Shown here one piece after another: positions 1 to 64,000 of a stretch of 64,000 nt of DNA. The position numbers were made by a program, and so were the translations under genes. Within the stretch, counting starts at the first letter, position 1; every line of letters starts with the position of its first letter. This DNA comes from Ilex aquifolium (taxonomy: Eukaryota > Streptophyta > Magnoliopsida > Aquifoliales > Aquifoliaceae). Below the pieces are notes generated by a model. It worked only from the letters and a program-made list of their open reading frames with translations, was not told where the DNA came from and searched no databases. The stretch is taken from the NCBI GenBank assembly GCA_951799425.1, contig OX637394.1, positions 36,368,001 to 36,432,000 on the forward strand. The letters run 5' to 3'.

Positions 1-866
1 TAAAGGGTTTGTGATTGTGATGGTGATTGGTGGATTAGGTATAATCGTTGGGTAAATTCATGAGAAGCAATCAACATACATGGTACGGGGATGAACTAAT
101 ATACATGGGATGAGGGGTTGGATCGTCTTGGCCGGTGCATTGGTATGGGACAATGCATCGGAAGGCGCCCTTCCTAAATAGCTTAAAGTTGGAAATGGTA
201 TATTGTTATGAAATTTACCTTAACATTTCATTTGATTATTGTTACGACTTAAACTTGAGATCTATTTAAAATGTCTTGTTTTTCCTTCAAAATTGATATA
301 TGTTATTTACGAAATGAGACCGACCGGTTCTTATCTGTTTTCTAAACCTTGTTCGAGTTTGGGTAGGATTTTTCTACAGAGCTTCGTGTTCACCCCCTAC
401 AGTTAAACATTTTACAGATTATGGACTGGAGGAGGAGCTCGGTGCTCACGAGCCTGGCCATGGAGAAGCTTCATTAGAGGGGTACTTGGATCCTGAGTGG
501 GACATCTAGAGATGTTGTTTATTTTTGTGTTAGACTAGGAACGATTATGTACAACCATTTAAAGTCTAGTATTTTATTTATTTCGCTGCTAAGTTCAAAT
601 GTAATTCTTTTGATGTAGTAGCCATGGTTTGGGCTTATTCTTTTGGATAATGTTGTAAATATTTTATGGATCAATGGACCCAGTGTGGTCAATGTAGTAT
701 AATTGCACAGGTTGTGTTTTGGGTAGAGTTCCCCGAACAAAGGAGACTCTTCCCGAATTTTGTTAAATTAAGGAACCCCGGTTATTTATGGATTTTATTA
801 GTTGCTCTCATGGTATGAATGGTGTTAGAAGGTAATGCCTTCCAAGGTGGTTTTTGGGGCATTACA
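1..866 (+). repeat. E1 5' LTR, 3' portion only
   Basis: Near-identical to 7028-7893 and ends in ...GGGGCATTACA just before the primer site. It holds one copy of the LTR-internal motif GGACCCAGTGTGGTC (about 677-691). Short ORFs in it are shadows. Confidence 0.93.
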
Positions 867-871
867 GAATT

Positions 872-883
872 TGGTATCAGAGC
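872..883 (+). promoter_or_regulatory. E1 primer binding site
   Basis: TGGTATCAGAGC lies five bases after the LTR end. This is the standard plant retrotransposon primer site complementary to the 3' end of initiator methionine tRNA. The same site occurs at 56417-56428 in E2. Confidence 0.93.
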
Positions 884-1056
884 TTAGGCTTTAGGTCTTA
901 CATGGGAGTTGTAGGTTATGGATCACCACTAGAGATGTAGGATTAGGGTGAAGGAAATTGTTGGTCTAGTTTTATATGAACCATATGCTTTAGATTAAAG
1001 TAATACTTAGGATAACTTGTACATCAATGAAACTAAATTGTGAATTGATGTGCAGG

Positions 1057-4000
1057 ATGGACGGCATAAATGTACGCGGACGTGGACGTGGGCGTGGAGG
1101 CCCAGCACCACCGCCGCCGCCACCCTCGATGCCATGCAAGGCATATATCAATGCTTGAGGGAGCTCACCACTCTGGTGCAAAGCCAGAATGGAAACAACC
1201 ACAACCACAACCACAATGGTGGAGCGCATCCTCTAGCACAAGTACCGGGCAATGGAAACGGAGATCGAAGGATGATAGTTCTTCGAGAATTTCTGAGGCA
1301 ACGCCCACCTACGTTTCAAGGGAGCTCTCAACCCTTAGAAGCGGATAAGTTGATTCGTCGTATAAGGAAGATTTGTGATGGCATGGGAGTTGCCGAGGAC
1401 TTGAGGGTTGGCTTGGCTACCAATTTGTTCAAGGGGGAGGCCGACCATTGGTGGGATTCGGTAAAGAGACGGAGGAACCCCGATGCACTTACTTGGGAAG
1501 AGTTTGACCAAATCTTCCAAGACAAATATTTTCCCGAGTCGGTTAGAGACAAGATGAATGCCGATTTCCTCGCTCTTCAACAGGGTAGCTTGACTGTGAT
1601 GGAGTATGAGAGGAAGTTTGACGAGTTATCCAGATATGCCACAAAGTTCATCTCCATAGAGGCCAGGAAGGCCAAGCGTTTCGAGCAAGGTTTGAGGCCG
1701 GCAATTAGAGAGAAGCTTGTGGCTCTCAGGATCCGTGACTATGGGGATCTGGTGGATAGAGCTGCACTGGTAGAGAGGGATATGGAGGATAGTCAGAGGA
1801 GGCAGAACGCCATGAGGGGAGGTCTGATTCGGGCGGGTGCTAGTAGTAGTGGAGCACAGAGAGCGGCACCCTACCGTCGCCCAGATCAGGCAGGGGGACA
1901 GAGACCTCAGATAGCTCGAGGAGCAGGAGGTGTACCAGGGAGGACAGTCACAGACCCCCGTCAGTGTTTCGCATGTGGAGGAGTGGGGCACTTCAGACAC
2001 AATTGCCCATCGCTTCCACCGAGGGACAACCAAGCGACAGGACAAGTGGCTGCAAACAAGCCACTACAGCAGCAGAGGTTGTTGGGAGCTCTAGCCCCAG
2101 GCGGCGCCACTCAGGGGAGAGTATTTGCCTTGACCCAACCGGAGGAAGATGCCTCCAATGCCGTTGTGGAAGGTATCGTTCTTCTCTACAATTCTTGGGC
2201 CCGAATTTTATTTGATCCCGGTGCGACTCATTCTTTTATACGTATGGTGTATGCTATTAATTTGGGATTGAGTTTCAAGAAGCTAGAACATGCATTGAAT
2301 GTTGACTTGCCTACGGGAGAACAGTTGGGTACCAGCCGGGTCTGCAAGGGTTGCGTGCTTCGTATTGGGGAACACGAATTGATTGTGGATTTGGTTGCTC
2401 TAGATATGAAGGGGTATGACGTTATATTCGGGATGAACTTGTTGTCCGCTTTCCGGGCGGTAATGGATTGTTTCCGCAAGCGGATTACATTTCAGTTACC
2501 AGGAGGGGTAGTTTTCAGTTTTATCAATGATCGAAGTTCTTCCCATCCATTTCCTACTACGGGTAGTAAATTCTTGAAAGCTAAGGCGGGGAGCCATTTA
2601 AGTTTATTAACTAGCTTGATGGGAGATGATCGGGATAAATTCCTTACGGACGTGGTGTTGATAGTATCGGATTTTCTAGATGTCTTCCCAGACGAATTAC
2701 CAGGGTTACCCCCACATAGAGAGATTGAGTTCAAGATTGATCTCTATCCGGGAACCGAACCCATATCCATTGCTCCCTACCGGATGGCACCTTTGGAGTT
2801 GAAGGAGCTGAGGAAGCAGTTGGATCATTTGTTGGCGATTGGGTTTATCCGTTTAAGTACTTCACCTTGGGGGGCCCCGGTCCTCTTTGTGAAGAAAACG
2901 GATGAGACACTACGGTTGTGCATGGATTACCGGAGGTTGAATCGGGTTACTGTGAAGAATAAATACCCTTTGCCACGAATTGATAACTTATTTGATCAGT
3001 TGAAGGGTTCGAAGTATTACTCCAAGATTGATTTTCGCACAGGGTATCATCAATTGCGGATAAAGGAGGAAGATATTCCTAAGACTGCTTTCCGTACTCG
3101 GTATGGTCATTTCGAGTATACGGTGATGTCGTTCGGATTGACTAATGCTCCAGCAGCCTTCATGGATTTGATGCACAGGGTATTCCGGCCATATTTAGAT
3201 CAGTTTGGCATTGTGTTTATTGATGACATCTTGATTTATTCACAGACCCAAGAGGAGCATGGACGTCATCTCTCGATTGTGTTACAAACATTAAGAGAAC
3301 ATAAATTGTATGCGAAGATGAGTAAGTGCGAGTTTTGGATAAAGGAAGTGAAATTCCTTGGTCATGTTGTGTCAGAACAAGGGGTAGCCGTGGATCCTGC
3401 AAAGATTGAGGCCGTGATGAAATGGGAACCACCGAAGAATGTGACGAAAGTACGCAGTTTCTTGGGGTTAGCCGGCTATTATCGTAGGTTTGTGGAAGGG
3501 TTCTCAAAGTTTGCGATGTCGATGACTCGCTTCACAAGGAAGGGAGAAAAATTCGTGTGGACTCAAGCGTGTGAGCTAGCCTTTCGCACCTTGAAGGAGA
3601 AGTTGACAACGGCGCCTATCCTCATTATACCAAGTAGTGGGGAAGGATACGACGTCTACACCAATGCTTCACTACGAGGCTTGGGATGTGTGCTAATGCA
3701 AGGAGGAAAGGTGGTTGCCTATGGCTCTAAGCAACTCAAGGTTCATGAACAGAACTATCCCACCCATGACTTAGAGCTTGCCGTTGTAGTCTTTGCTCTT
3801 AAGTTGTGGAGGTGTTATTTGTATGAAGAGAAATTCCAAGTGTTCTCTGATCATAAGAGCCTCAAGTATATCTTCACACAGAAAGACTTGAATCTCCGGC
3901 AAAGAAGGTGGATTGAGTACCTAGAAGACTACTATTTCACACTCAACTACCATCCGGGGAAGGCGAATGTAGTTGCCGATGCACTTAGCAGGAAGTCTCG

Positions 4001-5552
4001 GGGTGAACTCAATGTTTCCATAGGTGAATGGAAGTTGAAGGATGCCCTTGGAGATTTTGATCTATGGGTTGGAGAAGATGGATCCCGACCATGTTTGTTC
4101 AACCTTGTGGCTCAACCTACTCTCCAACGTAGGGTTGTGGAATTGCAATGCTTTGATCCTGAATTAGCGTCGATTCAAGCTAAATTGGAAAATGGAGAAA
4201 CTATGGAGGGTTGGTCTTTGAGAAACGGAGAATTGAGATATGGGGAGAAGCTATGCGTTCCCGATGATTCGTCCCTAAAGGAGGAGATACTTTGTGAGTG
4301 TCATCGCTCTAAGTTTGCTATCCACCCCGGTAGCACAAAAATGTATAGGGACATGAAGCGCCAATATTGGTGGAAGGGAATGAAGAAGGATGTGGCAAGG
4401 TTCATAGCACGATGTGCGGTGTGCCAACAGGTGAAGATCGAACATCAAAAGCCAGGAGGATTACTACAGTCTTTGCCTATCCCAGAGTGGAAGTGGGATC
4501 ACATCACCATGGATTTCGTGTCGGGTTTACCACGGACGTCGTTCGGGCATAATGCAGTATGGGTTATTGTGGATAGACTCACCAAGTCCGCTCATTTTTT
4601 GGGTATGAAGACCACGGACACATTCGAGACTTTGAGCCAGCTGTATATCCGTGAGATTGTGCGATTGCATGGAGTTCCGCTTTCTATCGTGTCGGATCGT
4701 GATTCTTGATTTGTGGCGTGGTTCTGGCAAAGTCTACAACAAGCCATGGGGACAGAGTTACATTTCAGCATAGCTTTTCATCCCCAAACGGTTGGCCAAT
4801 CCGAGAGGGTGATACAGATTGTGGAAGACATATTACGTGCTTGCGTGTTGGACTTCAAAGGAAGCTGGAGTGATCACTTGCCGTTGGTGGAATTTGCGTA
4901 TAACAACAGCTATCAGGCAAGCATTGGGATGACACCATATGAAGCATTGTATGGAAGATCGTGTAGATCCCCGACGTGTTTGTTGGAAGTCGGCGAGTGT
5001 AGTTTGTTTGGACCGGAGATTGTTCAAGAAACTACCGAGAAAATTCAACTCATCCGAGAGAGGCTACGCATGGCACAAAGTCGACAGAAAAGCTATGCGG
5101 ATCAAAGATGAAGACCCTTGGAATTCAAAGTGGGAGACTACGTGTTCCTCAAAGTGTCGCCCAAGAAAGGAGTATTTAGATTCGGCAAGAAGGGAAAGTT
5201 AGCGCCAAGATATACCGGGCCATTTGAAGTGATCAAAGTTGTGGGCAAAGCGGCGTATCAGTTGCGGTTACCAGCTCAGTTGTTTGGGGTACATGACGTG
5301 TTCCACGTGTCGATGTTGAGAAAGTGTCAATCGGATGCAACGCCGGTCGTACACTTGGAAGATATTGAAATTCAAGATGGAGCAACCTATGAAGAACAAC
5401 CGGTGAAGATTCTCGACGCCAAAGAGAAGGTGCTCCGTAACAAATTCATCCGACTAGTGAAGGTTTTGTGGCAACACCATGGAGTGGAAGAAGCTACTTG
5501 GGAACCGGAGCTAGAAATGCGAGAGAAGTACCCGCACTTATTCGCTACTTGA
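1057..5552 (+). pseudogene. E1 gag-pol polyprotein, broken
   Basis: The authentic start is taken as ATG 1057, matching the N-terminus of E2 (MDG then an RG-rich stretch). A one-base deletion near 1126-1132, in the proline-rich stretch, shifts the frame; the total length is one base short of a multiple of three, which agrees. The rest runs in one frame with TGA stops at 4707-4709 (integrase, just after the second catalytic Asp) and 5109-5111 (before the chromodomain). Visible domains: retrotransposon gag, CCHC knuckle [14 protein letters not shown], protease with DPGATHSF in place of the usual DSG or DTG, RT with VFIDD, RNase H in which TDAS has become TNAS, integrase HHCC (CHRSKFAIH...CAVC), and the chromodomain ending near VEEATWEPE. 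The stops and the lost RNase H Asp make this copy dead. Confidence 0.95.
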
Positions 5553-5580
5553 GGTAAGTTTCGAGGACGAAATTTTTTTT

Positions 5581-5592
5581 AAGGGGGGTGGA
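5581..5592 (+). promoter_or_regulatory. E1 polypurine tract
   Basis: AAGGGGGGTGGA directly precedes the 3' LTR and would prime plus-strand DNA synthesis. The identical tract occurs at 61121-61132 in E2. Confidence 0.9.
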
Positions 5593-5593
5593 T

Positions 5594-6396
5594 TGTAAAC
5601 CCCCACATGTTTATATTAATATAGTAATGTACTTGTTTAGTGATTCTTATTTATGTAATGACGTAAGAATAAACCATATATATATTGAAACCGTAAGAAT
5701 AAATACTAGGGAGGCAAATTGATTTTTTAAATTTAATTTTTAGTTTTTAAATAAATCATAAAAATAAATGTTTTTAGGTTAAAATAACATTAAAAATGAA
5801 TTCGGAACGTCGAAAAACCTTAGGGTAGTCATATGGATCAAATTGAATATTTTAGTGGCAAAATCGTAATTTTGGAGAAAACAAAAAAAGACTGTGAACA
5901 ATGTTTTTCGGGGTTGGCTGTGTTTAAAACACTGATTTCAGCCCTTTACTCCCATTTCTTTCACTCCACTCTCACCCCACACCTCTTGGAACCTTAGAGG
6001 AAGATTAAGGGAGGAAGAAAAGGGAAGAAGGAGGTCTATAGGGCTTGGGCTTTCACTTGGAATCTTTGATTCAAGGTAGGGGTTTCTCTCACTCTTGTTC
6101 ATTGAGGCTAGGGCTATATATATGTATATATATATATATATATGTTTTTTACTCTAAAACTTAGATATGTGTTAGAAAATCTTTGATTTTTGATATTCTT
6201 GCAAATATTATCATGTTTAAAACAAGGCTATGGTTAGATTGCCATGAAACCTCTAATTTCTTGTTTTGAAAACCCTTGTTCTCATGAGAGGTGGATTTTT
6301 CTCTCAATATTCATTTGTTCTTGATTTCTAAAACTTTAGTGCTTTGTGTTGATTCAAGGTAGGGGTTTCTCTCACTCTTGTTCATTGAGGCTAGGG

Positions 6397-6441
<45 letters not shown>

Positions 6442-7893
6442 TTTGACTCTAAAGCTTAGATATGTGTTAGAAAATCTTTGATTTTTGATATTCTTGCAAA
6501 TATTATCATGTTTAAAACAAGGCTATGGTTAGATTGTCATGAAACCTCTAATTTCTTGTTTTGAAAACCCTTATTCTCATGAGAGGTGGATTTTTCTATC
6601 AATATTCATTTGTTCTTGATTTCTAAAACTTTAGTGCTTTGTGTTGAGTAATAAATGATGTTGTTGTGATCTCTTGTATTATTCCTTAATTGGAATTGTT
6701 ACATTATAAATTTGGGGATTTTTGAGATATGCATGTAAAATGAGAAATTGTGGATTTTGTATTTATTTGGAATTGTTGGTGAATTGAGAATATTTTGGTT
6801 TCCTCATTTGTATGGTTGTTGTGATGGACTTGGATTGCCATCGAGAGATGCCGTAGAGTGTTAGAGGTTAGTCTATCCCAGTGGGGGTGAGATGGTTTCC
6901 TAACACTTGTAGTGGATTGTCATTTGGTAATGCGACTACTATCGTTCACGAGCGTGCGAACAAGGGATGGTATACTTTCCCTGGGAAGGGACTCGTCACT
7001 GCCATTGGGATGGTAGACGCCCTTTCCTAAAGGGTTTGTGATTGTGATGGTGATTGGTAGACTAGGTATAATCGTTGGGTAAATTCATGAGAAGCAATCA
7101 ACATACATGGTACGGGGATGAACTAATATACATGGGATGAGGGGTTGGATCGTCTTGGCCGTTGCATTGGTATGGGACAATGCATCGGAAGGCGCCCTTC
7201 CTAAATAGCTTAAAGTTGGAAATGGTATATTGTTATGAAATTTACCTTAACCTTTCACTTGATTATTGTTATGACTTAAACTTGAGATCTATTTAAAATG
7301 TCCTGTTTTTTCTTCAAAATTGATATATGTTATTTACGAAATGAGACTGACCAGTTCTTATCTGTTTTCTAAACCTTATTCGAGTTTGGGGAGGATTTTT
7401 CTACAGAGCTTCGTGCTCACCCCCTACAATTAAACATTTTACAGATTATGGACCGGAGGAGGAGCTCGGTGCTCACGAGCCGGGCCATGGAGAAGCTTCA
7501 TTAGAGGGGTACTTGGATCCCGAGTGGGACATCTAGAGATGTTGTTTATTTTTGTACTAGACTAGGAACAATTATGTACAATCATGTAAAGTCTAGTATT
7601 TTGTTTATTTCGCTGCTAAGTTCAAATGTAATTCTTTTAATGTAGTAGACATGGTTTGGGCTTATTCTTTTGGATAATGTTGTAAATATTTTATGGATCA
7701 ATGGACCAGATGTGGTCAATGTAGTATAATTGCACAGGTTGTGTTTTGGGTAGAGTTCCCCGAACAAAGGAGACTCTACCCGAATTTTGTTAAATTAAGG
7801 AACTCCGGTTATTTATGGATTTTATTAGTTGCTCTCATGGTATGAATGGTGTTAGAAGGTAATGCCTTCCAAGGTGGTTTTTGGGGCGTTACA
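5594..7893 (+). repeat. E1 3' LTR, complete
   Basis: It runs from TGTAAAC to GGGGCGTTACA, 2300 bases. It contains TA-rich microsatellites (about 6114-6143 and 6398-6438), an internal tandem duplication (6068-6645) and one degenerate GGACC...GGTC motif near 7703-7721. Antisense ORFs in it have no recognisable family. Confidence 0.93.
6068..6645 (+). repeat. Tandem duplication inside E1 3' LTR
   Basis: Two direct units of about 283-295 bases (6068-6350 and 6351-6645). Each starts GATTCAAGGTAGGGGTTTC, contains a TA run and ends TAGTGCTTTGTGTT. They differ mainly in TA-run length and a few substitutions. E2 has a single copy of the corresponding region. Confidence 0.93.
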
Positions 7894-8829
7894 GCACCTC
7901 TTGCTCGTCTATAGCAATGGGGGCATGAGTAGTCCACTTATGCCCTTCGGTGAAGGGTGAACATATGTATGATATTTTAAGTTATGAAAATGTCGATGTT
8001 TTAACTATGCTTTAATGTATATATACCTCCCATATTGATGAATGGTTATATTTATAATATGTTGATGGTTATGAACACCAAGCGGTACCTAATGTTATAT
8101 ACCATACTATCTACTAATTATGTACTTCATGCATAATACAGTGATGTACGTAATTGGGCTTTATGTAATTGTCGATAGATTGGTTAAAGACGGGTTAAGT
8201 CTCGGCATAGCCAATGCTTTCGATTCAATGCATAAACCAGAATCTCATCATCCATGAATCATCAACCTGCCGGTTAAATAACTTTAGTGATTCTCCTGAA
8301 TGGCTTGCCTTCTGGTTCACTAGGGTTGTTTAATTGATGCATGGTACAGAGATGCTGATTGAGTAATTCAATTATTCCTCCGGAATGGCTTGCCTTCTGG
8401 TTTACTCGGATTATTTGATTGTTCCATAAAAATATACCTGCCAGCTAACCTAATCAGTTCCTGAATATGGTTCAATATACATCATACCTACCGGTTGAAT
8501 TTTCAGTAAAATAGGGGTTAATCGCTATAAGGTGGCATTTCCAATAACCAAAACAATATAATGCATGTGGAATCCCCGAGCCGAAGGGTACCTTTTTAAT
8601 TATCGCATTTCCACAGTTTTAATTAAGTTTACTTTAAGTTGTTCTAAGCTCACACCACAAGCTATTTCATTATATTTTGTATCTGTAACAACTTCACCAT
8701 TTCTGTTTTGGAATTCAAATTATTAGCTCCCTGTGGGTTCGACCTCGGACTTAAAATCGAGTATTATATTGTAATTTGACCACTTACACTCGGGTGTACC
8801 ACACTATTCAGGTGGATATGAGTCACTAT
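7894..8829 (+). repeat. F-type Athila LTR, 3' portion
   Basis: Aligns by eye, at moderate identity, with 12316-13160 (CTATAGCAATG..., GAAAATGTCGATG, GACTTAA...GACCACTTA) and more weakly with the end of the A LTR. It contains two near-copies of GAATGGCTTGCCTTCTGGTT (8308 and 8382). E1 inserted about 700 bases into this LTR. It ends ...GGATATGAGTCA. No primer site follows, so the adjacent internal region has been lost. Whether it belongs to the same element as 11623-13160 is uncertain. Confidence 0.75.
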
Positions 8830-8837
8830 ACGTTCGT

Positions 8838-10545
8838 CGAATCAACTTTGGCCAAGAACTAAAGTCGATCTACGGGACGAGGGCTACGACTACGTACCAA
8901 AAATCTTGGATTTCACCAAAGTTTCAAAGACGGGATTTTTGGAAATCAAGGTTTAAGGTTTGATTTGGGTCTTGGGAGCTTTCTACAACTTGTATTATGC
9001 TCCAAGAGGTAGGGTTCTTTTCCTCACTAGGTTTATTTCCAACCTAGGGTTAATATATAGAATGGGTAGGGTGTTAGAGATGTATTCTCATGTATAACAC
9101 CTACCTATGGTATTTGAAATGTGGGAAATGGGTATTAAGAATGGTTGAAATCAATTCTAGCATGAATTGGGTATATAGAAATTACTTGTTGTGATTTCTT
9201 GAGAAATGAGGTGATTTGGGGCATATTATGTGATACATGATTTTTTTTTTGCCTTGAAGGTGTTTGATTAAATGCCTATGTGGATTAAGTTTGTTATTTT
9301 CATAGATTATGTTATAACATGCTTGGAATTTGATATTGGGAAGACCCGGTTACTGGTTTATACACTTCCGCTGGTGAAAGTCCAAAAAAAGTGTATCGGT
9401 GTCCGGAACCAGCGGTGAAACACCAAAATCCCGCTACCCAACAGAGACACATGGTTTATTTTAAAAGGTCATTGGATGTGTAAAATCAATGTCGGGAGCT
9501 TGGAATGTCCGGATTCATACGCATGACATTGCATGTGTTAAGGGAGCCAGTAAAGGCTTGGCTTGAGTTGCATGTGTGAGTCTCATCTCATAACATGTCA
9601 TAAATAATCCATTATGAATTGCATATTCTTGAATGGATTATTAGTTGCTTGTTGAATTTGCATGTGAACATTTCATATGCATCTATGTTGGGGAGTAGCC
9701 TATTTAGGAGATATCCTATTGAGCATGGCTCACCCTTTATGGGGACAATATTTCAGGTACGGGACATGCGCCAGTGGACAGCTCTCACTCGGGCCCTCAT
9801 TGTTGAAGAAAAACCGAAATGTGGCTTTAAATCATGTTTTTGTAAAACTAATATGTTATTTAGTTTTTGGACATGTAATATATGTAAAAAAAAAAATTGT
9901 TAAAGAACTCATATGAACTGTATTTTGTTTAAAATTGATGTTATATGAGTTTGGGACGATGTTTTATAAAGTTGGAATGGATTGGAATTGGAAAATGATG
10001 GAATCGAGGGAAAACTGGGAAGACCTACCGATAGAACGATGAGCTCTTCTGCCGGTAGAACTTTTCCAGTAGGCATCTTCTACCGGTAGAACGTCGAGCC
10101 TTGTCGGTAGAACATTTCCAGTGAGTTTCCCTACCAGTAGAACGTTGATGTTCCTACCAGTAGAACGTTTCCAGTAGGCTTTTTCTACTGGTAGAACTTT
10201 GAGTTCTTCTACCGGTAGGTTTTGTTCAAATCTCAAAATTTAAAATGTTTGGCTAAGCCTTCGGGTCTTAGGTTCTTTTGTTCAAATGATATAAATGGAC
10301 AATAAATAAGAGTCAATTGATGTATATTGGACCTTGGATGGGTCATGTGATCGAAATGTACACATGTTATGCGTTTGGGAGTGCCCGGTACAAGGGAGAC
10401 ACTACCCAAACTCCGTGTTGTTTGTGATCTCAGTAAAGGTGATGTTGTGTCGGGGTGTCAGGTTATGAGACATTCATGGGTATTTCCGCGGGTTGATGGG
10501 TGATCAACGGGTCGAAAAAGGACCCCCGATTTTAGGGGCATCACA
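8838..10545 (+). repeat. C3: 5'-truncated Tekay-type LTR fragment
   Basis: Matches solo LTR C2 from about 31809 to its end (GTTCGTCGAATC..., CGACGAGGGCTACG, TTCAAGAGGTAGGGTT, ...TTTTAGGGGCATCACA). About 515 bases of the 5' part of the LTR are missing; the break abuts the F LTR fragment. No TG...CA pair or target duplication can be assigned. A palindrome array lies near its 3' end. Confidence 0.85.
10025..10225 (+). repeat. Palindrome array in C3 (CTACCGGTAG type)
   Basis: About eight copies of the 10-mer CTACCGGTAG and decayed forms (CTGCCGGTAG, CTACCAGTAG, CTACTGGTAG). Most are followed by AACGT or AACTTT and separated by TTCCAGTAGGC-like spacers. Same type and same LTR position as the array in C2. 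Confidence 0.9.
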
Positions 10546-10614
10546 GAAAAGGAGAACCAGAGAGAGATCTTGAAGTTACTTGGGAGGAGATACGGTGGTG
10601 GCCCATTGTCATAA
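10546..10614 (+). pseudogene. F envelope-position ORF, C-terminal remnant
   Basis: Twenty-two codons then TAA. The reading has a polar Q-x-EIL-x-LL segment followed by Gly-rich residues, which resembles the C-terminal end of the A ORF in its alternative frame (EAKQDEIL then Gly-rich). It directly follows C3, so C3 probably interrupted this ORF. Function unknown; the match is short. Confidence 0.4.
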
Positions 10615-11610
10615 TAGTCAGCCAGAATCTTCTACACTTTCTATCTTTTTTACTCTTCTCATAATCTTTATTTATATTTCAGTTCATGCACTATGTTTAA
10701 AGTATTTTGGTTGTCTTTGGAATTTTGTTTTTATGTTCTAGATTATAGTTTTATCTAGTTAATTAGTTTAGTTTGTTTTATTTCACATAAATTTTGTTCT
10801 GTTAAGATAATTAGTTCATATTATTCACGGTAGAATTATATTGTGCATTACCTTTATATTTTCATAAAAACAAACTCATCATTTTGAGCATGTAATGAAT
10901 TCTTATTTAGAGAAACCTTTTGAAATAGCATAATCCTTTGTGAAGCTTATATATATAGTGGAGATGTAAAAACCTTGTGTAGATTTTAAATCAATCTTCC
11001 TTGGAGAGATTTTAAAATTTTACTTAAGAATTTCAGTTTAGCGTAAAATTCTTTGAATAATCTCATTAATTTTGTTTTGATTAGCATTCGTTGAATGACA
11101 TGTTAGCCTTCTCCTTTAAATTTTTATGAAAATCATGCAGGTGTATGAGTTCTAGAAAGGATTGATGTTCATGAAAATTTTGGGACTTGAGTGATTTCTG
11201 GGAAAGGATTGATGTCGAAGCTAACTCTTGTATAGCTTAGCAAAGGGTTGCAATATTTCTTAAGTGTTTTTGAAATAAAAAAATATCCACACACACAAGA
11301 TTTTCTAAAAATCCATAAAATAGTGTTACAATTGGTGTGTGTTACTCTTACAGTGATGAGGAGAAGAAATATTTTGTCAAAAAGATGAAATGATGATTTA
11401 GTTTTATATGTGAAAAATATGGACTTTTTTTTATCTTAACAGTTGAAGTTTGTAAGTACCTTCACTGGAAACCTTCACGAGACAAAAATCGTCCACTAGG
11501 GATCGCCTATAGGTTTAACGGTTTATTGCATATGTTAAATGCAATCTTGAAATCTATGAAAATGATATTAGATATTTTATTTGTTTTTATTACTAGGGAC
11601 TAGTAATGTT
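10615..11610 (+). other. F 3' untranslated region
   Basis: AT-rich non-coding sequence. Its second half aligns with the reverse complement of 51291-52650 in D (for example the GTGGAGATGTAAAAACC and AATCTTCCTTGGAGAG blocks). A strongly conserved segment (11458-11547) and the motif ACTAGGGACTAGTAATG (11591-11607) precede the polypurine tract. No ORF is credible. Confidence 0.75.
11458..11547 (+). other. Conserved 3'-UTR block with hairpin (F copy)
   Basis: Contains CTTCACTGGAAACC, then CACGAGACAAAAATCGTCC, then TTTAACGGTTTATTGCATA and TTAAATGCAAT. The same ordered blocks occur in A (48950-49040) and D (51367-51466, reverse). ACGAG...CTCGT can pair as a short stem in A; the F copy has one mismatch. 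Confidence 0.75.
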
Positions 11611-11622
11611 TGGTTCAGGGGT
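11611..11622 (+). promoter_or_regulatory. F polypurine tract
   Basis: GGTTCAGGGGTG directly precedes an LTR that starts TGATTAACCC. Position and composition match the tracts of A, D, G and H. Confidence 0.75.
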
Positions 11623-13160
11623 GTGATTAACCCTAAAAAGTGTGTAAATGAATTAGGGTTTAGGGTTAATAAGGTGCATTAATTGAATTAAAATTTTTAG
11701 TTTAAATTGTATTGTGAATAATGTTTAATTTGTATATTTTTTAGGATTTCGTACGTAATTACAAGAACTTGGAAGAATAAAAGTGCGGAAGATGAACAAA
11801 AGAGGGAGGAAAGAATAAATTCAGCAAAAGACATGCACCATCCGGATGGTAAAAAACCATCCTAATGCCAGCAGAGTCAATAAGTCAACAAAGGATGCTG
11901 CATCCACAAAATCCAGAGACTTTATACTGTCTGGATGGTGGCCTAAACTGCCTCAACCGCTCCTCTTCTCCTACTGGTCCAATTGTGCAATAAAAGGCTC
12001 TAATTGGGTGATATGGGTATCTGTCACCTTGCACTGTCCCCTGGAGCCTATAAATAGGCTTGTTCCATCATTTTGAATGAGATTTTTTCCAAAGAAAGAA
12101 AGACAAAGTTAGAGAAGAAGAAACTCTGCTCTAAACACTTCTAAGCCATAAATTCTCTTCTTCTATATTTATTTTACATCCTTTTTACTTGGAGGGTTGA
12201 ACTTCTCTCATTTTTGTGCGCTAGCTAGTAATAAGAGTAAGGGTGTTTCAACTTTTTCTCGGGAAAGGATTTCTTGCATTGGTTTTATATTTACGTTGTA
12301 TTGTATTGGGATTATCTTACCCTTCTAGCTTGTCTATAGCAATGAAATATGAGTAGTCCATTTATACTCTTCAGTAAAGGGTGAAGACAAATGTAATGCT
12401 ATTTGTGTTATGAAAATGTCGATGTATTACCTATGCTTTAATGTCTATACCTCCCTTAATTGATGGATGATTTTTATTTCCGTTCGGTGTCGTATTACTA
12501 TATGCTCATGGTTACGAATACTGAGCTGAACTTATTGTTATATAATAGTTCATCTATAACTTATTACATACTTCATGCATGATCCAATGATGCACGTAGT
12601 TGAGATTTATGTTACAATTGGGAGATTAGTTATAGTCGGGTTAAATTTTTCCATAGCCAATGTTTTTGATTCAATGCATAAACCGAAACTCCGTCTTCAT
12701 TGAATTATCGACCTGCCAATCGAATATCTAAAGTAAACCTTTTAAATGGTTCACCTTCGGGTTTAGTAGGGTTATTTGGTTGTTGTACGGTGCATAGACC
12801 TTCCAGCTAACCTAGCCAATTGTTGTGATATGGTTCAATCTTTACATTAAACTTACCAGTTAACTTTCGTGAAATATGGAAGTTAATTGATGTAAGGTGG
12901 CATTTTCATAATCAAGCAATAAAATGCATGTTGGATCCCTGAAATAAAGAGTAGTCTTTTCAATTGTTGTAATCACAAGTTTAGTTTAAATATTTGTTTG
13001 TCAGCTCTAAGCTCACAATACAAGCTGTTGTAACGCACATTATGCGCACGACAATCTTACCTTTTTCTATTTTGAGTTCCTGCAGATAGCTTCTAGTGGG
13101 TTCAACCTTGGACTTAACCGAGTAATATTACAACTTGACCACTTATACTTGGTTGTATGA
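11623..13160 (+). repeat. F 3' LTR (Athila type)
   Basis: Begins TGATTAACCC, like the D LTR. Upstream of a TATA box (TATAAATA, 12049-12056) it has one perfect 14-base palindrome ACCATCCGGATGGT (11837-11850) and decayed copies near 11856 and 11930. Its end aligns with other Athila LTR ends (GGACTTAACCGAG..., CTTGACCACTTA). The right boundary near 13160 is approximate because the usual ATCA end is not seen. It interrupts the G envelope-position ORF. Confidence 0.8.
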
Positions 13161-13164
13161 TTAA

Positions 13165-13563
13165 GATGAGGTCCGCTCTAAGGGTAAGAGCAAGGCTACT
13201 CCTTCTACTTTTGCTGATTCTACTGAGATTGCCCCTACCTCTCGAGCTATTGTGCACCCGAGAGTTAGTAAGTAAGAGGAGATTTTAGGTAGTATTGAGA
13301 TTGAGGTGAGAGTTGCTAGACATTCTTAGGAGAGGGTGGAGTCGAAGGTAGACATGTGCATGAGGATTTTAAAGAGATTGTTTGAGGATGCTTTCTTGGG
13401 AGAGGCATTTCCAGGGGAGACTCTAGCACCTACTTCTAGGCTAGGGTCTACTCCTATTGATGCTACAACTCTCAGTGTGGCCATAGAGAGTAGTAGTGAG
13501 GAGGAAAATTCTGATGAAAAGGATGAGGATGATGATGAGGAGGGTGATGCCTCAGATTCCTAG
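13165..13563 (+). pseudogene. G envelope-position ORF, C-terminal part
   Basis: One frame from the F LTR junction to TAG 13561-13563, with two internal stops (TAA near 13273, TAG near 13328). A Lys/Ser-rich start is followed by a hydrophobic-helix segment (MRILKRLFEDAFLGEAFPGE) and an acidic tail rich in Asp, Glu and Ser. The H ORF has the same design: KIFERTFPREPL and an Asp/Glu tail. Its role is unknown; the position between pol and the polypurine tract makes it the envelope-position ORF. Confidence 0.65.
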
Positions 13564-13907
13564 TGATTAACCTTCGGACTTACTTTTGTTTTCTTGCCTA
13601 GTTGGTATATAGGTTTTAGAAGAATCTTAGGAAGTTTCTTATGGGTAGTAATAGCATAGTAAAAGAACCTTAAGTAGTAGGCTATTACATTTTTGTTCTT
13701 TTTGTACCCAAAAGCACAACACAGATATATATGAAGTCTTTTTTATTCTAGAGGTGTGCTTTAATTTATTTTGAGCATATGCATTTCAGTTTATAATACT
13801 TATTATATTATGGACTATGTTTTGGAATTTATCATATAGTATTAGGATTTTTATGTTTGTTTCTCTTTAGTTTGCTAAGGGACTTGAAAAGCCTAAATTA
13901 GGGGGTG
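13564..13907 (+). other. G 3' untranslated region and polypurine tract
   Basis: Non-coding, no repeat of note. It ends with AAGGGACTTGAAAAG (13878-13892), a diverged form of the ACTAGGGACTAG motif seen in other elements, then AAATTAGGGGGTG (13895-13907), the polypurine tract directly before an LTR starting TGATGAG. Confidence 0.75.
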
Positions 13908-15361
13908 TGATGAGAACATAATATTACATATTTTAGGTCTCATATCATTCATCTTAGCTATGTTAGCTATTTATTTCCCTTTTTTAGTTTAGTTTTATAT
14001 TTTATGTAGAATAATCGTGGTTATAGATGAATTAGTGTAAAAGCAAGGTTTTGCACACATTTTAAAGCTATGGAGGGCTTGGAGGATGAGTTAGGAGATA
14101 CACGAGTCAAGCAAAGGGCATTGAAAGTATAATTCAAGAAAAGGTCAGTGCTACCGGGAAGTCTTCTATCGGTGCAACAAGTAAAATTATATTCTACTAG
14201 TAGAAGTTCATTCCTACTGCTAGAAGTTAAACAGAGACCTTTGTTACCTGTAGGTTGGTAATTTTCTGTCGGTAGGTCTTAAATAGAAGTTTGCTCTACC
14301 AGTAGCTAAGAAGAGCTACTAGTCCGTGGAACATAGAGAGTAATTCTACTGGTAGATCGTTTTGTGCTTTTTACCGGTAGGTTAGTGTTTTCTACGGCGA
14401 GTACTCTTTTGGAAAGCTAATCTACTGGGATTGAAAAGGCCATGATTGGTGGATTAAAACAGGGGATATTCAACAGATGTTCTCCTATAAATACTCAAGC
14501 CTAACCTGATAGAAGGGAGACCAAAAATCATTGTTCAATCCATCGTTCTTCAGATGTTATTTCACCTAGGTTTAGAATTAGGGTTTCTCCTTTTCAAGAA
14601 TTTTCTCCATTTTTTTCAATTCCAAGCTTTGTTCTATTTCTAGTTCTTAAATTCTTGCAAAGTGATTACTTCTAATTCTCTTTGGTGAACGATTTATTTT
14701 CTTTGCAATTTAATTCAAGGTAATTTCTTTTACTCGCAATTTCAATTTAAGTTTATTTCTTGTTCAATTACAATAATGTTTTCTTTAATTACTTTTGTTT
14801 TCAATTTCATTATGAGTGAGTAGTTGTTTTTGGGTTTGATCGGATGAGGGAATCTCATCCGTGAATGGGGATTTTGACCTAAATTAGGGTTTTCAAAGAA
14901 TGAGTTATTTGGTTGTTTGAATAATTAAAGTTGAAAACACGTTCGATATTTATATCTTCTTACTTACCCGTAGACAGTTAAGTCTCGCACGGGTAATTCT
15001 TGGAATCACTATAATCGATCTGAATATAATTCTTTCAAAATTAGGTCAAATAATTTAAATACACAATTGTTACACTTGAGTGCGTTTGAGTACAATTTTG
15101 AGTGAATTATAAAGTTTGGGTCAAAATATCTATTCATGGTGAGATGAACATTGCCGAATAACTAGTCTTTTCTTTAATTGTTATTCCTTAGTTGATAAAT
15201 CCTTCAACCAATCTTCCAAAAATTCTGAGTTTTTATTTTTCTTTGGTAATCACCTTTTCAAACCACTCGTTTTCCTTGAGGAGATGACCTTGGTAAATTG
15301 ACGGTAATCTTCCTATGCTTGGGAAACCTTTGATATTTTACTCACCTTTGAGACACAAGCA
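13908..15361 (+). repeat. R4: G 3' LTR
   Basis: Starts TGATGAGAACATAA and ends ...ACACAAGCA. The end matches the terminus inferred for R2, whose plus-strand left end TGCTTGATTG is ...CAATCAAGCA in LTR sense. It shares CTTGAGGAGATGACCTTGG with R1-R3. It holds a palindrome array (14155-14395) followed by TATAAATA at 14486-14493. Length 1454 bases, shorter than R1-R3. The right flank TCTGG is element B. Confidence 0.8.
14155..14395 (+). repeat. Palindrome array in R4 (CTACCGGTAG type, decayed)
   Basis: Copies include CTACTAGTAG, CTACCAGTAG, CTACTGGTAG and TTACCGGTAG. Few keep the central CG. The array ends about 90 bases before the R4 TATA box. Confidence 0.8.
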
Positions 15362-16683
15362 TCTGGCATGTCCTCAAACACTCCACTATGTATAGGATCA
15401 TGTGCATGGTGCCTACAACCCCTAACTCCATTCCCACCTTGTGCTCTAGGCCCCCCCTCTTTGCAAAAGTGATGGCTTATGAGTCATTCCCTCAACATAA
15501 CCCTCATCATCTCCGAAAGAGTCCTCATATGGGATATGAGAGGTAGGCCCATAGGGGAATCAGTGTAACAATCGGTGGAATACAAGGCACAACAGGCAAC
15601 GGTGTATCTGCCTGAGCATCATCTCCTATAGCAACCGCCTCCTGTGAAGTTGTGCATGGTGATGCCGATGTAGGCATGCATGGAGAGGTCAGTGATATAA
15701 CTATATGTGTCTATAAGGAAGGGTCAATAGGTGGTGAAGTGTCATGATCAACAACAGGGACATCTGGTGTAGGTGGTGGACACGATCCGGTGGTGGAGGG
15801 GGACTAGACGTAGATAGTGGGTCTACGTGTGATGAGCTAGAAATAGTATCCATGGCCGATGAGGAGGTCTTTCCATGGGCTCGTGTCACCGTTGTTTGTC
15901 ATGGAATACGTATACCACGCGGAGGTGTAGGAACTAGTGGTGCAACTGGTGGCCACCTACTGTATGACGATGCATGTACAAGACGACGATGCTCAGGAAT
16001 AGTCGACAAACACTTGTAGCTAAAATCCCCGATTTGGTTCATAGCCGCCAAACAAGTACTCAAGTATGGCTGACCATTTACCGTATCATCTACTATGTGA
16101 TATATCTGTGTGAGAGTTTGCTCCTGCATAACAATACGATTATGGTATTAGTACAATATAAAGTGAAAAAAACTAACATGTTAATATTAAAAAACTATTT
16201 AGCAACACATACCAACAACTCGATGATACTAACGATGGGCTAGAAATAGATATCTGGCCGCATAATAGGTGGTCCAATAAGGAGACGAGTAATACATCTG
16301 TACCACTCAAAGTATAGATCAGTGGGATCCATCATACCAATTCAAGGCATGCCTGCAACAATTGTGCCCCGCCTGCGATCCTACATGTGGATGTAGCGCT
16401 GATGAGCAATACTCCAGTCATACACAGGCCTGCCACGCCGGTTAGTGGCATATAGCGCCCTATCCAAATCACACGTTGTTGGTATTGGCTATGTCAAACT
16501 AAACAGACTGAGAACAAAGTCTGGAAAATGCCACTCAACCACATCAAAACGTATAAGTGGTATCTGTCTTCTCCATTGATCATGCTCTAGAAGACAATAA
16601 TTAGGTAGGCTAACATATTCGTCGTGAAAGGCTGCCATATCATCTGCAATATAAGAATGTTAATGAAATTGTTATGGCACATC

Positions 16684-16980
16684 AAAAAAATAAAAAATTC
16701 GACATAGTCTCCCCTAAAACAAGGGAACATCCATAAACCAACCATAAAACAAGTTATCACACATCAAAAATGAAAAAAAAATTAAACAAAAAAATAAACA
16801 TAGTCTCCCCTAAAAATAGGAACATAGAAATCTATGTACCTGTTTAATATTTTAACAAAACATTCATAAATCATCCATAAAACAAGTTACGACACATCAA
16901 TAATGAAAAAAAAAATATCGACAGAGTCTCCCCTAAAAGTAGGAACCCAAAAATTTATGCACATGTTTTACATTTTAACA
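16684..16980. repeat. Intronic minisatellite in the mobile-domain pseudogene
   Basis: About two and a half units of roughly 115 bases, each with AGTCTCCCCTAAAA, AGGAACA and an ATCCATAAAACAAGTTA block. It lies between two exons of the mobile-domain pseudogene and has no coding potential. Confidence 0.75.
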
Positions 16981-18342
16981 AACCAACCATAAAGCAATCA
17001 TAATTCATCCACATACACCATTCACCATGAAACCATCAACCAAAAAACCAACCATCAACCATAAAATAATACAAAAAACTTGAGCACATTGGTCGAAGTG
17101 TTATTATACCTACTCATCCCGCATCTGGTCCGACTGATCTCTATAATGTTTGAGAACATGTGTAGCAGTGTGTTGCACTGATAATGCGACATCCCAACTG
17201 TAACACAAAAAAAAATATATTATTTAGCAATATTTACAAGTAACAAATGACTCTTTTAACTGTGTATTTATTTACCTACACCTATGAGAGCCTGCAGTCA
17301 ACACATCCAGTGCATCGACATGTGGTAGAGGTGCATCATGTGGTGCATCTTGTGCACCATCCACATCATCATGTGGTGCTCCCTCCTTTGCATGTAACTT
17401 TGCTCTATCAACTGCAGGAACACATGGGAGAAATCTCTGGGACAGATGTGTGCTAAGTGCTCCCATGCCCACAACTATATAATTTATAGGAATATTATCA
17501 TCAAAAGTACACATATCACATTGACAATGTATTTATACTAACAAATGTAAAACTTACATGATTGTCAAAGTATACCTTAAGCAGAATAAGCAGGCCATCG
17601 ATGTCCTTAACATCACGTCTAGTCGCGACGCACATCTCTCAGTAGAGCTAAGCCAATGTTGTGCTAAACCAACCATAAACCAACCATAAAGCAATCATAA
17701 TTCATCCACATACACCATTCACCACGAAACCATCAACCATAAAATAATACAGAAAACTTGAGCACATTGGTCAAAGTGTTATTTTACCTACTCATCCCGC
17801 ACCTGGTGCGACTGATCTCTATAATGTTTGAGAACATGTGTAGGAGTGTGTTGCACTGATAATGCGACATCCCAACTGTAACACAAAAAAAGTATATTAT
17901 TTAGCAATATTTACAAGTAACAAATGACTCTTTTAACTGTGTATTTATTTACCTACACCTATGAGAGCCTGCAGCCAACACATCCAGTGGATCGACATGC
18001 GGTAAAGGTGCATCATGTGGTGCATCTTGTGCACCATCCACATCATCATGAGGTGCTCCCTCCTTTGCAGTAACTTTGCTCCATCAACTGCAGGAACACG
18101 TGGGAGAAATCTCTGGGATAGATGTGTGCTAAGTGCTCCCATGCCCACAACTATATAATTTATAGGAATATTATCATAAGAAGTACACGTATCACATTGA
18201 CAATGTATTTATACTAACAAATGTAAAAATTATATGATTGTCAAAGTATACCTGAAGCAGAACAAGCAGGCCATCGATGTCCTTAGCATCACGTCTAGTT
18301 GCGACGCACATCTCTCAGTAGATCCAAGCCAATGTTGTGCTA
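16981..18342. repeat. Tandem duplication of about 0.68 kb covering mobile-domain exons
   Basis: Unit 1 is about 16981-17666 and unit 2 about 17678-18342. Both start AACCAACCATAAAGCAATCA and end AGCCAATGTTGTGCTA, and each carries the ATRRDAKDIDGLL exon end, the intron and the WAWEHL exon. The joint is a run of AACCAACCAT repeats, which could have mediated unequal crossing over. Copies differ at scattered sites. Confidence 0.92.
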
Positions 18343-18889
18343 CCCCAACTGCAATGCCTGACAATAATAAGATCCATGAGCAAGGGAAGTGCATGAGCTT
18401 AACCTTTCTCGATGACTTGTCTATGAACAAATACTCTCCAATCAATAGCTTGATTTATGCTCTGGCATAACATGCTATGAAATCCTTTGTAGTGTCGACT
18501 GGGACTCCTCCATCCAAATGGTCTCTCAACGCACTGAGTCTGAGGAAAGAATGCTCGATAGCTCTTGCAGCAGGAGTAAAACCAAGCAACTGCTGACAAA
18601 TTATTGGCCATGTCATCCCCTTTAAAAAACTATCCCTGCCACAATAAGAATTGTAACATCCTATAGTGCAATAGTAGACTCAAGCACGGGAAAGTGTAAC
18701 GTGTGTTTCTTAACATGCCACCTTTGCACTAGAGCTGTGATGCGATGCCAATCGAAGCACTTCGACATGACCTTGTACACACCGTAAAAACCCGTTGTAA
18801 GGACGAACTTCGACACGACCTTGGCTCTTGGTTTACCGTGCCCATGTTCCTTCTTTTGGGAATTTTCACTCAAGGGGTATGGTTTTGGA

Positions 18890-19350
18890 TTTGAGGGGTT
18901 TTGGGTGAAAATGTGGAAATTCCAATCAGTGAAAAGTGAGAAAAGTGGATGAAAAAAGGGATTGGGTGGACAAGTTTGATGATAGAATGAATGGGTAAAG
19001 GTTTTTCTAGGCTTGGCTAGGTTTTCCGAGACCTAGGGTATGAGTTTTGAAGGCTAGGATTTGAAAAATTAAGTGGAGGGGGCATTTCTAATTTTTATAC
19101 CCCGACACAATATGTTCGGATGAGGTTTTGCGTTCGAATGCCAGTTAATTTTTTTTTTGAATTCATGTTCGAACGTAGGTTGCGTTCGAGCCCCATTAGC
19201 TCTTAGTATCTTGTCTTTGACAAAACTTCTCAAACTCCTGAGATGCTATAACCAAAGGGCGTTCGAACGCCAATCCCCAAACAATTTTTTTTTCTTTTTT
19301 CAAAAATCTTTTTCTTTTTAAGGAAATATGTAAAATTAATATTTTTAAAA
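18890..19350 (-). promoter_or_regulatory. Leader/promoter of the mobile-domain pseudogene with GTTCGAAC palindromes
   Basis: On the minus strand: palindromes GGCGTTCGAACGCC (19258-19271), ATGTTCGAACGT (19165-19176) and decayed copies near 19131 and 19182, then a TATA box (TATAAAAAT, 19091-19099), then a CA/CT-rich leader of about 220 bases to ATG 18873. The layout parallels the leader of the A envelope-position ORF (43711-44169). Confidence 0.65.
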
Positions 19351-19721
19351 CAAAACCCAATATATATATAATAAAGCAGCTAGATTTCTTTGCCTTTAGC
19401 TTTTTGCGGCTCATATTGCTTGACGATTATTGATACGACAATCCTAATTGGACTTTCATTCTTTGTACAACTCTAAGACTCTCATCTCTCATATAACTCT
19501 CTCTTTTTTATCTCATATTCACTCTATTTCTCTATCCCATACTCCTATCTCTCATATGTTTTAAAATTTAAATATACTCTCTCATCTCTTATATAACTCT
19601 CTTTCTTTCTCTCTCTCTCTCTCATATTCCTATCTCTTTTGTTTATTTTAAGATTATTAATCTAACGATATTAATTTATCCTTAAATTTCTTTTCTCGCC
19701 CATGCACAAGCCTCTCGTGAG

Positions 19722-19884
19722 AGGACTATACTTTTTTGAGTAGATTTAAAAACTAGACTTGATAATCCCAACCATTGAATAGGTAGCGGGTCCCAATAAA
19801 TGTTGGGACCCACAGTAAAACTAATGGTTATAATTATCAAGTCAAGTTTTTAAGTCTACTTTTTAAGTCCATGTAGCATTGCTC
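19722..19884. mobile_element. MITE / foldback element
   Basis: Inverted arms: AGTAGATTTAAAAACTAGAC (from 19738) pairs with the reverse complement of GTCAAGTTTTTAAGTCTACT (to 19860). The centre has a perfect 9-bp stem GGGTCCCAA...TTGGGACCC (19788-19811). The right outer end ...GTCCATGTAGCATTGCTCT has only a weak partner on the left, so the exact ends are approximate. Almost the whole unit can fold into one hairpin. Confidence 0.75.
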
Positions 19885-19899
19885 TATTTTTTTTTTATT

Positions 19900-21876
19900 T
19901 CTTATACGTCTATGTCTCTTTTATGGAAACTCTCTATCTCTCTTCATCCCCATTCAGGCCCTAATTAAATACACTCAAAATCAATCGCCTCTCTCTCACT
20001 CTGACCTCTTGGCAAGACCCAACGACCAGCTATAATCCAACAATAATTTGTTATGTTTTATGGGTGGCTTTGCTGCGATATTGATGAGTTTGAATGTAAT
20101 TTTTGGTATTCTCTATATGTAATTTTTCGTCTCTATTTTTTGTTGGTATTATTGTTGTAATGGTTTAACGGAATTCAAAGTTTTTTTATCTTTGGTAAAT
20201 CTAAAAAAAAAAAAAAATGTTTTGTGTTCACTGTGTATAACTGAATCTCCTCATTCTTTGATCCCCCCTGTTTTTCTCTCTCCCACTCTCTCATCATCTT
20301 TATTATCCCAGCGACAAACCTTGTCGTCGACACCCAGCGACCACCAGTAACTCCACCAACCATTCACCGGATCACCACCCCTCTACCAACTATTGCCTTA
20401 GCCCTCTTTCCTCATCTGCCCTCAACCGTAAACAACCAAAACCCAACCACCAGGTATGTTTCCCCCCTTCCACTATCTCTCCAACTCTTTCTGCTCCTAT
20501 AACACCCACACCCACCAGCAACACCGATAGGTATCTCCTTCTTACTATCTCATTCTCTCTCTTATTTCTCTTTGTCCTCTCTTTCCCCTTTCTCTCATTC
20601 GACAGCCAATGACACATGGTATTTGGTATTGATTTGCTCTTAATCGGAATGCACGTGAAGTATTTGTTGAAATGCCTATAAAAATATTGTATACTCTTTT
20701 GTTTGATATGAATTTTTGTGGGTATAATTGATTTAATTTATGTTCCTCTTTGATGGTTTTTGTTTGATTTTGGCAATTATTTTTGTGGCATTCATTAGAT
20801 TCCTTTAACTGGGTTTTGATTATTTTTTCACTTTGTAGGATTTCAGGTTTGTCACTGATAGTATAGTTTTGGTTAGCGTAGTCTCAATTATCAACGTTGA
20901 CGGGAAAAATCTTCATTTTGTGGACTTGGATTTATTATTTGTCATCTCTATTTTTTAAGTTGTTGATTTTTTAAAGCAACATTTTCAATTGCGGTCACAT
21001 ACTATATTTTTGGACCTTAAATGTAAATGCTCTCATGCTTGATGCAAGTTATAATTTATGTAGAAAATGGAAGGGTGCATTGACATCTACAACTTTAGTG
21101 ATGAGGAATTTGGCAGTTTGAAGTGGAGTTGGCAAAGTAGTTCTACCTAGGGCGCAAAGGTGGTCTTTTGGAGGAGGGATCGAAAGATGGGCACATTGGT
21201 TCTATCTCCATGTAGTCACTTTGATGGGGTCCATGTTAGAGAGAAGTACCTCTCAAGTCTCAACAAAGGAAAAAAACAAAGATTTGAAATGGTTTTGTGA
21301 CTTTGATTTGAAGAAATTGTGACAATTGCTATTTATCTCAACTGTGCGTAGATTATGTTTAACATAGGATTGATAGATATAAATTTAGTCAATATTTCAG
21401 TAGTTTAGGATTTTCATTCTACATCATCCAATCTAGGTTAAGCCAAATTTCAATTTTTTTTTGTATAATTTTTCTCTACCTTGACTAAAGTATAGAACTC
21501 AATAGTTGGGATTTGACACATAAATTAAACTCTTATATATTTTTTTCTTGCTATTGTCTTTTTATGTAGAATTTATTTTGATATAGATGTGGGCTATAGA
21601 TATATGGGTGATTGTCTTTTTTAGGAAATAGTTATTGTGTTCTCAAGTGTTGATCCGAAAGCAATAGTACATAGCTTGCATAAAGTGGGGCAACCAAGAG
21701 TACAAAGTTCTCCAAATGATTTGAGTGTCATGAAGAATGGATAGAATATTGATCTCTACAACGGAAGCATGATATTGGTAATTGCATGAAAAAACTTGCT
21801 TCTTCATCCATTGTTTTTGTTTAGATTGTGATTAGTTGTGTTAGATTGTACTCTAATGTCTATTTAGTGTATTTCA

Positions 21877-21943
<67 letters not shown>

Positions 21944-22460
21944 TTTGGGTAGAAAATGAGAAAGACCTTATGGAGTATGGCAATCTGCTCGAATTAGTGA
22001 AACCCAAGAACCAATGATTCTCTAAGAATACTAAAGATTTCGCTAAAAGCTCCACCACACAGACAAACACACATATCTCATTCTCAGACCATATGGGATG
22101 TGATTATCCTTCAAGGTCAATTGTTTGATGTGGGGTTTTGTTTAAATTTCCTTCCTACATGATAAATTTTTATATATGTGTTTGAAATATAACTTCTTGA
22201 TGTCTATGTTAGTGTACTTTTTCACTATATATCTCTCTCTAATTAAATGTTTTTTTTTATGAGAATCTTGATATGGGTTTTGTAAAATTGTTTTATAATT
22301 TTCTTTCATATATTTTAAGTTCTATATTATGCACATGATGATTTTGCATATAACCAATTTTCTTTTCTTTTTCTTTATTTTCTTTTCAGAAGCCTCCCAA
22401 TATTCAAGTGCATAAGGAGAATAATGAAATTAAAGTTGGTGTTGAATAGTCACAAAAAGC
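19900..22460 (+). pseudogene. Exon-like blocks of an unidentified gene inside the Helitron-like segment
   Basis: A CT-rich leader (19920-20455) ends at a donor-like ACCAG/GTATGT. Later blocks follow acceptor-like sites: near 20838 (TTTGTAG/G), a block from ATG 21067 reading IYNFSDEEFGSLKWSW before an in-frame TAG, a block after TTTTTTAG near 21624, and a final block after TTTTCAG at 22390 ending in TAG near 22450. I do not recognise the product. The pattern is what a captured and decayed host gene fragment would look like. A random set of splice-like sites cannot be excluded. Confidence 0.3.
21879..21936. repeat. (TA)n microsatellite
   Basis: Uninterrupted TA repeat followed by a T run. No other content. 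Confidence 0.95.
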
Positions 22461-23265
22461 CTAGAAACAATACTGGTGGCTTCTTCTAAAGAACAAACTC
22501 TCTTCTCCCTCATTAGTCTACTTGGGTGACGTGTGTGTTTTGAGTTTTAATTTTCATATGGAAAAATGTGTTTGTTCTGAATTTTTTGAGTTCGCATGAT
22601 AAGTGTACTATTTTAGTTTTTTTCCCTAGTTTAAGGAAGCACAAGTTTGTATCTCTATTTTCCTGTGCATTGGTATGTATGTTTTAATGTGTCTTTATAT
22701 GATGTATTTGATAATTGTGAGATTTTCTAAGGTTTTTCTTCATTTTCATTTGGATTTAGATTTTCGTTTGTTTGTTTAATAATGTGCGGATTCCTGGTGG
22801 TATGACGATGCACATTATTCGATTTGTGAGTTGTTTCATTATTTGCATTTGGAATGTTCCATATCAATTTGATGGGGTTAGGTTAGGATTTCCTTGATTC
22901 GATATTATCTTCTTTTAGTTTTTTCATTTGTTTTTCGGGTCATCATCTATGTTTATATTTTTGAATTGAACTCTTTATGATTAATATTACAATTAGTGAA
23001 ACTCAAAATCAATATAAAGGTTGGTACTTTTATTGAAAAATTGTATTATGAGACATGGTCTGCCATGAAGAATAAGTATTTTTCTAATTGGTTGGATCAC
23101 TGTTGAATTGAATTTGGTTTGATTGAATTGAGATGAAACATTAGAGAAAAGGAAATAAAATAACTTAATTTATTTAAAATTGCATGATTTAGAAAACAAA
23201 AGAAATTATTGATATAGAATATTTATATTATACAACTAGGCCTTGATTTTTTTTGTATTATATAA
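22461..23265. other. AT-rich tail of the Helitron-like segment
   Basis: No convincing ORF, RNA gene or repeat is seen; plain AT-rich sequence up to the terminal hairpin. Confidence 0.5.
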
Positions 23266-23477
23266 GTGCCTTCAGGCACGGGCAATCACTAGTATATATA
23301 TATTTTATATACACATTTACATTTTTACATTAGGGCATTCAAACTATCGACCTCCATTCCCTCGAGACGGACTTTTAACCATCTCGGCTGGACCCACAAG
23401 TCCAAACGGTTTTGCTAAAAGTATATTAATATCTCTTACCTATGCTCAACATAGCAAAGACAATTTTTAATCTAATT

Positions 23478-23830
23478 CTTGCTCAAATTTCATTATGTTT
23501 GAAGAATCAGTGGACCGACCAACTTCTCATTGCACATACCATGTAATTACAGTGATGGAGTAGGTTAGCATCTCAGGATAATCCTTACTCTGCCCATACA
23601 CTATCCAATCAAAAAGATAAAGTGCGTGACCTAAAATTGGTTGAGAATACTGATTATGCTCTCTCATGTGAAAGAGTCGACCACATCAATTGCATACACC
23701 AAGTCATTTGGCTTGGCGACGCTTATCAAATGTGCTCCTTCCATACAATGGTTTGACTTGCTCTTCTTGGATTTCAATTTTTCTTACCATCCTTGCTTTT
23801 TTCAGTATTAAGGAATGCACATCTGACGGG
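23478..23830 (-). pseudogene. Cys-rich small ORF of B
   Basis: On the minus strand the reading contains LILKKARMVRK, GRSTFDKRRQAK, C..CGR, HNQYSQPI and GQSKDYPE, with stops at the two positions near the CxxC motif. It matches the A copy (43082-43426) and the D copy (63617-63960) in the same place, between integrase and the envelope-position ORF. Function unknown; the paired Cys and His residues suggest a small metal-binding module (inference). Confidence 0.7.
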
Positions 23831-24014
23831 AATGTGAGTAAAACACCTAAACTAAACCAAAAAGTTTGACCTCCATGATTAATAAAAACTTAAGACACTC
23901 TACCCAGTTCTTTAACGTCTGTCAGTCACAAAAACAAAAATAATTACTTGAAGCTGTCGAAAAAATTTTAGACACGAAATTTTTTAAAAAAAATACCCAA
24001 AGTAAAAAGTACTT

Positions 24015-24027
24015 CCCACCCCCAACC
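24015..24027 (-). promoter_or_regulatory. Internal polypurine-like tract of B
   Basis: Minus-strand GGTTGGGGGTGGG, preceded by TTGAGGACAATATTGAG. It corresponds to ATTGGGGACAATG...GGTTGGGGGGTGAG at 40936-40970 in A. It lies downstream of integrase, far from any LTR. Confidence 0.65.
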
Positions 24028-24099
24028 TAAACTCAATATTGTCCTCAATCTATTGATTTTACCAATTAATGCAAGATGATTTTAAGGTCGAAAGGTTGG

Positions 24100-24559
24100 G
24101 AACACCCGCATATCGGCCAAAAACCAACAAACAAAATACACGATATTAGTTCACGATAGACATTGTATGCAACATGTACACATTGGAAAATTAATCCAAG
24201 ATATTGTGGATCCATTAGATCAGTGGATTCTACATGCTCGACAAACCTTTCATAAAATGTTTTAAAACGTTGTCCATTGACTTTAAAAACATACCATTTG
24301 AAGGATTCTCAATTTTCACTGCTCCTTGTCCAAACACGTGTTTCACAATATAATCTCCAGTCCACCTTGACCTCAACTTACTAGGAAATAGGTGGAGCCT
24401 CGAATTGTACTGGAGAAATTTTTGGGAAGGAATAAAAGATTTTCACATTTTGTTTTTGTCATGAAAAAATTTCATTCGTGCTTTTGCAATTTTTCCATTC
24501 ACATACGCCTCATTACTTAGTTCTTTCAACTCACTAATCTAAAGTTTTTGAGATGCATT
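24100..24559 (-). pseudogene. B integrase, C-terminal part
   Basis: Minus-strand reading contains ISELKELSNEAY, KIAKARMKFFHDKN and a segment like RWTGDYIVKHVFGQGAVKIE. It continues the integrase interrupted by C1 and aligns with 40140-40470 in A. Stops and small frameshifts are present. Confidence 0.8.
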
Positions 24560-26750
24560 TGTAAAACTCGGGTAAATTTAAACTTTTTATGGAAAAGGGC
24601 AAAACGGTAAATTGCCACTTCTGTACGGGTTGAAAACCTGAATTTTTCTAGAACTCGGATGAAAAAATGGACCTCACCGTTGGATTCTTCTCGCAAAATC
24701 TAGTTACCTTGTCAAATTTCGTCGAATTCCAAGATAGTCAGATTTTTTCGCGTTTTACGAGACAATCGAATCTCGGGTGATCCAAAAACGAAATTTTAAA
24801 TAAAATTTCAAAATTTGGATAAAAATTTAAAGCTATTTAAAATAAAAATATTTTGAATTTGAACCAGAGCGAAATTTAATCATTTAGGGGCGAAAACGGA
24901 CCCGGGAAAAGGAGGCCGTGTGGTGCAATGAGATTTCTTCCCCACAAATCTGCTGGGTCTACAACATTGGAGAGAAAGAGAGAAAAAAAGAGAGAAAACC
25001 AACCTTCTCTCTACGATCTACGGCCCTACGGTGCTCGAATCAACACGAGCCAAGAATCAGAGTTGTTCTACTTGTCGAGGGCTATGCCTACGTACCAAAA
25101 AGAGCGAATTTCACCAAATTTTCCGAGACGGGATTTTGGAGAAATAAAGGTTTGAGCTTGGGGGTGTATTCTTGGAGCTTCCCAACGTTCTTTTACGCTT
25201 CAAGAGGTAGGATTTTCTCCCTAATTAAGCTTATTTTCAACCTAGAATGATTATATGGAATGGGTAGGTTGGTAGAAGTAGTATCACTTGCCTATTGTTG
25301 TAAAAATTGAGGAAATGGGTATTGAAATTGGGTAGAATAATTTCTATCATGAATTAGGTATGTGAAAATTACCTAATGTGATTCTTAAGTTGTGTGATTA
25401 ATTGGGAAAATTATGTGATGATATGATTGGATGCCTTGAAGGTGTTTGAAATAAATGCAAATGTGAAATCAAGTATGTTTGCATAGATAATGTGACAACA
25501 TGCTAGGGACTTGTTATGGCTGTGATGTTAATATATGTCTTATGATATGTTAGCATTATGATAAGTGTGCAAATTATATGCTTTTGATATAATTGACAAT
25601 TGAATGGTGGAAATTGCTCATTTGGCATTCATTGCATATTGGGCATAATGTTGGCATCATATTCATGGGCATTGGGCATTGGGCATGAGTGTGGGTATGT
25701 GTGTGCATGGTTCAATCAAACACCATACTTGGTGGATGATGGGTGGGCTCGAAAAAAGTTGAAACAAAGTTCCTATTGAGTCGCACGGTTGCATGAAAAA
25801 CTTGTGTCGGGTATAGCAAGAAGGGCTAGACTCTCCCTCGGGTGCAAGACCCGGCTACTGGTTTATACACTTCCAACGGTGCAAGTCCAAAAAAGTGTAT
25901 CAGTGTGCGGAGCTGGCGGTGCAACACCAAAAATCCGCTACCCAACAAAGACACGTGATTTTGTTTATAAATTGTCATTTGATGTGTAACATCAATGACG
26001 GTGGCTTAGAAAGCCCGGTTTTCATACATGGCAATTGCATGTGTTAAGGAAGCCGTTGAAGACTCGGGTAGATGTACATGAGTGGGTTTCATCTCATTTC
26101 ATGGAATAGCATGGGATTCTTGTTATTGAATGCATATTCTTGATGGGAATGTTTTGAATGGTTGATTGTTACATGTGAACATTTCATATGCATCTAAGTT
26201 GGGGAGTAACCTCTTTAGGAGATACCCTATTAAGCGTGGCTCACCATTCGTGGGAAAAAATTTCAGGTGCGGGGTTCACACCGGCGGACGGCTCCCAATT
26301 CGAGTCTCAAGGGTGAAGAATGCCGACTTGTGGCTTTTATGACTCATTTTGTATAACTTTTGCAAAAATCCCATTTTGGCATGTAAATATAAAAGAATTG
26401 TAATCGAACTCATATGGATTGTTTTTAATGTAAAAAAAATTGCATGTGGTTATATGGGTATGGATAGATGGACCTGGTGTGGCCAATGTTTACTCATGAA
26501 TGGACATGGTGTGGTAAATGGTTACTCATAAATGGACCCAGTGTGGTCAATGTTGCATGATTGCACAAGTTGTATTTTTGGGTAGAGCTCCCCGTACAAG
26601 GGAGACTCTACACGAATTTTGTTAAATTATGGATCCCAATAAATGGGGCATAACGGCTTGAGATTGAGTAACACGGTATCCACGGGTATTTCGCGGGTTG
26701 ATGGGTGATCAACGGATTGACAAAGGACTCCAGGTTTTTGGGGCGTCACA
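24560..26750 (+). repeat. C1: solo Tekay-type LTR
   Basis: Starts TGTAAAACTCGGGTAAATTT and ends GGGGCGTCACA, with no internal region. Close to C2 except that it lacks the palindrome segment; in that place it carries three GGACC(C/T)...TGTGG motifs (26469-26550). It interrupts the B integrase frame. Flanks GCATT and GTTTC do not form a clear target duplication. Confidence 0.88.
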
Positions 26751-29082
26751 GTTTCTGCCTTTCTAAATCAAAGTTCATGGTTTTAATTGCCCAATAAGCT
26801 TTATGTTCCAATTCAACAAGTAGGTGACAAGGTTTTCCATAAACTAGCCGATAGGGAGACCTGCCCAAAATTGTTTTAAAGGTAGTGTGATATGCCTAAA
26901 GTGCATCAGTCAGTCATAACAACCAATCTTTGCAATCCGAGTTTATCGTTTCTTCTAAAATCACTTTAATCTCCCGATTGGCCAGTTCGGCACTAGTCTG
27001 TGGGTGACAGGGGGCTGTAACCATGTGAGAAATCAAATATTTTTTCATCAGGTTTTCAAAAGGATGGTTGCAAAAATGAGCATCCCTATCACTTATGATG
27101 GATCTAGGAATTCCAAACTGGGACAAAATGTTTTCTTTTAAGTGAGCACCCCTATCACTTAGACAAAAGGCATACACATCTTTGAAAATGGTGGGCTAAT
27201 AAAATCCACATTGCAGAATTTTTGCAGCAGTTTTCTTTGAGGAAAAATGTCCCCCACAGGCTTCCAAATGACAAAAAGATATTACCCAGTTGATTTCATT
27301 ATTGGGTACACAACGTCTTATGATTTGATCCTTACAGTATCTAAACAAGTATGGATCCTCCTTGAAGAAGCCACACAACTCTCTTAAAAACTTTTGTTTA
27401 TCAGCTGAGGTTTAGTGAGAAGGAATGATACTTGTGGCCAAAAAGTTAGCAATGTCTGCATACCAAAGTACCTCAAAGATGGCAAAAAGTTGTTCAGCAT
27501 GGAAAGTCTCTTTGATTGATAGGTGTTCCTCTTTTGTGTCATAGTTTAGCCTGGAGAGATGGTCTGCCACTACATTCTCTAATCATTTGTTGTCTTTGAT
27601 GATTAGATCAAATTCCTAGAGTAAAATTATCCATCGGAGAAGATGTGGCTTGGCATCCTTTTTCATGAGCAGGTAGTTTAAAGCTGCATGGTTAGTAAAA
27701 ACAACAATAGAGGACCCAACTAAAAACGACCTGAACTTATCCAAATCAAATACTACTACAAGCAATTCCTTTTTTGTTATGGAATAGTTCATTTTGTGCA
27801 TCATTCAAGGTCTTGCTTGCATAGTATATCACATAGGGTGGATTATCATTTCGCTATCCCAAAATAGCACCTACAACATAATCACAAGCATTACACATGA
27901 GTTCAAGAGGTAAAGACCAGTTAGGAGGCTGCACGATGGGTGTAGAAATTAGAATGCCTTTGAGCTTCTAAAAAGCCTTTTGGTAAGACTCATTCCACTC
28001 GAATGTGATATCCTAACATATGAGATTACACATAGGTCTAGATATGGAACTGAATATCTTAATGAATCTCCTATAAAACCCAATGTGACCTAGGAATGAT
28101 CTAACATCCTTAACATTCTTAGATGGATTAAGGTTGTGAATTAGATCAATTTTGGCTTTATCCACTTTTATCCCTTCAGATGAGGCAATATAGCCTAGGA
28201 TAATCCCTTGTGTCACCATAAAGTGACATTTTTCCCAATTCAAGACAAGATTTTTTTTTCTCACACCGAGTGAGGACCTTTTCCAGGTTCTTCAGACACA
28301 GCTCAAATGAGTCACCATACATAGAAAAGTCATTCATAAAGACCTCCAAAAAGTGCTCCACCATGTCATTGAAAATGCTTAACATGTATCGTTGAAATGT
28401 GGCCAGAGCATTGTACTGTCCAAACGACACTTTTTTTTAAGCAAAATTACCAAAGTGACATGTGAATGTGGTCTTTTCATGGTCATCTAATGCAATCTCA
28501 ATTTGGTTATACCCAGAGTACCCATCCAAGAAACAGTAGAACGCATGACCAACTATCCTTTCAAGAACTTGATTGAGAAGTGGTAAAAGAAAGTGGTCTT
28601 TTCTTGTGATAGAGTTTAAATTTTGGTATTCAATACACATGTGCTAATCCATGATAGTATGAATTGAGACTAACTCATTCTCCTCATTTTTTACTATCGT
28701 GACGCCAGATTTCTTAGGTAAATGGTACCCACATCTAGCAATTTTAGCATTTCAGTCCAAACAACCTCATTGAGATGTAGATTTAACCGTTGCTATGATT
28801 GATGAAAGGGTTTTGGGTCCTCCTTTAGGTATATACAATGCGTACAAACAAGATTACTTATACCCTTAATCAAGTCCTCCTCCTTTTTATGACTTCTATC
28901 AATTCTGAATCTTGTGACCCAGATACCTTAGAAGAAATAACCACTGGATAAGTTTCTTCCTCCCCCAAAAAGACATATTTTAAGTCAATCGGGATAGGTT
29001 TCAACTCTAGTTTTGGTGCTATGACACTAGATGAAACAGGTTTTGTGTCAATTGGTGACAACTCCTCAAACTTGGGGACCCA
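26751..29082 (-). pseudogene. B pol: RT, RNase H and integrase, degenerate
   Basis: Minus strand. 29082-28640: linker with PKFEELSPID and KLELKPIPIDLKYVFLGEEE. 28640-28010: RT, with CIEYQNLN, FYCFLDGYSGYNQIEIA, MSFG, a degenerate active site (FMNDFSMYG in place of the usual F-x-DD) and FLGHIGFYRRFI. 27804-27616: RNase H with TKKELLVVVF. 27378-26914: integrase with H2C2 region, KTAAKILQCGFY, GIPRSIISDRDAHF and NREIKVI. Numerous stops and frameshifts. The sequence is of the Athila type and matches the integrase of A. H is inserted at 29083, so the gag side is outside the window. Confidence 0.9.
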
Positions 29083-30898
29083 TGCTTGATCATTTTCCCT
29101 AACTTCCAACTTAAATCCGATTGTGTGTATATGGCTTATAGAGATTGGTGAGTGTCACTCTCCATCGAGTTCAATGCAAGAACTGGAGAAATTATGTGTG
29201 GATAAACAAAAACGTGTGTGTGTGCAAAAGTGCTCTCCAAGCGTTTGGAGATTTGCAATGTCGTGTTTTACTTGGAATGAGTATTCCAATGTCGTCTCCT
29301 CAGGGAAGGCGAGATTAGGTGTTTTTTAAGAGTGATTTGTGAAAAAATGAAAATTGAAAAATCTTATGAGTTAAGAAATATGCAAGAAAGCAAGGTTGGC
29401 TAATCCATAGAGGTCATTCCAATGGGAATGCCAAATTGATTCATTTCATTCAGCCGATGGTGTCTCGGTGTTTGATTGATTCGTAGGAAGCGAGAGACTA
29501 ATGTAGTTGTATTGGACAAGAGCATACCCCGTGACAAGTCTACCGTGTATCAAAAGCCCACAACCACGTCCGCACTCAGCCTAGTCAAACCAAACACTTT
29601 ACACTACGAGGAAGAATGGAAGAGAGTCGATTTCACATACCCAAGAGGAAATCCATCTTGGATTAACCAACTAAAAGTTTAGCTATGCATGGTAAAAGCA
29701 AAAGCAAACATGAAGTAGATAAACATGGTAATGAAATCAAGCATGAACTTGTATTAGTGTAAGAAGGAGTTTAAACTACAAGAGAAAAAACATTCATTTC
29801 CAAAATGTAAAGCTTGAAGGGAACAAAAACCAAATTTAGAAATGAACCAAAAGAAAACTTAACTAAACTTAATTACAACTTGATTAAAAGAGATTAAAGT
29901 GTAAGAGGGAAAGATTACAATTAAAATGGAGCTTACTATAATGAAAATAGTGAAGGAAAATGTAAAACCTAGCTTTCTCTCTTATAACTTCATCTTCTAC
30001 CTTGAACCTTATCTCTCTAAAACTTTGATGATCTGAAATTGTGTGAAGGAAGTCTGTATTTTCATCCATCCCCCTCTCTTTTAGCATGAGTGGCTGACTT
30101 GGAGCGATTGGAGAGAGATTGTCCACAAAAGCTTCCAAAATCAGTCAAAGTATGGTCCTCCCATGCTTTTCCAACCATTCCCTCTCTGTACATTGGCCAC
30201 CCACTCCCTCATGCTTAAAATCTGAATGTAGGGGTTAGGAGATCATCATAGAGTGTTAGAAATGTCAGAACATGGATTAGGTGACAAAAGGTGGGCCCCC
30301 GTAATTGGTGGAGTCGTTTGGAGAAGGATCTGGGTTTTCTAGGCATCTGCTACCGATAGCTTGTAAGTCTCCTACCGGCAGCTCATTTCTAGTAGGGTCT
30401 TCTACCAGTAGGTCTTGTAGGGAGGCACTGGTAGCTACTTTCCAGTAAGCTCTTCTACCGGTAGCTCAGGCAAGTCTTATATTGGTAGCTCATTTCCAGT
30501 AGGGTCTTCTATCGGTAGCTCATAAGGCTCCTAATGGTAGGTCTTTCAGGGAGGCACTGGAAGCTACTTTCAAGTAGGCTTTTCTACCGGTAGCTCAGTT
30601 AGGTCTTCTACCAGTAGCTTATCTCCTTGTCTTGAAATTCTTGATTCCTTGAGTTCCCGAGCCATCCATCATATGAGATCCTTTCTTCCCCATAGACCTC
30701 GATCATTTTCAGCTTATAATGTTCCCGAGCCATCCATCATATGGGGTTCTTTATGCCTACCATTTTCAGCTTATCACCTGCAATCAAGCCAATCTCCATT
30801 AATTATCAATTTGAATCCATTTCCCCAAAAATTCACTGTAAAACAAGTTAAATTGGATGCAATGAAGATGCTTAAAATGCAATGTTCCACACTCATCA
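29083..30898 (-). repeat. R1: H 3' LTR
   Basis: In LTR sense it starts TGATGAGTGTGG (30898) and ends ...ATCAAGCA (29083). The end is set by alignment with R2, whose left end is fixed by a target duplication. It contains a palindrome array (30349-30620) and CCTGAGGAGACGAC. Short ORFs in it have no family. Confidence 0.85.
30349..30620 (-). repeat. Palindrome array in R1 (CTACCGGTAG type)
   Basis: About a dozen copies of CTACCGGTAG or decayed forms, most followed on the plus strand by CTC. Spacers include ATTTCCAGTAGGG and TTTCCAGTAAGC. A tandem duplication of about 115 bases is visible inside the array (GGGAGGCACTGGTAGCTACT and GGGAGGCACTGGAAGCTACT). Confidence 0.92.
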
Positions 30899-30931
30899 CA
30901 CCCCCCAACTTGGGCTTTGCTAGTCCCTAGA
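30899..30931 (-). promoter_or_regulatory. H polypurine tract and upstream motif
   Basis: Minus-strand CCAAGTTGGGGGGTG precedes the LTR start; just upstream is CTAGGGACTAGCAAAG (30931-30916), the motif shared with F, D and, more weakly, A and G. Confidence 0.85.
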
Positions 30932-31222
30932 AAACCTTATTCCAATACTATATACTGCATGTATAACAATTTCATTTATTTTAGATAATTCATGGACCAA
31001 CAAAATAATCAAATCACATTGCAATTATGTAAATGAAATTGGGGCACAATGAAACAAAAAGAATAGTTCTTTAAATTATAGAAATTTGTAATAAGTACAA
31101 AGAACTTAAGACAAAACGGCCTACTATCCTAGGAACTCTTCTTCCAAGCCGGAGACTCCTACACTGTTGTCCCATTATATACAACCAACAAAAACAACAA
31201 CAAAAACAAGACTAGAATTTCT
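30932..31222 (-). other. H 3' untranslated region
   Basis: AT-rich, no ORF and no copy of the conserved hairpin block found in F, A and D. Nothing else seen. Confidence 0.6.
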
Positions 31223-31293
31223 CTAATCCTCCTCCTCTTCATCATCATCATCCTCATCAAACTCAATGACATCCACAAAAGTCGAACTTGCTG

Positions 31294-33904
31294 TGTAAAA
31301 CCCGGGTAAATTTAATTTTTTATGAAAAATGACAAAACGGTAATTAGCCACTACGTTACGGGTTGAAAACCCAAATTTTTCTAGAACTCTAAGGATAAAA
31401 CAGACCTCCCCATTGGATTCGTTTTGCGAAATCTAGTTACCCAGTCAATTTTTTTTTAATTTCGAGACAATCAAATTTTTTACGTTTTACGAGGCGATCA
31501 GGTGTCGCATGACCTATATAAACAAGACCAGGAATTAAATTTCAAAAATTAGAAAGTAATTTAAATTTAGTTCAAATAAAAATATTTTGAACTTGAACCG
31601 GGATGAAATTTAATTCATTCGGAACAAAATCGGACCCGGGAAAGGTGAACGTGTGGCGCAACGATGGTCAAGGAAATGAGGAGTATAAAAAGGGGGAAAA
31701 ATCAGATTTTTCCCCCATAATCTCAACTAGGTTTTCCAAAAAAGAGAGGAGGGAGAAAGAAAGAATAAAAAATAAGATCTTCAACTTCTCTCTACGATCT
31801 ACGGTCTTCCGTTCGTCGAATCGACTTGGGCCAAGAACTAAAGTTTATCTACGCGACGAGGGCTACGCCTACGTACCAAAAAAGTATGGATTTTGACAAA
31901 GTTCAAAAGATGGGATTTGGGGAAATCAAGGGCTAAGGCTTGATTTGGGTTCTTGAAGGCTTCTACTACTTGTTTTATGCTTCAAGAGGTAGGGTTCCTT
32001 TCCTAATTAGGTTTATTTCCAACCTAGGGTTGATATATGAAATGGTTAGGGTGTTAGAGATGTAATCTCATGTATAACACATACCTATGTGATTTGAAAT
32101 GTGAAAAATGGGTATTAAGAATGGTTAAAATCAATTCTAACATAAATTGAGTATGTTGAAATTACTTCTTGTGATTTCTTGAGAAAAATGATGATTTTGG
32201 GCATATTATGTGTTACATGATTTTGTGCCTTGAAGGTGTTTGATGAAATGCCTATGTGGATTAAGTGTGTTATTTGCATTGATTATGTTATAGCATGTTT
32301 GGGAGTTGATGTTGGTCTATGCATTATGATATATTGACATTGAGGTTGTTGACGGTGATTATATGGTTATGATGTAATTGACCATGAAAAATATTGATGG
32401 ATATTGAATTTGTTCATAATGTGATCATGATATATTGAACTTGATATTGGAAAATGCAATGGTATATTACATTTGCATATATGCACAAGAAACATCGCAT
32501 TCGTGGTCATATGACATGAGTATGGGTGTGTGTGCACGGTTTGATCAAACACCATTCTTGGTGGATGATATGTGGGCTCGGGAAAGTTGGACCAAGGTTC
32601 AATTGGGTTGCATTGAAAATAGGGTCGGGTTTAGCAAGAAGAGTTAGACTGTCCCTCGGGTACAAGACCCGGTGAATTTGGATACACACTCCATTGCTAT
32701 CGAGTCCATAAAGTGTGTCGGCGTACGCGGAGCCGTTGGTGGAAGTCCGTAAATGTTGTGTCGGTTGGGTGCTCGTTGGTGTAAGTCCATGAATACCCAC
32801 CCCAAGAAAGACCTGAGAATTTTAATAGTCATTGGATGTGTATCATCAATGGCGGGGGCTTGGAATGCCCGGATTCATACACATGATATTGCATGTGTTA
32901 TGGGAGCCGGTGAAGGCTAGGGTTGAGTTGTATGTGTGTGTCTCATCTCATATCATGGCATGACATAGAGAATTCCATTATGAATTGCATATTCTTAAAT
33001 GGATTGTTGTTGATTGTTGAATTGCATGTAAGCATTTCATATGTATCTAGGTTGGGGAGTAGTCTCTTTAGGAGATACCCTATTGAGTGTGGCTCACCAT
33101 TTATGGGGACAATATTTCAGGTGCGAGACATGCGCCGGTGGATGGCTCTCACTCGTGCCCTCATTGATGAAAAAAAGCAGGGATGTGGGCATGTAATGTT
33201 ATGTAAAACTATTATGTTATTTAGTTTTTTTTGGGCATGTAATGTTATGTAAAGAATTGTAAAAGAACTCATATGAACTGTATTTTTGTTTAAAATTGAT
33301 GTTATATGAGTTTGGGTTGATGTCCTATGAGATTGGATGTGCTGGAATTGAAAAGGGATCGAATCGGGGAAAATTTGGGCACTCCTACCGGTAGAACATC
33401 GAGTACCTACCAGTAGAATAATTCCAGTAGGCATTTTCTACTGGTAGAACGTCGGGTATTTGCCGGTTGAAGAATTCTAGTAGGTTTTTCTACCTGTAGA
33501 ACATCAAGAACCTACCAGTAGAAGTATTCCAGTGATTTTTTCTACCGGTAGAACATGGACATCTTCTACCGGTAAGTCCCCTTTAGTTTTCGAAAATTCA
33601 AATGATCTTGATAGGTCTTCGGGCCTTAAGTCTTTTTGCTTCAAGGAGATACACAGAGTAATATTCAGAGTAAATTGATGTATATTGGGCCTTGGAAGGG
33701 TCATGTGATTAAAATGTACACAAGTTATGCATTTGGGGAGTGCCCGATATAAATGAGACTCTGTCCAAACGCTATGTTGCTTATGATCCCGGTGAATGGG
33801 ATGTTATTACCATGGTGTTGGGTTATGTGATACTCACAGGTACTTCCGCGGGTTGATGGGTGATCAATGGTTGATAAAGGACCCCCAGTTTTAGGGGCGT
33901 CACA
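31294..33904 (+). repeat. C2: solo Tekay-type LTR
   Basis: TGTAAAACCCGGGTAAATTT...GGGGCGTCACA, 2611 bases, about 420 longer than C1. The excess is mostly a segment with a CTACCGGTAG array (33385-33580). Flanks TGCTG and AGCTA match at three of five positions, which may be an aged target duplication. Confidence 0.9.
33385..33580 (+). repeat. Palindrome array in C2 (CTACCGGTAG type)
   Basis: CTACCGGTAG (33385), CTACCAGTAG (33407), CTACTGGTAG, CTACCTGTAG, CTACCAGTAG, CTACCGGTAG and CTACCGGTAA, mostly followed by AACAT or AACGTC. Spacers include ATAATTCCAGTAGGC and GTATTCCAGTG. The decayed forms are those expected from CpG deamination, except CTACCTGTAG. Confidence 0.93.
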
Positions 33905-35055
33905 AGCTAGGGCGGACATCTGGGTGCTAGCACTAGTCCCCGGGGCTGATGGTGGGAACTCTAGTGCAGTGGCTAGTGGTATCTCGGTAAGAGGCTCTCT
34001 AGGGAATGTCCTCTCAAAGATCTTGGTGACCATTAGCTTTAGCAGCTGCATAGTCCCCCCGAAATCATCCAACCTCCCCTAGATCCCAACCAGACGTTGA
34101 GTGACCGTCAGAGGTGAAGCAGCAGTAGATGGTCCAGCTGTGGATGGCTCAGCTATTGATAGCTCGCCCGTGGATGGTCTAGATGCCCTTTCCTCCCTAT
34201 GCCCAAGCCCTATAGTCATAGTTGTGCTCTTCATGTTGTTCAGTTGCCCATAGGGCCAAACTCAGGCGGGAGTGTCACATCATTAGGAATGCCCTTGACC
34301 TTGTTCTAACGGCAGATCTTGGTGACAAGGTGGGCATAACACAGGTTCGCCCTCGGCTTCGTAGCCTGGGCATAGTCCTTCATCACCTCCCAGATCATCA
34401 AGGCGATGTCCATCCTGGTGTTGGCCATAAACTCATAGAGGAGAGCCATTTTCTCCTCCCCTGGTGTCTTCTCCACTCCTCAAGGCAAAACATTATAATG
34501 GAGGACTTTATTCATCACCCCATAGGAATGCTTGAGTCCCTTGACTTGAATTTTTCCTTTGAACTATCAAAGTTCCTCATACATCAAACTAGCATACTCT
34601 TGGAGTAATTTCCTCCCTTAGGTGTTATAGGGAAAGATGAGGGTGTTGGTCGGAAGCCTTTGATACTCCAGTGCCTCGGCCATAACTGTCGGAGTGACAT
34701 CAATCACTTTTCCCCTCACATTCATCTTTAGCAAACACAAGTCCCCATCCACTATTGTCAATCTCTGATAAAATTCCCGACAATAGGGAAGCACATACCC
34801 GCTCACTTCCTGGAACCAACAGTGTAGCCCATGGCCCTTAATTGCCTAGACCACGTCATCATGTGGCCCGAGGGTGGGCCTGTCCACTTGCTACTCACAC
34901 ATCACATTTTTTGCTCCAATTCTCTCCGTGTGAGGGTCATTCCTCTTCTACTTCCTTTTCTCCCCACCACTGGGGGCCGTCTCCATCACCCTCTTGTGAG
35001 ACCTGGTGCCCGCTTGTTTCGATGTGAAAGGGCCCGCTTGTTTGGTGCGAGCCAT

Positions 35056-35534
35056 CAAAACCAAAAATGCCCCTAGGGCTAAGAATGGGAACAACCATCC
35101 CCAAAATAACTCAAAAACACCAAGAGATGAAGGTGGAGACTTACCCATTCTAGTCATTGTCCAAAAATCCAAGCTGTGAGTGAAAATCATGGCTTTTGAT
35201 GAATTTACTGATGTTTTGTGGAGAGGAAAGGGTTTTTGAAAGGAAGGAATTGAGGGAAGTGAATAGAAATCAAAGCTTGAAGGAGCAAAACGATGAAGAT
35301 GGAGGATGCCCAAGTGGAGGTTTGAAGGGTTTTGAGAGAGGAGATAGTGTTTTTGAGATGGAGGGAAATGATAGAAATGAAAGGTTTTTCCGAAAAAATG
35401 GGTTTAAAACCCTTGTTTTTGCTAATCTAGGCATGAGCTACTGGTAGCTCGTGAGGCTGCCAATAGTTGTTCCATCCATTTTTCCAGCCATTCTGCTAAG
35501 AGCTATCGGTTGCTCGTGATGCTTCTATCAGTAG
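35056..35534 (-). promoter_or_regulatory. Leader of the H envelope-position ORF with CTACCGGTAG-type palindromes
   Basis: Minus strand, upstream of ATG 35055. A CT-rich leader of about 350 bases is preceded by decayed palindromes in 35432-35534 (plus strand GAGCTACTGGTAGCTCGTGAGG, CTATCGGTTGCTC, CTATCAGTAG), with the CTC extension seen in R1. TTTAAA near 35405 is the only TATA-like site. Element A is inserted at 35535, inside this array. Confidence 0.6.
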
Positions 35535-35710
35535 TGATTAGTAGTTAAAATTAGCATATCACTATGCCTTTTTAAGACTAATTATACTTTGATGGAGTTT
35601 AAATGATGACATTTCAGGACATAAATTATACAAGGGACCAAAGGCAAACTTTCATGCAACATCAGCACATTCTGGAGCAAAATTGGATAAAGCTTGGACC
35701 AAGGCAAGAA

Positions 35711-36086
35711 CATTCGAACGCCAATCCACGTTCGAATGTTCCCTTGAATTATTCGAATACCATACTGCTGAGACATGGCGTGTTACAGATGAGAAGAAAT
35801 ACATTGAAGTACTTGACTACCACGTTCGAACGCCCACTCACGTTCGAACGTTCTCCTCCACTATTAAGAACCAGGCTAATGAGTGCAAAGGTAGTGGTTC
35901 AAAGCTTGTGGAAGTAGATCTCCAGAAGACCACATGCCACTTGAGTGGGAAGATCAGACCCCATCTGGCGTTCGAACGCCCATCTAGCAAAGACAGAAGC
36001 AACGTTCGAATGCCAGACAACGTTCGAACGCCCATCTAGCAAAGATAGAAACAACGTTCGAACGTCAGACAACATTTGAACGTTGT
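35711..36086 (+). repeat. Palindrome array in A LTR (ACGTTCGAACGT type)
   Basis: About ten copies around GTTCGAAC, including the 14-base perfect palindrome GGCGTTCGAACGCC (35967-35980) and ACGTTCGAACGT (35840-35851, 36054-36065). Two copies are separated by the repeated CCATCTAGCAAAGA spacer. The 3' LTR start repeats the first two copies (49296-49329). Confidence 0.95.
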
Positions 36087-36206
36087 CCCCAGACAGGCTG
36101 CAGAGTGGTTGATCTTCTCTCTAGACATTGGGACTTTCACTTAGATTTTCAAGGCCTTGTACTATTCCTCCACACTACCTTGCCCCCCACCCCCTTCCTC
36201 CTTGCC

Positions 36207-36214
36207 TATAAATA
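36207..36214 (+). promoter_or_regulatory. A LTR TATA box
   Basis: TATAAATA in a GC-richer context (CTTGCCTATAAATACTC). Equivalent boxes: 12049-12056 in F, 14486-14493 in G, 50908-50915 (minus strand) in D. Confidence 0.75.
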
Positions 36215-37500
36215 CTCTCATTGTGGAAGCTTCAAGGGAGCTTAGAGCTTGGAGTTGGGTTGCACTAGACCAACATTTTCTTACTTTGTTAGTCTTAGAC
36301 TTAGGTTTTCAATTACATGCATAGAGGGAGATAAATTACTTTTGGTTGTGGATCAACCCTCCAAAAGTGACTAGCCTTGTTCTACTTGCAATATTTGTTT
36401 CACTCAATTCCATGTCTAGAAGAAAGATAGATCGTCTTTTGGTTGCGGATCACCCTCCAAAAGTGACTAGCTTTCTTCTACTTTCAATGTGTTTCATTCA
36501 CTTCCATTGCTTGAGCTTCTTTATTCCCTCAGAGGAGTGAAACTCTTCCACTTTTCTAGAGCTTCGTCAAAGCCGTGAAGGGTGGAACGTGATTCACTCA
36601 TTCTTTGTCAAAGATCGGTTCCTTTTTTATTGTGCCTTACCTTGTAACCCCTCTACTTGGAGGAATGAGCATCACTCATTTTTCTAGCTTTACCAAAGCC
36701 ATGAGGAGTGAGTAGTTTCTCATTCACTCTTTAGTAAGAGGTGATGGATATGTATAAATTATCCGGAAGTTATATCTATGCATTTTTTATTATGCTTAAT
36801 ATTTTATATTCCCCTTTCTTATTGAATGATTGATTGCATCTAGCAAAGCTAAGGTACTTTGTATAACCGTGAGTACTTTCTATAACTTAGATAACTCTTG
36901 CATAGAAAGACTCATCGGTTCAAGGCAAGTATCCCGGCTAGATCTTCATGACTACCCTTCTATCTTCACCATTATTGTGCTTCAAGTAAAGAATGGAAAT
37001 CGAACATTAATGTCATGGTTGGATGCCTTGTAGAAACACTTTCTTGTTTGTAGACATGTTGAGTCTCGGCACAGACAATTCTTGTAAACTTCTAGAAAGA
37101 CATCAGAATCATATTCCTAATTCTCACAATCCACCTTTATCTTCCGATTAACTTGTTGTTGACACGGGGGTTAATTGAGTTATGAAGCACAAGTATAATA
37201 AAACGGATGATTAATTACATGTCTAGATCCTTGAACTAAAGAGTGACCTTTTTACATTTGAACTTATCTTATATTTTGTCTAGAAAACCTTCTTGGAAGG
37301 AATTCTATATTCTGTCCAGGAAATCCCATACACCACACAACTTCAAAACTCAAGATTTACAATCATTTGGTCTCCACCACTGCTTACTTTGAAACACCAA
37401 CAATAGTTCCATGTGGATTCGACTCTGGACTTAAACCGGATTATTACTACAGCTTGACCGCTGCACTTGGGTGTACACATTTCGGATCAAGTTAAGTTTT

Positions 37501-37518
37501 TGGCGCCGTTGCCGGGGA
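37501..37518 (+). promoter_or_regulatory. A primer binding site
   Basis: TGGCGCCGTTGCCGGGGA, the primer site known for Athila-lineage elements (usually assigned to tRNA-Asp). It places A in that lineage. Confidence 0.93.
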
Positions 37519-37628
37519 ACCATAAAAGGTATTTTAATTTAAAAAGTAAAAAGACCTTCTTTTTTGTATATATTATTTGGTTTATTGTGAATTATTTTAT
37601 TTTATTTTATATTATTTTCTTTGTTTTT

Positions 37629-39575
37629 ATGTCTAAGGGCACTCCTCACTATCAAAATTTGTCGACAGAATCTTGTGAGTCTATGAATCAGCCTGAACCA
37701 TCTTCACCTAGATCAGTAGCAGACTCTTGTGAAAATAGTATGGCAAATAATGAGAAACAAGGAGAAGTTCCTATGAGAGAGGGGGAAGTGCCTAACATTC
37801 GAACTTTGCGGGATTACTTAAATCCCACAAGAAATAGTGTCCCCTCTTGTTTTGTATTTCCTGAAAATGCTCCCCTCTTTACTATAAAGTAGGGGACAGT
37901 GCAGCTACTACCTGTATTTCTTGGGTTAGATGCAGAAAATTCATATCTGCATATAAAAGATTTTGAGGAAGTATGTGGAACATTTTAAGACAATTCTGAA
38001 CTGGCCAAGATGAAACTTTTTCCTTTCTCTTTAAGGGACAAAGCTAAACAATGGTTAAATTCTTTAAAAGCTCTTTCAATACCTAACTGGCAGGCATTAC
38101 AAAATGAATTTTTCAGAAAGTTTTTTCCTCTACACCGCACAAATGTACTCAAAAGGCAAATCATGAATTTTTCAGTTAAAGAAGGAGAAACATTTTACCA
38201 AAGTTGGGAGAGATTCAAAGATCTTCTCCAATCCTGCCCACACCATACTTTTGAGAATTGGACTTTGGTAGGATTTTTTTATGACTCCTTGCCCACTAGA
38301 CTCAGTTTTTCGAAATGATGGCCCAATGAGAGTTTATGGGTAAGAGTCTGGAGGAGGCATTCAATTTTTTTGACACCATATCTGATGGTTCTCAGATGTG
38401 GGACTCAGCCTCTCCTACCACTGTTGAAGCAAGACCGTCTACTTCCCAAGGGGGTAAGTATGTCTTGAAAGAAGATGATGACCTAAGAGCAAAAATTTCC
38501 ACCCTATCTCGAAAGCTTAAAGCTTTAGAGATGAAAAATGTCCATCAAGTTGATGTTGGCCCTCCCACAGAACAAGTGTGTAGGATTTGTGCCCTAACAG
38601 GAGACCCTACTGGGGAGTGTCCTACCATTTCGGCGTTCAAAGAGGTCTTGTTGGAACAAACAAATGCAATTTCCAACTTCAACAAGCCCTACTCCAACCC
38701 ATATTCTGAAACATACAATCTAGGGTGGCGGAATCACCCGAACTTCAGTTGGAGGAACACACAACCAACTCCTATGAACCAACAACAAAGTTCACAACCA
38801 CTACCTCAAGGACCTCTTGCGTATCAACCATACCAACCACCACACAAAAGGAGCCTTGAGGAGACACTGAACTAGTTCATGCAAACCCAAATGAACTACA
38901 ACACCCATTCCACATAGGCTTTCACCGATTTCAAAGCACAGACCACCCAGTCTTTCGAGGATATCAAAAGTCACATTCAAAAATTGACCCATCCATGAGC
39001 ACACACGAGAAGGGCAAATTTCCTGCCCAACAAAACCTCCACAAGGCCAATTTCATCTGGGAAATCCTTCAATCATAAAAACCCCGCAAGACCAAGCCCA
39101 AGTATTCACTACACTAAGAAGTGGCAAGGTGATTGACAAAACAATCATAACCATGTTGATTCCAAGGCCAAGACCTGAGTCAATTCCATGCCCTGAACCA
39201 GTTGGGCCTGAACCTATGATTCAGCTTGAACCAGTTGAGCCTGAGCCTATGATTGAACAGGATTCATAATCATCAAAGGAAAAAGAACCTTCATGCCCTA
39301 TTCCTATTCCTTTCCCTCGTAGACTCAAAACAATCCAGAAGGTAAGCAACCAGCCAGAAATTTACGAGCTTTTTAAGCAAGTAAAGATCAAAATCCCACT
39401 TCTGGATGCAATCAAACAAGTTTCGTCTTGTGCCAAGTTTCTGAAAGACTTGTGTACGATCAAGAGAAGCCAAAATGTCCAAAAAAAGAGCTTTCTTGAC
39501 AGAACAAGTCAGTGCCTTACTTCAACACAAAACCCCTTCAAGGACCCTAGATGTCCAACCGTGTCGTGTGTCATT
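37629..39575 (+). pseudogene. A gag and protease-region remnant
   Basis: Start ATG 37629 (MSKGTPHYQN). The retrotransposon gag core is at 38010-38318 (KLFPFSLRDKAKQWLNSL, FFRKFFPLHRTN), followed by a coiled and Gln/Pro-rich part with a C..C knuckle-like segment (CRICALTGDPTGEC). Stops at 37890-37892, 37986-37988, 38316-38318 and 38873-38875, plus a frameshift near 38320. The frame then reads family-typical linker (LLDAIKQVSSCAKFLKDLC) and stops short of the protease active site, where a deletion joins it to integrase. Confidence 0.85.
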
Positions 39576-40704
39576 GGAGACCGCTGCAAAAATCTTGCAG
39601 TGTGGATTTTATTGGCCCATACTTTTTAAAGATGTTCATGGCTATCTATACATTTTAGTAGCCATAGACTATGTGTCAAAATGGGTTGAAGCAATTCCAT
39701 GCCGAAATAATGATCACCGCACAGTGATCAAGTTTTTAAAAGAAAATATTTTATCCCAGTTTGGAATTTCGAAATCAATCATAAGTGATGGGGGTGCTCA
39801 TTTTTGCAATCGTCCCTTCTAGAATTTGATGAAAAAGTAATTAATTTTTCATAAAATTACAACCCCTTATCACCCATAGACTAATGGACTTGCAGAATTG
39901 ACTAATCGAGAGATCAAACTGATTTTAGAAAAAATGGTAAATCCAGACCGCAAATATTGGTCGTTAAGACTAACTGATGCACTCTAGGCTTATCGCACTG
40001 CTTTCAAAACAATTTTGGGCATGTCTCCCTATCGATTAGTCTATGGCAAGCCTTGTCACCTACCTGTGAAATAGGAGCATAGAGCATACTGGGTCATTAA
40101 AGTAATAAACTTGGACCTAGACAAGGCTGGACTCTCAAGAAAACTTCAGATTAATGAATTATAAGAGCTGATGAATGAAGCATATGAGAATGCTAAGATT
40201 GCTAAGTCCAGGATGAAAATTTTCTATGACAAGAACATTTTGAGGAAGTCTTTTGAACCTTCTTAAAAAGTCTTGTTATATAATTCAAGGCTCCATCTTT
40301 TTCCTTGGAAGTTGAGATTAAGATGGACTAGACCTTACATTTACAGACAGGTATTTGTTCATGGAGCAGTGGAAATAGAAAACCCATCAAATGGTAATAT
40401 ATTTACCGTCAATGGTCAGCGGTTAAAACCATTTTTGGTGGACTTTATTAAAAATGTGGAAACCATTCCTTTAATGAATACAGAATATTCCTCCGAGATT
40501 CGCGTCTGCCGACACTCAAACGGATCAGGTCAAGAAAAATCCAACCCAACCCAACCCGACCCAAAAGGATGCCTTTATAAGGCCCTCATCCGACGTTGTT
40601 GGCCCCCCCTCCTTTTTCCTTTTCTTCTTTTTCTTCTTCTTCTTCATCATTTTTCTCTGTTATCTACAAAACCAGAGACCCAGCCCCTGCAAACCAATGA
40701 CTAA
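39576..40704 (+). pseudogene. A integrase remnant
   Basis: Begins ETAAKILQCGFYWPILFKDV, jumps without the Cys pair of the zinc finger to YILVAIDYVSKWVEAIPC, then SIISDGGAHFCN (second catalytic Asp), NREIK (catalytic Glu) and [14 protein letters not shown]. The C-terminal part reads RWTRPYIYRQVFVHGAVEIE and TVNGQRLKPF. Stops at 39820-39822 and several later. Two deletions are implied: one from the protease region into integrase, one inside integrase. Confidence 0.88.
40575..40581 (+). promoter_or_regulatory. TATA-like site upstream of a 48-codon ORF in A
   Basis: GCCTTTATAAGGCC lies about 115 bases before ATG 40697, followed by a CT-rich stretch (40600-40670). It looks like a third promoter position in A, but no palindrome array is nearby. 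Confidence 0.35.
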
Positions 40705-40843
40705 ACACTCCACAAATACAGTCATTTGCTTCATGCTTTGCATTTTAATTTTGTATTTACTCATGGTTGTTCTACTCTTGTTCACACTCACACACAAAGA
40801 TTTCCATCCTAGCGGAAACCCAGATCTCCCTAAAGATAATTAA
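40697..40843 (+). CDS. Candidate 48-residue single-span membrane microprotein in A
   Basis: ATG 40697 to TAA 40841-40843. A short polar N-terminus (MTKHSTNT) is followed by about 22 hydrophobic residues (VICFMLCILILYLLMVVLLL) and a polar tail rich in Pro, Asp and Lys. The frame is open although surrounding A genes are full of stops. It sits between integrase and the internal polypurine tract. The matching region of B has no such frame, and D is outside the window, so conservation cannot be tested here. It could be chance in AT-rich sequence. Confidence 0.35.
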   Translation: MTKHSTNTVICFMLCILILYLLMVVLLLFTLTHKDFHPSGNPDLPKDN

Positions 40844-40935
40844 TTTTTGTGTTTTGTTTGTAGGTTTCAGCAGATGAACAGATCTCTACCTTTCAACCCC
40901 ATCTCCAAGATCCATACACTGGTAAATTCGAAACA

Positions 40936-40970
40936 TTGGGGACAATGTTCAGTTTAGGTTGGGGGGTGAG
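40936..40970 (+). promoter_or_regulatory. Internal polypurine tract of A
   Basis: ATTGGGGACAATG then GGTTGGGGGGTGAG (40957-40970). It duplicates the terminal tract GGTTGGGGGGTG (49110-49121) but lies about 8 kb upstream of it. B has the same arrangement (24015-24049). It may be a second plus-strand priming site. Confidence 0.65.
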
Positions 40971-41231
40971 AACTACAGTTCATATTTTGTGCCCGTAAAA
41001 TTTTTTGTTTTTGTTGTTGTTGTTGCTGTTACGGATCATATTGTGTACCTTGCCTCGTATTTTAGATAAATTGATGATTATGTCTGTAAGTCAGCTTCAA
41101 TCGTCTTTGTGACTGGCAGACATTAAAGAACCAGATAGTGAGTCTTAAAGCTTAGAAAGCATAGATGTTAAAAATTTTTGGTTTCGTCTGGGAATTCAAC
41201 GCACTTTTCCATCTGATTTGCATACTGTGAT
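40971..41231 (+). other. A spacer between internal tract and Cys-rich ORF
   Basis: Mostly non-coding. The last bases (41205-41231) read FPSDLHTVI, the upstream part of the Cys-rich ORF before R2 interrupts it, and end in the R2 target duplication GTGAT (41227-41231). Confidence 0.6.
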
Positions 41232-43081
41232 TGCTTGATTGTTTCCGTTGTATTCCCAATTGTCACATAAGAACCCTCAATGTGTGTATGGCTTATATGT
41301 GTGGGTGAGTGTCACTCTCACTCGGGTTCAAATGCAAGAAATGGGAAACGGGATGATGTGGTGTGAAATGAATGAAATATGAACAAAAATGCTTCCCAAG
41401 CGCAAGAAGACTTTTGCCTATCGTGTTTTACTTGGAAAAGTATTCCAAGGTCGTCTCCTCAGGGAAGGAGGTCGAGTTGTGTAAATGTGATTTTGTGAAA
41501 AATGAAAAGTGTAAAATCTTGTAGTTGGTTTGAGTTTTGTGATTTGTGTTTTTGCTAAAACAAATAAAAGGAAAACAAGTGTTGGCTAATCCAAAGAAGT
41601 CATTCCAATGGGAATCCCAACTTAACTCGAAACCTTCCTCCAATGGTGCTTAGATGAATGATTGATTCTTGGGAAGCTAGGGACGAGATGGAGGTGAGGA
41701 TCCAAGCATAACCCGTGGCCAGGCCTACGGGATATCAAAGACTCACTACCACATCCACTCTTTACCCAGTTAAACCGAACCATCGTACACCGAGAGGAGG
41801 AAAGAAAATGAGTTGAAATGGAAAACCCAAGAGAAGGTCTCCCTTGAATTACCCAACTAAAAATCTAGCTACTCACGAAAGGAAGAAAGAAATGCATAAT
41901 GTAAATGGACATAATGAAGAAATGAAACATGGAACTTGAACCAATGCAAGAAAAATTAAACGATGAAGAAAAATATGCAATACCCATTTTAAAGCTTGAA
42001 AATGAAGAACTTGAAAGCATTAATGGTAGAATCTAGAATACTCAACTAAACTTGCAAAGCACTTGAAGTAAATGACATTAAAAGTAAATAATGAAGCTTA
42101 CAAGAGTATTCAAGAAGATTACAACTGAAAATGGATGAAGGAAATGCAAAAATCTAATCTAAACTATGTCTTCTCCCTTGGATTTTTCTAAGCTTAGGTA
42201 GTCACCTTTCAAAATCTTGTGGAATGCTGAATATATGGTGAAGGAGTGATGCATTTTCGTCCATGAGGGGTCCCCTAGCCTGTGTGTAGGCCTCCCATCA
42301 ATGGGAGGTGAGTTGATTGGCTTGGCAGGCTAGGAAAAGACTAGCCTGCAGCTCCTCTGGCTCACCCTTCCTCTCCCATCCTCATTAATGTCATTGCCTC
42401 CAAAGTCTTCCACTAGAGTGTAGAAGACATGTATATATGTAAGGGATGTCAGGGGATAAGTGGGAGAATCAATGGTGGGACCCCCAAGCAAGTGGAGCAT
42501 GAGTTGCAGGCGTTCTGGGTATTCTAGGAAAAACTATCCAGAAGGTTTTTGTCAACCTTCCGGAAGGTCGATTCCAGTAAGAAAAACCTCCCGGAAGGTC
42601 TTTCGGAAGGTGACAGCTCTAGACTAGTTTTGGTAAAATTGTGATAACTTTTGATCCAACTGTTGGATGGAGCTGAAATTTTGACACAATACATAAGACA
42701 CCTATATATACAACTTTCATGTTTTGCACTTTGTCAGATTCGAAGTGGATCATGGTCAAAAATTGGAAAAACATCGGTATTGTGTCAAAACCTTGGGAAA
42801 CCAGTGGGCCAAACCTTCCAGAAGGTTTTCATCCAAATTGTTTTTTTCATGGTTTCTTCACTTTCCAAGCCTCCCAATCCTCATTTAATGTGTCCATCTC
42901 TTCATCACTCATCCATACTTAGTTGCAAGGTTATAAAATCCATCATTTACGCTATAATTACATGCAACATCAAAATTTCCACATTATTCAAAACTTCAAC
43001 TAACTCTAAATAATTAAATGCAAAGTTAAGTTAAAAAGCATGAAATGAGGCCATTAAATATGCAATGTTTTGTGCTCATCA
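41232..43081 (-). repeat. R2: solo LTR inserted in A, with target duplication
   Basis: Plus-strand ends are TGCTTGATTG (41232) and CTCATCA (43081); in LTR sense TGATGAGCAC...CAATCAAGCA, 1850 bases. A perfect 5-base duplication GTGAT flanks it (41227-41231 and 43082-43086). Same family as R1, R3 and R4. It carries palindromes of the TTCCGGAA type at 42555-42568, 42586-42599 and 42813-42826. No internal region remains, so it is a solo LTR. It interrupts the Cys-rich ORF of A. Confidence 0.9.
42530..42826 (-). repeat. Palindromes in R2 (ACCTTCCGGAAGGT type)
   Basis: ACCTTCCGGAAGGT (42555-42568) is perfect; ACCTCCCGGAAGGT (42586-42599), CTTTCGGAAGG (42600-42610) and ACCTTCCAGAAGGT (42813-42826) are decayed. 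The spacer GATTCCAGTAA follows the perfect copy. Confidence 0.88.
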
Positions 43082-43426
43082 GTGATCATGAAAAAAGCAA
43101 GACTGGTAAGGAAAGCCGAAATCCGAGAACAGCAAGCGAAACCACTGTGTGGCAGAAGCACCTTCGCTAAACACCGTCGTGCCAAAAGGCTTGGTGCATG
43201 TAAATAGTGTGGCAGAGTCTTTCATGAGAAAATATATAATCAGTATTCTGAACCAATTTTCGGTCGCACACTCGATCGATTAGACTGGATAGTGAATGGG
43301 CAGAGTAAATATTATCCTGACACGCCATCCTACTCTAGTACTTTGTTTAACCGGTTTGTGAGACAGGAAATTGGGAGAGTCACTGGCTGTTTGAATGACA
43401 CAGAGACAGAGGATGACTCGGACTAG
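43082..43426 (+). pseudogene. Cys-rich small ORF of A
   Basis: One frame to TAG 43424-43426, with one internal TAG near 43208 just after the first Cys. Residues: MKKARLVRK, GRSTFAKHRRAKRLGAC, CGRVFHEK, NQYSEPIFGR, LDWIVNGQSKYYPD, and an acidic end. The same pattern, C..CGR...H...I.GR...W...GQSK.YP, is in B and D. R2 interrupts its N-terminal part. I do not recognise a named family; a small zinc-binding or RNA-binding role is a guess. Confidence 0.75.
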
Positions 43427-44169
43427 ACTATTTTCTAAACAAAACTGGGAAAAATTGTGTTTTGGGGATGAAAAGCCAAGGGTCTGAATTTTTGTAAAAT
43501 GTATAAAAATCTTTTTTTTTGTTAAAAGTACAAACTCTTTTGACTGAAATGAAAACATGGGCCAAGTAAGGAATGTCCTAGAATAACCAACCTAAAGCGT
43601 GGGTAGGGACTTATCCTGAGACGCCATGAATTTTTTGTTCAAACTTGTGTATATAGCACTCTCTTATAGTGTATATTAATGTGCAGAAAAACTTTTGATT
43701 TTTGATCTGACATTCGAACGCCAAGTAACATTCGAATGTTGCTTGCTTGCAGTACTCAGTCTCTGATGAAGCCTCTGATAGAAAAAAAAAGTACTAGGAG
43801 CTCATCACGTTCGAACGCCAATAGAACGTTCGAACGAGAAGAGCTTACAGTACTTTGGTCTCTGACAGAACTCAAAAGTACTAAGAGCTCACCACGTTCG
43901 AACGTCAGTAACGTTGGAACGATCTATTTAAAATCCTTCTACACACGTTCGAACGTCAACTCTCAGGCTATAAAAGCCTGGTTCGTCTTCTCCATTCCAA
44001 AAACCCCAAAACCCTAGGGCGATTTTTCACTACTCAACCCTCAAAACACCACCCATTCTCCATTTCTACCTAAAATCAACCATCTCAAAGCCATTCCCAC
44101 ATCAAAAATCCTCATTCTCACAAGAAAATCAAGTATTTCAAGCCCTAACATTCCCAAATCCGAAAAACC
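43427..44169 (+). promoter_or_regulatory. Internal promoter/leader of the A envelope-position ORF
   Basis: Non-coding. It contains an array of GTTCGAAC palindromes (43711-43956), then a TATA box (TATAAAAG, 43969-43976, in GGCTATAAAAGCC), then a CA-rich leader of about 190 bases to ATG 44170. The array is of the same type as in the A LTR. It also contains two tandem units of about 85 bases (AGTACTCAGTCTCTGAT and AGTACTTTGGTCTCTGAC). Confidence 0.7.
43711..43956 (+). repeat. Palindrome array before the A envelope-position ORF (ACGTTCGAACGT type)
   Basis: Seven copies: 43712, 43728-43739 (ACATTCGAATGT), 43807, 43825, 43894-43905, 43910 (ACGTTGGAACG) and 43945-43956. Two keep the longer CGAACGCCAA extension seen in the LTR array. 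Confidence 0.95.
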
Positions 44170-45219
44170 ATGCCTCCAAGAGTCAAGCTCCCTGCTAGGC
44201 GCAACCCACTGAGTCAGGAGCCTAATATGGTGGAAGAAGTCATCGAGGAGAAAGAGGGGAGACCCATTATGCAGAGATATGATCAAACCCACTTCCCCAC
44301 TGTGCTCAAGGCAGACAGGTATGAAAACTTTTACCAAAACCATGTTGTGGTATGTGAACGTGATATGGTATTGGTTGATTTTGCTGAATTGGGTATTTTG
44401 GAGAATTTTGAGAGAAGGGGGTGGATATTATACATGAGAAACGACGGAGAAGCCGTGGTTGACTTGGTGCGGGAGTTCTACTCCAACGCCGAGATCATCA
44501 ATGGGGCAATTATAACGTGTGTGAGGGGAGCCCATATTGATGTGTATGAGGAGTATATCCGGGAGTTGAGACAAGAGATGCCTCGGGTGCCAAGGCCAGC
44601 CTATCCCCCGAGGAAGAACGTGGCGATGAATGTAGTTGGGGCAGAGCTAACGGGGATCACTAATTTTGCTTGGGCAGGGCGGAGATTTCTCCGACAAGGG
44701 GAGTTAATCGATAAATATAAAATGTTGAATTTAATTGCAGTTTCAAACTTCACCCCAATCGGACGAAAGAACGAAATCCTCCCCGAGATGGCCCGATTGC
44801 TCTACGCACTTAGGAAAGGCCAAAGCATAGATCTCCCCTCCCTAATTTTGACTGAGATGAAGAATGGATGTGACATGAAAAGAAGCTCACTTCTTTTTGG
44901 CACTGTGGTAACGGAAATGTGCAAAGACCACGGGATCAGGGTAAGTCCTGAGATGAATATCCAAAAGCCAATGGGACCACTGAACAAGGCTTCCTTCCGG
45001 AGTAGCCAAGGACATAGTGGTGCCCCTGCGGCTAGACAGGAGGAGCCCCCTACCCGAGGAGTCGACGAGGTGCAGGATGAGCTCGATGAGGAGGAGGAGA
45101 GAGAGTTAAATGCTGAGAGAACCCAGGGGCAGCCAGAGGAGGAGGCAGGACCCGGCACCCACTTAGAGATATCATGCTTAGCATCGAAGCTAAGCAAGAT
45201 GAGATTCTTCGCATTCTGA
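44170..45219 (+). CDS. A envelope-position ORF (plant putative transposon protein)
   Basis: ATG 44170, 349 residues. Basic N-terminus (MPPRVKLPARRN), then a globular part with LVREFYSNAEI (about residues 98-108), GELIDKYKMLNLI (about 178-190) and QSIDLPSLILTEM, then an acidic low-complexity tail (DELDEEEERE). Same family as the D ORF and H ORF; resembles the plant 'putative transposon protein' domain. A frameshift near 45160 probably changed the original C-terminus: the adjacent frame reads SIEAKQDEILRIL and stops at 45240-45242. No signal peptide or membrane span is seen, so an actual envelope function is not supported. Confidence 0.8.
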   Translation: MPPRVKLPARRNPLSQEPNMVEEVIEEKEGRPIMQRYDQTHFPTVLKADRYENFYQNHVVVCERDMVLVDFAELGILENFERRGWILYMRNDGEAVVDLVREFYSNAEIINGAIITCVRGAHIDVYEEYIRELRQEMPRVPRPAYPPRKNVAMNVVGAELTGITNFAWAGRRFLRQGELIDKYKMLNLIAVSNFTPIGRKNEILPEMARLLYALRKGQSIDLPSLILTEMKNGCDMKRSSLLFGTVVTEMCKDHGIRVSPEMNIQKPMGPLNKASFRSSQGHSGAPAARQEEPPTRGVDEVQDELDEEEERELNAERTQGQPEEEAGPGTHLEISCLASKLSKMRFFAF

Positions 45220-45242
45220 GAGGTGGAGCTGGTGGAGAGTGA

Positions 45243-46150
45243 GAGAGAGATTGTTGTTCTTGAGTGGAGTATTTGTTTCTTCTTTTCATGGATGAGCTTC
45301 TTCTGTTATGGGTTGTTGTGGATGTTTAAAAGTTTTTGTGTGTTTTGTTGCTTCTTTGGTTGGATGAATTGAATCCTTGGTGTTTATGTTAAAACAATCA
45401 TATTTTGTGAAATGAATGATTCATTTTATCACTTTCATCTTTTTAAATTCATGTGTAGAATTAGCATGACATTGTTATTTGTTAATAAATGATGGAACAA
45501 ATGTGGATTTTGAGACTGTTTGTTAAAGTGACTAATCACATGATCGGTTTGACACATAACTTAGCAATCTAGACTTAAAACCACAGATCCTTGAAAAATG
45601 ATATTTTCTCTATTCTTAAAATATTAAATGTACATTGGTATTTGTTATTCTTAAGGTACAAGATGACCAAACTTGAAAAAGGAACTGATATATAACCGAC
45701 ATCCCTTGAGAAACCTGACATAACTAGTGGAGATGACGAAAAGTATCATGGTAAGTTTCAAGCCTTGCGATACTTCTGAGAGATAATCAACATTTACTCA
45801 AGTAAGGTCTTTCACTTCCAATTTTTGAATAATCTCATTAAAATTGTTTTGATTAACGCAACTAAGGTGATCTATTGACATATCCCACAAGAAATCTGTT
45901 CATGCGACACATATGCACATATTTGAGAAAGGATTTTAGGCCATCATTGACTTAATTTTGAGCCATAAGCCATTTCTTTTACAAAATTATATCACTAGTT
46001 AGCCGAGATTGAACCTTTAATGCACTATTTATTTTCCAAGTAACCCATATAATTACCAAGCCACAAGAAAGTATACTTGACATACATTTGCTATCCAATT
46101 TTCTTGCATCCTCTTATAAATCAATATGACACAGAAATGCAAGGGAAAAA
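45243..46150 (+). other. A 3' untranslated region, first part
   Basis: AT-rich, no credible ORF. Segments match the D 3' UTR in order (for example AATTTTCTTGCATCCTCTT and CAAGCCACAAGAAA), which shows common descent. R3 interrupts it at 46151. Confidence 0.7.
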
Positions 46151-48160
46151 TGATTGATTGGTAATTACGTCGTTCCTAACCTCTAAACATCACCCTCACC
46201 CTCAATGTGTGTATGTGGCTTATAGTGATGGGGGAGTGTCACTCTCCCTCCGGATGATGCAAGAAGATAGGAAACAACAACAAAATGGATGTGAATGGAA
46301 ATGTGATGAACAAAATAGATGGAATGAGATGCGGTGTGCACAAAAATGCTCCCCAATCGAAAGGAGTCTTTTGTGATCGTGTGTTTTACTTGGAAAATAT
46401 TCCAAGGTCGTCTCCTCAGGGAAGGAAAGGGAGTTTTGTGAAAGTGATTTTGCAAAAGTGAAAAGAAAGTGTAAAATCTTGTATTTGTATTTTGGTGAGT
46501 TTTGTTCAAAATGAAAATGCAAGAAAGCAAGTGTTGGCTAATCCAAAGGGTTCATTCCAATGGAAATACCAAATCAACTCAAAGCCTTCCTCCGATTGAG
46601 CATGAATGAACGATTGATTCGGGGGAAGCTAGGGACGAGATTGGTGAGTATCTAAGCATAAACCGTGACTAGGCCTACGGAATATCAAAGGCTCACCAAC
46701 TCATCCACTCTCAACCCCGTCAAACCGAACCATTTGACTCTAAAGGGAGGAATGAAGAAGATTTGAACATGGTATTCCCAAGAGGAATTTTCCCTTGGAT
46801 TAACCAACTTAAATCTAGCTACTCATGCTTGAAAGGAAAGACATTAATGTAAATGGAAGACATGTAGAAGAAATGAAGCATGAAACTTAACTAAATGCAA
46901 GAAATCTTAAACTAAGAAGAAAGAAATACAATACCCAATTTAAAACATGAAAATGAAGAACTTGAAAGCATAAATGGTGAAATGAAGAACATGTAATTAA
47001 CTTGCAATATACTTGAAATAAAAGAGATTACAATGTAAGAAATGAAGATTACAAGAGGAATGTAGCTTACAGCAATGACATGGATGAAGAAAATGCAAAA
47101 ACGAAATTACTATTCATCATTTTCAACCTTGGAGCTTTCTACATCTACTCCTAAGCTTAGGTAGCCAACCTCTCCTCTAAAACTATATCCTCCCCTACAT
47201 AATGAATGAATACCCCCTCAAGGAGACTCTTGCTTTCCCCCCAAAACGTGCCTGGAGAGAGAGGGAGGTCTACCGAGTTGATCTCCATCACTAGGGGTGC
47301 AGCAACATGGGCTGGACAGGGGGTGAGGCAGAGCTGTCTGCTCACCCAGCTTCCTTCTTCTTCTCTCTCTTCATTAATTATCAAGACTCATCCAAATCAA
47401 TGCAGGGGTGAGGGAGGCTCCAGGATGTGTAAGGGATGTCAGGAAGCATGTAGGAGAAGTGCATGTGGGACCCTCCAAGCCGCAAAGTTGAGTTACAGGC
47501 TGTCTGGAGAAAAGTGCAAAAACCTTCCGGAAGGTCGACATACACCTACCAGAAGGTTGCTGAAAGAACAGTTAAATGAAAAGAATCAAATGCAAGAACT
47601 TCCGGAAGGTCGACATCAGTAGCAAAAATCTTCCGGAAGGTTCATTCCAGTAGCCAAAACCTTCCGGAAGGTTCATTCCAGAAAACAAAACCTTCCGGAA
47701 GATTTTGGCAGTCAAAAAGAAACCCAAGGCAAAACCTTCCGGAAGGACCATTCCAGTAGACAAGTCCTTCCGGAAGGTTTTACTCCAGTAGCTAAAATCT
47801 TCCGGAAGGTTCATTCCAGTGGACAAAACCTTCCGGAAGGTATTAGCTGTGAACAAGGCATCCAGGGTTTTTAGCAAAACCTTCCGGAAGGCCGACATAC
47901 ACCTTCCGGAAGGTTTTCAGACTGTGAGCAAAAATTGGATTTCTTTCCCCTCCAAACCATCCTTAAAGCTACCCCATACACTCCATTAGCCTCATATAAC
48001 ACCATGGGGGTTTAAATCATGTCATTTACATCATTTTACATGCATTCACCCAAAATTCCATCAAGCCACAATCAAAACCAAAACACTCCCATTTATTGAC
48101 GAAAAAGGTGAAACAAAAGCACATTAGCACACCATACATGTCATTGTTATGTGCTAATCA
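46151..48160 (-). repeat. R3: LTR inserted in A
   Basis: Plus-strand ends TGATTGATTGG (46151) and GTGCTAATCA (48160); in LTR sense it starts TGATTAGCAC. About 2010 bases, aligned with R2 along most of its length. No second LTR or internal region, so a solo LTR. Flanks AAAAA and AAAGG do not give a sure duplication. It contains the richest palindrome array of the window. Confidence 0.85.
47522..47914 (-). repeat. Palindrome array in R3 (ACCTTCCGGAAGGT type, 11 copies)
   Basis: Eleven perfect copies of CTTCCGGAAG and one decayed CCTACCAGAAGG (47545-47556). Many are extended to ACCTTCCGGAAGGT. Spacing is mostly about 30 bases with a recurring spacer TTCATTCCAGTAG. Apparent ORFs with repeated FRKVL are translations of this array. 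Confidence 0.97.
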
Positions 48161-49109
48161 AAAGGAAAAAGACTATGGTGGCTGCTATTCAATGAAAAGA
48201 AAAATTGGTGGAAACAATTGAAAAAGAAAAGAAACAGAAAGGCAGGAAATTGCCAAGAAAGTGAAAAATGAGAAAAATAAAAGAAAGAAATACCATTTCT
48301 TGGCAAAATGTCGAAAAGCTAGAAAGAGGTGTGCTACATTACAAAATGAAATGATAGCTTTTGAATACCATTGACGTCATTTCGTTAGCCACTGACCTCT
48401 GGCCACATTACAACCTATAAAAAGCCCTAATTAATCTCAAGTCTGATGCATGTATGTGTCGTCAACCAACAGTGGGGTATGGTAAATAGTATTTCTTTAT
48501 TTGCATCAATATTCCTCCATGAGATTATGCCAAAACATGATTAGTTTGTTTCCTTAAACTTCACTCACTTACTAATTGTGCATGTGATTTTTCGATTTGT
48601 CATCTTCTTATCATATGTCCCTTGAGAGACAAGTCACTATAAATCGGAGCGAATTTTTGCTGAGAGCATTCTAAGAGAGGTTTGTGAAATCAAAGCTATC
48701 CATGAAAGGTGGTAATGTGGAATGTTTGTTATATAACAATTCTTGTTGCTAAAATGATCATTCCTGCTACACAGGGAATTTCAAATACCAATGTGACAGA
48801 TGCTAATTTTTTCATAGAATAAATACCAATGGAAAAGAAATGTGCAGGATATAAGTCGAAATTGAGGGTTGGGTGTCCCAACGACCATGATGCTAACTTA
48901 CTTTAACCAGCAATCCCACATACACATCTGTTCGACTAAAGTTTGTGGGTAGCTTCACTGAAAGCCCTCACGAGACAAAACTCGTCCGCTAGGATAAACC
49001 TAGTGGTTTAAAGGCTTGTTGCACACGCTAAATGCAACCAGATGACCTACGAAAATGGCATTAGAAATAGATTTTCAATTGTTGTATCACTAGAGGCTAG
49101 CAATAGTTA
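48161..49109 (+). other. A 3' untranslated region, second part
   Basis: Non-coding. It contains the conserved hairpin block (48950-49040) and, at 49089-49104, CACTAGAGGCTAGCAA, a diverged ACTAGGGACTAG motif. The first part has no recognisable feature. Confidence 0.7.
48950..49040 (+). other. Conserved 3'-UTR block with hairpin (A copy)
   Basis: GTTTGTGGGTAGCTTCACTG, then CACGAGACAAAACTCGTCC (ACGAG pairs with CTCGT across an ACAAAA loop), then GGTTTAAAGGCTTGTTGCA and GCTAAATGCAA. The D and F copies keep the same order and spacing. Confidence 0.8.
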
Positions 49110-49121
49110 GGTTGGGGGGTG
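49110..49121 (+). promoter_or_regulatory. A polypurine tract
   Basis: GGTTGGGGGGTG directly before the 3' LTR start TGATTAGTAG (49122). Confidence 0.9.
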
Positions 49122-49329
49122 TGATTAGTAGTTAAAATTAGCATATCACTATGCCTTTTTAAGGCTAATTATATTTTGATGGAGTTTAAATGATGACATT
49201 TCAGGACATAAATTGTACAAGGGACCAAAGGCAAACTTTCATGCAACATCAGCACATTCTGGACCAAAATTGGATAAAGCTTGGACCAAGGCAAGAACGT
49301 TCGAACGCCAATTCACGTTCGAACGTTCC
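49122..49329 (+). repeat. A 3' LTR, first 208 bases
   Basis: Matches 35535-35741 with few changes, then is interrupted by D. The last five bases GTTCC (49325-49329) are the predicted target duplication of D; the LTR should resume after D beyond the window with GTTCC and CTTGAATTATTC. Confidence 0.92.
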
Positions 49330-51256
49330 TGATTCGACACTTTTTGTGATCTAAATTATATTAATTATACACCCAAGTATAAGTGGTCAAATTGTAGTTT
49401 TCTCGGTTTAAGTCCAAGTATCGATCCCACGAAGAGTTTAGTAATTTAGTATGTAAAATAAATAAAAACAGTAAAGTTGTTGTTTGGAGTAGTATGATGT
49501 TTGATAGCTTGTGATGTGAGCTTAGATTGATAACTAGTTTAATTTAAATAAAATGCGAAAATAAAGTGCGGAGATAATAAAATGCGTAAGTAAAGCGTAT
49601 AAGTGATAAAAATATAAAAGATACCCTTCAGTTTAAGGATCCATATGCTTTATATTGGTTTATTACTGGAAATGTTACCTCACAACAATTAACTTCTATT
49701 TTACTAGAAAGTCAATCGGCAGGTCTGATGTATATAAACTATAACACAGCCGCTTCTTAGGCTAACTGGTGGTAATAAATCATAACGCAGCAACTTCTTA
49801 GGAAAGCTGGTTATATCCCCGTCAATTGATTAACCCAAGCAAACCAGAAGGACAAGCCATTCATGAGGAATACTTGAGTTATTCAATTGATCTCTTGATA
49901 ACAAGTACATACATATTAAACCATAACACAGCCACTTCTTAGGTTAACTGGTGGTAATATAGCATAACACAACAACTTCTTAGGAAAGCTGGTTATAGAC
50001 GTACCAATTAACTAATTCAAGTGAACCAGAAGGACAAGCCATTCATGAGGAATACTTGAATTACCCAATAGGTCATCTATGATATATATATATATATATG
50101 CCAATTAAACATCCTCAGCGTTCCGGTGGAAGACAAGTCATTCCGGTAGGGACACCATGGTTGTTAGACTGTCAATATAGTTATACATAATAAATAAAGA
50201 AACCCTAATAACCCAGAAGGACAAGCCATTCATGAGGATCATTTAGGTTTTGTACCACACATCAGTAGAAAATCATCAGCGTTCCAATGGAGGACAAGCC
50301 ATACCGGTAGGAACACCGTGGATCTTTAACTGGCTAGTCTTATGATACACTGATGACGTAATTCCAGGCACAGCACCGAAATTACGTACATCACCATATC
50401 ATGCATTAAGCATATAATACATATATATAAATAAACATATAAATCAAACATCAGCACTTCCATAATTTAACCAATATTATACATATGTTTACCCTATTTT
50501 GAAGGGTATAAACAACTACTCACGCTCCATTGCTACAAGCAAACAAGGAGTGTGATTATTCGTCATTACAACTAAAATTAAACGGTAAACTGTAAAACTT
50601 CTTTCACAAGGAACAATTGAAACACAACCACCTTTATTATCATTCAAGACACAAAAGTGGTGGTAGTTCAACTATCCGAATAGAAAGATATAATAGAAAT
50701 GTAGAAATACAGAGTAACAATAAAAGTGTATTACGGACCGGCTATGTATTGAACTTTCTCTTTCTTTTTCTTTCTCTCTTTCTTTCTTTCTATCTTTGGA
50801 AAGCTTTCTTGGCTCAAGTGTGGCCGGCCAAATGAAGGGAGAATTGGTCTTGGAGAAGTGTTGGAAGGCTTGGCAAGGAATGGCTTGAAGAATGAAGAAG
50901 GCACCCCTATTTATAGAGGGGGGGAACTCTCGGCCAAGGGAGGCCATCCCAACGCCTACCACCACCTTCCAAAAGGTGGTGCCTTGCAATGGTGCTAGGT
51001 GTTGGCTTCTTGGGCTGCTACTTGTCAACTTCTTGTTGGTCCATGTTTCTTTATTACACCTTGGTCCTTCGTTACTTCAAGCTTTGCACATTAGTCTTGT
51101 ATTCTTCAGTATTTCTGCATTTGACCCTAAACTTTAAACATAAAGTATTTAAAACTTTAATTTGAGCACAAACTATAATTCATAATATTTACTTGTTTTA
51201 TCTTACAAAATTAATTACTTAATCATCTTAATTTATACACTAATTAGGGTTAATCA
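49330..51256 (-). repeat. D 3' LTR
   Basis: In LTR sense TGATTAACCC (51256) to ...GTGTCGAATCA (49330), 1927 bases. TATA box at 50908-50915 (minus). Upstream of it is one inverted repeat ACCACCTT-CCAA-AAGGTGGT (50961-50980), which could be a decayed TTCCGGAA palindrome. Tandem units lie at 49738-50090. Confidence 0.9.
49738..50090. repeat. Tandem repeat in D LTR
   Basis: Two units of about 180 bases. Each contains ATAACACAGCC(G/A)CTTCTTAGG, AACTTCTTAGGAAAGCTGG and CCAGAAGGACAAGCCATTCA. A further partial copy of the last block is at 50213-50235. Related GAATGGCTTGCCTTCTGGTT pairs occur on the other strand at 8308 and 8382 in the F-type LTR. Confidence 0.9.
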
Positions 51257-51290
51257 CATCCCCCAACTTAAACTTTACTAGTCCCTAGTA
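51257..51290 (-). promoter_or_regulatory. D polypurine tract and upstream motif
   Basis: Minus-strand AAGTTGGGGGATG precedes the LTR; upstream is TACTAGGGACTAGTAAAG (51290-51273), near-identical to the motif in F and H. Confidence 0.85.
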
Positions 51291-53003
51291 AACACAAATT
51301 ATAGAAATTATTTCACAAAATAAAAATAACATAACAGAGGTAAAATCATTTTCGTAGATTTTTTCACGATTGCATTTAGCATATGCAACAAGCCGTTAAA
51401 CCTCTAGGTGATCCCTAGTGGACGAGTGTTGTCTCATGAAGGTTTTCAGTGAAGCTGCCTACAAACTTCAGTAGTTAGGAGTTTATAACTCATACTTTTT
51501 CACAATCAAAATTAAGTCAGTATTCCTGTGCATTGCTAAAATACTTCCTTTTTTTGATCACTCTAAGAGTAACACACGTTAGTTGTAACATTATCTAAAT
51601 ATTTCTATAAAAACTTGTGTGTGTGATGATTTCTTTTGTTTCAAAAATCACTCCATAAATATTACCATCTTTCATGGTAGTCTTGATGTCAATCCTTTCC
51701 TGAAATACACTCAGTAAATAATATATATTCGTTATAGTGATTATTCTCTCAATAGTTACATGTGATTGGAATATTGTTAACAAAACAAATATCACCTGTA
51801 ATATTTCTGAAGAACGGGTATTTGAATAAAATTGAATTTGACATAATCTCAAGACAGGATATGAACACTATATTAGACATATTATTAACATTCTCCTGTT
51901 ATGGATAGATAGATAGGATTAATATAGATACATAATTTCTGGAATCAAAAAGGACTTTCTTTGGGTTATAACATGGCCATTGGTTTAGGGCTTAAGAAAC
52001 GACGTCTATGGGATTCAAAGGCTATCATTTCTTTGTATTGTGGCATACCTCTTCTTAGCTTTCTAAGACTTTGCATATTTATCCTTTTTATTTTTCCATT
52101 TTTCATTTTCTTGGCTATTTTCTTTGTGTTTTTTCTTTTCTTTAAATAGTCAATACTCTTTTCTTTTTCTTTTCACTATTTTGTTTCCTTCTCCTTTTGT
52201 TTTTCTGTATCATACTGATTTAAAAGAGGATGCAAGAAAATTAGATAGCAAAAGGTAGATTTAATTTATTTTCTTGTGGCTCGGGTATTTTTCGGGTTTC
52301 ATGAAAAGAATTTATATTCTTTTAGGCTCAATCATGGTTGACTAAGGATATAATTTTGTAAAAGAAATGGTCAAGGCTCAAAGATAATGAAAAATGGCCT
52401 AAGATCATTTTCCAGAAATTATTTATCTATATGAATCCTATCCAAAAGAATTTTTAGGATAATGCTAATAATATAATCTAACAAATGTTAATCAAGACAA
52501 AATTAATGAGATTATTGAAAGAAAGTTTACCGTAGAATCGAAGATGTATATTTGAGTAGATGTAGAATATCTCTGCAAGGAAGATTGGCTCAAATTCTTC
52601 AATTGGTTATACATCTCCACTAAATATGTAAAGAGTGTAATATTTCACAAGGTTTCTGAAATAAAGAAATCTATTCGTGCTGTAACAGAATAAGTTTAAA
52701 CGAAAATATTAAGATAATATACAACTAAAATATGAAAATCCCACGTGATCAGATTAAGGTTATTTTCACAAAACATAGGAATATTAACCTAATTCAACTG
52801 TAAATTATATAAAATAATCCTCCTAACGGAATTAACATGAGGTCCATATTAATTATCAAAAACTAGTTAAACATAAATAAGTTTAAAACAAATAGCATAA
52901 TTAAAACATAAAGTAACTTATAATTTAAGTGCATAAAATAAAAGTGCATAATGTAAAAGATGAGTAAAAGAAAACAAATTGTTTTGTAGAATCTCCAGTC
53001 TGT
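51291..53003 (-). other. D 3' untranslated region
   Basis: Long AT-rich non-coding region with the conserved hairpin block at 51367-51466 (minus strand: GCTTCACTGAAAACC, CATGAGACAACACTCGTCC, TTTAACGGCTTGTTGCATA). A 62-codon hydrophobic plus-strand frame at 51961 overlaps a T-rich run and is not credible. About 1.7 kb of 3' UTR is unusual, but A and F show the same. Confidence 0.75.
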
Positions 53004-54098
53004 TTAGGAAGCAGAAGATCCTGCTTCGAAACATTCTCTAAAGAACTGTACTTGATTTTGCTCATATTCCTCCAGGCGTCTGTTGATCTGAGTAATATTG
53101 GTCTCTATCTCCAGTAAGATCTGTCTATCAGTTCTGTCGTCCATTGGTATGTATGGTTGATCTTCTTGTGGTGTTAGTGGTATGAATTCCTCAGGTACTT
53201 GGAACGGTTCTTCTTGTGGTTCAAGTGATGCTTCAGGTTGGTTTTTCATTCGTGCTCCATGACTTTTTTTTAATGAAGTTTTATCCAATGCTCCAAGAGG
53301 TTCCACTATTTTCCATGTCGGATTAATGATCACACCTTTGTCCCTACATAGCTGAGAAACTAACATAGCATATGGGAGTGAGAGTTTCTTTCTATTGACT
53401 GTAAGTAACATTTGGTCCATGATTAAGTTCGGCAGGTCGATGGTGTGTCCCATCCCAATTGCATATAAAAAATAAGCCTGCTCAGTGTAAAGATGATTCT
53501 TTTGAGCTCGGGGTAGCAAACTGTATGCTGTTATCAAACTGAGAATTCTGTATTTATCTGTCAGTTCCCCTTGTTTTATGTAATTATTCGGGCGTTTCCA
53601 AACAAATCTTGGATTCCCTGTCAATTCTCTCCCTACTTCATGTAAATCAGGTAATTCAGTGTAAGGATATTGTGGGTGGGGTGGTCTTTGCATGGGATGA
53701 AAAAATTCGGCTATAGTAGCCGGTGTAACTTGAAAAACAACACCTCGTACGAACACATGTAATTGTCTTTTTCTAATTATGTCAGCATTACTATAAAATT
53801 CTCGCACTAGGCAGTCATAGGCAAGAACAGATATTCTGACATAATGTAACCATCCTCTTGCATCAAGAATTTGTTGTATTCCTATATTTTTAAAATCTTC
53901 ATAAATAACCGGCCGTTCAACAATGATGGTTTTTGAGATAAAGTTAGCATCATACCAGACTTGTTGTTCAAGATTTTCAAACATCACCTCATCGTAGATA
54001 TTTCCTGGATGAGGTTGTTGTGGAGATGCCTGAGGTGGTGGAGATTGATCCCTTTGTGCCCGGCTGGAAGACCTTCTTGTTTGTTGTCTTGCATCCAT
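53004..54098 (-). CDS. D envelope-position ORF, intact (plant putative transposon protein)
   Basis: Minus strand. ATG 54098 is chosen because upstream codons run into the E2 LTR; the product has 364 residues and no internal stop. Basic/Pro-rich N-terminus (MDARQQTRRSSSRAQRD), globular part with LVREFYSNADII, VFQVTPATIAEFF, GELTDKYRILSLI and HTIDLPNLIMDQM, then a C-terminal part with a helix likely to form a coiled coil (EIETNITQINRRLEEYEQNQ). It matches the A ORF motif by motif. No signal peptide or membrane span. E2 is inserted 51 bases upstream of the ATG. Role unknown. Confidence 0.82.
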   Translation of the reverse strand: MDARQQTRRSSSRAQRDQSPPPQASPQQPHPGNIYDEVMFENLEQQVWYDANFISKTIIVERPVIYEDFKNIGIQQILDARGWLHYVRISVLAYDCLVREFYSNADIIRKRQLHVFVRGVVFQVTPATIAEFFHPMQRPPHPQYPYTELPDLHEVGRELTGNPRFVWKRPNNYIKQGELTDKYRILSLITAYSLLPRAQKNHLYTEQAYFLYAIGMGHTIDLPNLIMDQMLLTVNRKKLSLPYAMLVSQLCRDKGVIINPTWKIVEPLGALDKTSLKKSHGARMKNQPEASLEPQEEPFQVPEEFIPLTPQEDQPYIPMDDRTDRQILLEIETNITQINRRLEEYEQNQVQFFRECFEAGSSAS

Positions 54099-54144
54099 AT
54101 TTTTTGACTTGTTCTTGATTTGTAACTGCAGATTGTTTCTCTGA

Positions 54145-54149
54145 ATTTC
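54145..54149 (+). repeat. E2 target-site duplication, left copy
   Basis: ATTTC directly before TGTAACACC; the right copy is 63397-63401. Confidence 0.95.
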
Positions 54150-56412
54150 TGTAACACCTTGCATTTTATTTTATATATGCATCTAGATATTTAGTAAATA
54201 ATTGTTGTAAAAATGGGGATATGTATAGTGATGTGTGTTTGAATTTGGTAGATTGAAAAAGTAAAAATTTAAAATATTAGTGGAAATAATAGTTGAAATT
54301 TAGTTTTAATAAGTGAAAATATGAAATTTTAGGTCCTAGAACTTGTATTAAATAGGTTTGGTGTAAAAATATTTGTTGGAGAGGTTTGGGATGGATTTGG
54401 TTGGCTTAGGAATGGATTGGAAATGGAAAAGGGATGAAACAGTGAACAGTGCACGTGAACAGTACACTGGCTGCAACTTCAAGCCCAATTTAGACCTTGA
54501 TTCAGTTAATATCTTTCAAAACTCAAAACATGAAAGTTATAGATATCTTTCTTAGCATTCCATAGCATCTTGAATCATCTCAATCGGAGCTCGGATGAGA
54601 TAGTTATGACCCGATAACGAAGTGATGTCGAAACAGCCCATGAACAGTAAAAAAAAAAAAAAACGGGACTGATGTGTTTAAAAACACAGATTTCAGCCCT
54701 TTACTCTCATTTCTCTCATTCCACTCTCAACCCACTTCTCTTAGGACTCTAGAGGAAGATCAAGAAGGGATAAAAGGGAAGGAGGAGATCACAAGAACTT
54801 GGGTTCTAAGTTTAAAGTCTTGATTTAAGGTAGGGGATTTTCTCTCAATCTCTCACATTGAGGCTAGGTATATATATATATATATATGTATATATGTTTC
54901 TTCACTCTCCTTCTCATATATATAATATGAAATACATGATTCTTGTTCTATTTGTAATAAATGTCATGTTTTGAACAATATGAAGGGTGGGTAACCACCA
55001 AAGCTCTATTTTTTTTATCTTCAAAACCCTAGTTTTCAAGAAAATGGGATTTTTCTCCTAATTTCTTCTTTGTCTTTGATTTCAAAACTTTCGTGTTGAA
55101 TATTGTATAACAAAATGATATAGATTACGATCTCTTGCATATTTTCTTGGATTATTCGATTATATGACAAATGTGAAAAATTGGGGATTTTTACTATATT
55201 TGGGAAATTGTTGTGAATTGTGAATATTCTTGGTTTCCTCATTGTATGGTTGTTGTGATGGACTTGGATTACCTTCGAGAGATGCCGTAGAGTGTTAAAG
55301 GTTAGTCTATCTCAGTGGGGGTGAGATGGTTGTCTAATGCTCGTAGTGGATCGTTGTTGTGACCGCGATCACTATTGTTCACATATATATCGAGGAAAAT
55401 GGTTAGTATACTAGACACCTTGGGAGGATTTCGTCAATGCCGTAGGAGACGGTACACGCCGTTCCTAAAGAGATTTGTGATTGTTGGTTGGAATTGGTGG
55501 ACTAGGTATGATCGTTGGGTAGATTCACGGGAAGCAATCAACATACATGGTACGGGGATGAACCAAAAATACATGGAATCAGGAGTTGGGTCGTTCTTGC
55601 CGATGCATTGGTATGGGACAATGCATGGGGAGAAGTCCTTCTTAAATAGCCTAAATTGGAATTTTGTTTATCGATGCTAAACTCACTTTATTCTTTTAAT
55701 TGATTATTGCTACGGTTTAAACTTGAGATCTCTTTTAAAATGTCATTGTTTTCATTCCAAATCTATATATATGTTAGTTGTGAAATGAGACCGACCGTTT
55801 TCTATGTTTTCCAAACCTTGTTTGAGTTGAGAGGATTTTGCTGCAGAGCTTCGTGCTCACCCCCTACAAATAACATTTTCAGATTTCACACTTGAGAAGG
55901 AGCTAGGAGCCGAGGAGCCCGCCCATTGGGAGACTCCGCTGGACGGAAGTGTGGATCCCGAGGTGGACGCTTAGAGCGACACTTTTATTTTGTTCTAGAC
56001 TAGATTATGCTTAGAATATCCTTTTGAAGTCTAGTTCCTTTTTGTTATTTCCGCTGCGTTATATTATTACATTTTGGAGATGTAAAGGCCAAGATTTGGC
56101 CTATTCTTTTGGGATGATAGTGTGGATATGATATATGGTGAATGAAAGTTTATTTTATGATGGATAAATGGACCCAGTGTGGTCAATAGTTATGCATATG
56201 TGGACCCGGTGTGGTCAATTATAATATAATTGTACAGGTTGTGTTTTGGGTAGAGCTCCCCGTACAAAGGAGACTCTGCCCAAATTTTGTTAAAATATGA
56301 ATGGTTGATGAATGAAACTTTCGTCGTGATGGATTTACTTAGTGCTCTCATGCGGTGAATGGTTTTTTTTTTAGAATGTAATGTCACCCAAGGGGGTTTT
56401 TGGGGCGTTACA
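54150..56412 (+). repeat. E2 5' LTR
   Basis: TGTAACACC...GGGGCGTTACA. It contains two GGACCC(A/G)GTGTGGTCAAT motifs (56170-56187 and 56202-56219); the 3' LTR has one. A TA-rich run is at 54869-54897. Confidence 0.96.
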
Positions 56413-56416
56413 AATT

Positions 56417-56428
56417 TGGTATCAGAGC
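56417..56428 (+). promoter_or_regulatory. E2 primer binding site
   Basis: TGGTATCAGAGC, four bases after the LTR end; same site as E1. Confidence 0.94.
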
Positions 56429-56601
56429 CTAGGCTTTAGGTCTTACATGGGAGCTGTAGGTTATGGATTACCACTAGGGAAGTAGGATTAGGTTGATGGA
56501 AATTGTTGGTCTAATTTTAAATGAACCTTATGCTTTAGATTAAAGTGATATTTAGGATGTCTTGTACATCAATGAAACTAAATTGTGAATTGATGTGCAG
56601 G

Positions 56602-59600
56602 ATGGACGGTAAACGGGTACGTGGACGTGGGCGTGGGCGTGGTCGTGGAGGTCAAGCAAATCCACCACCTCCCGACGCAATACAGGGTATTTACCAATGC
56701 TTAAGGGAACTCACCACCCTAGTGCAACAACCAGGTGGGAACAACCACCACAACGGTGGAGTTCGTCCTTTAGTCCAAGTACCGGGCAACGGCGATGAGA
56801 ACCGAAGAATGGTGGCTCTTCGAGAATTTCTACGGCAACACCCACCCACCTTCCAAGGGAGCTCCAATCCCTTAGATGCGGATAGATGGATCCGCCGGGT
56901 GAAAAAAATTTTTGATGGTATGGGGATCGCCGGGGACCTTCGGGTTGGCTTGGCTACCTACTTGTTGGAAGGGGAGGCCGATTACTGGTGGGAGTCAGTG
57001 AAGAAGATGAGGGACACTGATACGCTCACTTGGGAGGAGTTTGAGCAAAGCTTCAACGACAAGTATTTTCCAGAGTCTGTCAGAGATAAGATGAGTGCAG
57101 ACTTTCTAGCCTTGCGGCAAGGTAGTATGACCGTGGATGAGTATGAGAGGAGGTTCGATGAGTTATCTCGTTATGCTTCAGAGTTCATATCCACCGAGGA
57201 TAGGAGGGCCAAGCGCTTCGAGCAGGGTTTGAGACCGACCATCAGAGAGAAGCTTGTGGCACTCAGAATCCGGGATTTCAGAGATTTGGTTGACAGAGCG
57301 GCATTGGTGGAGAGAGACATTGATGACTCTCAGAGGAGACAGAGCTATGCTAGAGGAGGCCCGATCCGTACAGGTGCCAGTAGCAGTGGAGCACCGAGGG
57401 CGTTACCATACCGTCGCCCCGATCAGGCGGTGGGGCAGAGACCTCCTACAGTCCGAGGAGAGGGGCATGCCCCGACTAGACCAAGCACTGACCCTCATCA
57501 ATGCTTTGCATGTGGAGGTGTAGGGCACTTCCGAAACAACTGCCCGTCGCTTCCACCCAAGACCAATTAATCAGCCGGGCCATCAAATGCAAATAGGCCC
57601 CCTCCACCACCGAGACCATTGAGAGCTCAAGCCCCCGGTGATGCCAATCCGGGGAGGGTATTTGCCTTAACCCAACCAGAGGAGGATGCCTCTAATGCCG
57701 TTGTGGAAGGTATCATTCTTCTCTACAATTCTTGGGCCCGAATCTTATTCGATCCCGGTGCTACTCATTCTTTTATATGTACTGCATATGGTATGAATTT
57801 GGGATTGGGTTTCGAGAAGTTAGAACATGTCTTGACCGTTGACTTGCCTACGGGAGAACAGTTGGGTACTAGCCGAGTCTGCAAGGGTTGTGTGCTTCGT
57901 ATTGGGGAGCACGAATTGATTGTGGATTTGATTGCTTTAGAGATGAAGGGGTGTGACGTGATTTTTGGGATGAACTTGTTATCCGCTTTTCGGGCGGTAA
58001 TGGATTGTTTCTGCAAGCGGATTACATTTCAATTGCCGGGAGGAGTCATTTTCAGTTTTGTTAATAACCGAGATTCTTTCCATCCATTTCCTACTACGGG
58101 AAGTAAATTCTTAAAAGCTAAGGCAGGGAGCCACTTGAGTTTCTTGGCTAGCTTGATGGGAGATGATCGGGATAGATCCCAATCGGGTATGGTGTTGATT
58201 GTATCGAATTTTCCGGATGTCTTCCCAGATGAATTACCCGGGTTACCGCCACAGAGAGAGATTGAGTTCGCAATCGATCTTTATCCGGGAACCGAACCTA
58301 TTTCTATTGCTCCTTATCGGATGGCGCCTTTGGAGTTGAAGGAGCTAAGGAAGCAATTGGACCACTTGCTGGCAATTGGATTCATCCGTCTGAGCACTTT
58401 ACCTTGGGAAGCCCCGGTCCTCTTTGTGAAGAAGACGGATGAAACACTTCGGTTATGCACAGATTACCGACGGTTGAATCGGGTGACGGTGAAGAACAAG
58501 TATCCCTTGCCGCGCATTGATGATTTTTTTGATCAGTTTAGGGGTTCTAAGTTCTACTCCAAGATTGATCTCCGCACCGGGTACCATCAACTGCGTATCA
58601 AGGAGGAGGATATTCCTAAGACTGTTTTTCGTACTCGGTATGGTCACTTCGAGTATACGGTGATGCCGTTCGGACTGACTAATGCTCCAGCAGCCTTCAT
58701 GGATTTGATGCACAGGGTATTCCGGCCATATCTAGATCAATTTGTCATTGTGTTTATTGATGACATATTGATTTATTCCCGGACACAAGAAGAACATGCA
58801 CATCATCTCTCGGTTGTGCTACAAACATTGAGAGAACATAAGTTATATGCGAAGAGGAGCAAGTGTGAGTTTTGGATGAAGGAAGTGAAGTTCCTTGGCC
58901 ATGTTGTGTCTGAGCAAGGGGTAGCGGTTGATTCCTCGAAGATTGAGGCCGTGATGCAATGGGAACCACCAAAGAACGTGACAAAAATACGTAGTTTCTT
59001 GGGGTTAGCCGGCTACTATCGTAGGTTTGTGAAAGGTTTTTCCAAGCTTGCGATGCCGATGACTCGCCTTACCAAGAAGGGGGAGAAATTTGTGTGGACT
59101 CAAGCGTGTGAATTAGCTTTTCGCACCTTGAAGGAAAAGTTGACGACGGCACCGATCCTCATTATTCCGAACAGTGGGGAAGGTTACGATGTTTACACCG
59201 ATGCTTCACTACGAGGCTTGGAATGTGTGTTGATGCAAGGAGGCAAGGTGGTTGCTTATGGCTCGAGACAACTCAAGATTCATGAGCAGAACTATCCCAC
59301 TCACGACTTGGAGCTAGCCGCTGTGGTTTTTGCTCTTAAGTTGTGGAGGTGTTACTTGTATGGAGAGAAATTTCAAGTGTTCTCGGATCATAAAAGCCTC
59401 AAGTATGTGTTCACACAGAAAGAATTGAATCTCCGGCAGAGAAGGTGGATTGAGTACTTAGAAGATTACGACTTCACTCTCAACTATCATCCGGGGAAGG
59501 CTAATGTAGTAGCGGATGCATTTAGTAGGAAGTCTCAGGGTGAAATCAATGTCCTTGCGGCTCAACGGTGGAAAATGATTGATATGTTAGAGGAGTTTGA

Positions 59601-61092
59601 TCTATGGGTCGATGGACTGGAGGATCGACCATGTTTGTTTAACCTAGTGGCTCAACCAATTCTCCGACAAAGGATTGTGGAGTTGCAACGGTTAGATCCC
59701 GAGTTAACAGAAATTCGGGATAAATTGGAGAGGAATGAGATTGTTGAGGATTGGTCTATAAAGAATGAGGAGTTACAGTTTCGGGGAAGATTATGCGTGC
59801 CAAACGACGACCAAGTGAGGGAAGAAGTGTTGGGAGAGTGCCACCGATCGAAGTTCTCTATACATCCGGGGAGTACAAAAATGTATAGAGATATGAAACG
59901 ACAATATTGGTGGAGGGGAATGAAGAAGGATGTAGCAAAGTTCATTTCAATGTGTGCCGTATGTCAGCAAGTGAAGATTGAGCACCAACAACCTGGAGGA
60001 TTATTACAGTCTCTGCCTATCCCGGAGTGGAAGTGGGATCATATCACCATGGACTTCGTGTCGGGTTTTCCACGGACTTCAAGAGGGCATAACGCCGTAT
60101 GGGTTATCGTAGATCGACTCACCAAGTCAGCTCACTTTTTGGGGATGAAGACCACAGACTCGTTAGAGACCTTGAGCAGACTGTACATTCGAGAGATTGT
60201 TCGATTGCATGGAGTTCCACTTTCTATCGTGTCGGATCGCGATTCTCGTTTTGTGGCTCATTTTTGGCAAAGTCTACAACAAGCTATGGGGACAGAGTTA
60301 CATTTCAGCACAGCCTTTCACCCTCAAACAGATAGCCAATCCGAGAGAGTGATACAGATTTTGGAAGATATGTTACGGGCTTGCGCGTTGGACTTCAAAG
60401 GGAGTTGGAGCGATCACTTACCGTTGGTGGAATTTGCGTACAACAACAGCTACCAAGCGAGTATCGAGATGGCACCGTATGAAGCTTTGTATGGAAGACC
60501 ATGTAGATCCCCGACGTGTTGGTTGGAAGCCGGAGAAAGTAGTATGTTTGGGCCCGAGATTGTGCGAGAGACAACGGAGAAGATTCAGCTCATTCGGGAG
60601 AGATTACGCACAGCACAGAGTCGACAAAAGAGCTATGCGGATAGGAGAAGAAGGCCTTTGGAATTCAAGGAAGGAAATTTTGTATTTCTCAAAGTGTCAC
60701 CCAAGAAGGGCGTACTTAGATTCGGCAAGAAAGGAAAACTCGCCCCAAGGTACATCGGTCCATTTGAAGTGATCAAGACAGTGGGCAAAGTAGCATACCA
60801 ACTTCGGCTACCAGCACCGTTGTCAGGAGTTCATGATGTGTTCCACGTTTCGATGTTGAGGAAGTGTCAACCAGATACGTCACATGTCGTGGATTTGGAG
60901 GATATTGAAGTGCAAGATGGAGTCACCTATGAAGAGCAGCCGATGAAGATTCTTGATATCAAGGAGAAAGTGTTTCGCAACAAGGTAATCCAGCTGGTGA
61001 AAGTCCTGTGGCAACACCATGGCGTGGAAGAAGTAACTTGGGAACCGGAGCGGGAGATGTGAGAGAAATACCCATATTTGTTCGCTACTTGA
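56602..61092 (+). pseudogene. E2 gag-pol polyprotein, nearly intact with two stops
   Basis: ATG 56602 ([17 protein letters not shown]) to TGA 61090-61092; 1496 codons in one frame. Stops: TAA 57568-57570, exactly between gag and protease (E1 has CAA at the matching place), and TGA 61060-61062, ten codons before the normal end (E1 has CGA). Domains by residue: gag about 60-220, CCHC 301-314 ([14 protein letters not shown]), protease DPGATHSF 384-391, RT with VFIDD near 718-722, RNase H TDAS near 866-869 with ADAFSRK at its end, integrase zinc finger near 1080-1120, DD35E core (TMDF, SDRD, SERVIQ with 35 residues between the last two), C-terminal chromodomain (VEEVTWEPE). If the first stop is read through, only the extreme C-terminus is lost. 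Confidence 0.93.
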
Positions 61093-61120
61093 GGTAAGTT
61101 TCGAGGACGAAACTTTCTTT

Positions 61121-61132
61121 AAGGGGGGTGGA
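61121..61132 (+). promoter_or_regulatory. E2 polypurine tract
   Basis: AAGGGGGGTGGA just before the 3' LTR. Confidence 0.92.
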
Positions 61133-61133
61133 T

Positions 61134-61857
61134 TGTAACACCCCACATTTTATTTTATATATGCATCTAGATATAGAGTAAATAATTTTTGTAAAAATGG
61201 GGATATGTGTAGTGATGTGTGTTTGAATTTGGTAGATTGGAAAAATAGAGATTTAAAATATTAGTGGAAATAATAGTTGAAATTTAGTTTTAATAAGTGA
61301 AAATATGAAATTTTAGGTCCTAGAACTTGTATTAAATAGGTTTGGTGTAAAAATATGTGTTGGAGAGGTTTGGGATGGATTTGGTTGGCTTAGGAATGGA
61401 TTGGAAATGGAAAAGGGATGAAACAGTGAACAGTGCACATGAACAGTGCACTGGCTGCAACTTCAAGCCCAATTTAGACCTTGATGAAGTCAATATATTT
61501 CAAAACTCAAAACATGAAAGTTGTAGAGCTCTTTCTTATCATTTCATATCATTTTGAATCATCTCAATCGGAGCTCGGATGAGAGAGTTATGCCCCGATA
61601 ACGAAGTTATGTCGAAACAGCCCATGAACAGTAAAAAAAAAAAAAAACGGGACTGCTGTGTTTAAAAACACAGATTTCAGCCCTTTACTCTCATTTCTCT
61701 CATTCCACTCTCAACCCACTTCTCTTAGGACTCTAGAGGAAGATCAAGAAGGGATAAAAGGGAAGGAGGAGATCACAAGAACTTGGGTTCTAAGTTTAAA
61801 GTCTTGATTTAAGGTAGGGGAGGATTTTCTCTCAATCTTTCACATTGAGGCTAGGTA

Positions 61858-61896
<39 letters not shown>

Positions 61897-63396
61897 ATAT
61901 GTATATATATATGTTTCTTCACTCTCCTTCTCATATATATAATATGAAATACATGATTCTTGTTCTATTTGTAATAAATGCCATGTTTTGAACAATATGA
62001 AGGGTGGGTAACCACCAAAGCTCTATTTTTTTTATCTTCAAAACCCTAGTTTTCAAGAAAAGGGGATTTTCTCCTAATTTCTTCTTTGTCTTTGATTTCA
62101 AAATTTTAGTGTTGAATATTGTATAACAAAATGATATAGATTACGATCTCTTGCATATTTTCTTGGATTATTCGATTATATGAAAAATGTGAAAAATTGG
62201 GGATTTTTACTATATTTGGGAAATTGTTGTGAATTGTGAATATTCTTGGTTTCCTCATTGTATGGTTGTTGTGATGAACTTGGATTACCTTCGAGAGATG
62301 CCGTAGAGTGTTAGAGGTTAGTCTATCCCAGTGGGGGTGAGATGGTTGTCTAATGCTCGTAGTGGATCGTTGTTGTGACCGCGATCACTATTGTTCACAT
62401 ATATATCGAGGAAAATGGTTAGTATACTGGACACCTTGGGAGGATTTCGTCAATGCCGTAGGAGACGGTACATGCCGTTCCTAAAGAGATTTGTGATTGT
62501 TGGTTGGAATTGGTGGACTATGTATGATCATTGGGTAGATTCACGAAAAGCAATCAACATACATGGTACGGGGATGAACCAAAAATACATGGAATCAGGA
62601 GTTGGGTCGTTCTTGCCGATGCATTGGTATGGGACAATGCATGGGGAGAAGTCCTTCTTAAATAGCCTAAATTGGAATTTTGTTTATCGATGCTAAACTC
62701 ACTTTATTCTTTTAATTGATTATTGCTACGGTTTAAACTTGAGATCTCTTTTAAAATGTCATTGTTTTCATTCCAAATCTATATATATGTTAGTTGTGAA
62801 ATGAGACCGACCGTTTTCTATGTTTTCCAAACCTTGTTTGAGTTGAGAGGATTTTGCTACAGAGCTTCGTGCTCACCCCCTACAAATAACATTTTCAGAT
62901 TTCACACTTGAGGAGGAGCTAGGAGCCGAGGAGCCCGCCCATTGGGAGACTCCGCTGGACGGGAGTGTAGATCCCGAGGTGGACGCTTAGAGCGACACTT
63001 TTATTTTGTTCTAGACTAGATTATGTTTAGAATATCCTTTTGAAGTCTAGTTCCTTTTTGTTATTTCCGATGCGTTATATTATTACATTTTGGAGATGTA
63101 AAGGCCAAGATTGGGCCTATTCTTTTGGGATGATAGTGTGGATATGATATATGGTGAATGAAAGTTTATTTTATGATGGATAAATGGACCCGGTGTGGTC
63201 AATTGTAATATAATTGTACAGGTTGTGTTTTGGGTAGAGCTCCCCGTACAAAGGAGACTCTGCCCTAATTTTGTTAAAATATGAATGGTTGATGAATGAA
63301 ACTTTCGTCGTGATGGATTTAGTTAGTGCTCTCATGCGGTGAATGGTTTTTTTTTTAGAATGTAATGTCACCCAAGGGGGTTTTTGGGGCGTTACA
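61134..63396 (+). repeat. E2 3' LTR
   Basis: TGTAACACC...GGGGCGTTACA, followed by target duplication ATTTC. It has a longer TA/TG microsatellite (61856-61911) and one GGACCCGGTGTGGTCAAT motif (63186-63203). Confidence 0.96.
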
Positions 63397-63401
63397 ATTT
63401 C
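63397..63401 (+). repeat. E2 target-site duplication, right copy
   Basis: ATTTC, identical to 54145-54149. Confidence 0.95.
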
Positions 63402-63616
63402 TGCAATTCTGCTCCTGCAAGTTACAAAATTAAATACCACTTTATATATTCTACAAAACTTTGCTAACCACTCTTTTTCGTTTCAAAGAATTGGTTTTAT
63501 TATTTTATTATTTGTTATTTTCTTATTTACTGATTTTTCTACTTATTCTATAGTTATTTACATTTATTTATAGCTATATATATTTAATCCCAAAACTATA
63601 CATTAGTTGATCAAGT
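63402..63616 (-). other. D spacer between Cys-rich ORF and envelope-position ORF
   Basis: AT-rich, no palindrome array and no clear TATA box, unlike the matching leader in A. Confidence 0.6.
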
Positions 63617-63960
63617 CTAGTCAATGTTAGAACTATCGAGTTCAATAACATTATTGACACGGTTAACTTCATTCCTCATGTATCTTGTTAACATCGGGGT
63701 AAAATAGGATGGCGCCTCAGGATAGTCCTTACTCTGCCCATACCTAATCCACCGTAAATGATCTGACGCTCGACCTGAAATTAGTTCCGCACACTTATTA
63801 TGTTGTCTCAAATGTTCTGTACGACCACATCTTACACAAGCACAGAGACGATTTGCTCGTCGGTGTTTTGCATATGTACTTTTTTCACACAAGGGTCTTG
63901 CCTGACTTTCGAATATTTCTAAATTTCTAACATGTCTAGCTTTTTACAGGATCAACATAT
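63617..63960 (-). pseudogene. Cys-rich small ORF of D
   Basis: Minus strand. The clean part is 63617-63892 and beyond: RPLCEKSTYAKHRRANRL, CACVRCGR, HLRQHNKCAELISGR, LRWIRYGQSKDYPEAPSY, and a tail ending SSNID. Upstream, HMLIL then a TAA, KARHVRN, aligns with the B reading SLILKKARMVRK. The CxxC pair, downstream His residues and GQSK.YPE are kept in A and B. Confidence 0.75.
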
Positions 63961-64000
63961 GTATATCTTTTGGAAAATGACGTAATAGCATTAAACTTAA
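63961..64000 (-). other. D internal sequence at window edge
   Basis: Continues toward integrase of D; too short to call. Confidence 0.4.

Follow-up and report, generated by a model that had tools for sequence, protein, structure and literature searches.

CG-centred palindrome arrays in Ty3/gypsy LTRs of Ilex aquifolium: probable U3 cassettes shared between unrelated families

The window, that is, the whole 64-kb stretch of Ilex aquifolium DNA analysed here, contains LTR retrotransposon sequences in which short palindromes with CG at their exact centre form arrays. The palindromes are of type Y (CTACCGGTAG), E (CTTCCGGAAG) or A (CGTTCGAACG); a fourth type, G (GTACCGGTAC), came to light in R-family LTR copies fetched from the genome. 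The features are listed below; C1 and C2 are the LTRs at 10.0 kb and 33.4 kb, probably those labelled C2 and C3 in the initial annotation.

10025..10218, plus strand: Y array of C1, a C-family LTR, with CTACCGGTAG and CpG-decayed forms (sense taken from the X LTR)
10064 and 10169: companion box, as TTCCAGTAG, in the C1 Y array
10290, plus strand: TATAAATGG in the C-family LTR C1
11839..11848, plus strand: single CATCCGGATG of F
14151..14380, plus strand: degenerate Y-like sites of R4, eight within two mismatches of Y, weak as an array
19131..19269, plus strand: further A-type sites outside both A LTRs, four within two mismatches
30350..30617, minus strand: Y array of R1, an R-family LTR
33385..33575, plus strand: Y array of C2, a C-family LTR at about 31290-33904
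35529..37500, plus strand: 5' LTR of element A (A5)
35711-36082, plus strand: A array of A5, nine sites within two mismatches, four gaps of 18 bp, TATA box about 124 bp after
37989..38315, plus strand: gag fragment of element A (PF03732)
42557..42609, minus strand: short decayed E array of R2, one companion box 5 nt before a palindrome
43711..43955, plus strand: internal A array made up of three doublets and a single further site
44149..45216, plus strand: accessory ORF matching PF20167 (Transposase_32), immediately 3' of the internal array
47515..47985, minus strand: E array of R3, 11 exact CTTCCGGAAG
49118..49331, plus strand: truncated 3' LTR of element A, one A doublet (49298, 49316)

The reported palindromes with an exact CG centre are real: the window holds 40 such 10-mers against 6.7 +/- 2.7 (maximum 14) in 30 order-2 Markov simulations, with exact counts of 12 for CGTTCGAACG, 12 for CTTCCGGAAG and 6 for CTACCGGTAG. 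Arrays of Y, E or A occur in six of the 14 window LTRs scored, and none was found in the remaining eight, four of which are chromovirus-like. Allowing one mismatch, the best palindrome count per LTR was 8 in A5, 4 in R2, 11 in R3 and 7 each in R1, C1 and C2, vs. a maximum of 3 in 40 shuffles of each of these six LTRs. These counts bear out the earlier assignment of the A palindrome to element A and of E to R2 and R3; Y, which had been assigned to R1, R4 and two C-family LTRs, stands for all of these except R4, where three sites within one mismatch equal the shuffle maximum, i.e., noise level (a TATA box lies 86 bp after position 14400 in that region). The ATC-CG-GAT palindrome of F was rejected as an array, as there is one site only, matching the shuffle yield.

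The E and Y half-sites are close variants, since a single symmetric base per half-site separates them (CTWCCGGWAG), and E, Y and G share an overlapping CCGG at the centre, whereas A is distinct in having a TTCGAA core. Spacing proved wider than the roughly 20-40 bp originally given: 22-53 bp for E in R3, mostly 12-32 bp for G, and 17-19 bp within the doublets formed by A sites, with 34-128 bp between doublets. The central CG is intact in 14/15 E sites and 14/29 Y sites. The CpG observed/expected ratio of the array vs. the remaining LTR is 1.16 vs. 0.34 in A5, 0.67 vs. 0.28 in R3, 0.93 vs. 0.68 in C1 and 0.66 vs. 0.50 in R4, and is not raised in R1 (0.31 vs. 0.42) or C2 (0.76 vs. 0.77). A TATA box follows the C1 array by about 71 bp; no TATA[AT]A was found within 500 bp in R1 and R3. 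Across 50 loci, the palindromes with at least three exact copies per locus were E, Y, G and A only, all CG-centred, and the clusters in the 60 kb adjoining the window were likewise of these types only, two-letter palindromes being excluded from this screen. A literature search found no paper with any two of the four 10-mers, and a search for these motifs plus DAP-seq gave nothing relevant among the matches listed.

The R and C arrays also contain a companion box, CTACTGGAA, 5 nt before the palindrome. The spacer core that had been described as common to arrays with different palindromes was recovered as exact TTCCAGTAG in R1, R3 and both C arrays, and as the one-mismatch form TTACTGGAA, on the opposite strand, in R2. 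Measured from the box (in array sense for C1 and C2, in counts as in spacing), a palindrome starts at exactly +14 for 12/15 boxes and at -16 or -17 for 15/15. Between groups, identity is 0.85-0.86 for the box, a figure that is biased because boxes were picked by matching, and 0.20-0.28, i.e., chance level, for the 5-nt linker. Among 48 boxes at 29 R loci, 15 lacked any palindrome within 40 bp, and for six the distance was 15 instead of 14. We rejected the view of TTCCAGTAG as nothing more than an E/Y hybrid that has decayed: all 16 boxes judged genuine, the palindromes themselves being set aside, have TG, TA or TT at the centre, never CG. One TTCCGGTAG was seen in Fb. The box may have descended from an E/Y hybrid, since Fb has this motif and CG-containing hybrid palindromes occur in X.

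The X element matches gag, protease, RT, RNase H, integrase and SH3_Tf2-1, with RT preceding integrase as in Ty3/gypsy, and its LTRs are identical across the 1444 bp compared; therefore, E arrays are present in a recently moved copy. With the X LTR as guide, the C-family LTRs are plus-oriented, and within their LTRs the C1 and C2 arrays are inverted compared with those of X and R. C1 matches X at 73% over 105 bp, starting right at the array edge; on the opposite side the alignment stops 170-270 bp short of the array, with weak alignment between. Within the C family, E takes the LTR position that Y has in C1 and C2. No palindrome array was found in a third C-family LTR (C3 here, 24560-26750), so the arrays are dispensable for the LTRs.

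Evidence for sharing comes from the R3 array, which is 93.4% identical to the X array over 473 bp and 93-97% identical to ten X arrays, although the X and R LTR backbones are without similarity. Of E sites at 20 hand-picked places, 12 lie on R and eight on X/C backbones, the eight loci delivered by one genome search are all X, and E copy number per locus ranges from 1 to 15. The data support that the same palindrome type occurs in different LTR families, with a common companion box. R1 and R2/R3, as had been stated, form one LTR family (68% backbone identity over 741-794 bp) and carry different palindromes; the R1 LTR starts with TGTGAT, preceded by a G-run at 30900 on the minus strand.

The R and X copies compared are a sample fetched from the window's own 800-Mb genome; several pattern scans of viral and genome contigs gave 0 matches, and other genome scans yielded these copies. 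Among 30 R LTRs (898-bp 3' part 96-100% identical to R3, R3 counted in), E is present in 22, G in eight (1-4 palindromes per LTR) and both in none; copies within one family are non-independent. Each sampled LTR has one main type, and types differ within one LTR family. This consistency holds in the fetched copies, so that neither random motifs lacking it nor expansions confined to single copies characterize the sample. E vs. Y purity is itself incomplete, since 10/22 E-type R LTRs hold a single site within one mismatch of Y and 10/10 X arrays contain E/Y hybrid palindromes. In six R LTRs compared, the 3' part is 95-99% identical, whereas in the adjoining ~400 bp of U3 the 12-site E form aligns with the others over 67-77 bp only, the other forms are 78-82% identical among themselves, and same-form copies reach 96-97% over 399 bp. 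The U3 segments differ between two E forms as well, and the swapped unit may therefore be the entire U3. The postulated fast change of binding specificity is better explained by such swapping of U3 segments than by half-site drift.

In element A, a motif at 37502 is what we take to be an exact Athila/Tat-type primer site, and the 3' and 5' LTRs share 97% identity over 209 bp. Its palindromes form ~18-bp doublets in the LTRs and also before an internal TATA box and the accessory gene, at two loci. In the window, the TATA box (GGCTATAAAAGCC) lies 13 bp 3' of the internal array; at the second locus (L073), 79% identical overall to the window region, 8/8 sites are exact, four doublets are spaced at 18, 19, 18 and 17, and the same TATA follows. 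No array was found in the 760 bp upstream of another PF20167 homologue (L032). The PF20167 match is the sole accessory ORF found beside an array; a Pfam search of it gave no known DNA-binding domain, and its structure model is uninformative either way because mean pLDDT is 41 and no PDB relative was found by sequence. Protein similarity searches returned one relative per search, a related-protein scan gave six pattern matches, none confirmed, and among viral contigs the primer-site pattern matched four, which have 64-68% GC and a bacterial or phage look. CpG transitions affect 1/22 central vs. 9/44 outer positions of A sites, and protection of the central CG was dropped as an idea since this difference is non-significant (p = 0.15). 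The lineage names used here are probable assignments from the primer site, G-run plus TGTGAT (the sole basis for R) and Pfam domains rather than from a tree. Hosts of Sirevirus (Ty1/copia) type were considered and dismissed, given the Ty3/gypsy-like domain order of X and, in A, the PF03732 gag and presumed Athila/Tat-type primer site.

We consider it reasonably probable that the arrays are exchangeable U3 enhancer cassettes of putative dimer-binding sites, traded between unrelated LTR families. Each cassette would be a series of copies of a single perfect dyad, be it E, Y, G or A, in R and C often with the companion box in fixed geometry, and would present a cluster of binding sites to a dimeric DNA-binding protein, most likely host-encoded, that would drive transcription from the nearby TATA box. 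We infer protein binding, the dimer, enhancer function and the exchange route; dimer binding is a reasonable inference given dyad symmetry and fixed spacing, whereas the methylation sensitivity suggested in the initial annotation would be a hypothetical property of the factor. Exchange would take place between unrelated Ty3/gypsy families, R (Athila-like) and C/X (chromovirus-like), and the probable mechanism is template switching between co-packaged RNAs, or else conversion; the same LTR 3' part would then come with different arrays, and the same array with different LTRs. In element A, with the same dyad before the internal promoter for the accessory protein, one factor could activate both. 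A variant in which a limited set of CG-centred dyads (E, Y, G, A) has different dimeric readers, families trade cassettes to regain expression, and the PF20167 protein of A is its own reader in a self-activating loop appears rather improbable.

Alternatively, a VANC-like system might operate, in which an element-encoded protein (in A, the PF20167 accessory protein) binds its own palindromes for anti-silencing or activation. It would fit that the dyads of the A LTRs recur immediately upstream of the PF20167 gene at two loci, and the available text of PMC11963269 judges a different accessory domain, that of Retand (TRP28, antisense ORFs), probably DNA-binding. However, R and C have cassettes in common despite being unrelated, Pfam gives the accessory ORF no known DNA-binding domain, the L032 homologue has no upstream array, and the VANC motifs in the available part of PMC5735166 are not CG palindromes; we regard this explanation as unlikely. 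We are similarly disinclined to see the arrays as functionless minisatellites, expanded by slippage and spread by recombination: tandem organization, variable E copy number (1 to 15) and the array-free C3 would be expected, but boxes and spacing persist across families while linkers are at chance-level identity, all L073 sites are exact despite 79% regional identity, and the recurrent palindromes of the 50 loci and neighbouring 60 kb are CG-centred E, Y, G and A only.

It is also conceivable, though distinctly unlikely, that the palindromes act as RNA or DNA secondary structure, feeding small RNAs or shaping the transcript, a hairpin-type role proposed for maize Sireviruses; the available sections of PMC5311732 and PMC10760457 report small RNAs over palindrome-rich LTR regions. 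RNA folding z-scores are indeed low in R3 (-7.6, -7.8), A5 (-7.1), C2 (-6.0) and the internal A array (-3.9), but C1 (-2.8), R1 (-2.8) and R4 (-1.0) fall within or above two array-free controls (-2.3, -3.1). Moreover, strong folding is expected of perfect short dyads whatever the reason, and a hairpin leaves the fixed distance to a non-palindromic box unexplained. Finally, HSF could bind the sites as heat-shock elements, by analogy with plant elements activated by heat such as ONSEN, since TTCCGGAA matches TTCnnGAA and R3 has 12 two-unit sites, of which three extend to the full TTCnnGAAnnTTC. Yet the third unit is missing in 9/12 R3 sites, three-unit sites number 0 in R1, R2, R4, C1, C2, A5 and the internal A array, and the central CG is kept in 14/15 E sites, whereas HSF would tolerate any NN. 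HSF was rejected as a general explanation, three-unit sites being confined to R3 among the LTRs checked, and we hold it to be very improbable.

The initial annotation knew of no description of such a code, which fails in kind: the sections of PMC2829016 (Bousios et al. 2010) available to us tabulate Sirevirus RM boxes, element-specific high-copy palindromes, most with CG, that cluster in the LTR upstream of TATA, occur also upstream of the env gene and form CpG islands. The present arrays resemble these in being high-copy, CG-containing, element-differing palindromes clustered in the LTR, and R3 (11) and A5 (8) have at least eight palindromic copies as RM boxes do, vs. 7 each in R1, C1 and C2 and 1-4 in G LTRs. 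In that text, however, RM boxes belong to Ty1/copia, are termed Sirevirus-specific and have a CGG-CCG core, which is absent from our Ty3/gypsy arrays with their overlapping CCGG (E, Y, G) or TTCGAA (A) centres. Distinctive of the present arrays are also the fixed-distance companion box (R, C) and the sharing between unrelated families. The counterpart of the copies upstream of env would, if the PF20167 ORF is env-like, be the A dyads that precede it at two loci, the L032 homologue being without them. Maize Sirevirus palindromes (CACCGGACNNNGTCCGGTG), studied for a small-RNA role (via the available parts of PMC10760457 and PMC5311732), are alike in clustering in LTR control regions and having strong predicted folding, and are described as evolving fast.

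The arrays would extend Sirevirus-type palindromes to Ty3/gypsy, with cassette exchange as a route for fast turnover. If cassettes are exchangeable, the LTR promoter would evolve apart from the element body, and seemingly independent families may be under common regulation; same-cassette elements would be expected to be co-expressed regardless of family, and near-identical LTR 3' parts with different cassettes would constitute a natural promoter-swap experiment.

Two further systems offer partial parallels. The VANC motifs (YAGTATTAY, AGTTGTCC/AGTTGTAC) of VANDAL elements, as given in the available part of PMC5735166, are likewise short, tandemly arrayed in noncoding element parts and variable between related elements, but are neither palindromic nor CG-centred, and there the VANC gene is on the element and demethylation was established by experiment. 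In Arabidopsis, recombination among distant Athila elements yields new lineages, in the available text of PMC2410132 involving gag, pol, env and LTRs within Athila, whereas the present case would involve putative regulatory arrays and exchange with a different Ty3/gypsy lineage.

The window comes from a large genome (800 Mb) with many nested LTR retrotransposons of plant type, and itself holds 40 CG-centred 10-base palindromes vs. 6.7 +/- 2.7 in 30 simulations. When we scored the best palindrome of each of 14 LTRs (≤1 mismatch, 40 shuffles each), six LTRs bore arrays, i.e., clusters of one main palindrome type in U3: R1 (7 sites), R2 (4) and R3 (11) of the R family, C1 and C2 of the C family (7 each), and A5, the 5' LTR of element A (8). 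Shuffles reached at most 4 sites in any of the 14 LTRs and 3 among these six; therefore, families R, C and A do bear the arrays proposed by the initial annotation. The other scores were 1 for F, Fb and C3, 3 for R4, and 0-2 for four chromovirus-like LTRs. That is, the supposed array of F comes down to a single site, and that of R4 is doubtful, with three sites present at ≤1 mismatch and R4 not among the array-bearing LTRs. Fb also holds units that were not counted as an array:

Window 50080-50420, minus strand: Fb LTR, a pair of related units containing CTACCGGTA and CTACCGGAA, CG intact.

The corresponding part of C3, a palindrome-free LTR of the C family, carries a 32-bp tandem repeat (window 26464-26554).

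The palindromes are of four types, E (CTTCCGGAAG), Y (CTACCGGTAG), A (CGTTCGAACG) and G (GTACCGGTAC), E and Y differing by a single base, symmetrically in both halves. No further type was found in 50 loci picked through E or R (≥3 exact copies) or by a cluster scan of 60 kb beside the window, picked independently of E and R, which contain one cluster of Y and one of G. The central CG is kept in 14/29 Y, 14/15 E and 20/22 A sites; altered Y centres are CA, TG or TA in 13 of 15 cases, as expected of methylated CG, which points only to past methylation of those copies.

The shared spacer core that the initial annotation had recognized, TTCCAGTAG (other strand CTACTGGAA), does tend to sit exactly 5 nt ahead of the palindrome in R1, R2, R3, C1 and C2. 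Measured from the companion box, the short non-palindromic motif of R and C arrays, a palindrome starts at +14 in 12/15 boxes and one starts at -16 or -17 in all 15 (+15 for a sixteenth box, which belongs to R3). Among 48 boxes in 29 further R LTRs, the palindrome is at 14 in 27, at 15 in six, and absent within 40 bp in 15. When R1, R2/R3 and C are compared with one another as groups (15 modules), identity is 85-86% for the box (inflated by the selection of boxes, a bias that spacing and linker figures are free of), 59-68% for the palindrome and 20-28% for the linker, the last being chance level. Of the neighbouring A palindromes, eight pairs are 17-19 bp apart with varied linkers; one more close pair, the ninth, lies near 19 kb, and 18-bp pairs recur in A-type sequence at three other loci (L033, L053, L058). 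At L053, an R LTR has apparently inserted within an A array and split it (1416-1443 and 3540-3783).

Using the 898-bp 3' part of R3 as query (6269 first-look candidates, 40 scored), we fetched 30 R LTRs, including R3 itself, and typed the 880 bp ahead of that part. E was present in 22 (2-12 sites, ≤1 mismatch), G in eight (1-4 sites), and both together in none; ten of the 22 also had one site ≤1 mismatch from Y. The 3' parts are 96-100% identical to that of R3. Over the ~400 bp of adjoining U3, compared in six of these R LTRs, two copies of the same form share 96-97% identity, the four-site E form, L040 and G share 78-82%, and the 12-site E form aligns with the rest over 67-77 bp only. Judged by these alignments, these R LTRs are mosaics with exchangeable U3, the difference going beyond the palindrome alone. 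L043 and L047 (~816-1105 in match orientation) have a separate small E form, in which the E sites make up two pairs (22 bp within a pair, ~235 bp between pairs) and a companion-type box occurs in both orientations.

E arrays are not confined to R. TTCCGGAAGGTTCATTCCAGT has 2405 genome matches (reversed control pattern, 0); eight loci returned by this search were all X-type LTRs, and 20 more, picked from the first 100 matches listed for spread along one contig, fell on R-type (12) and X/C-type (8) LTRs. Exact E sites numbered 1-15 per place, and there was one exact Y in all 20. X, an element in its own right, has two LTRs identical across the 1444 bp compared, primer site TGGTATCAGAGC, and domains for gag, protease, RT, RNase H and integrase. 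The X LTR shares homology with C1, C2 and C3, and sequence comparison gave no match to the R backbone. Its array is of type E, 93.4% identical to that of R3 over 473 bp. The X/C1 alignment starts at the array edge (73% over 105 bp) and, on the opposite side, stops 170-270 bp short of the array with weak alignment in between; therefore, E sits about where Y sits in C1 and C2, whose arrays are inverted relative to that of X. In a tree of array pieces, ten X arrays form a single clade (support 0.997) among R arrays (basal support weak, 0.35-0.47), and this placement, together with the closeness of the nearest X array to that of R3 (97.2% over 432 bp), makes cassette transfer from R to X likely. 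The R1 and C1 arrays share short matches only (54 and 63 bp at 78-80%). Exchange would probably proceed by template switching.

Several features fit enhancer sites for a putative dimeric factor: the dyads are symmetric, their spacing is constant although the linkers have diverged, some LTRs carry them ahead of a TATA box, their orientation is free, and one place can hold different arrays. It is possible that the palindromes matter as hairpins instead, as the R3, A5 and C2 pieces fold strongly, but C1, R1 and R4 fold no better than two controls. HSF binding fits only part of E. The arrays have a counterpart in the RM boxes of Sireviruses, which among the Ty1/copia elements compared were reported to be specific to Sireviruses (PMC2829016), so that the arrays are not, in kind, the undescribed system that the initial annotation took them for. 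In contrast to RM boxes, they occur in Ty3/gypsy elements, with a fixed companion box and cassettes common to different families, features that are new as far as our searches reach: the 10-mer search gave no paper, and the papers listed for palindrome/LTR/Athila showed no account of these arrays, a coverage of the literature too narrow to establish absence from print.

The same source describes palindrome copies upstream of env (PMC2829016), paralleled here by A palindromes upstream of an ORF matching PF20167 (Transposase_32). The internal array of element A has seven sites at 43711-43955, followed 13 bp on by a TATA box and then this ORF. A second locus, 79% identical overall to the window sequence, has 8/8 exact sites, paired into four doublets (18, 19, 18 and 17 bp) and followed by the same TATA box, and lies upstream of a PF20167 homologue (L030; 66% identity over 164 residues). 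Against generality, another homologue (L032) has no A-type array in the 760 bp upstream. The 59 bases checked upstream of a second ORF in the window also hold no array:

Window 53007-54170, minus strand: second PF20167 ORF, uninterrupted, 388 aa, 60% identical to protein P0002.

No PDB relative of the PF20167 protein was found by sequence, and its predicted structure model is poor. Elsewhere in the window, 16980-18349 is a direct duplication of ~690 bp (93% identity) outside any LTR identified, and 26824-28721 (minus strand) holds remnants resembling Ty3/gypsy RT, RNase H and integrase (tblastn, 30-37% identity).
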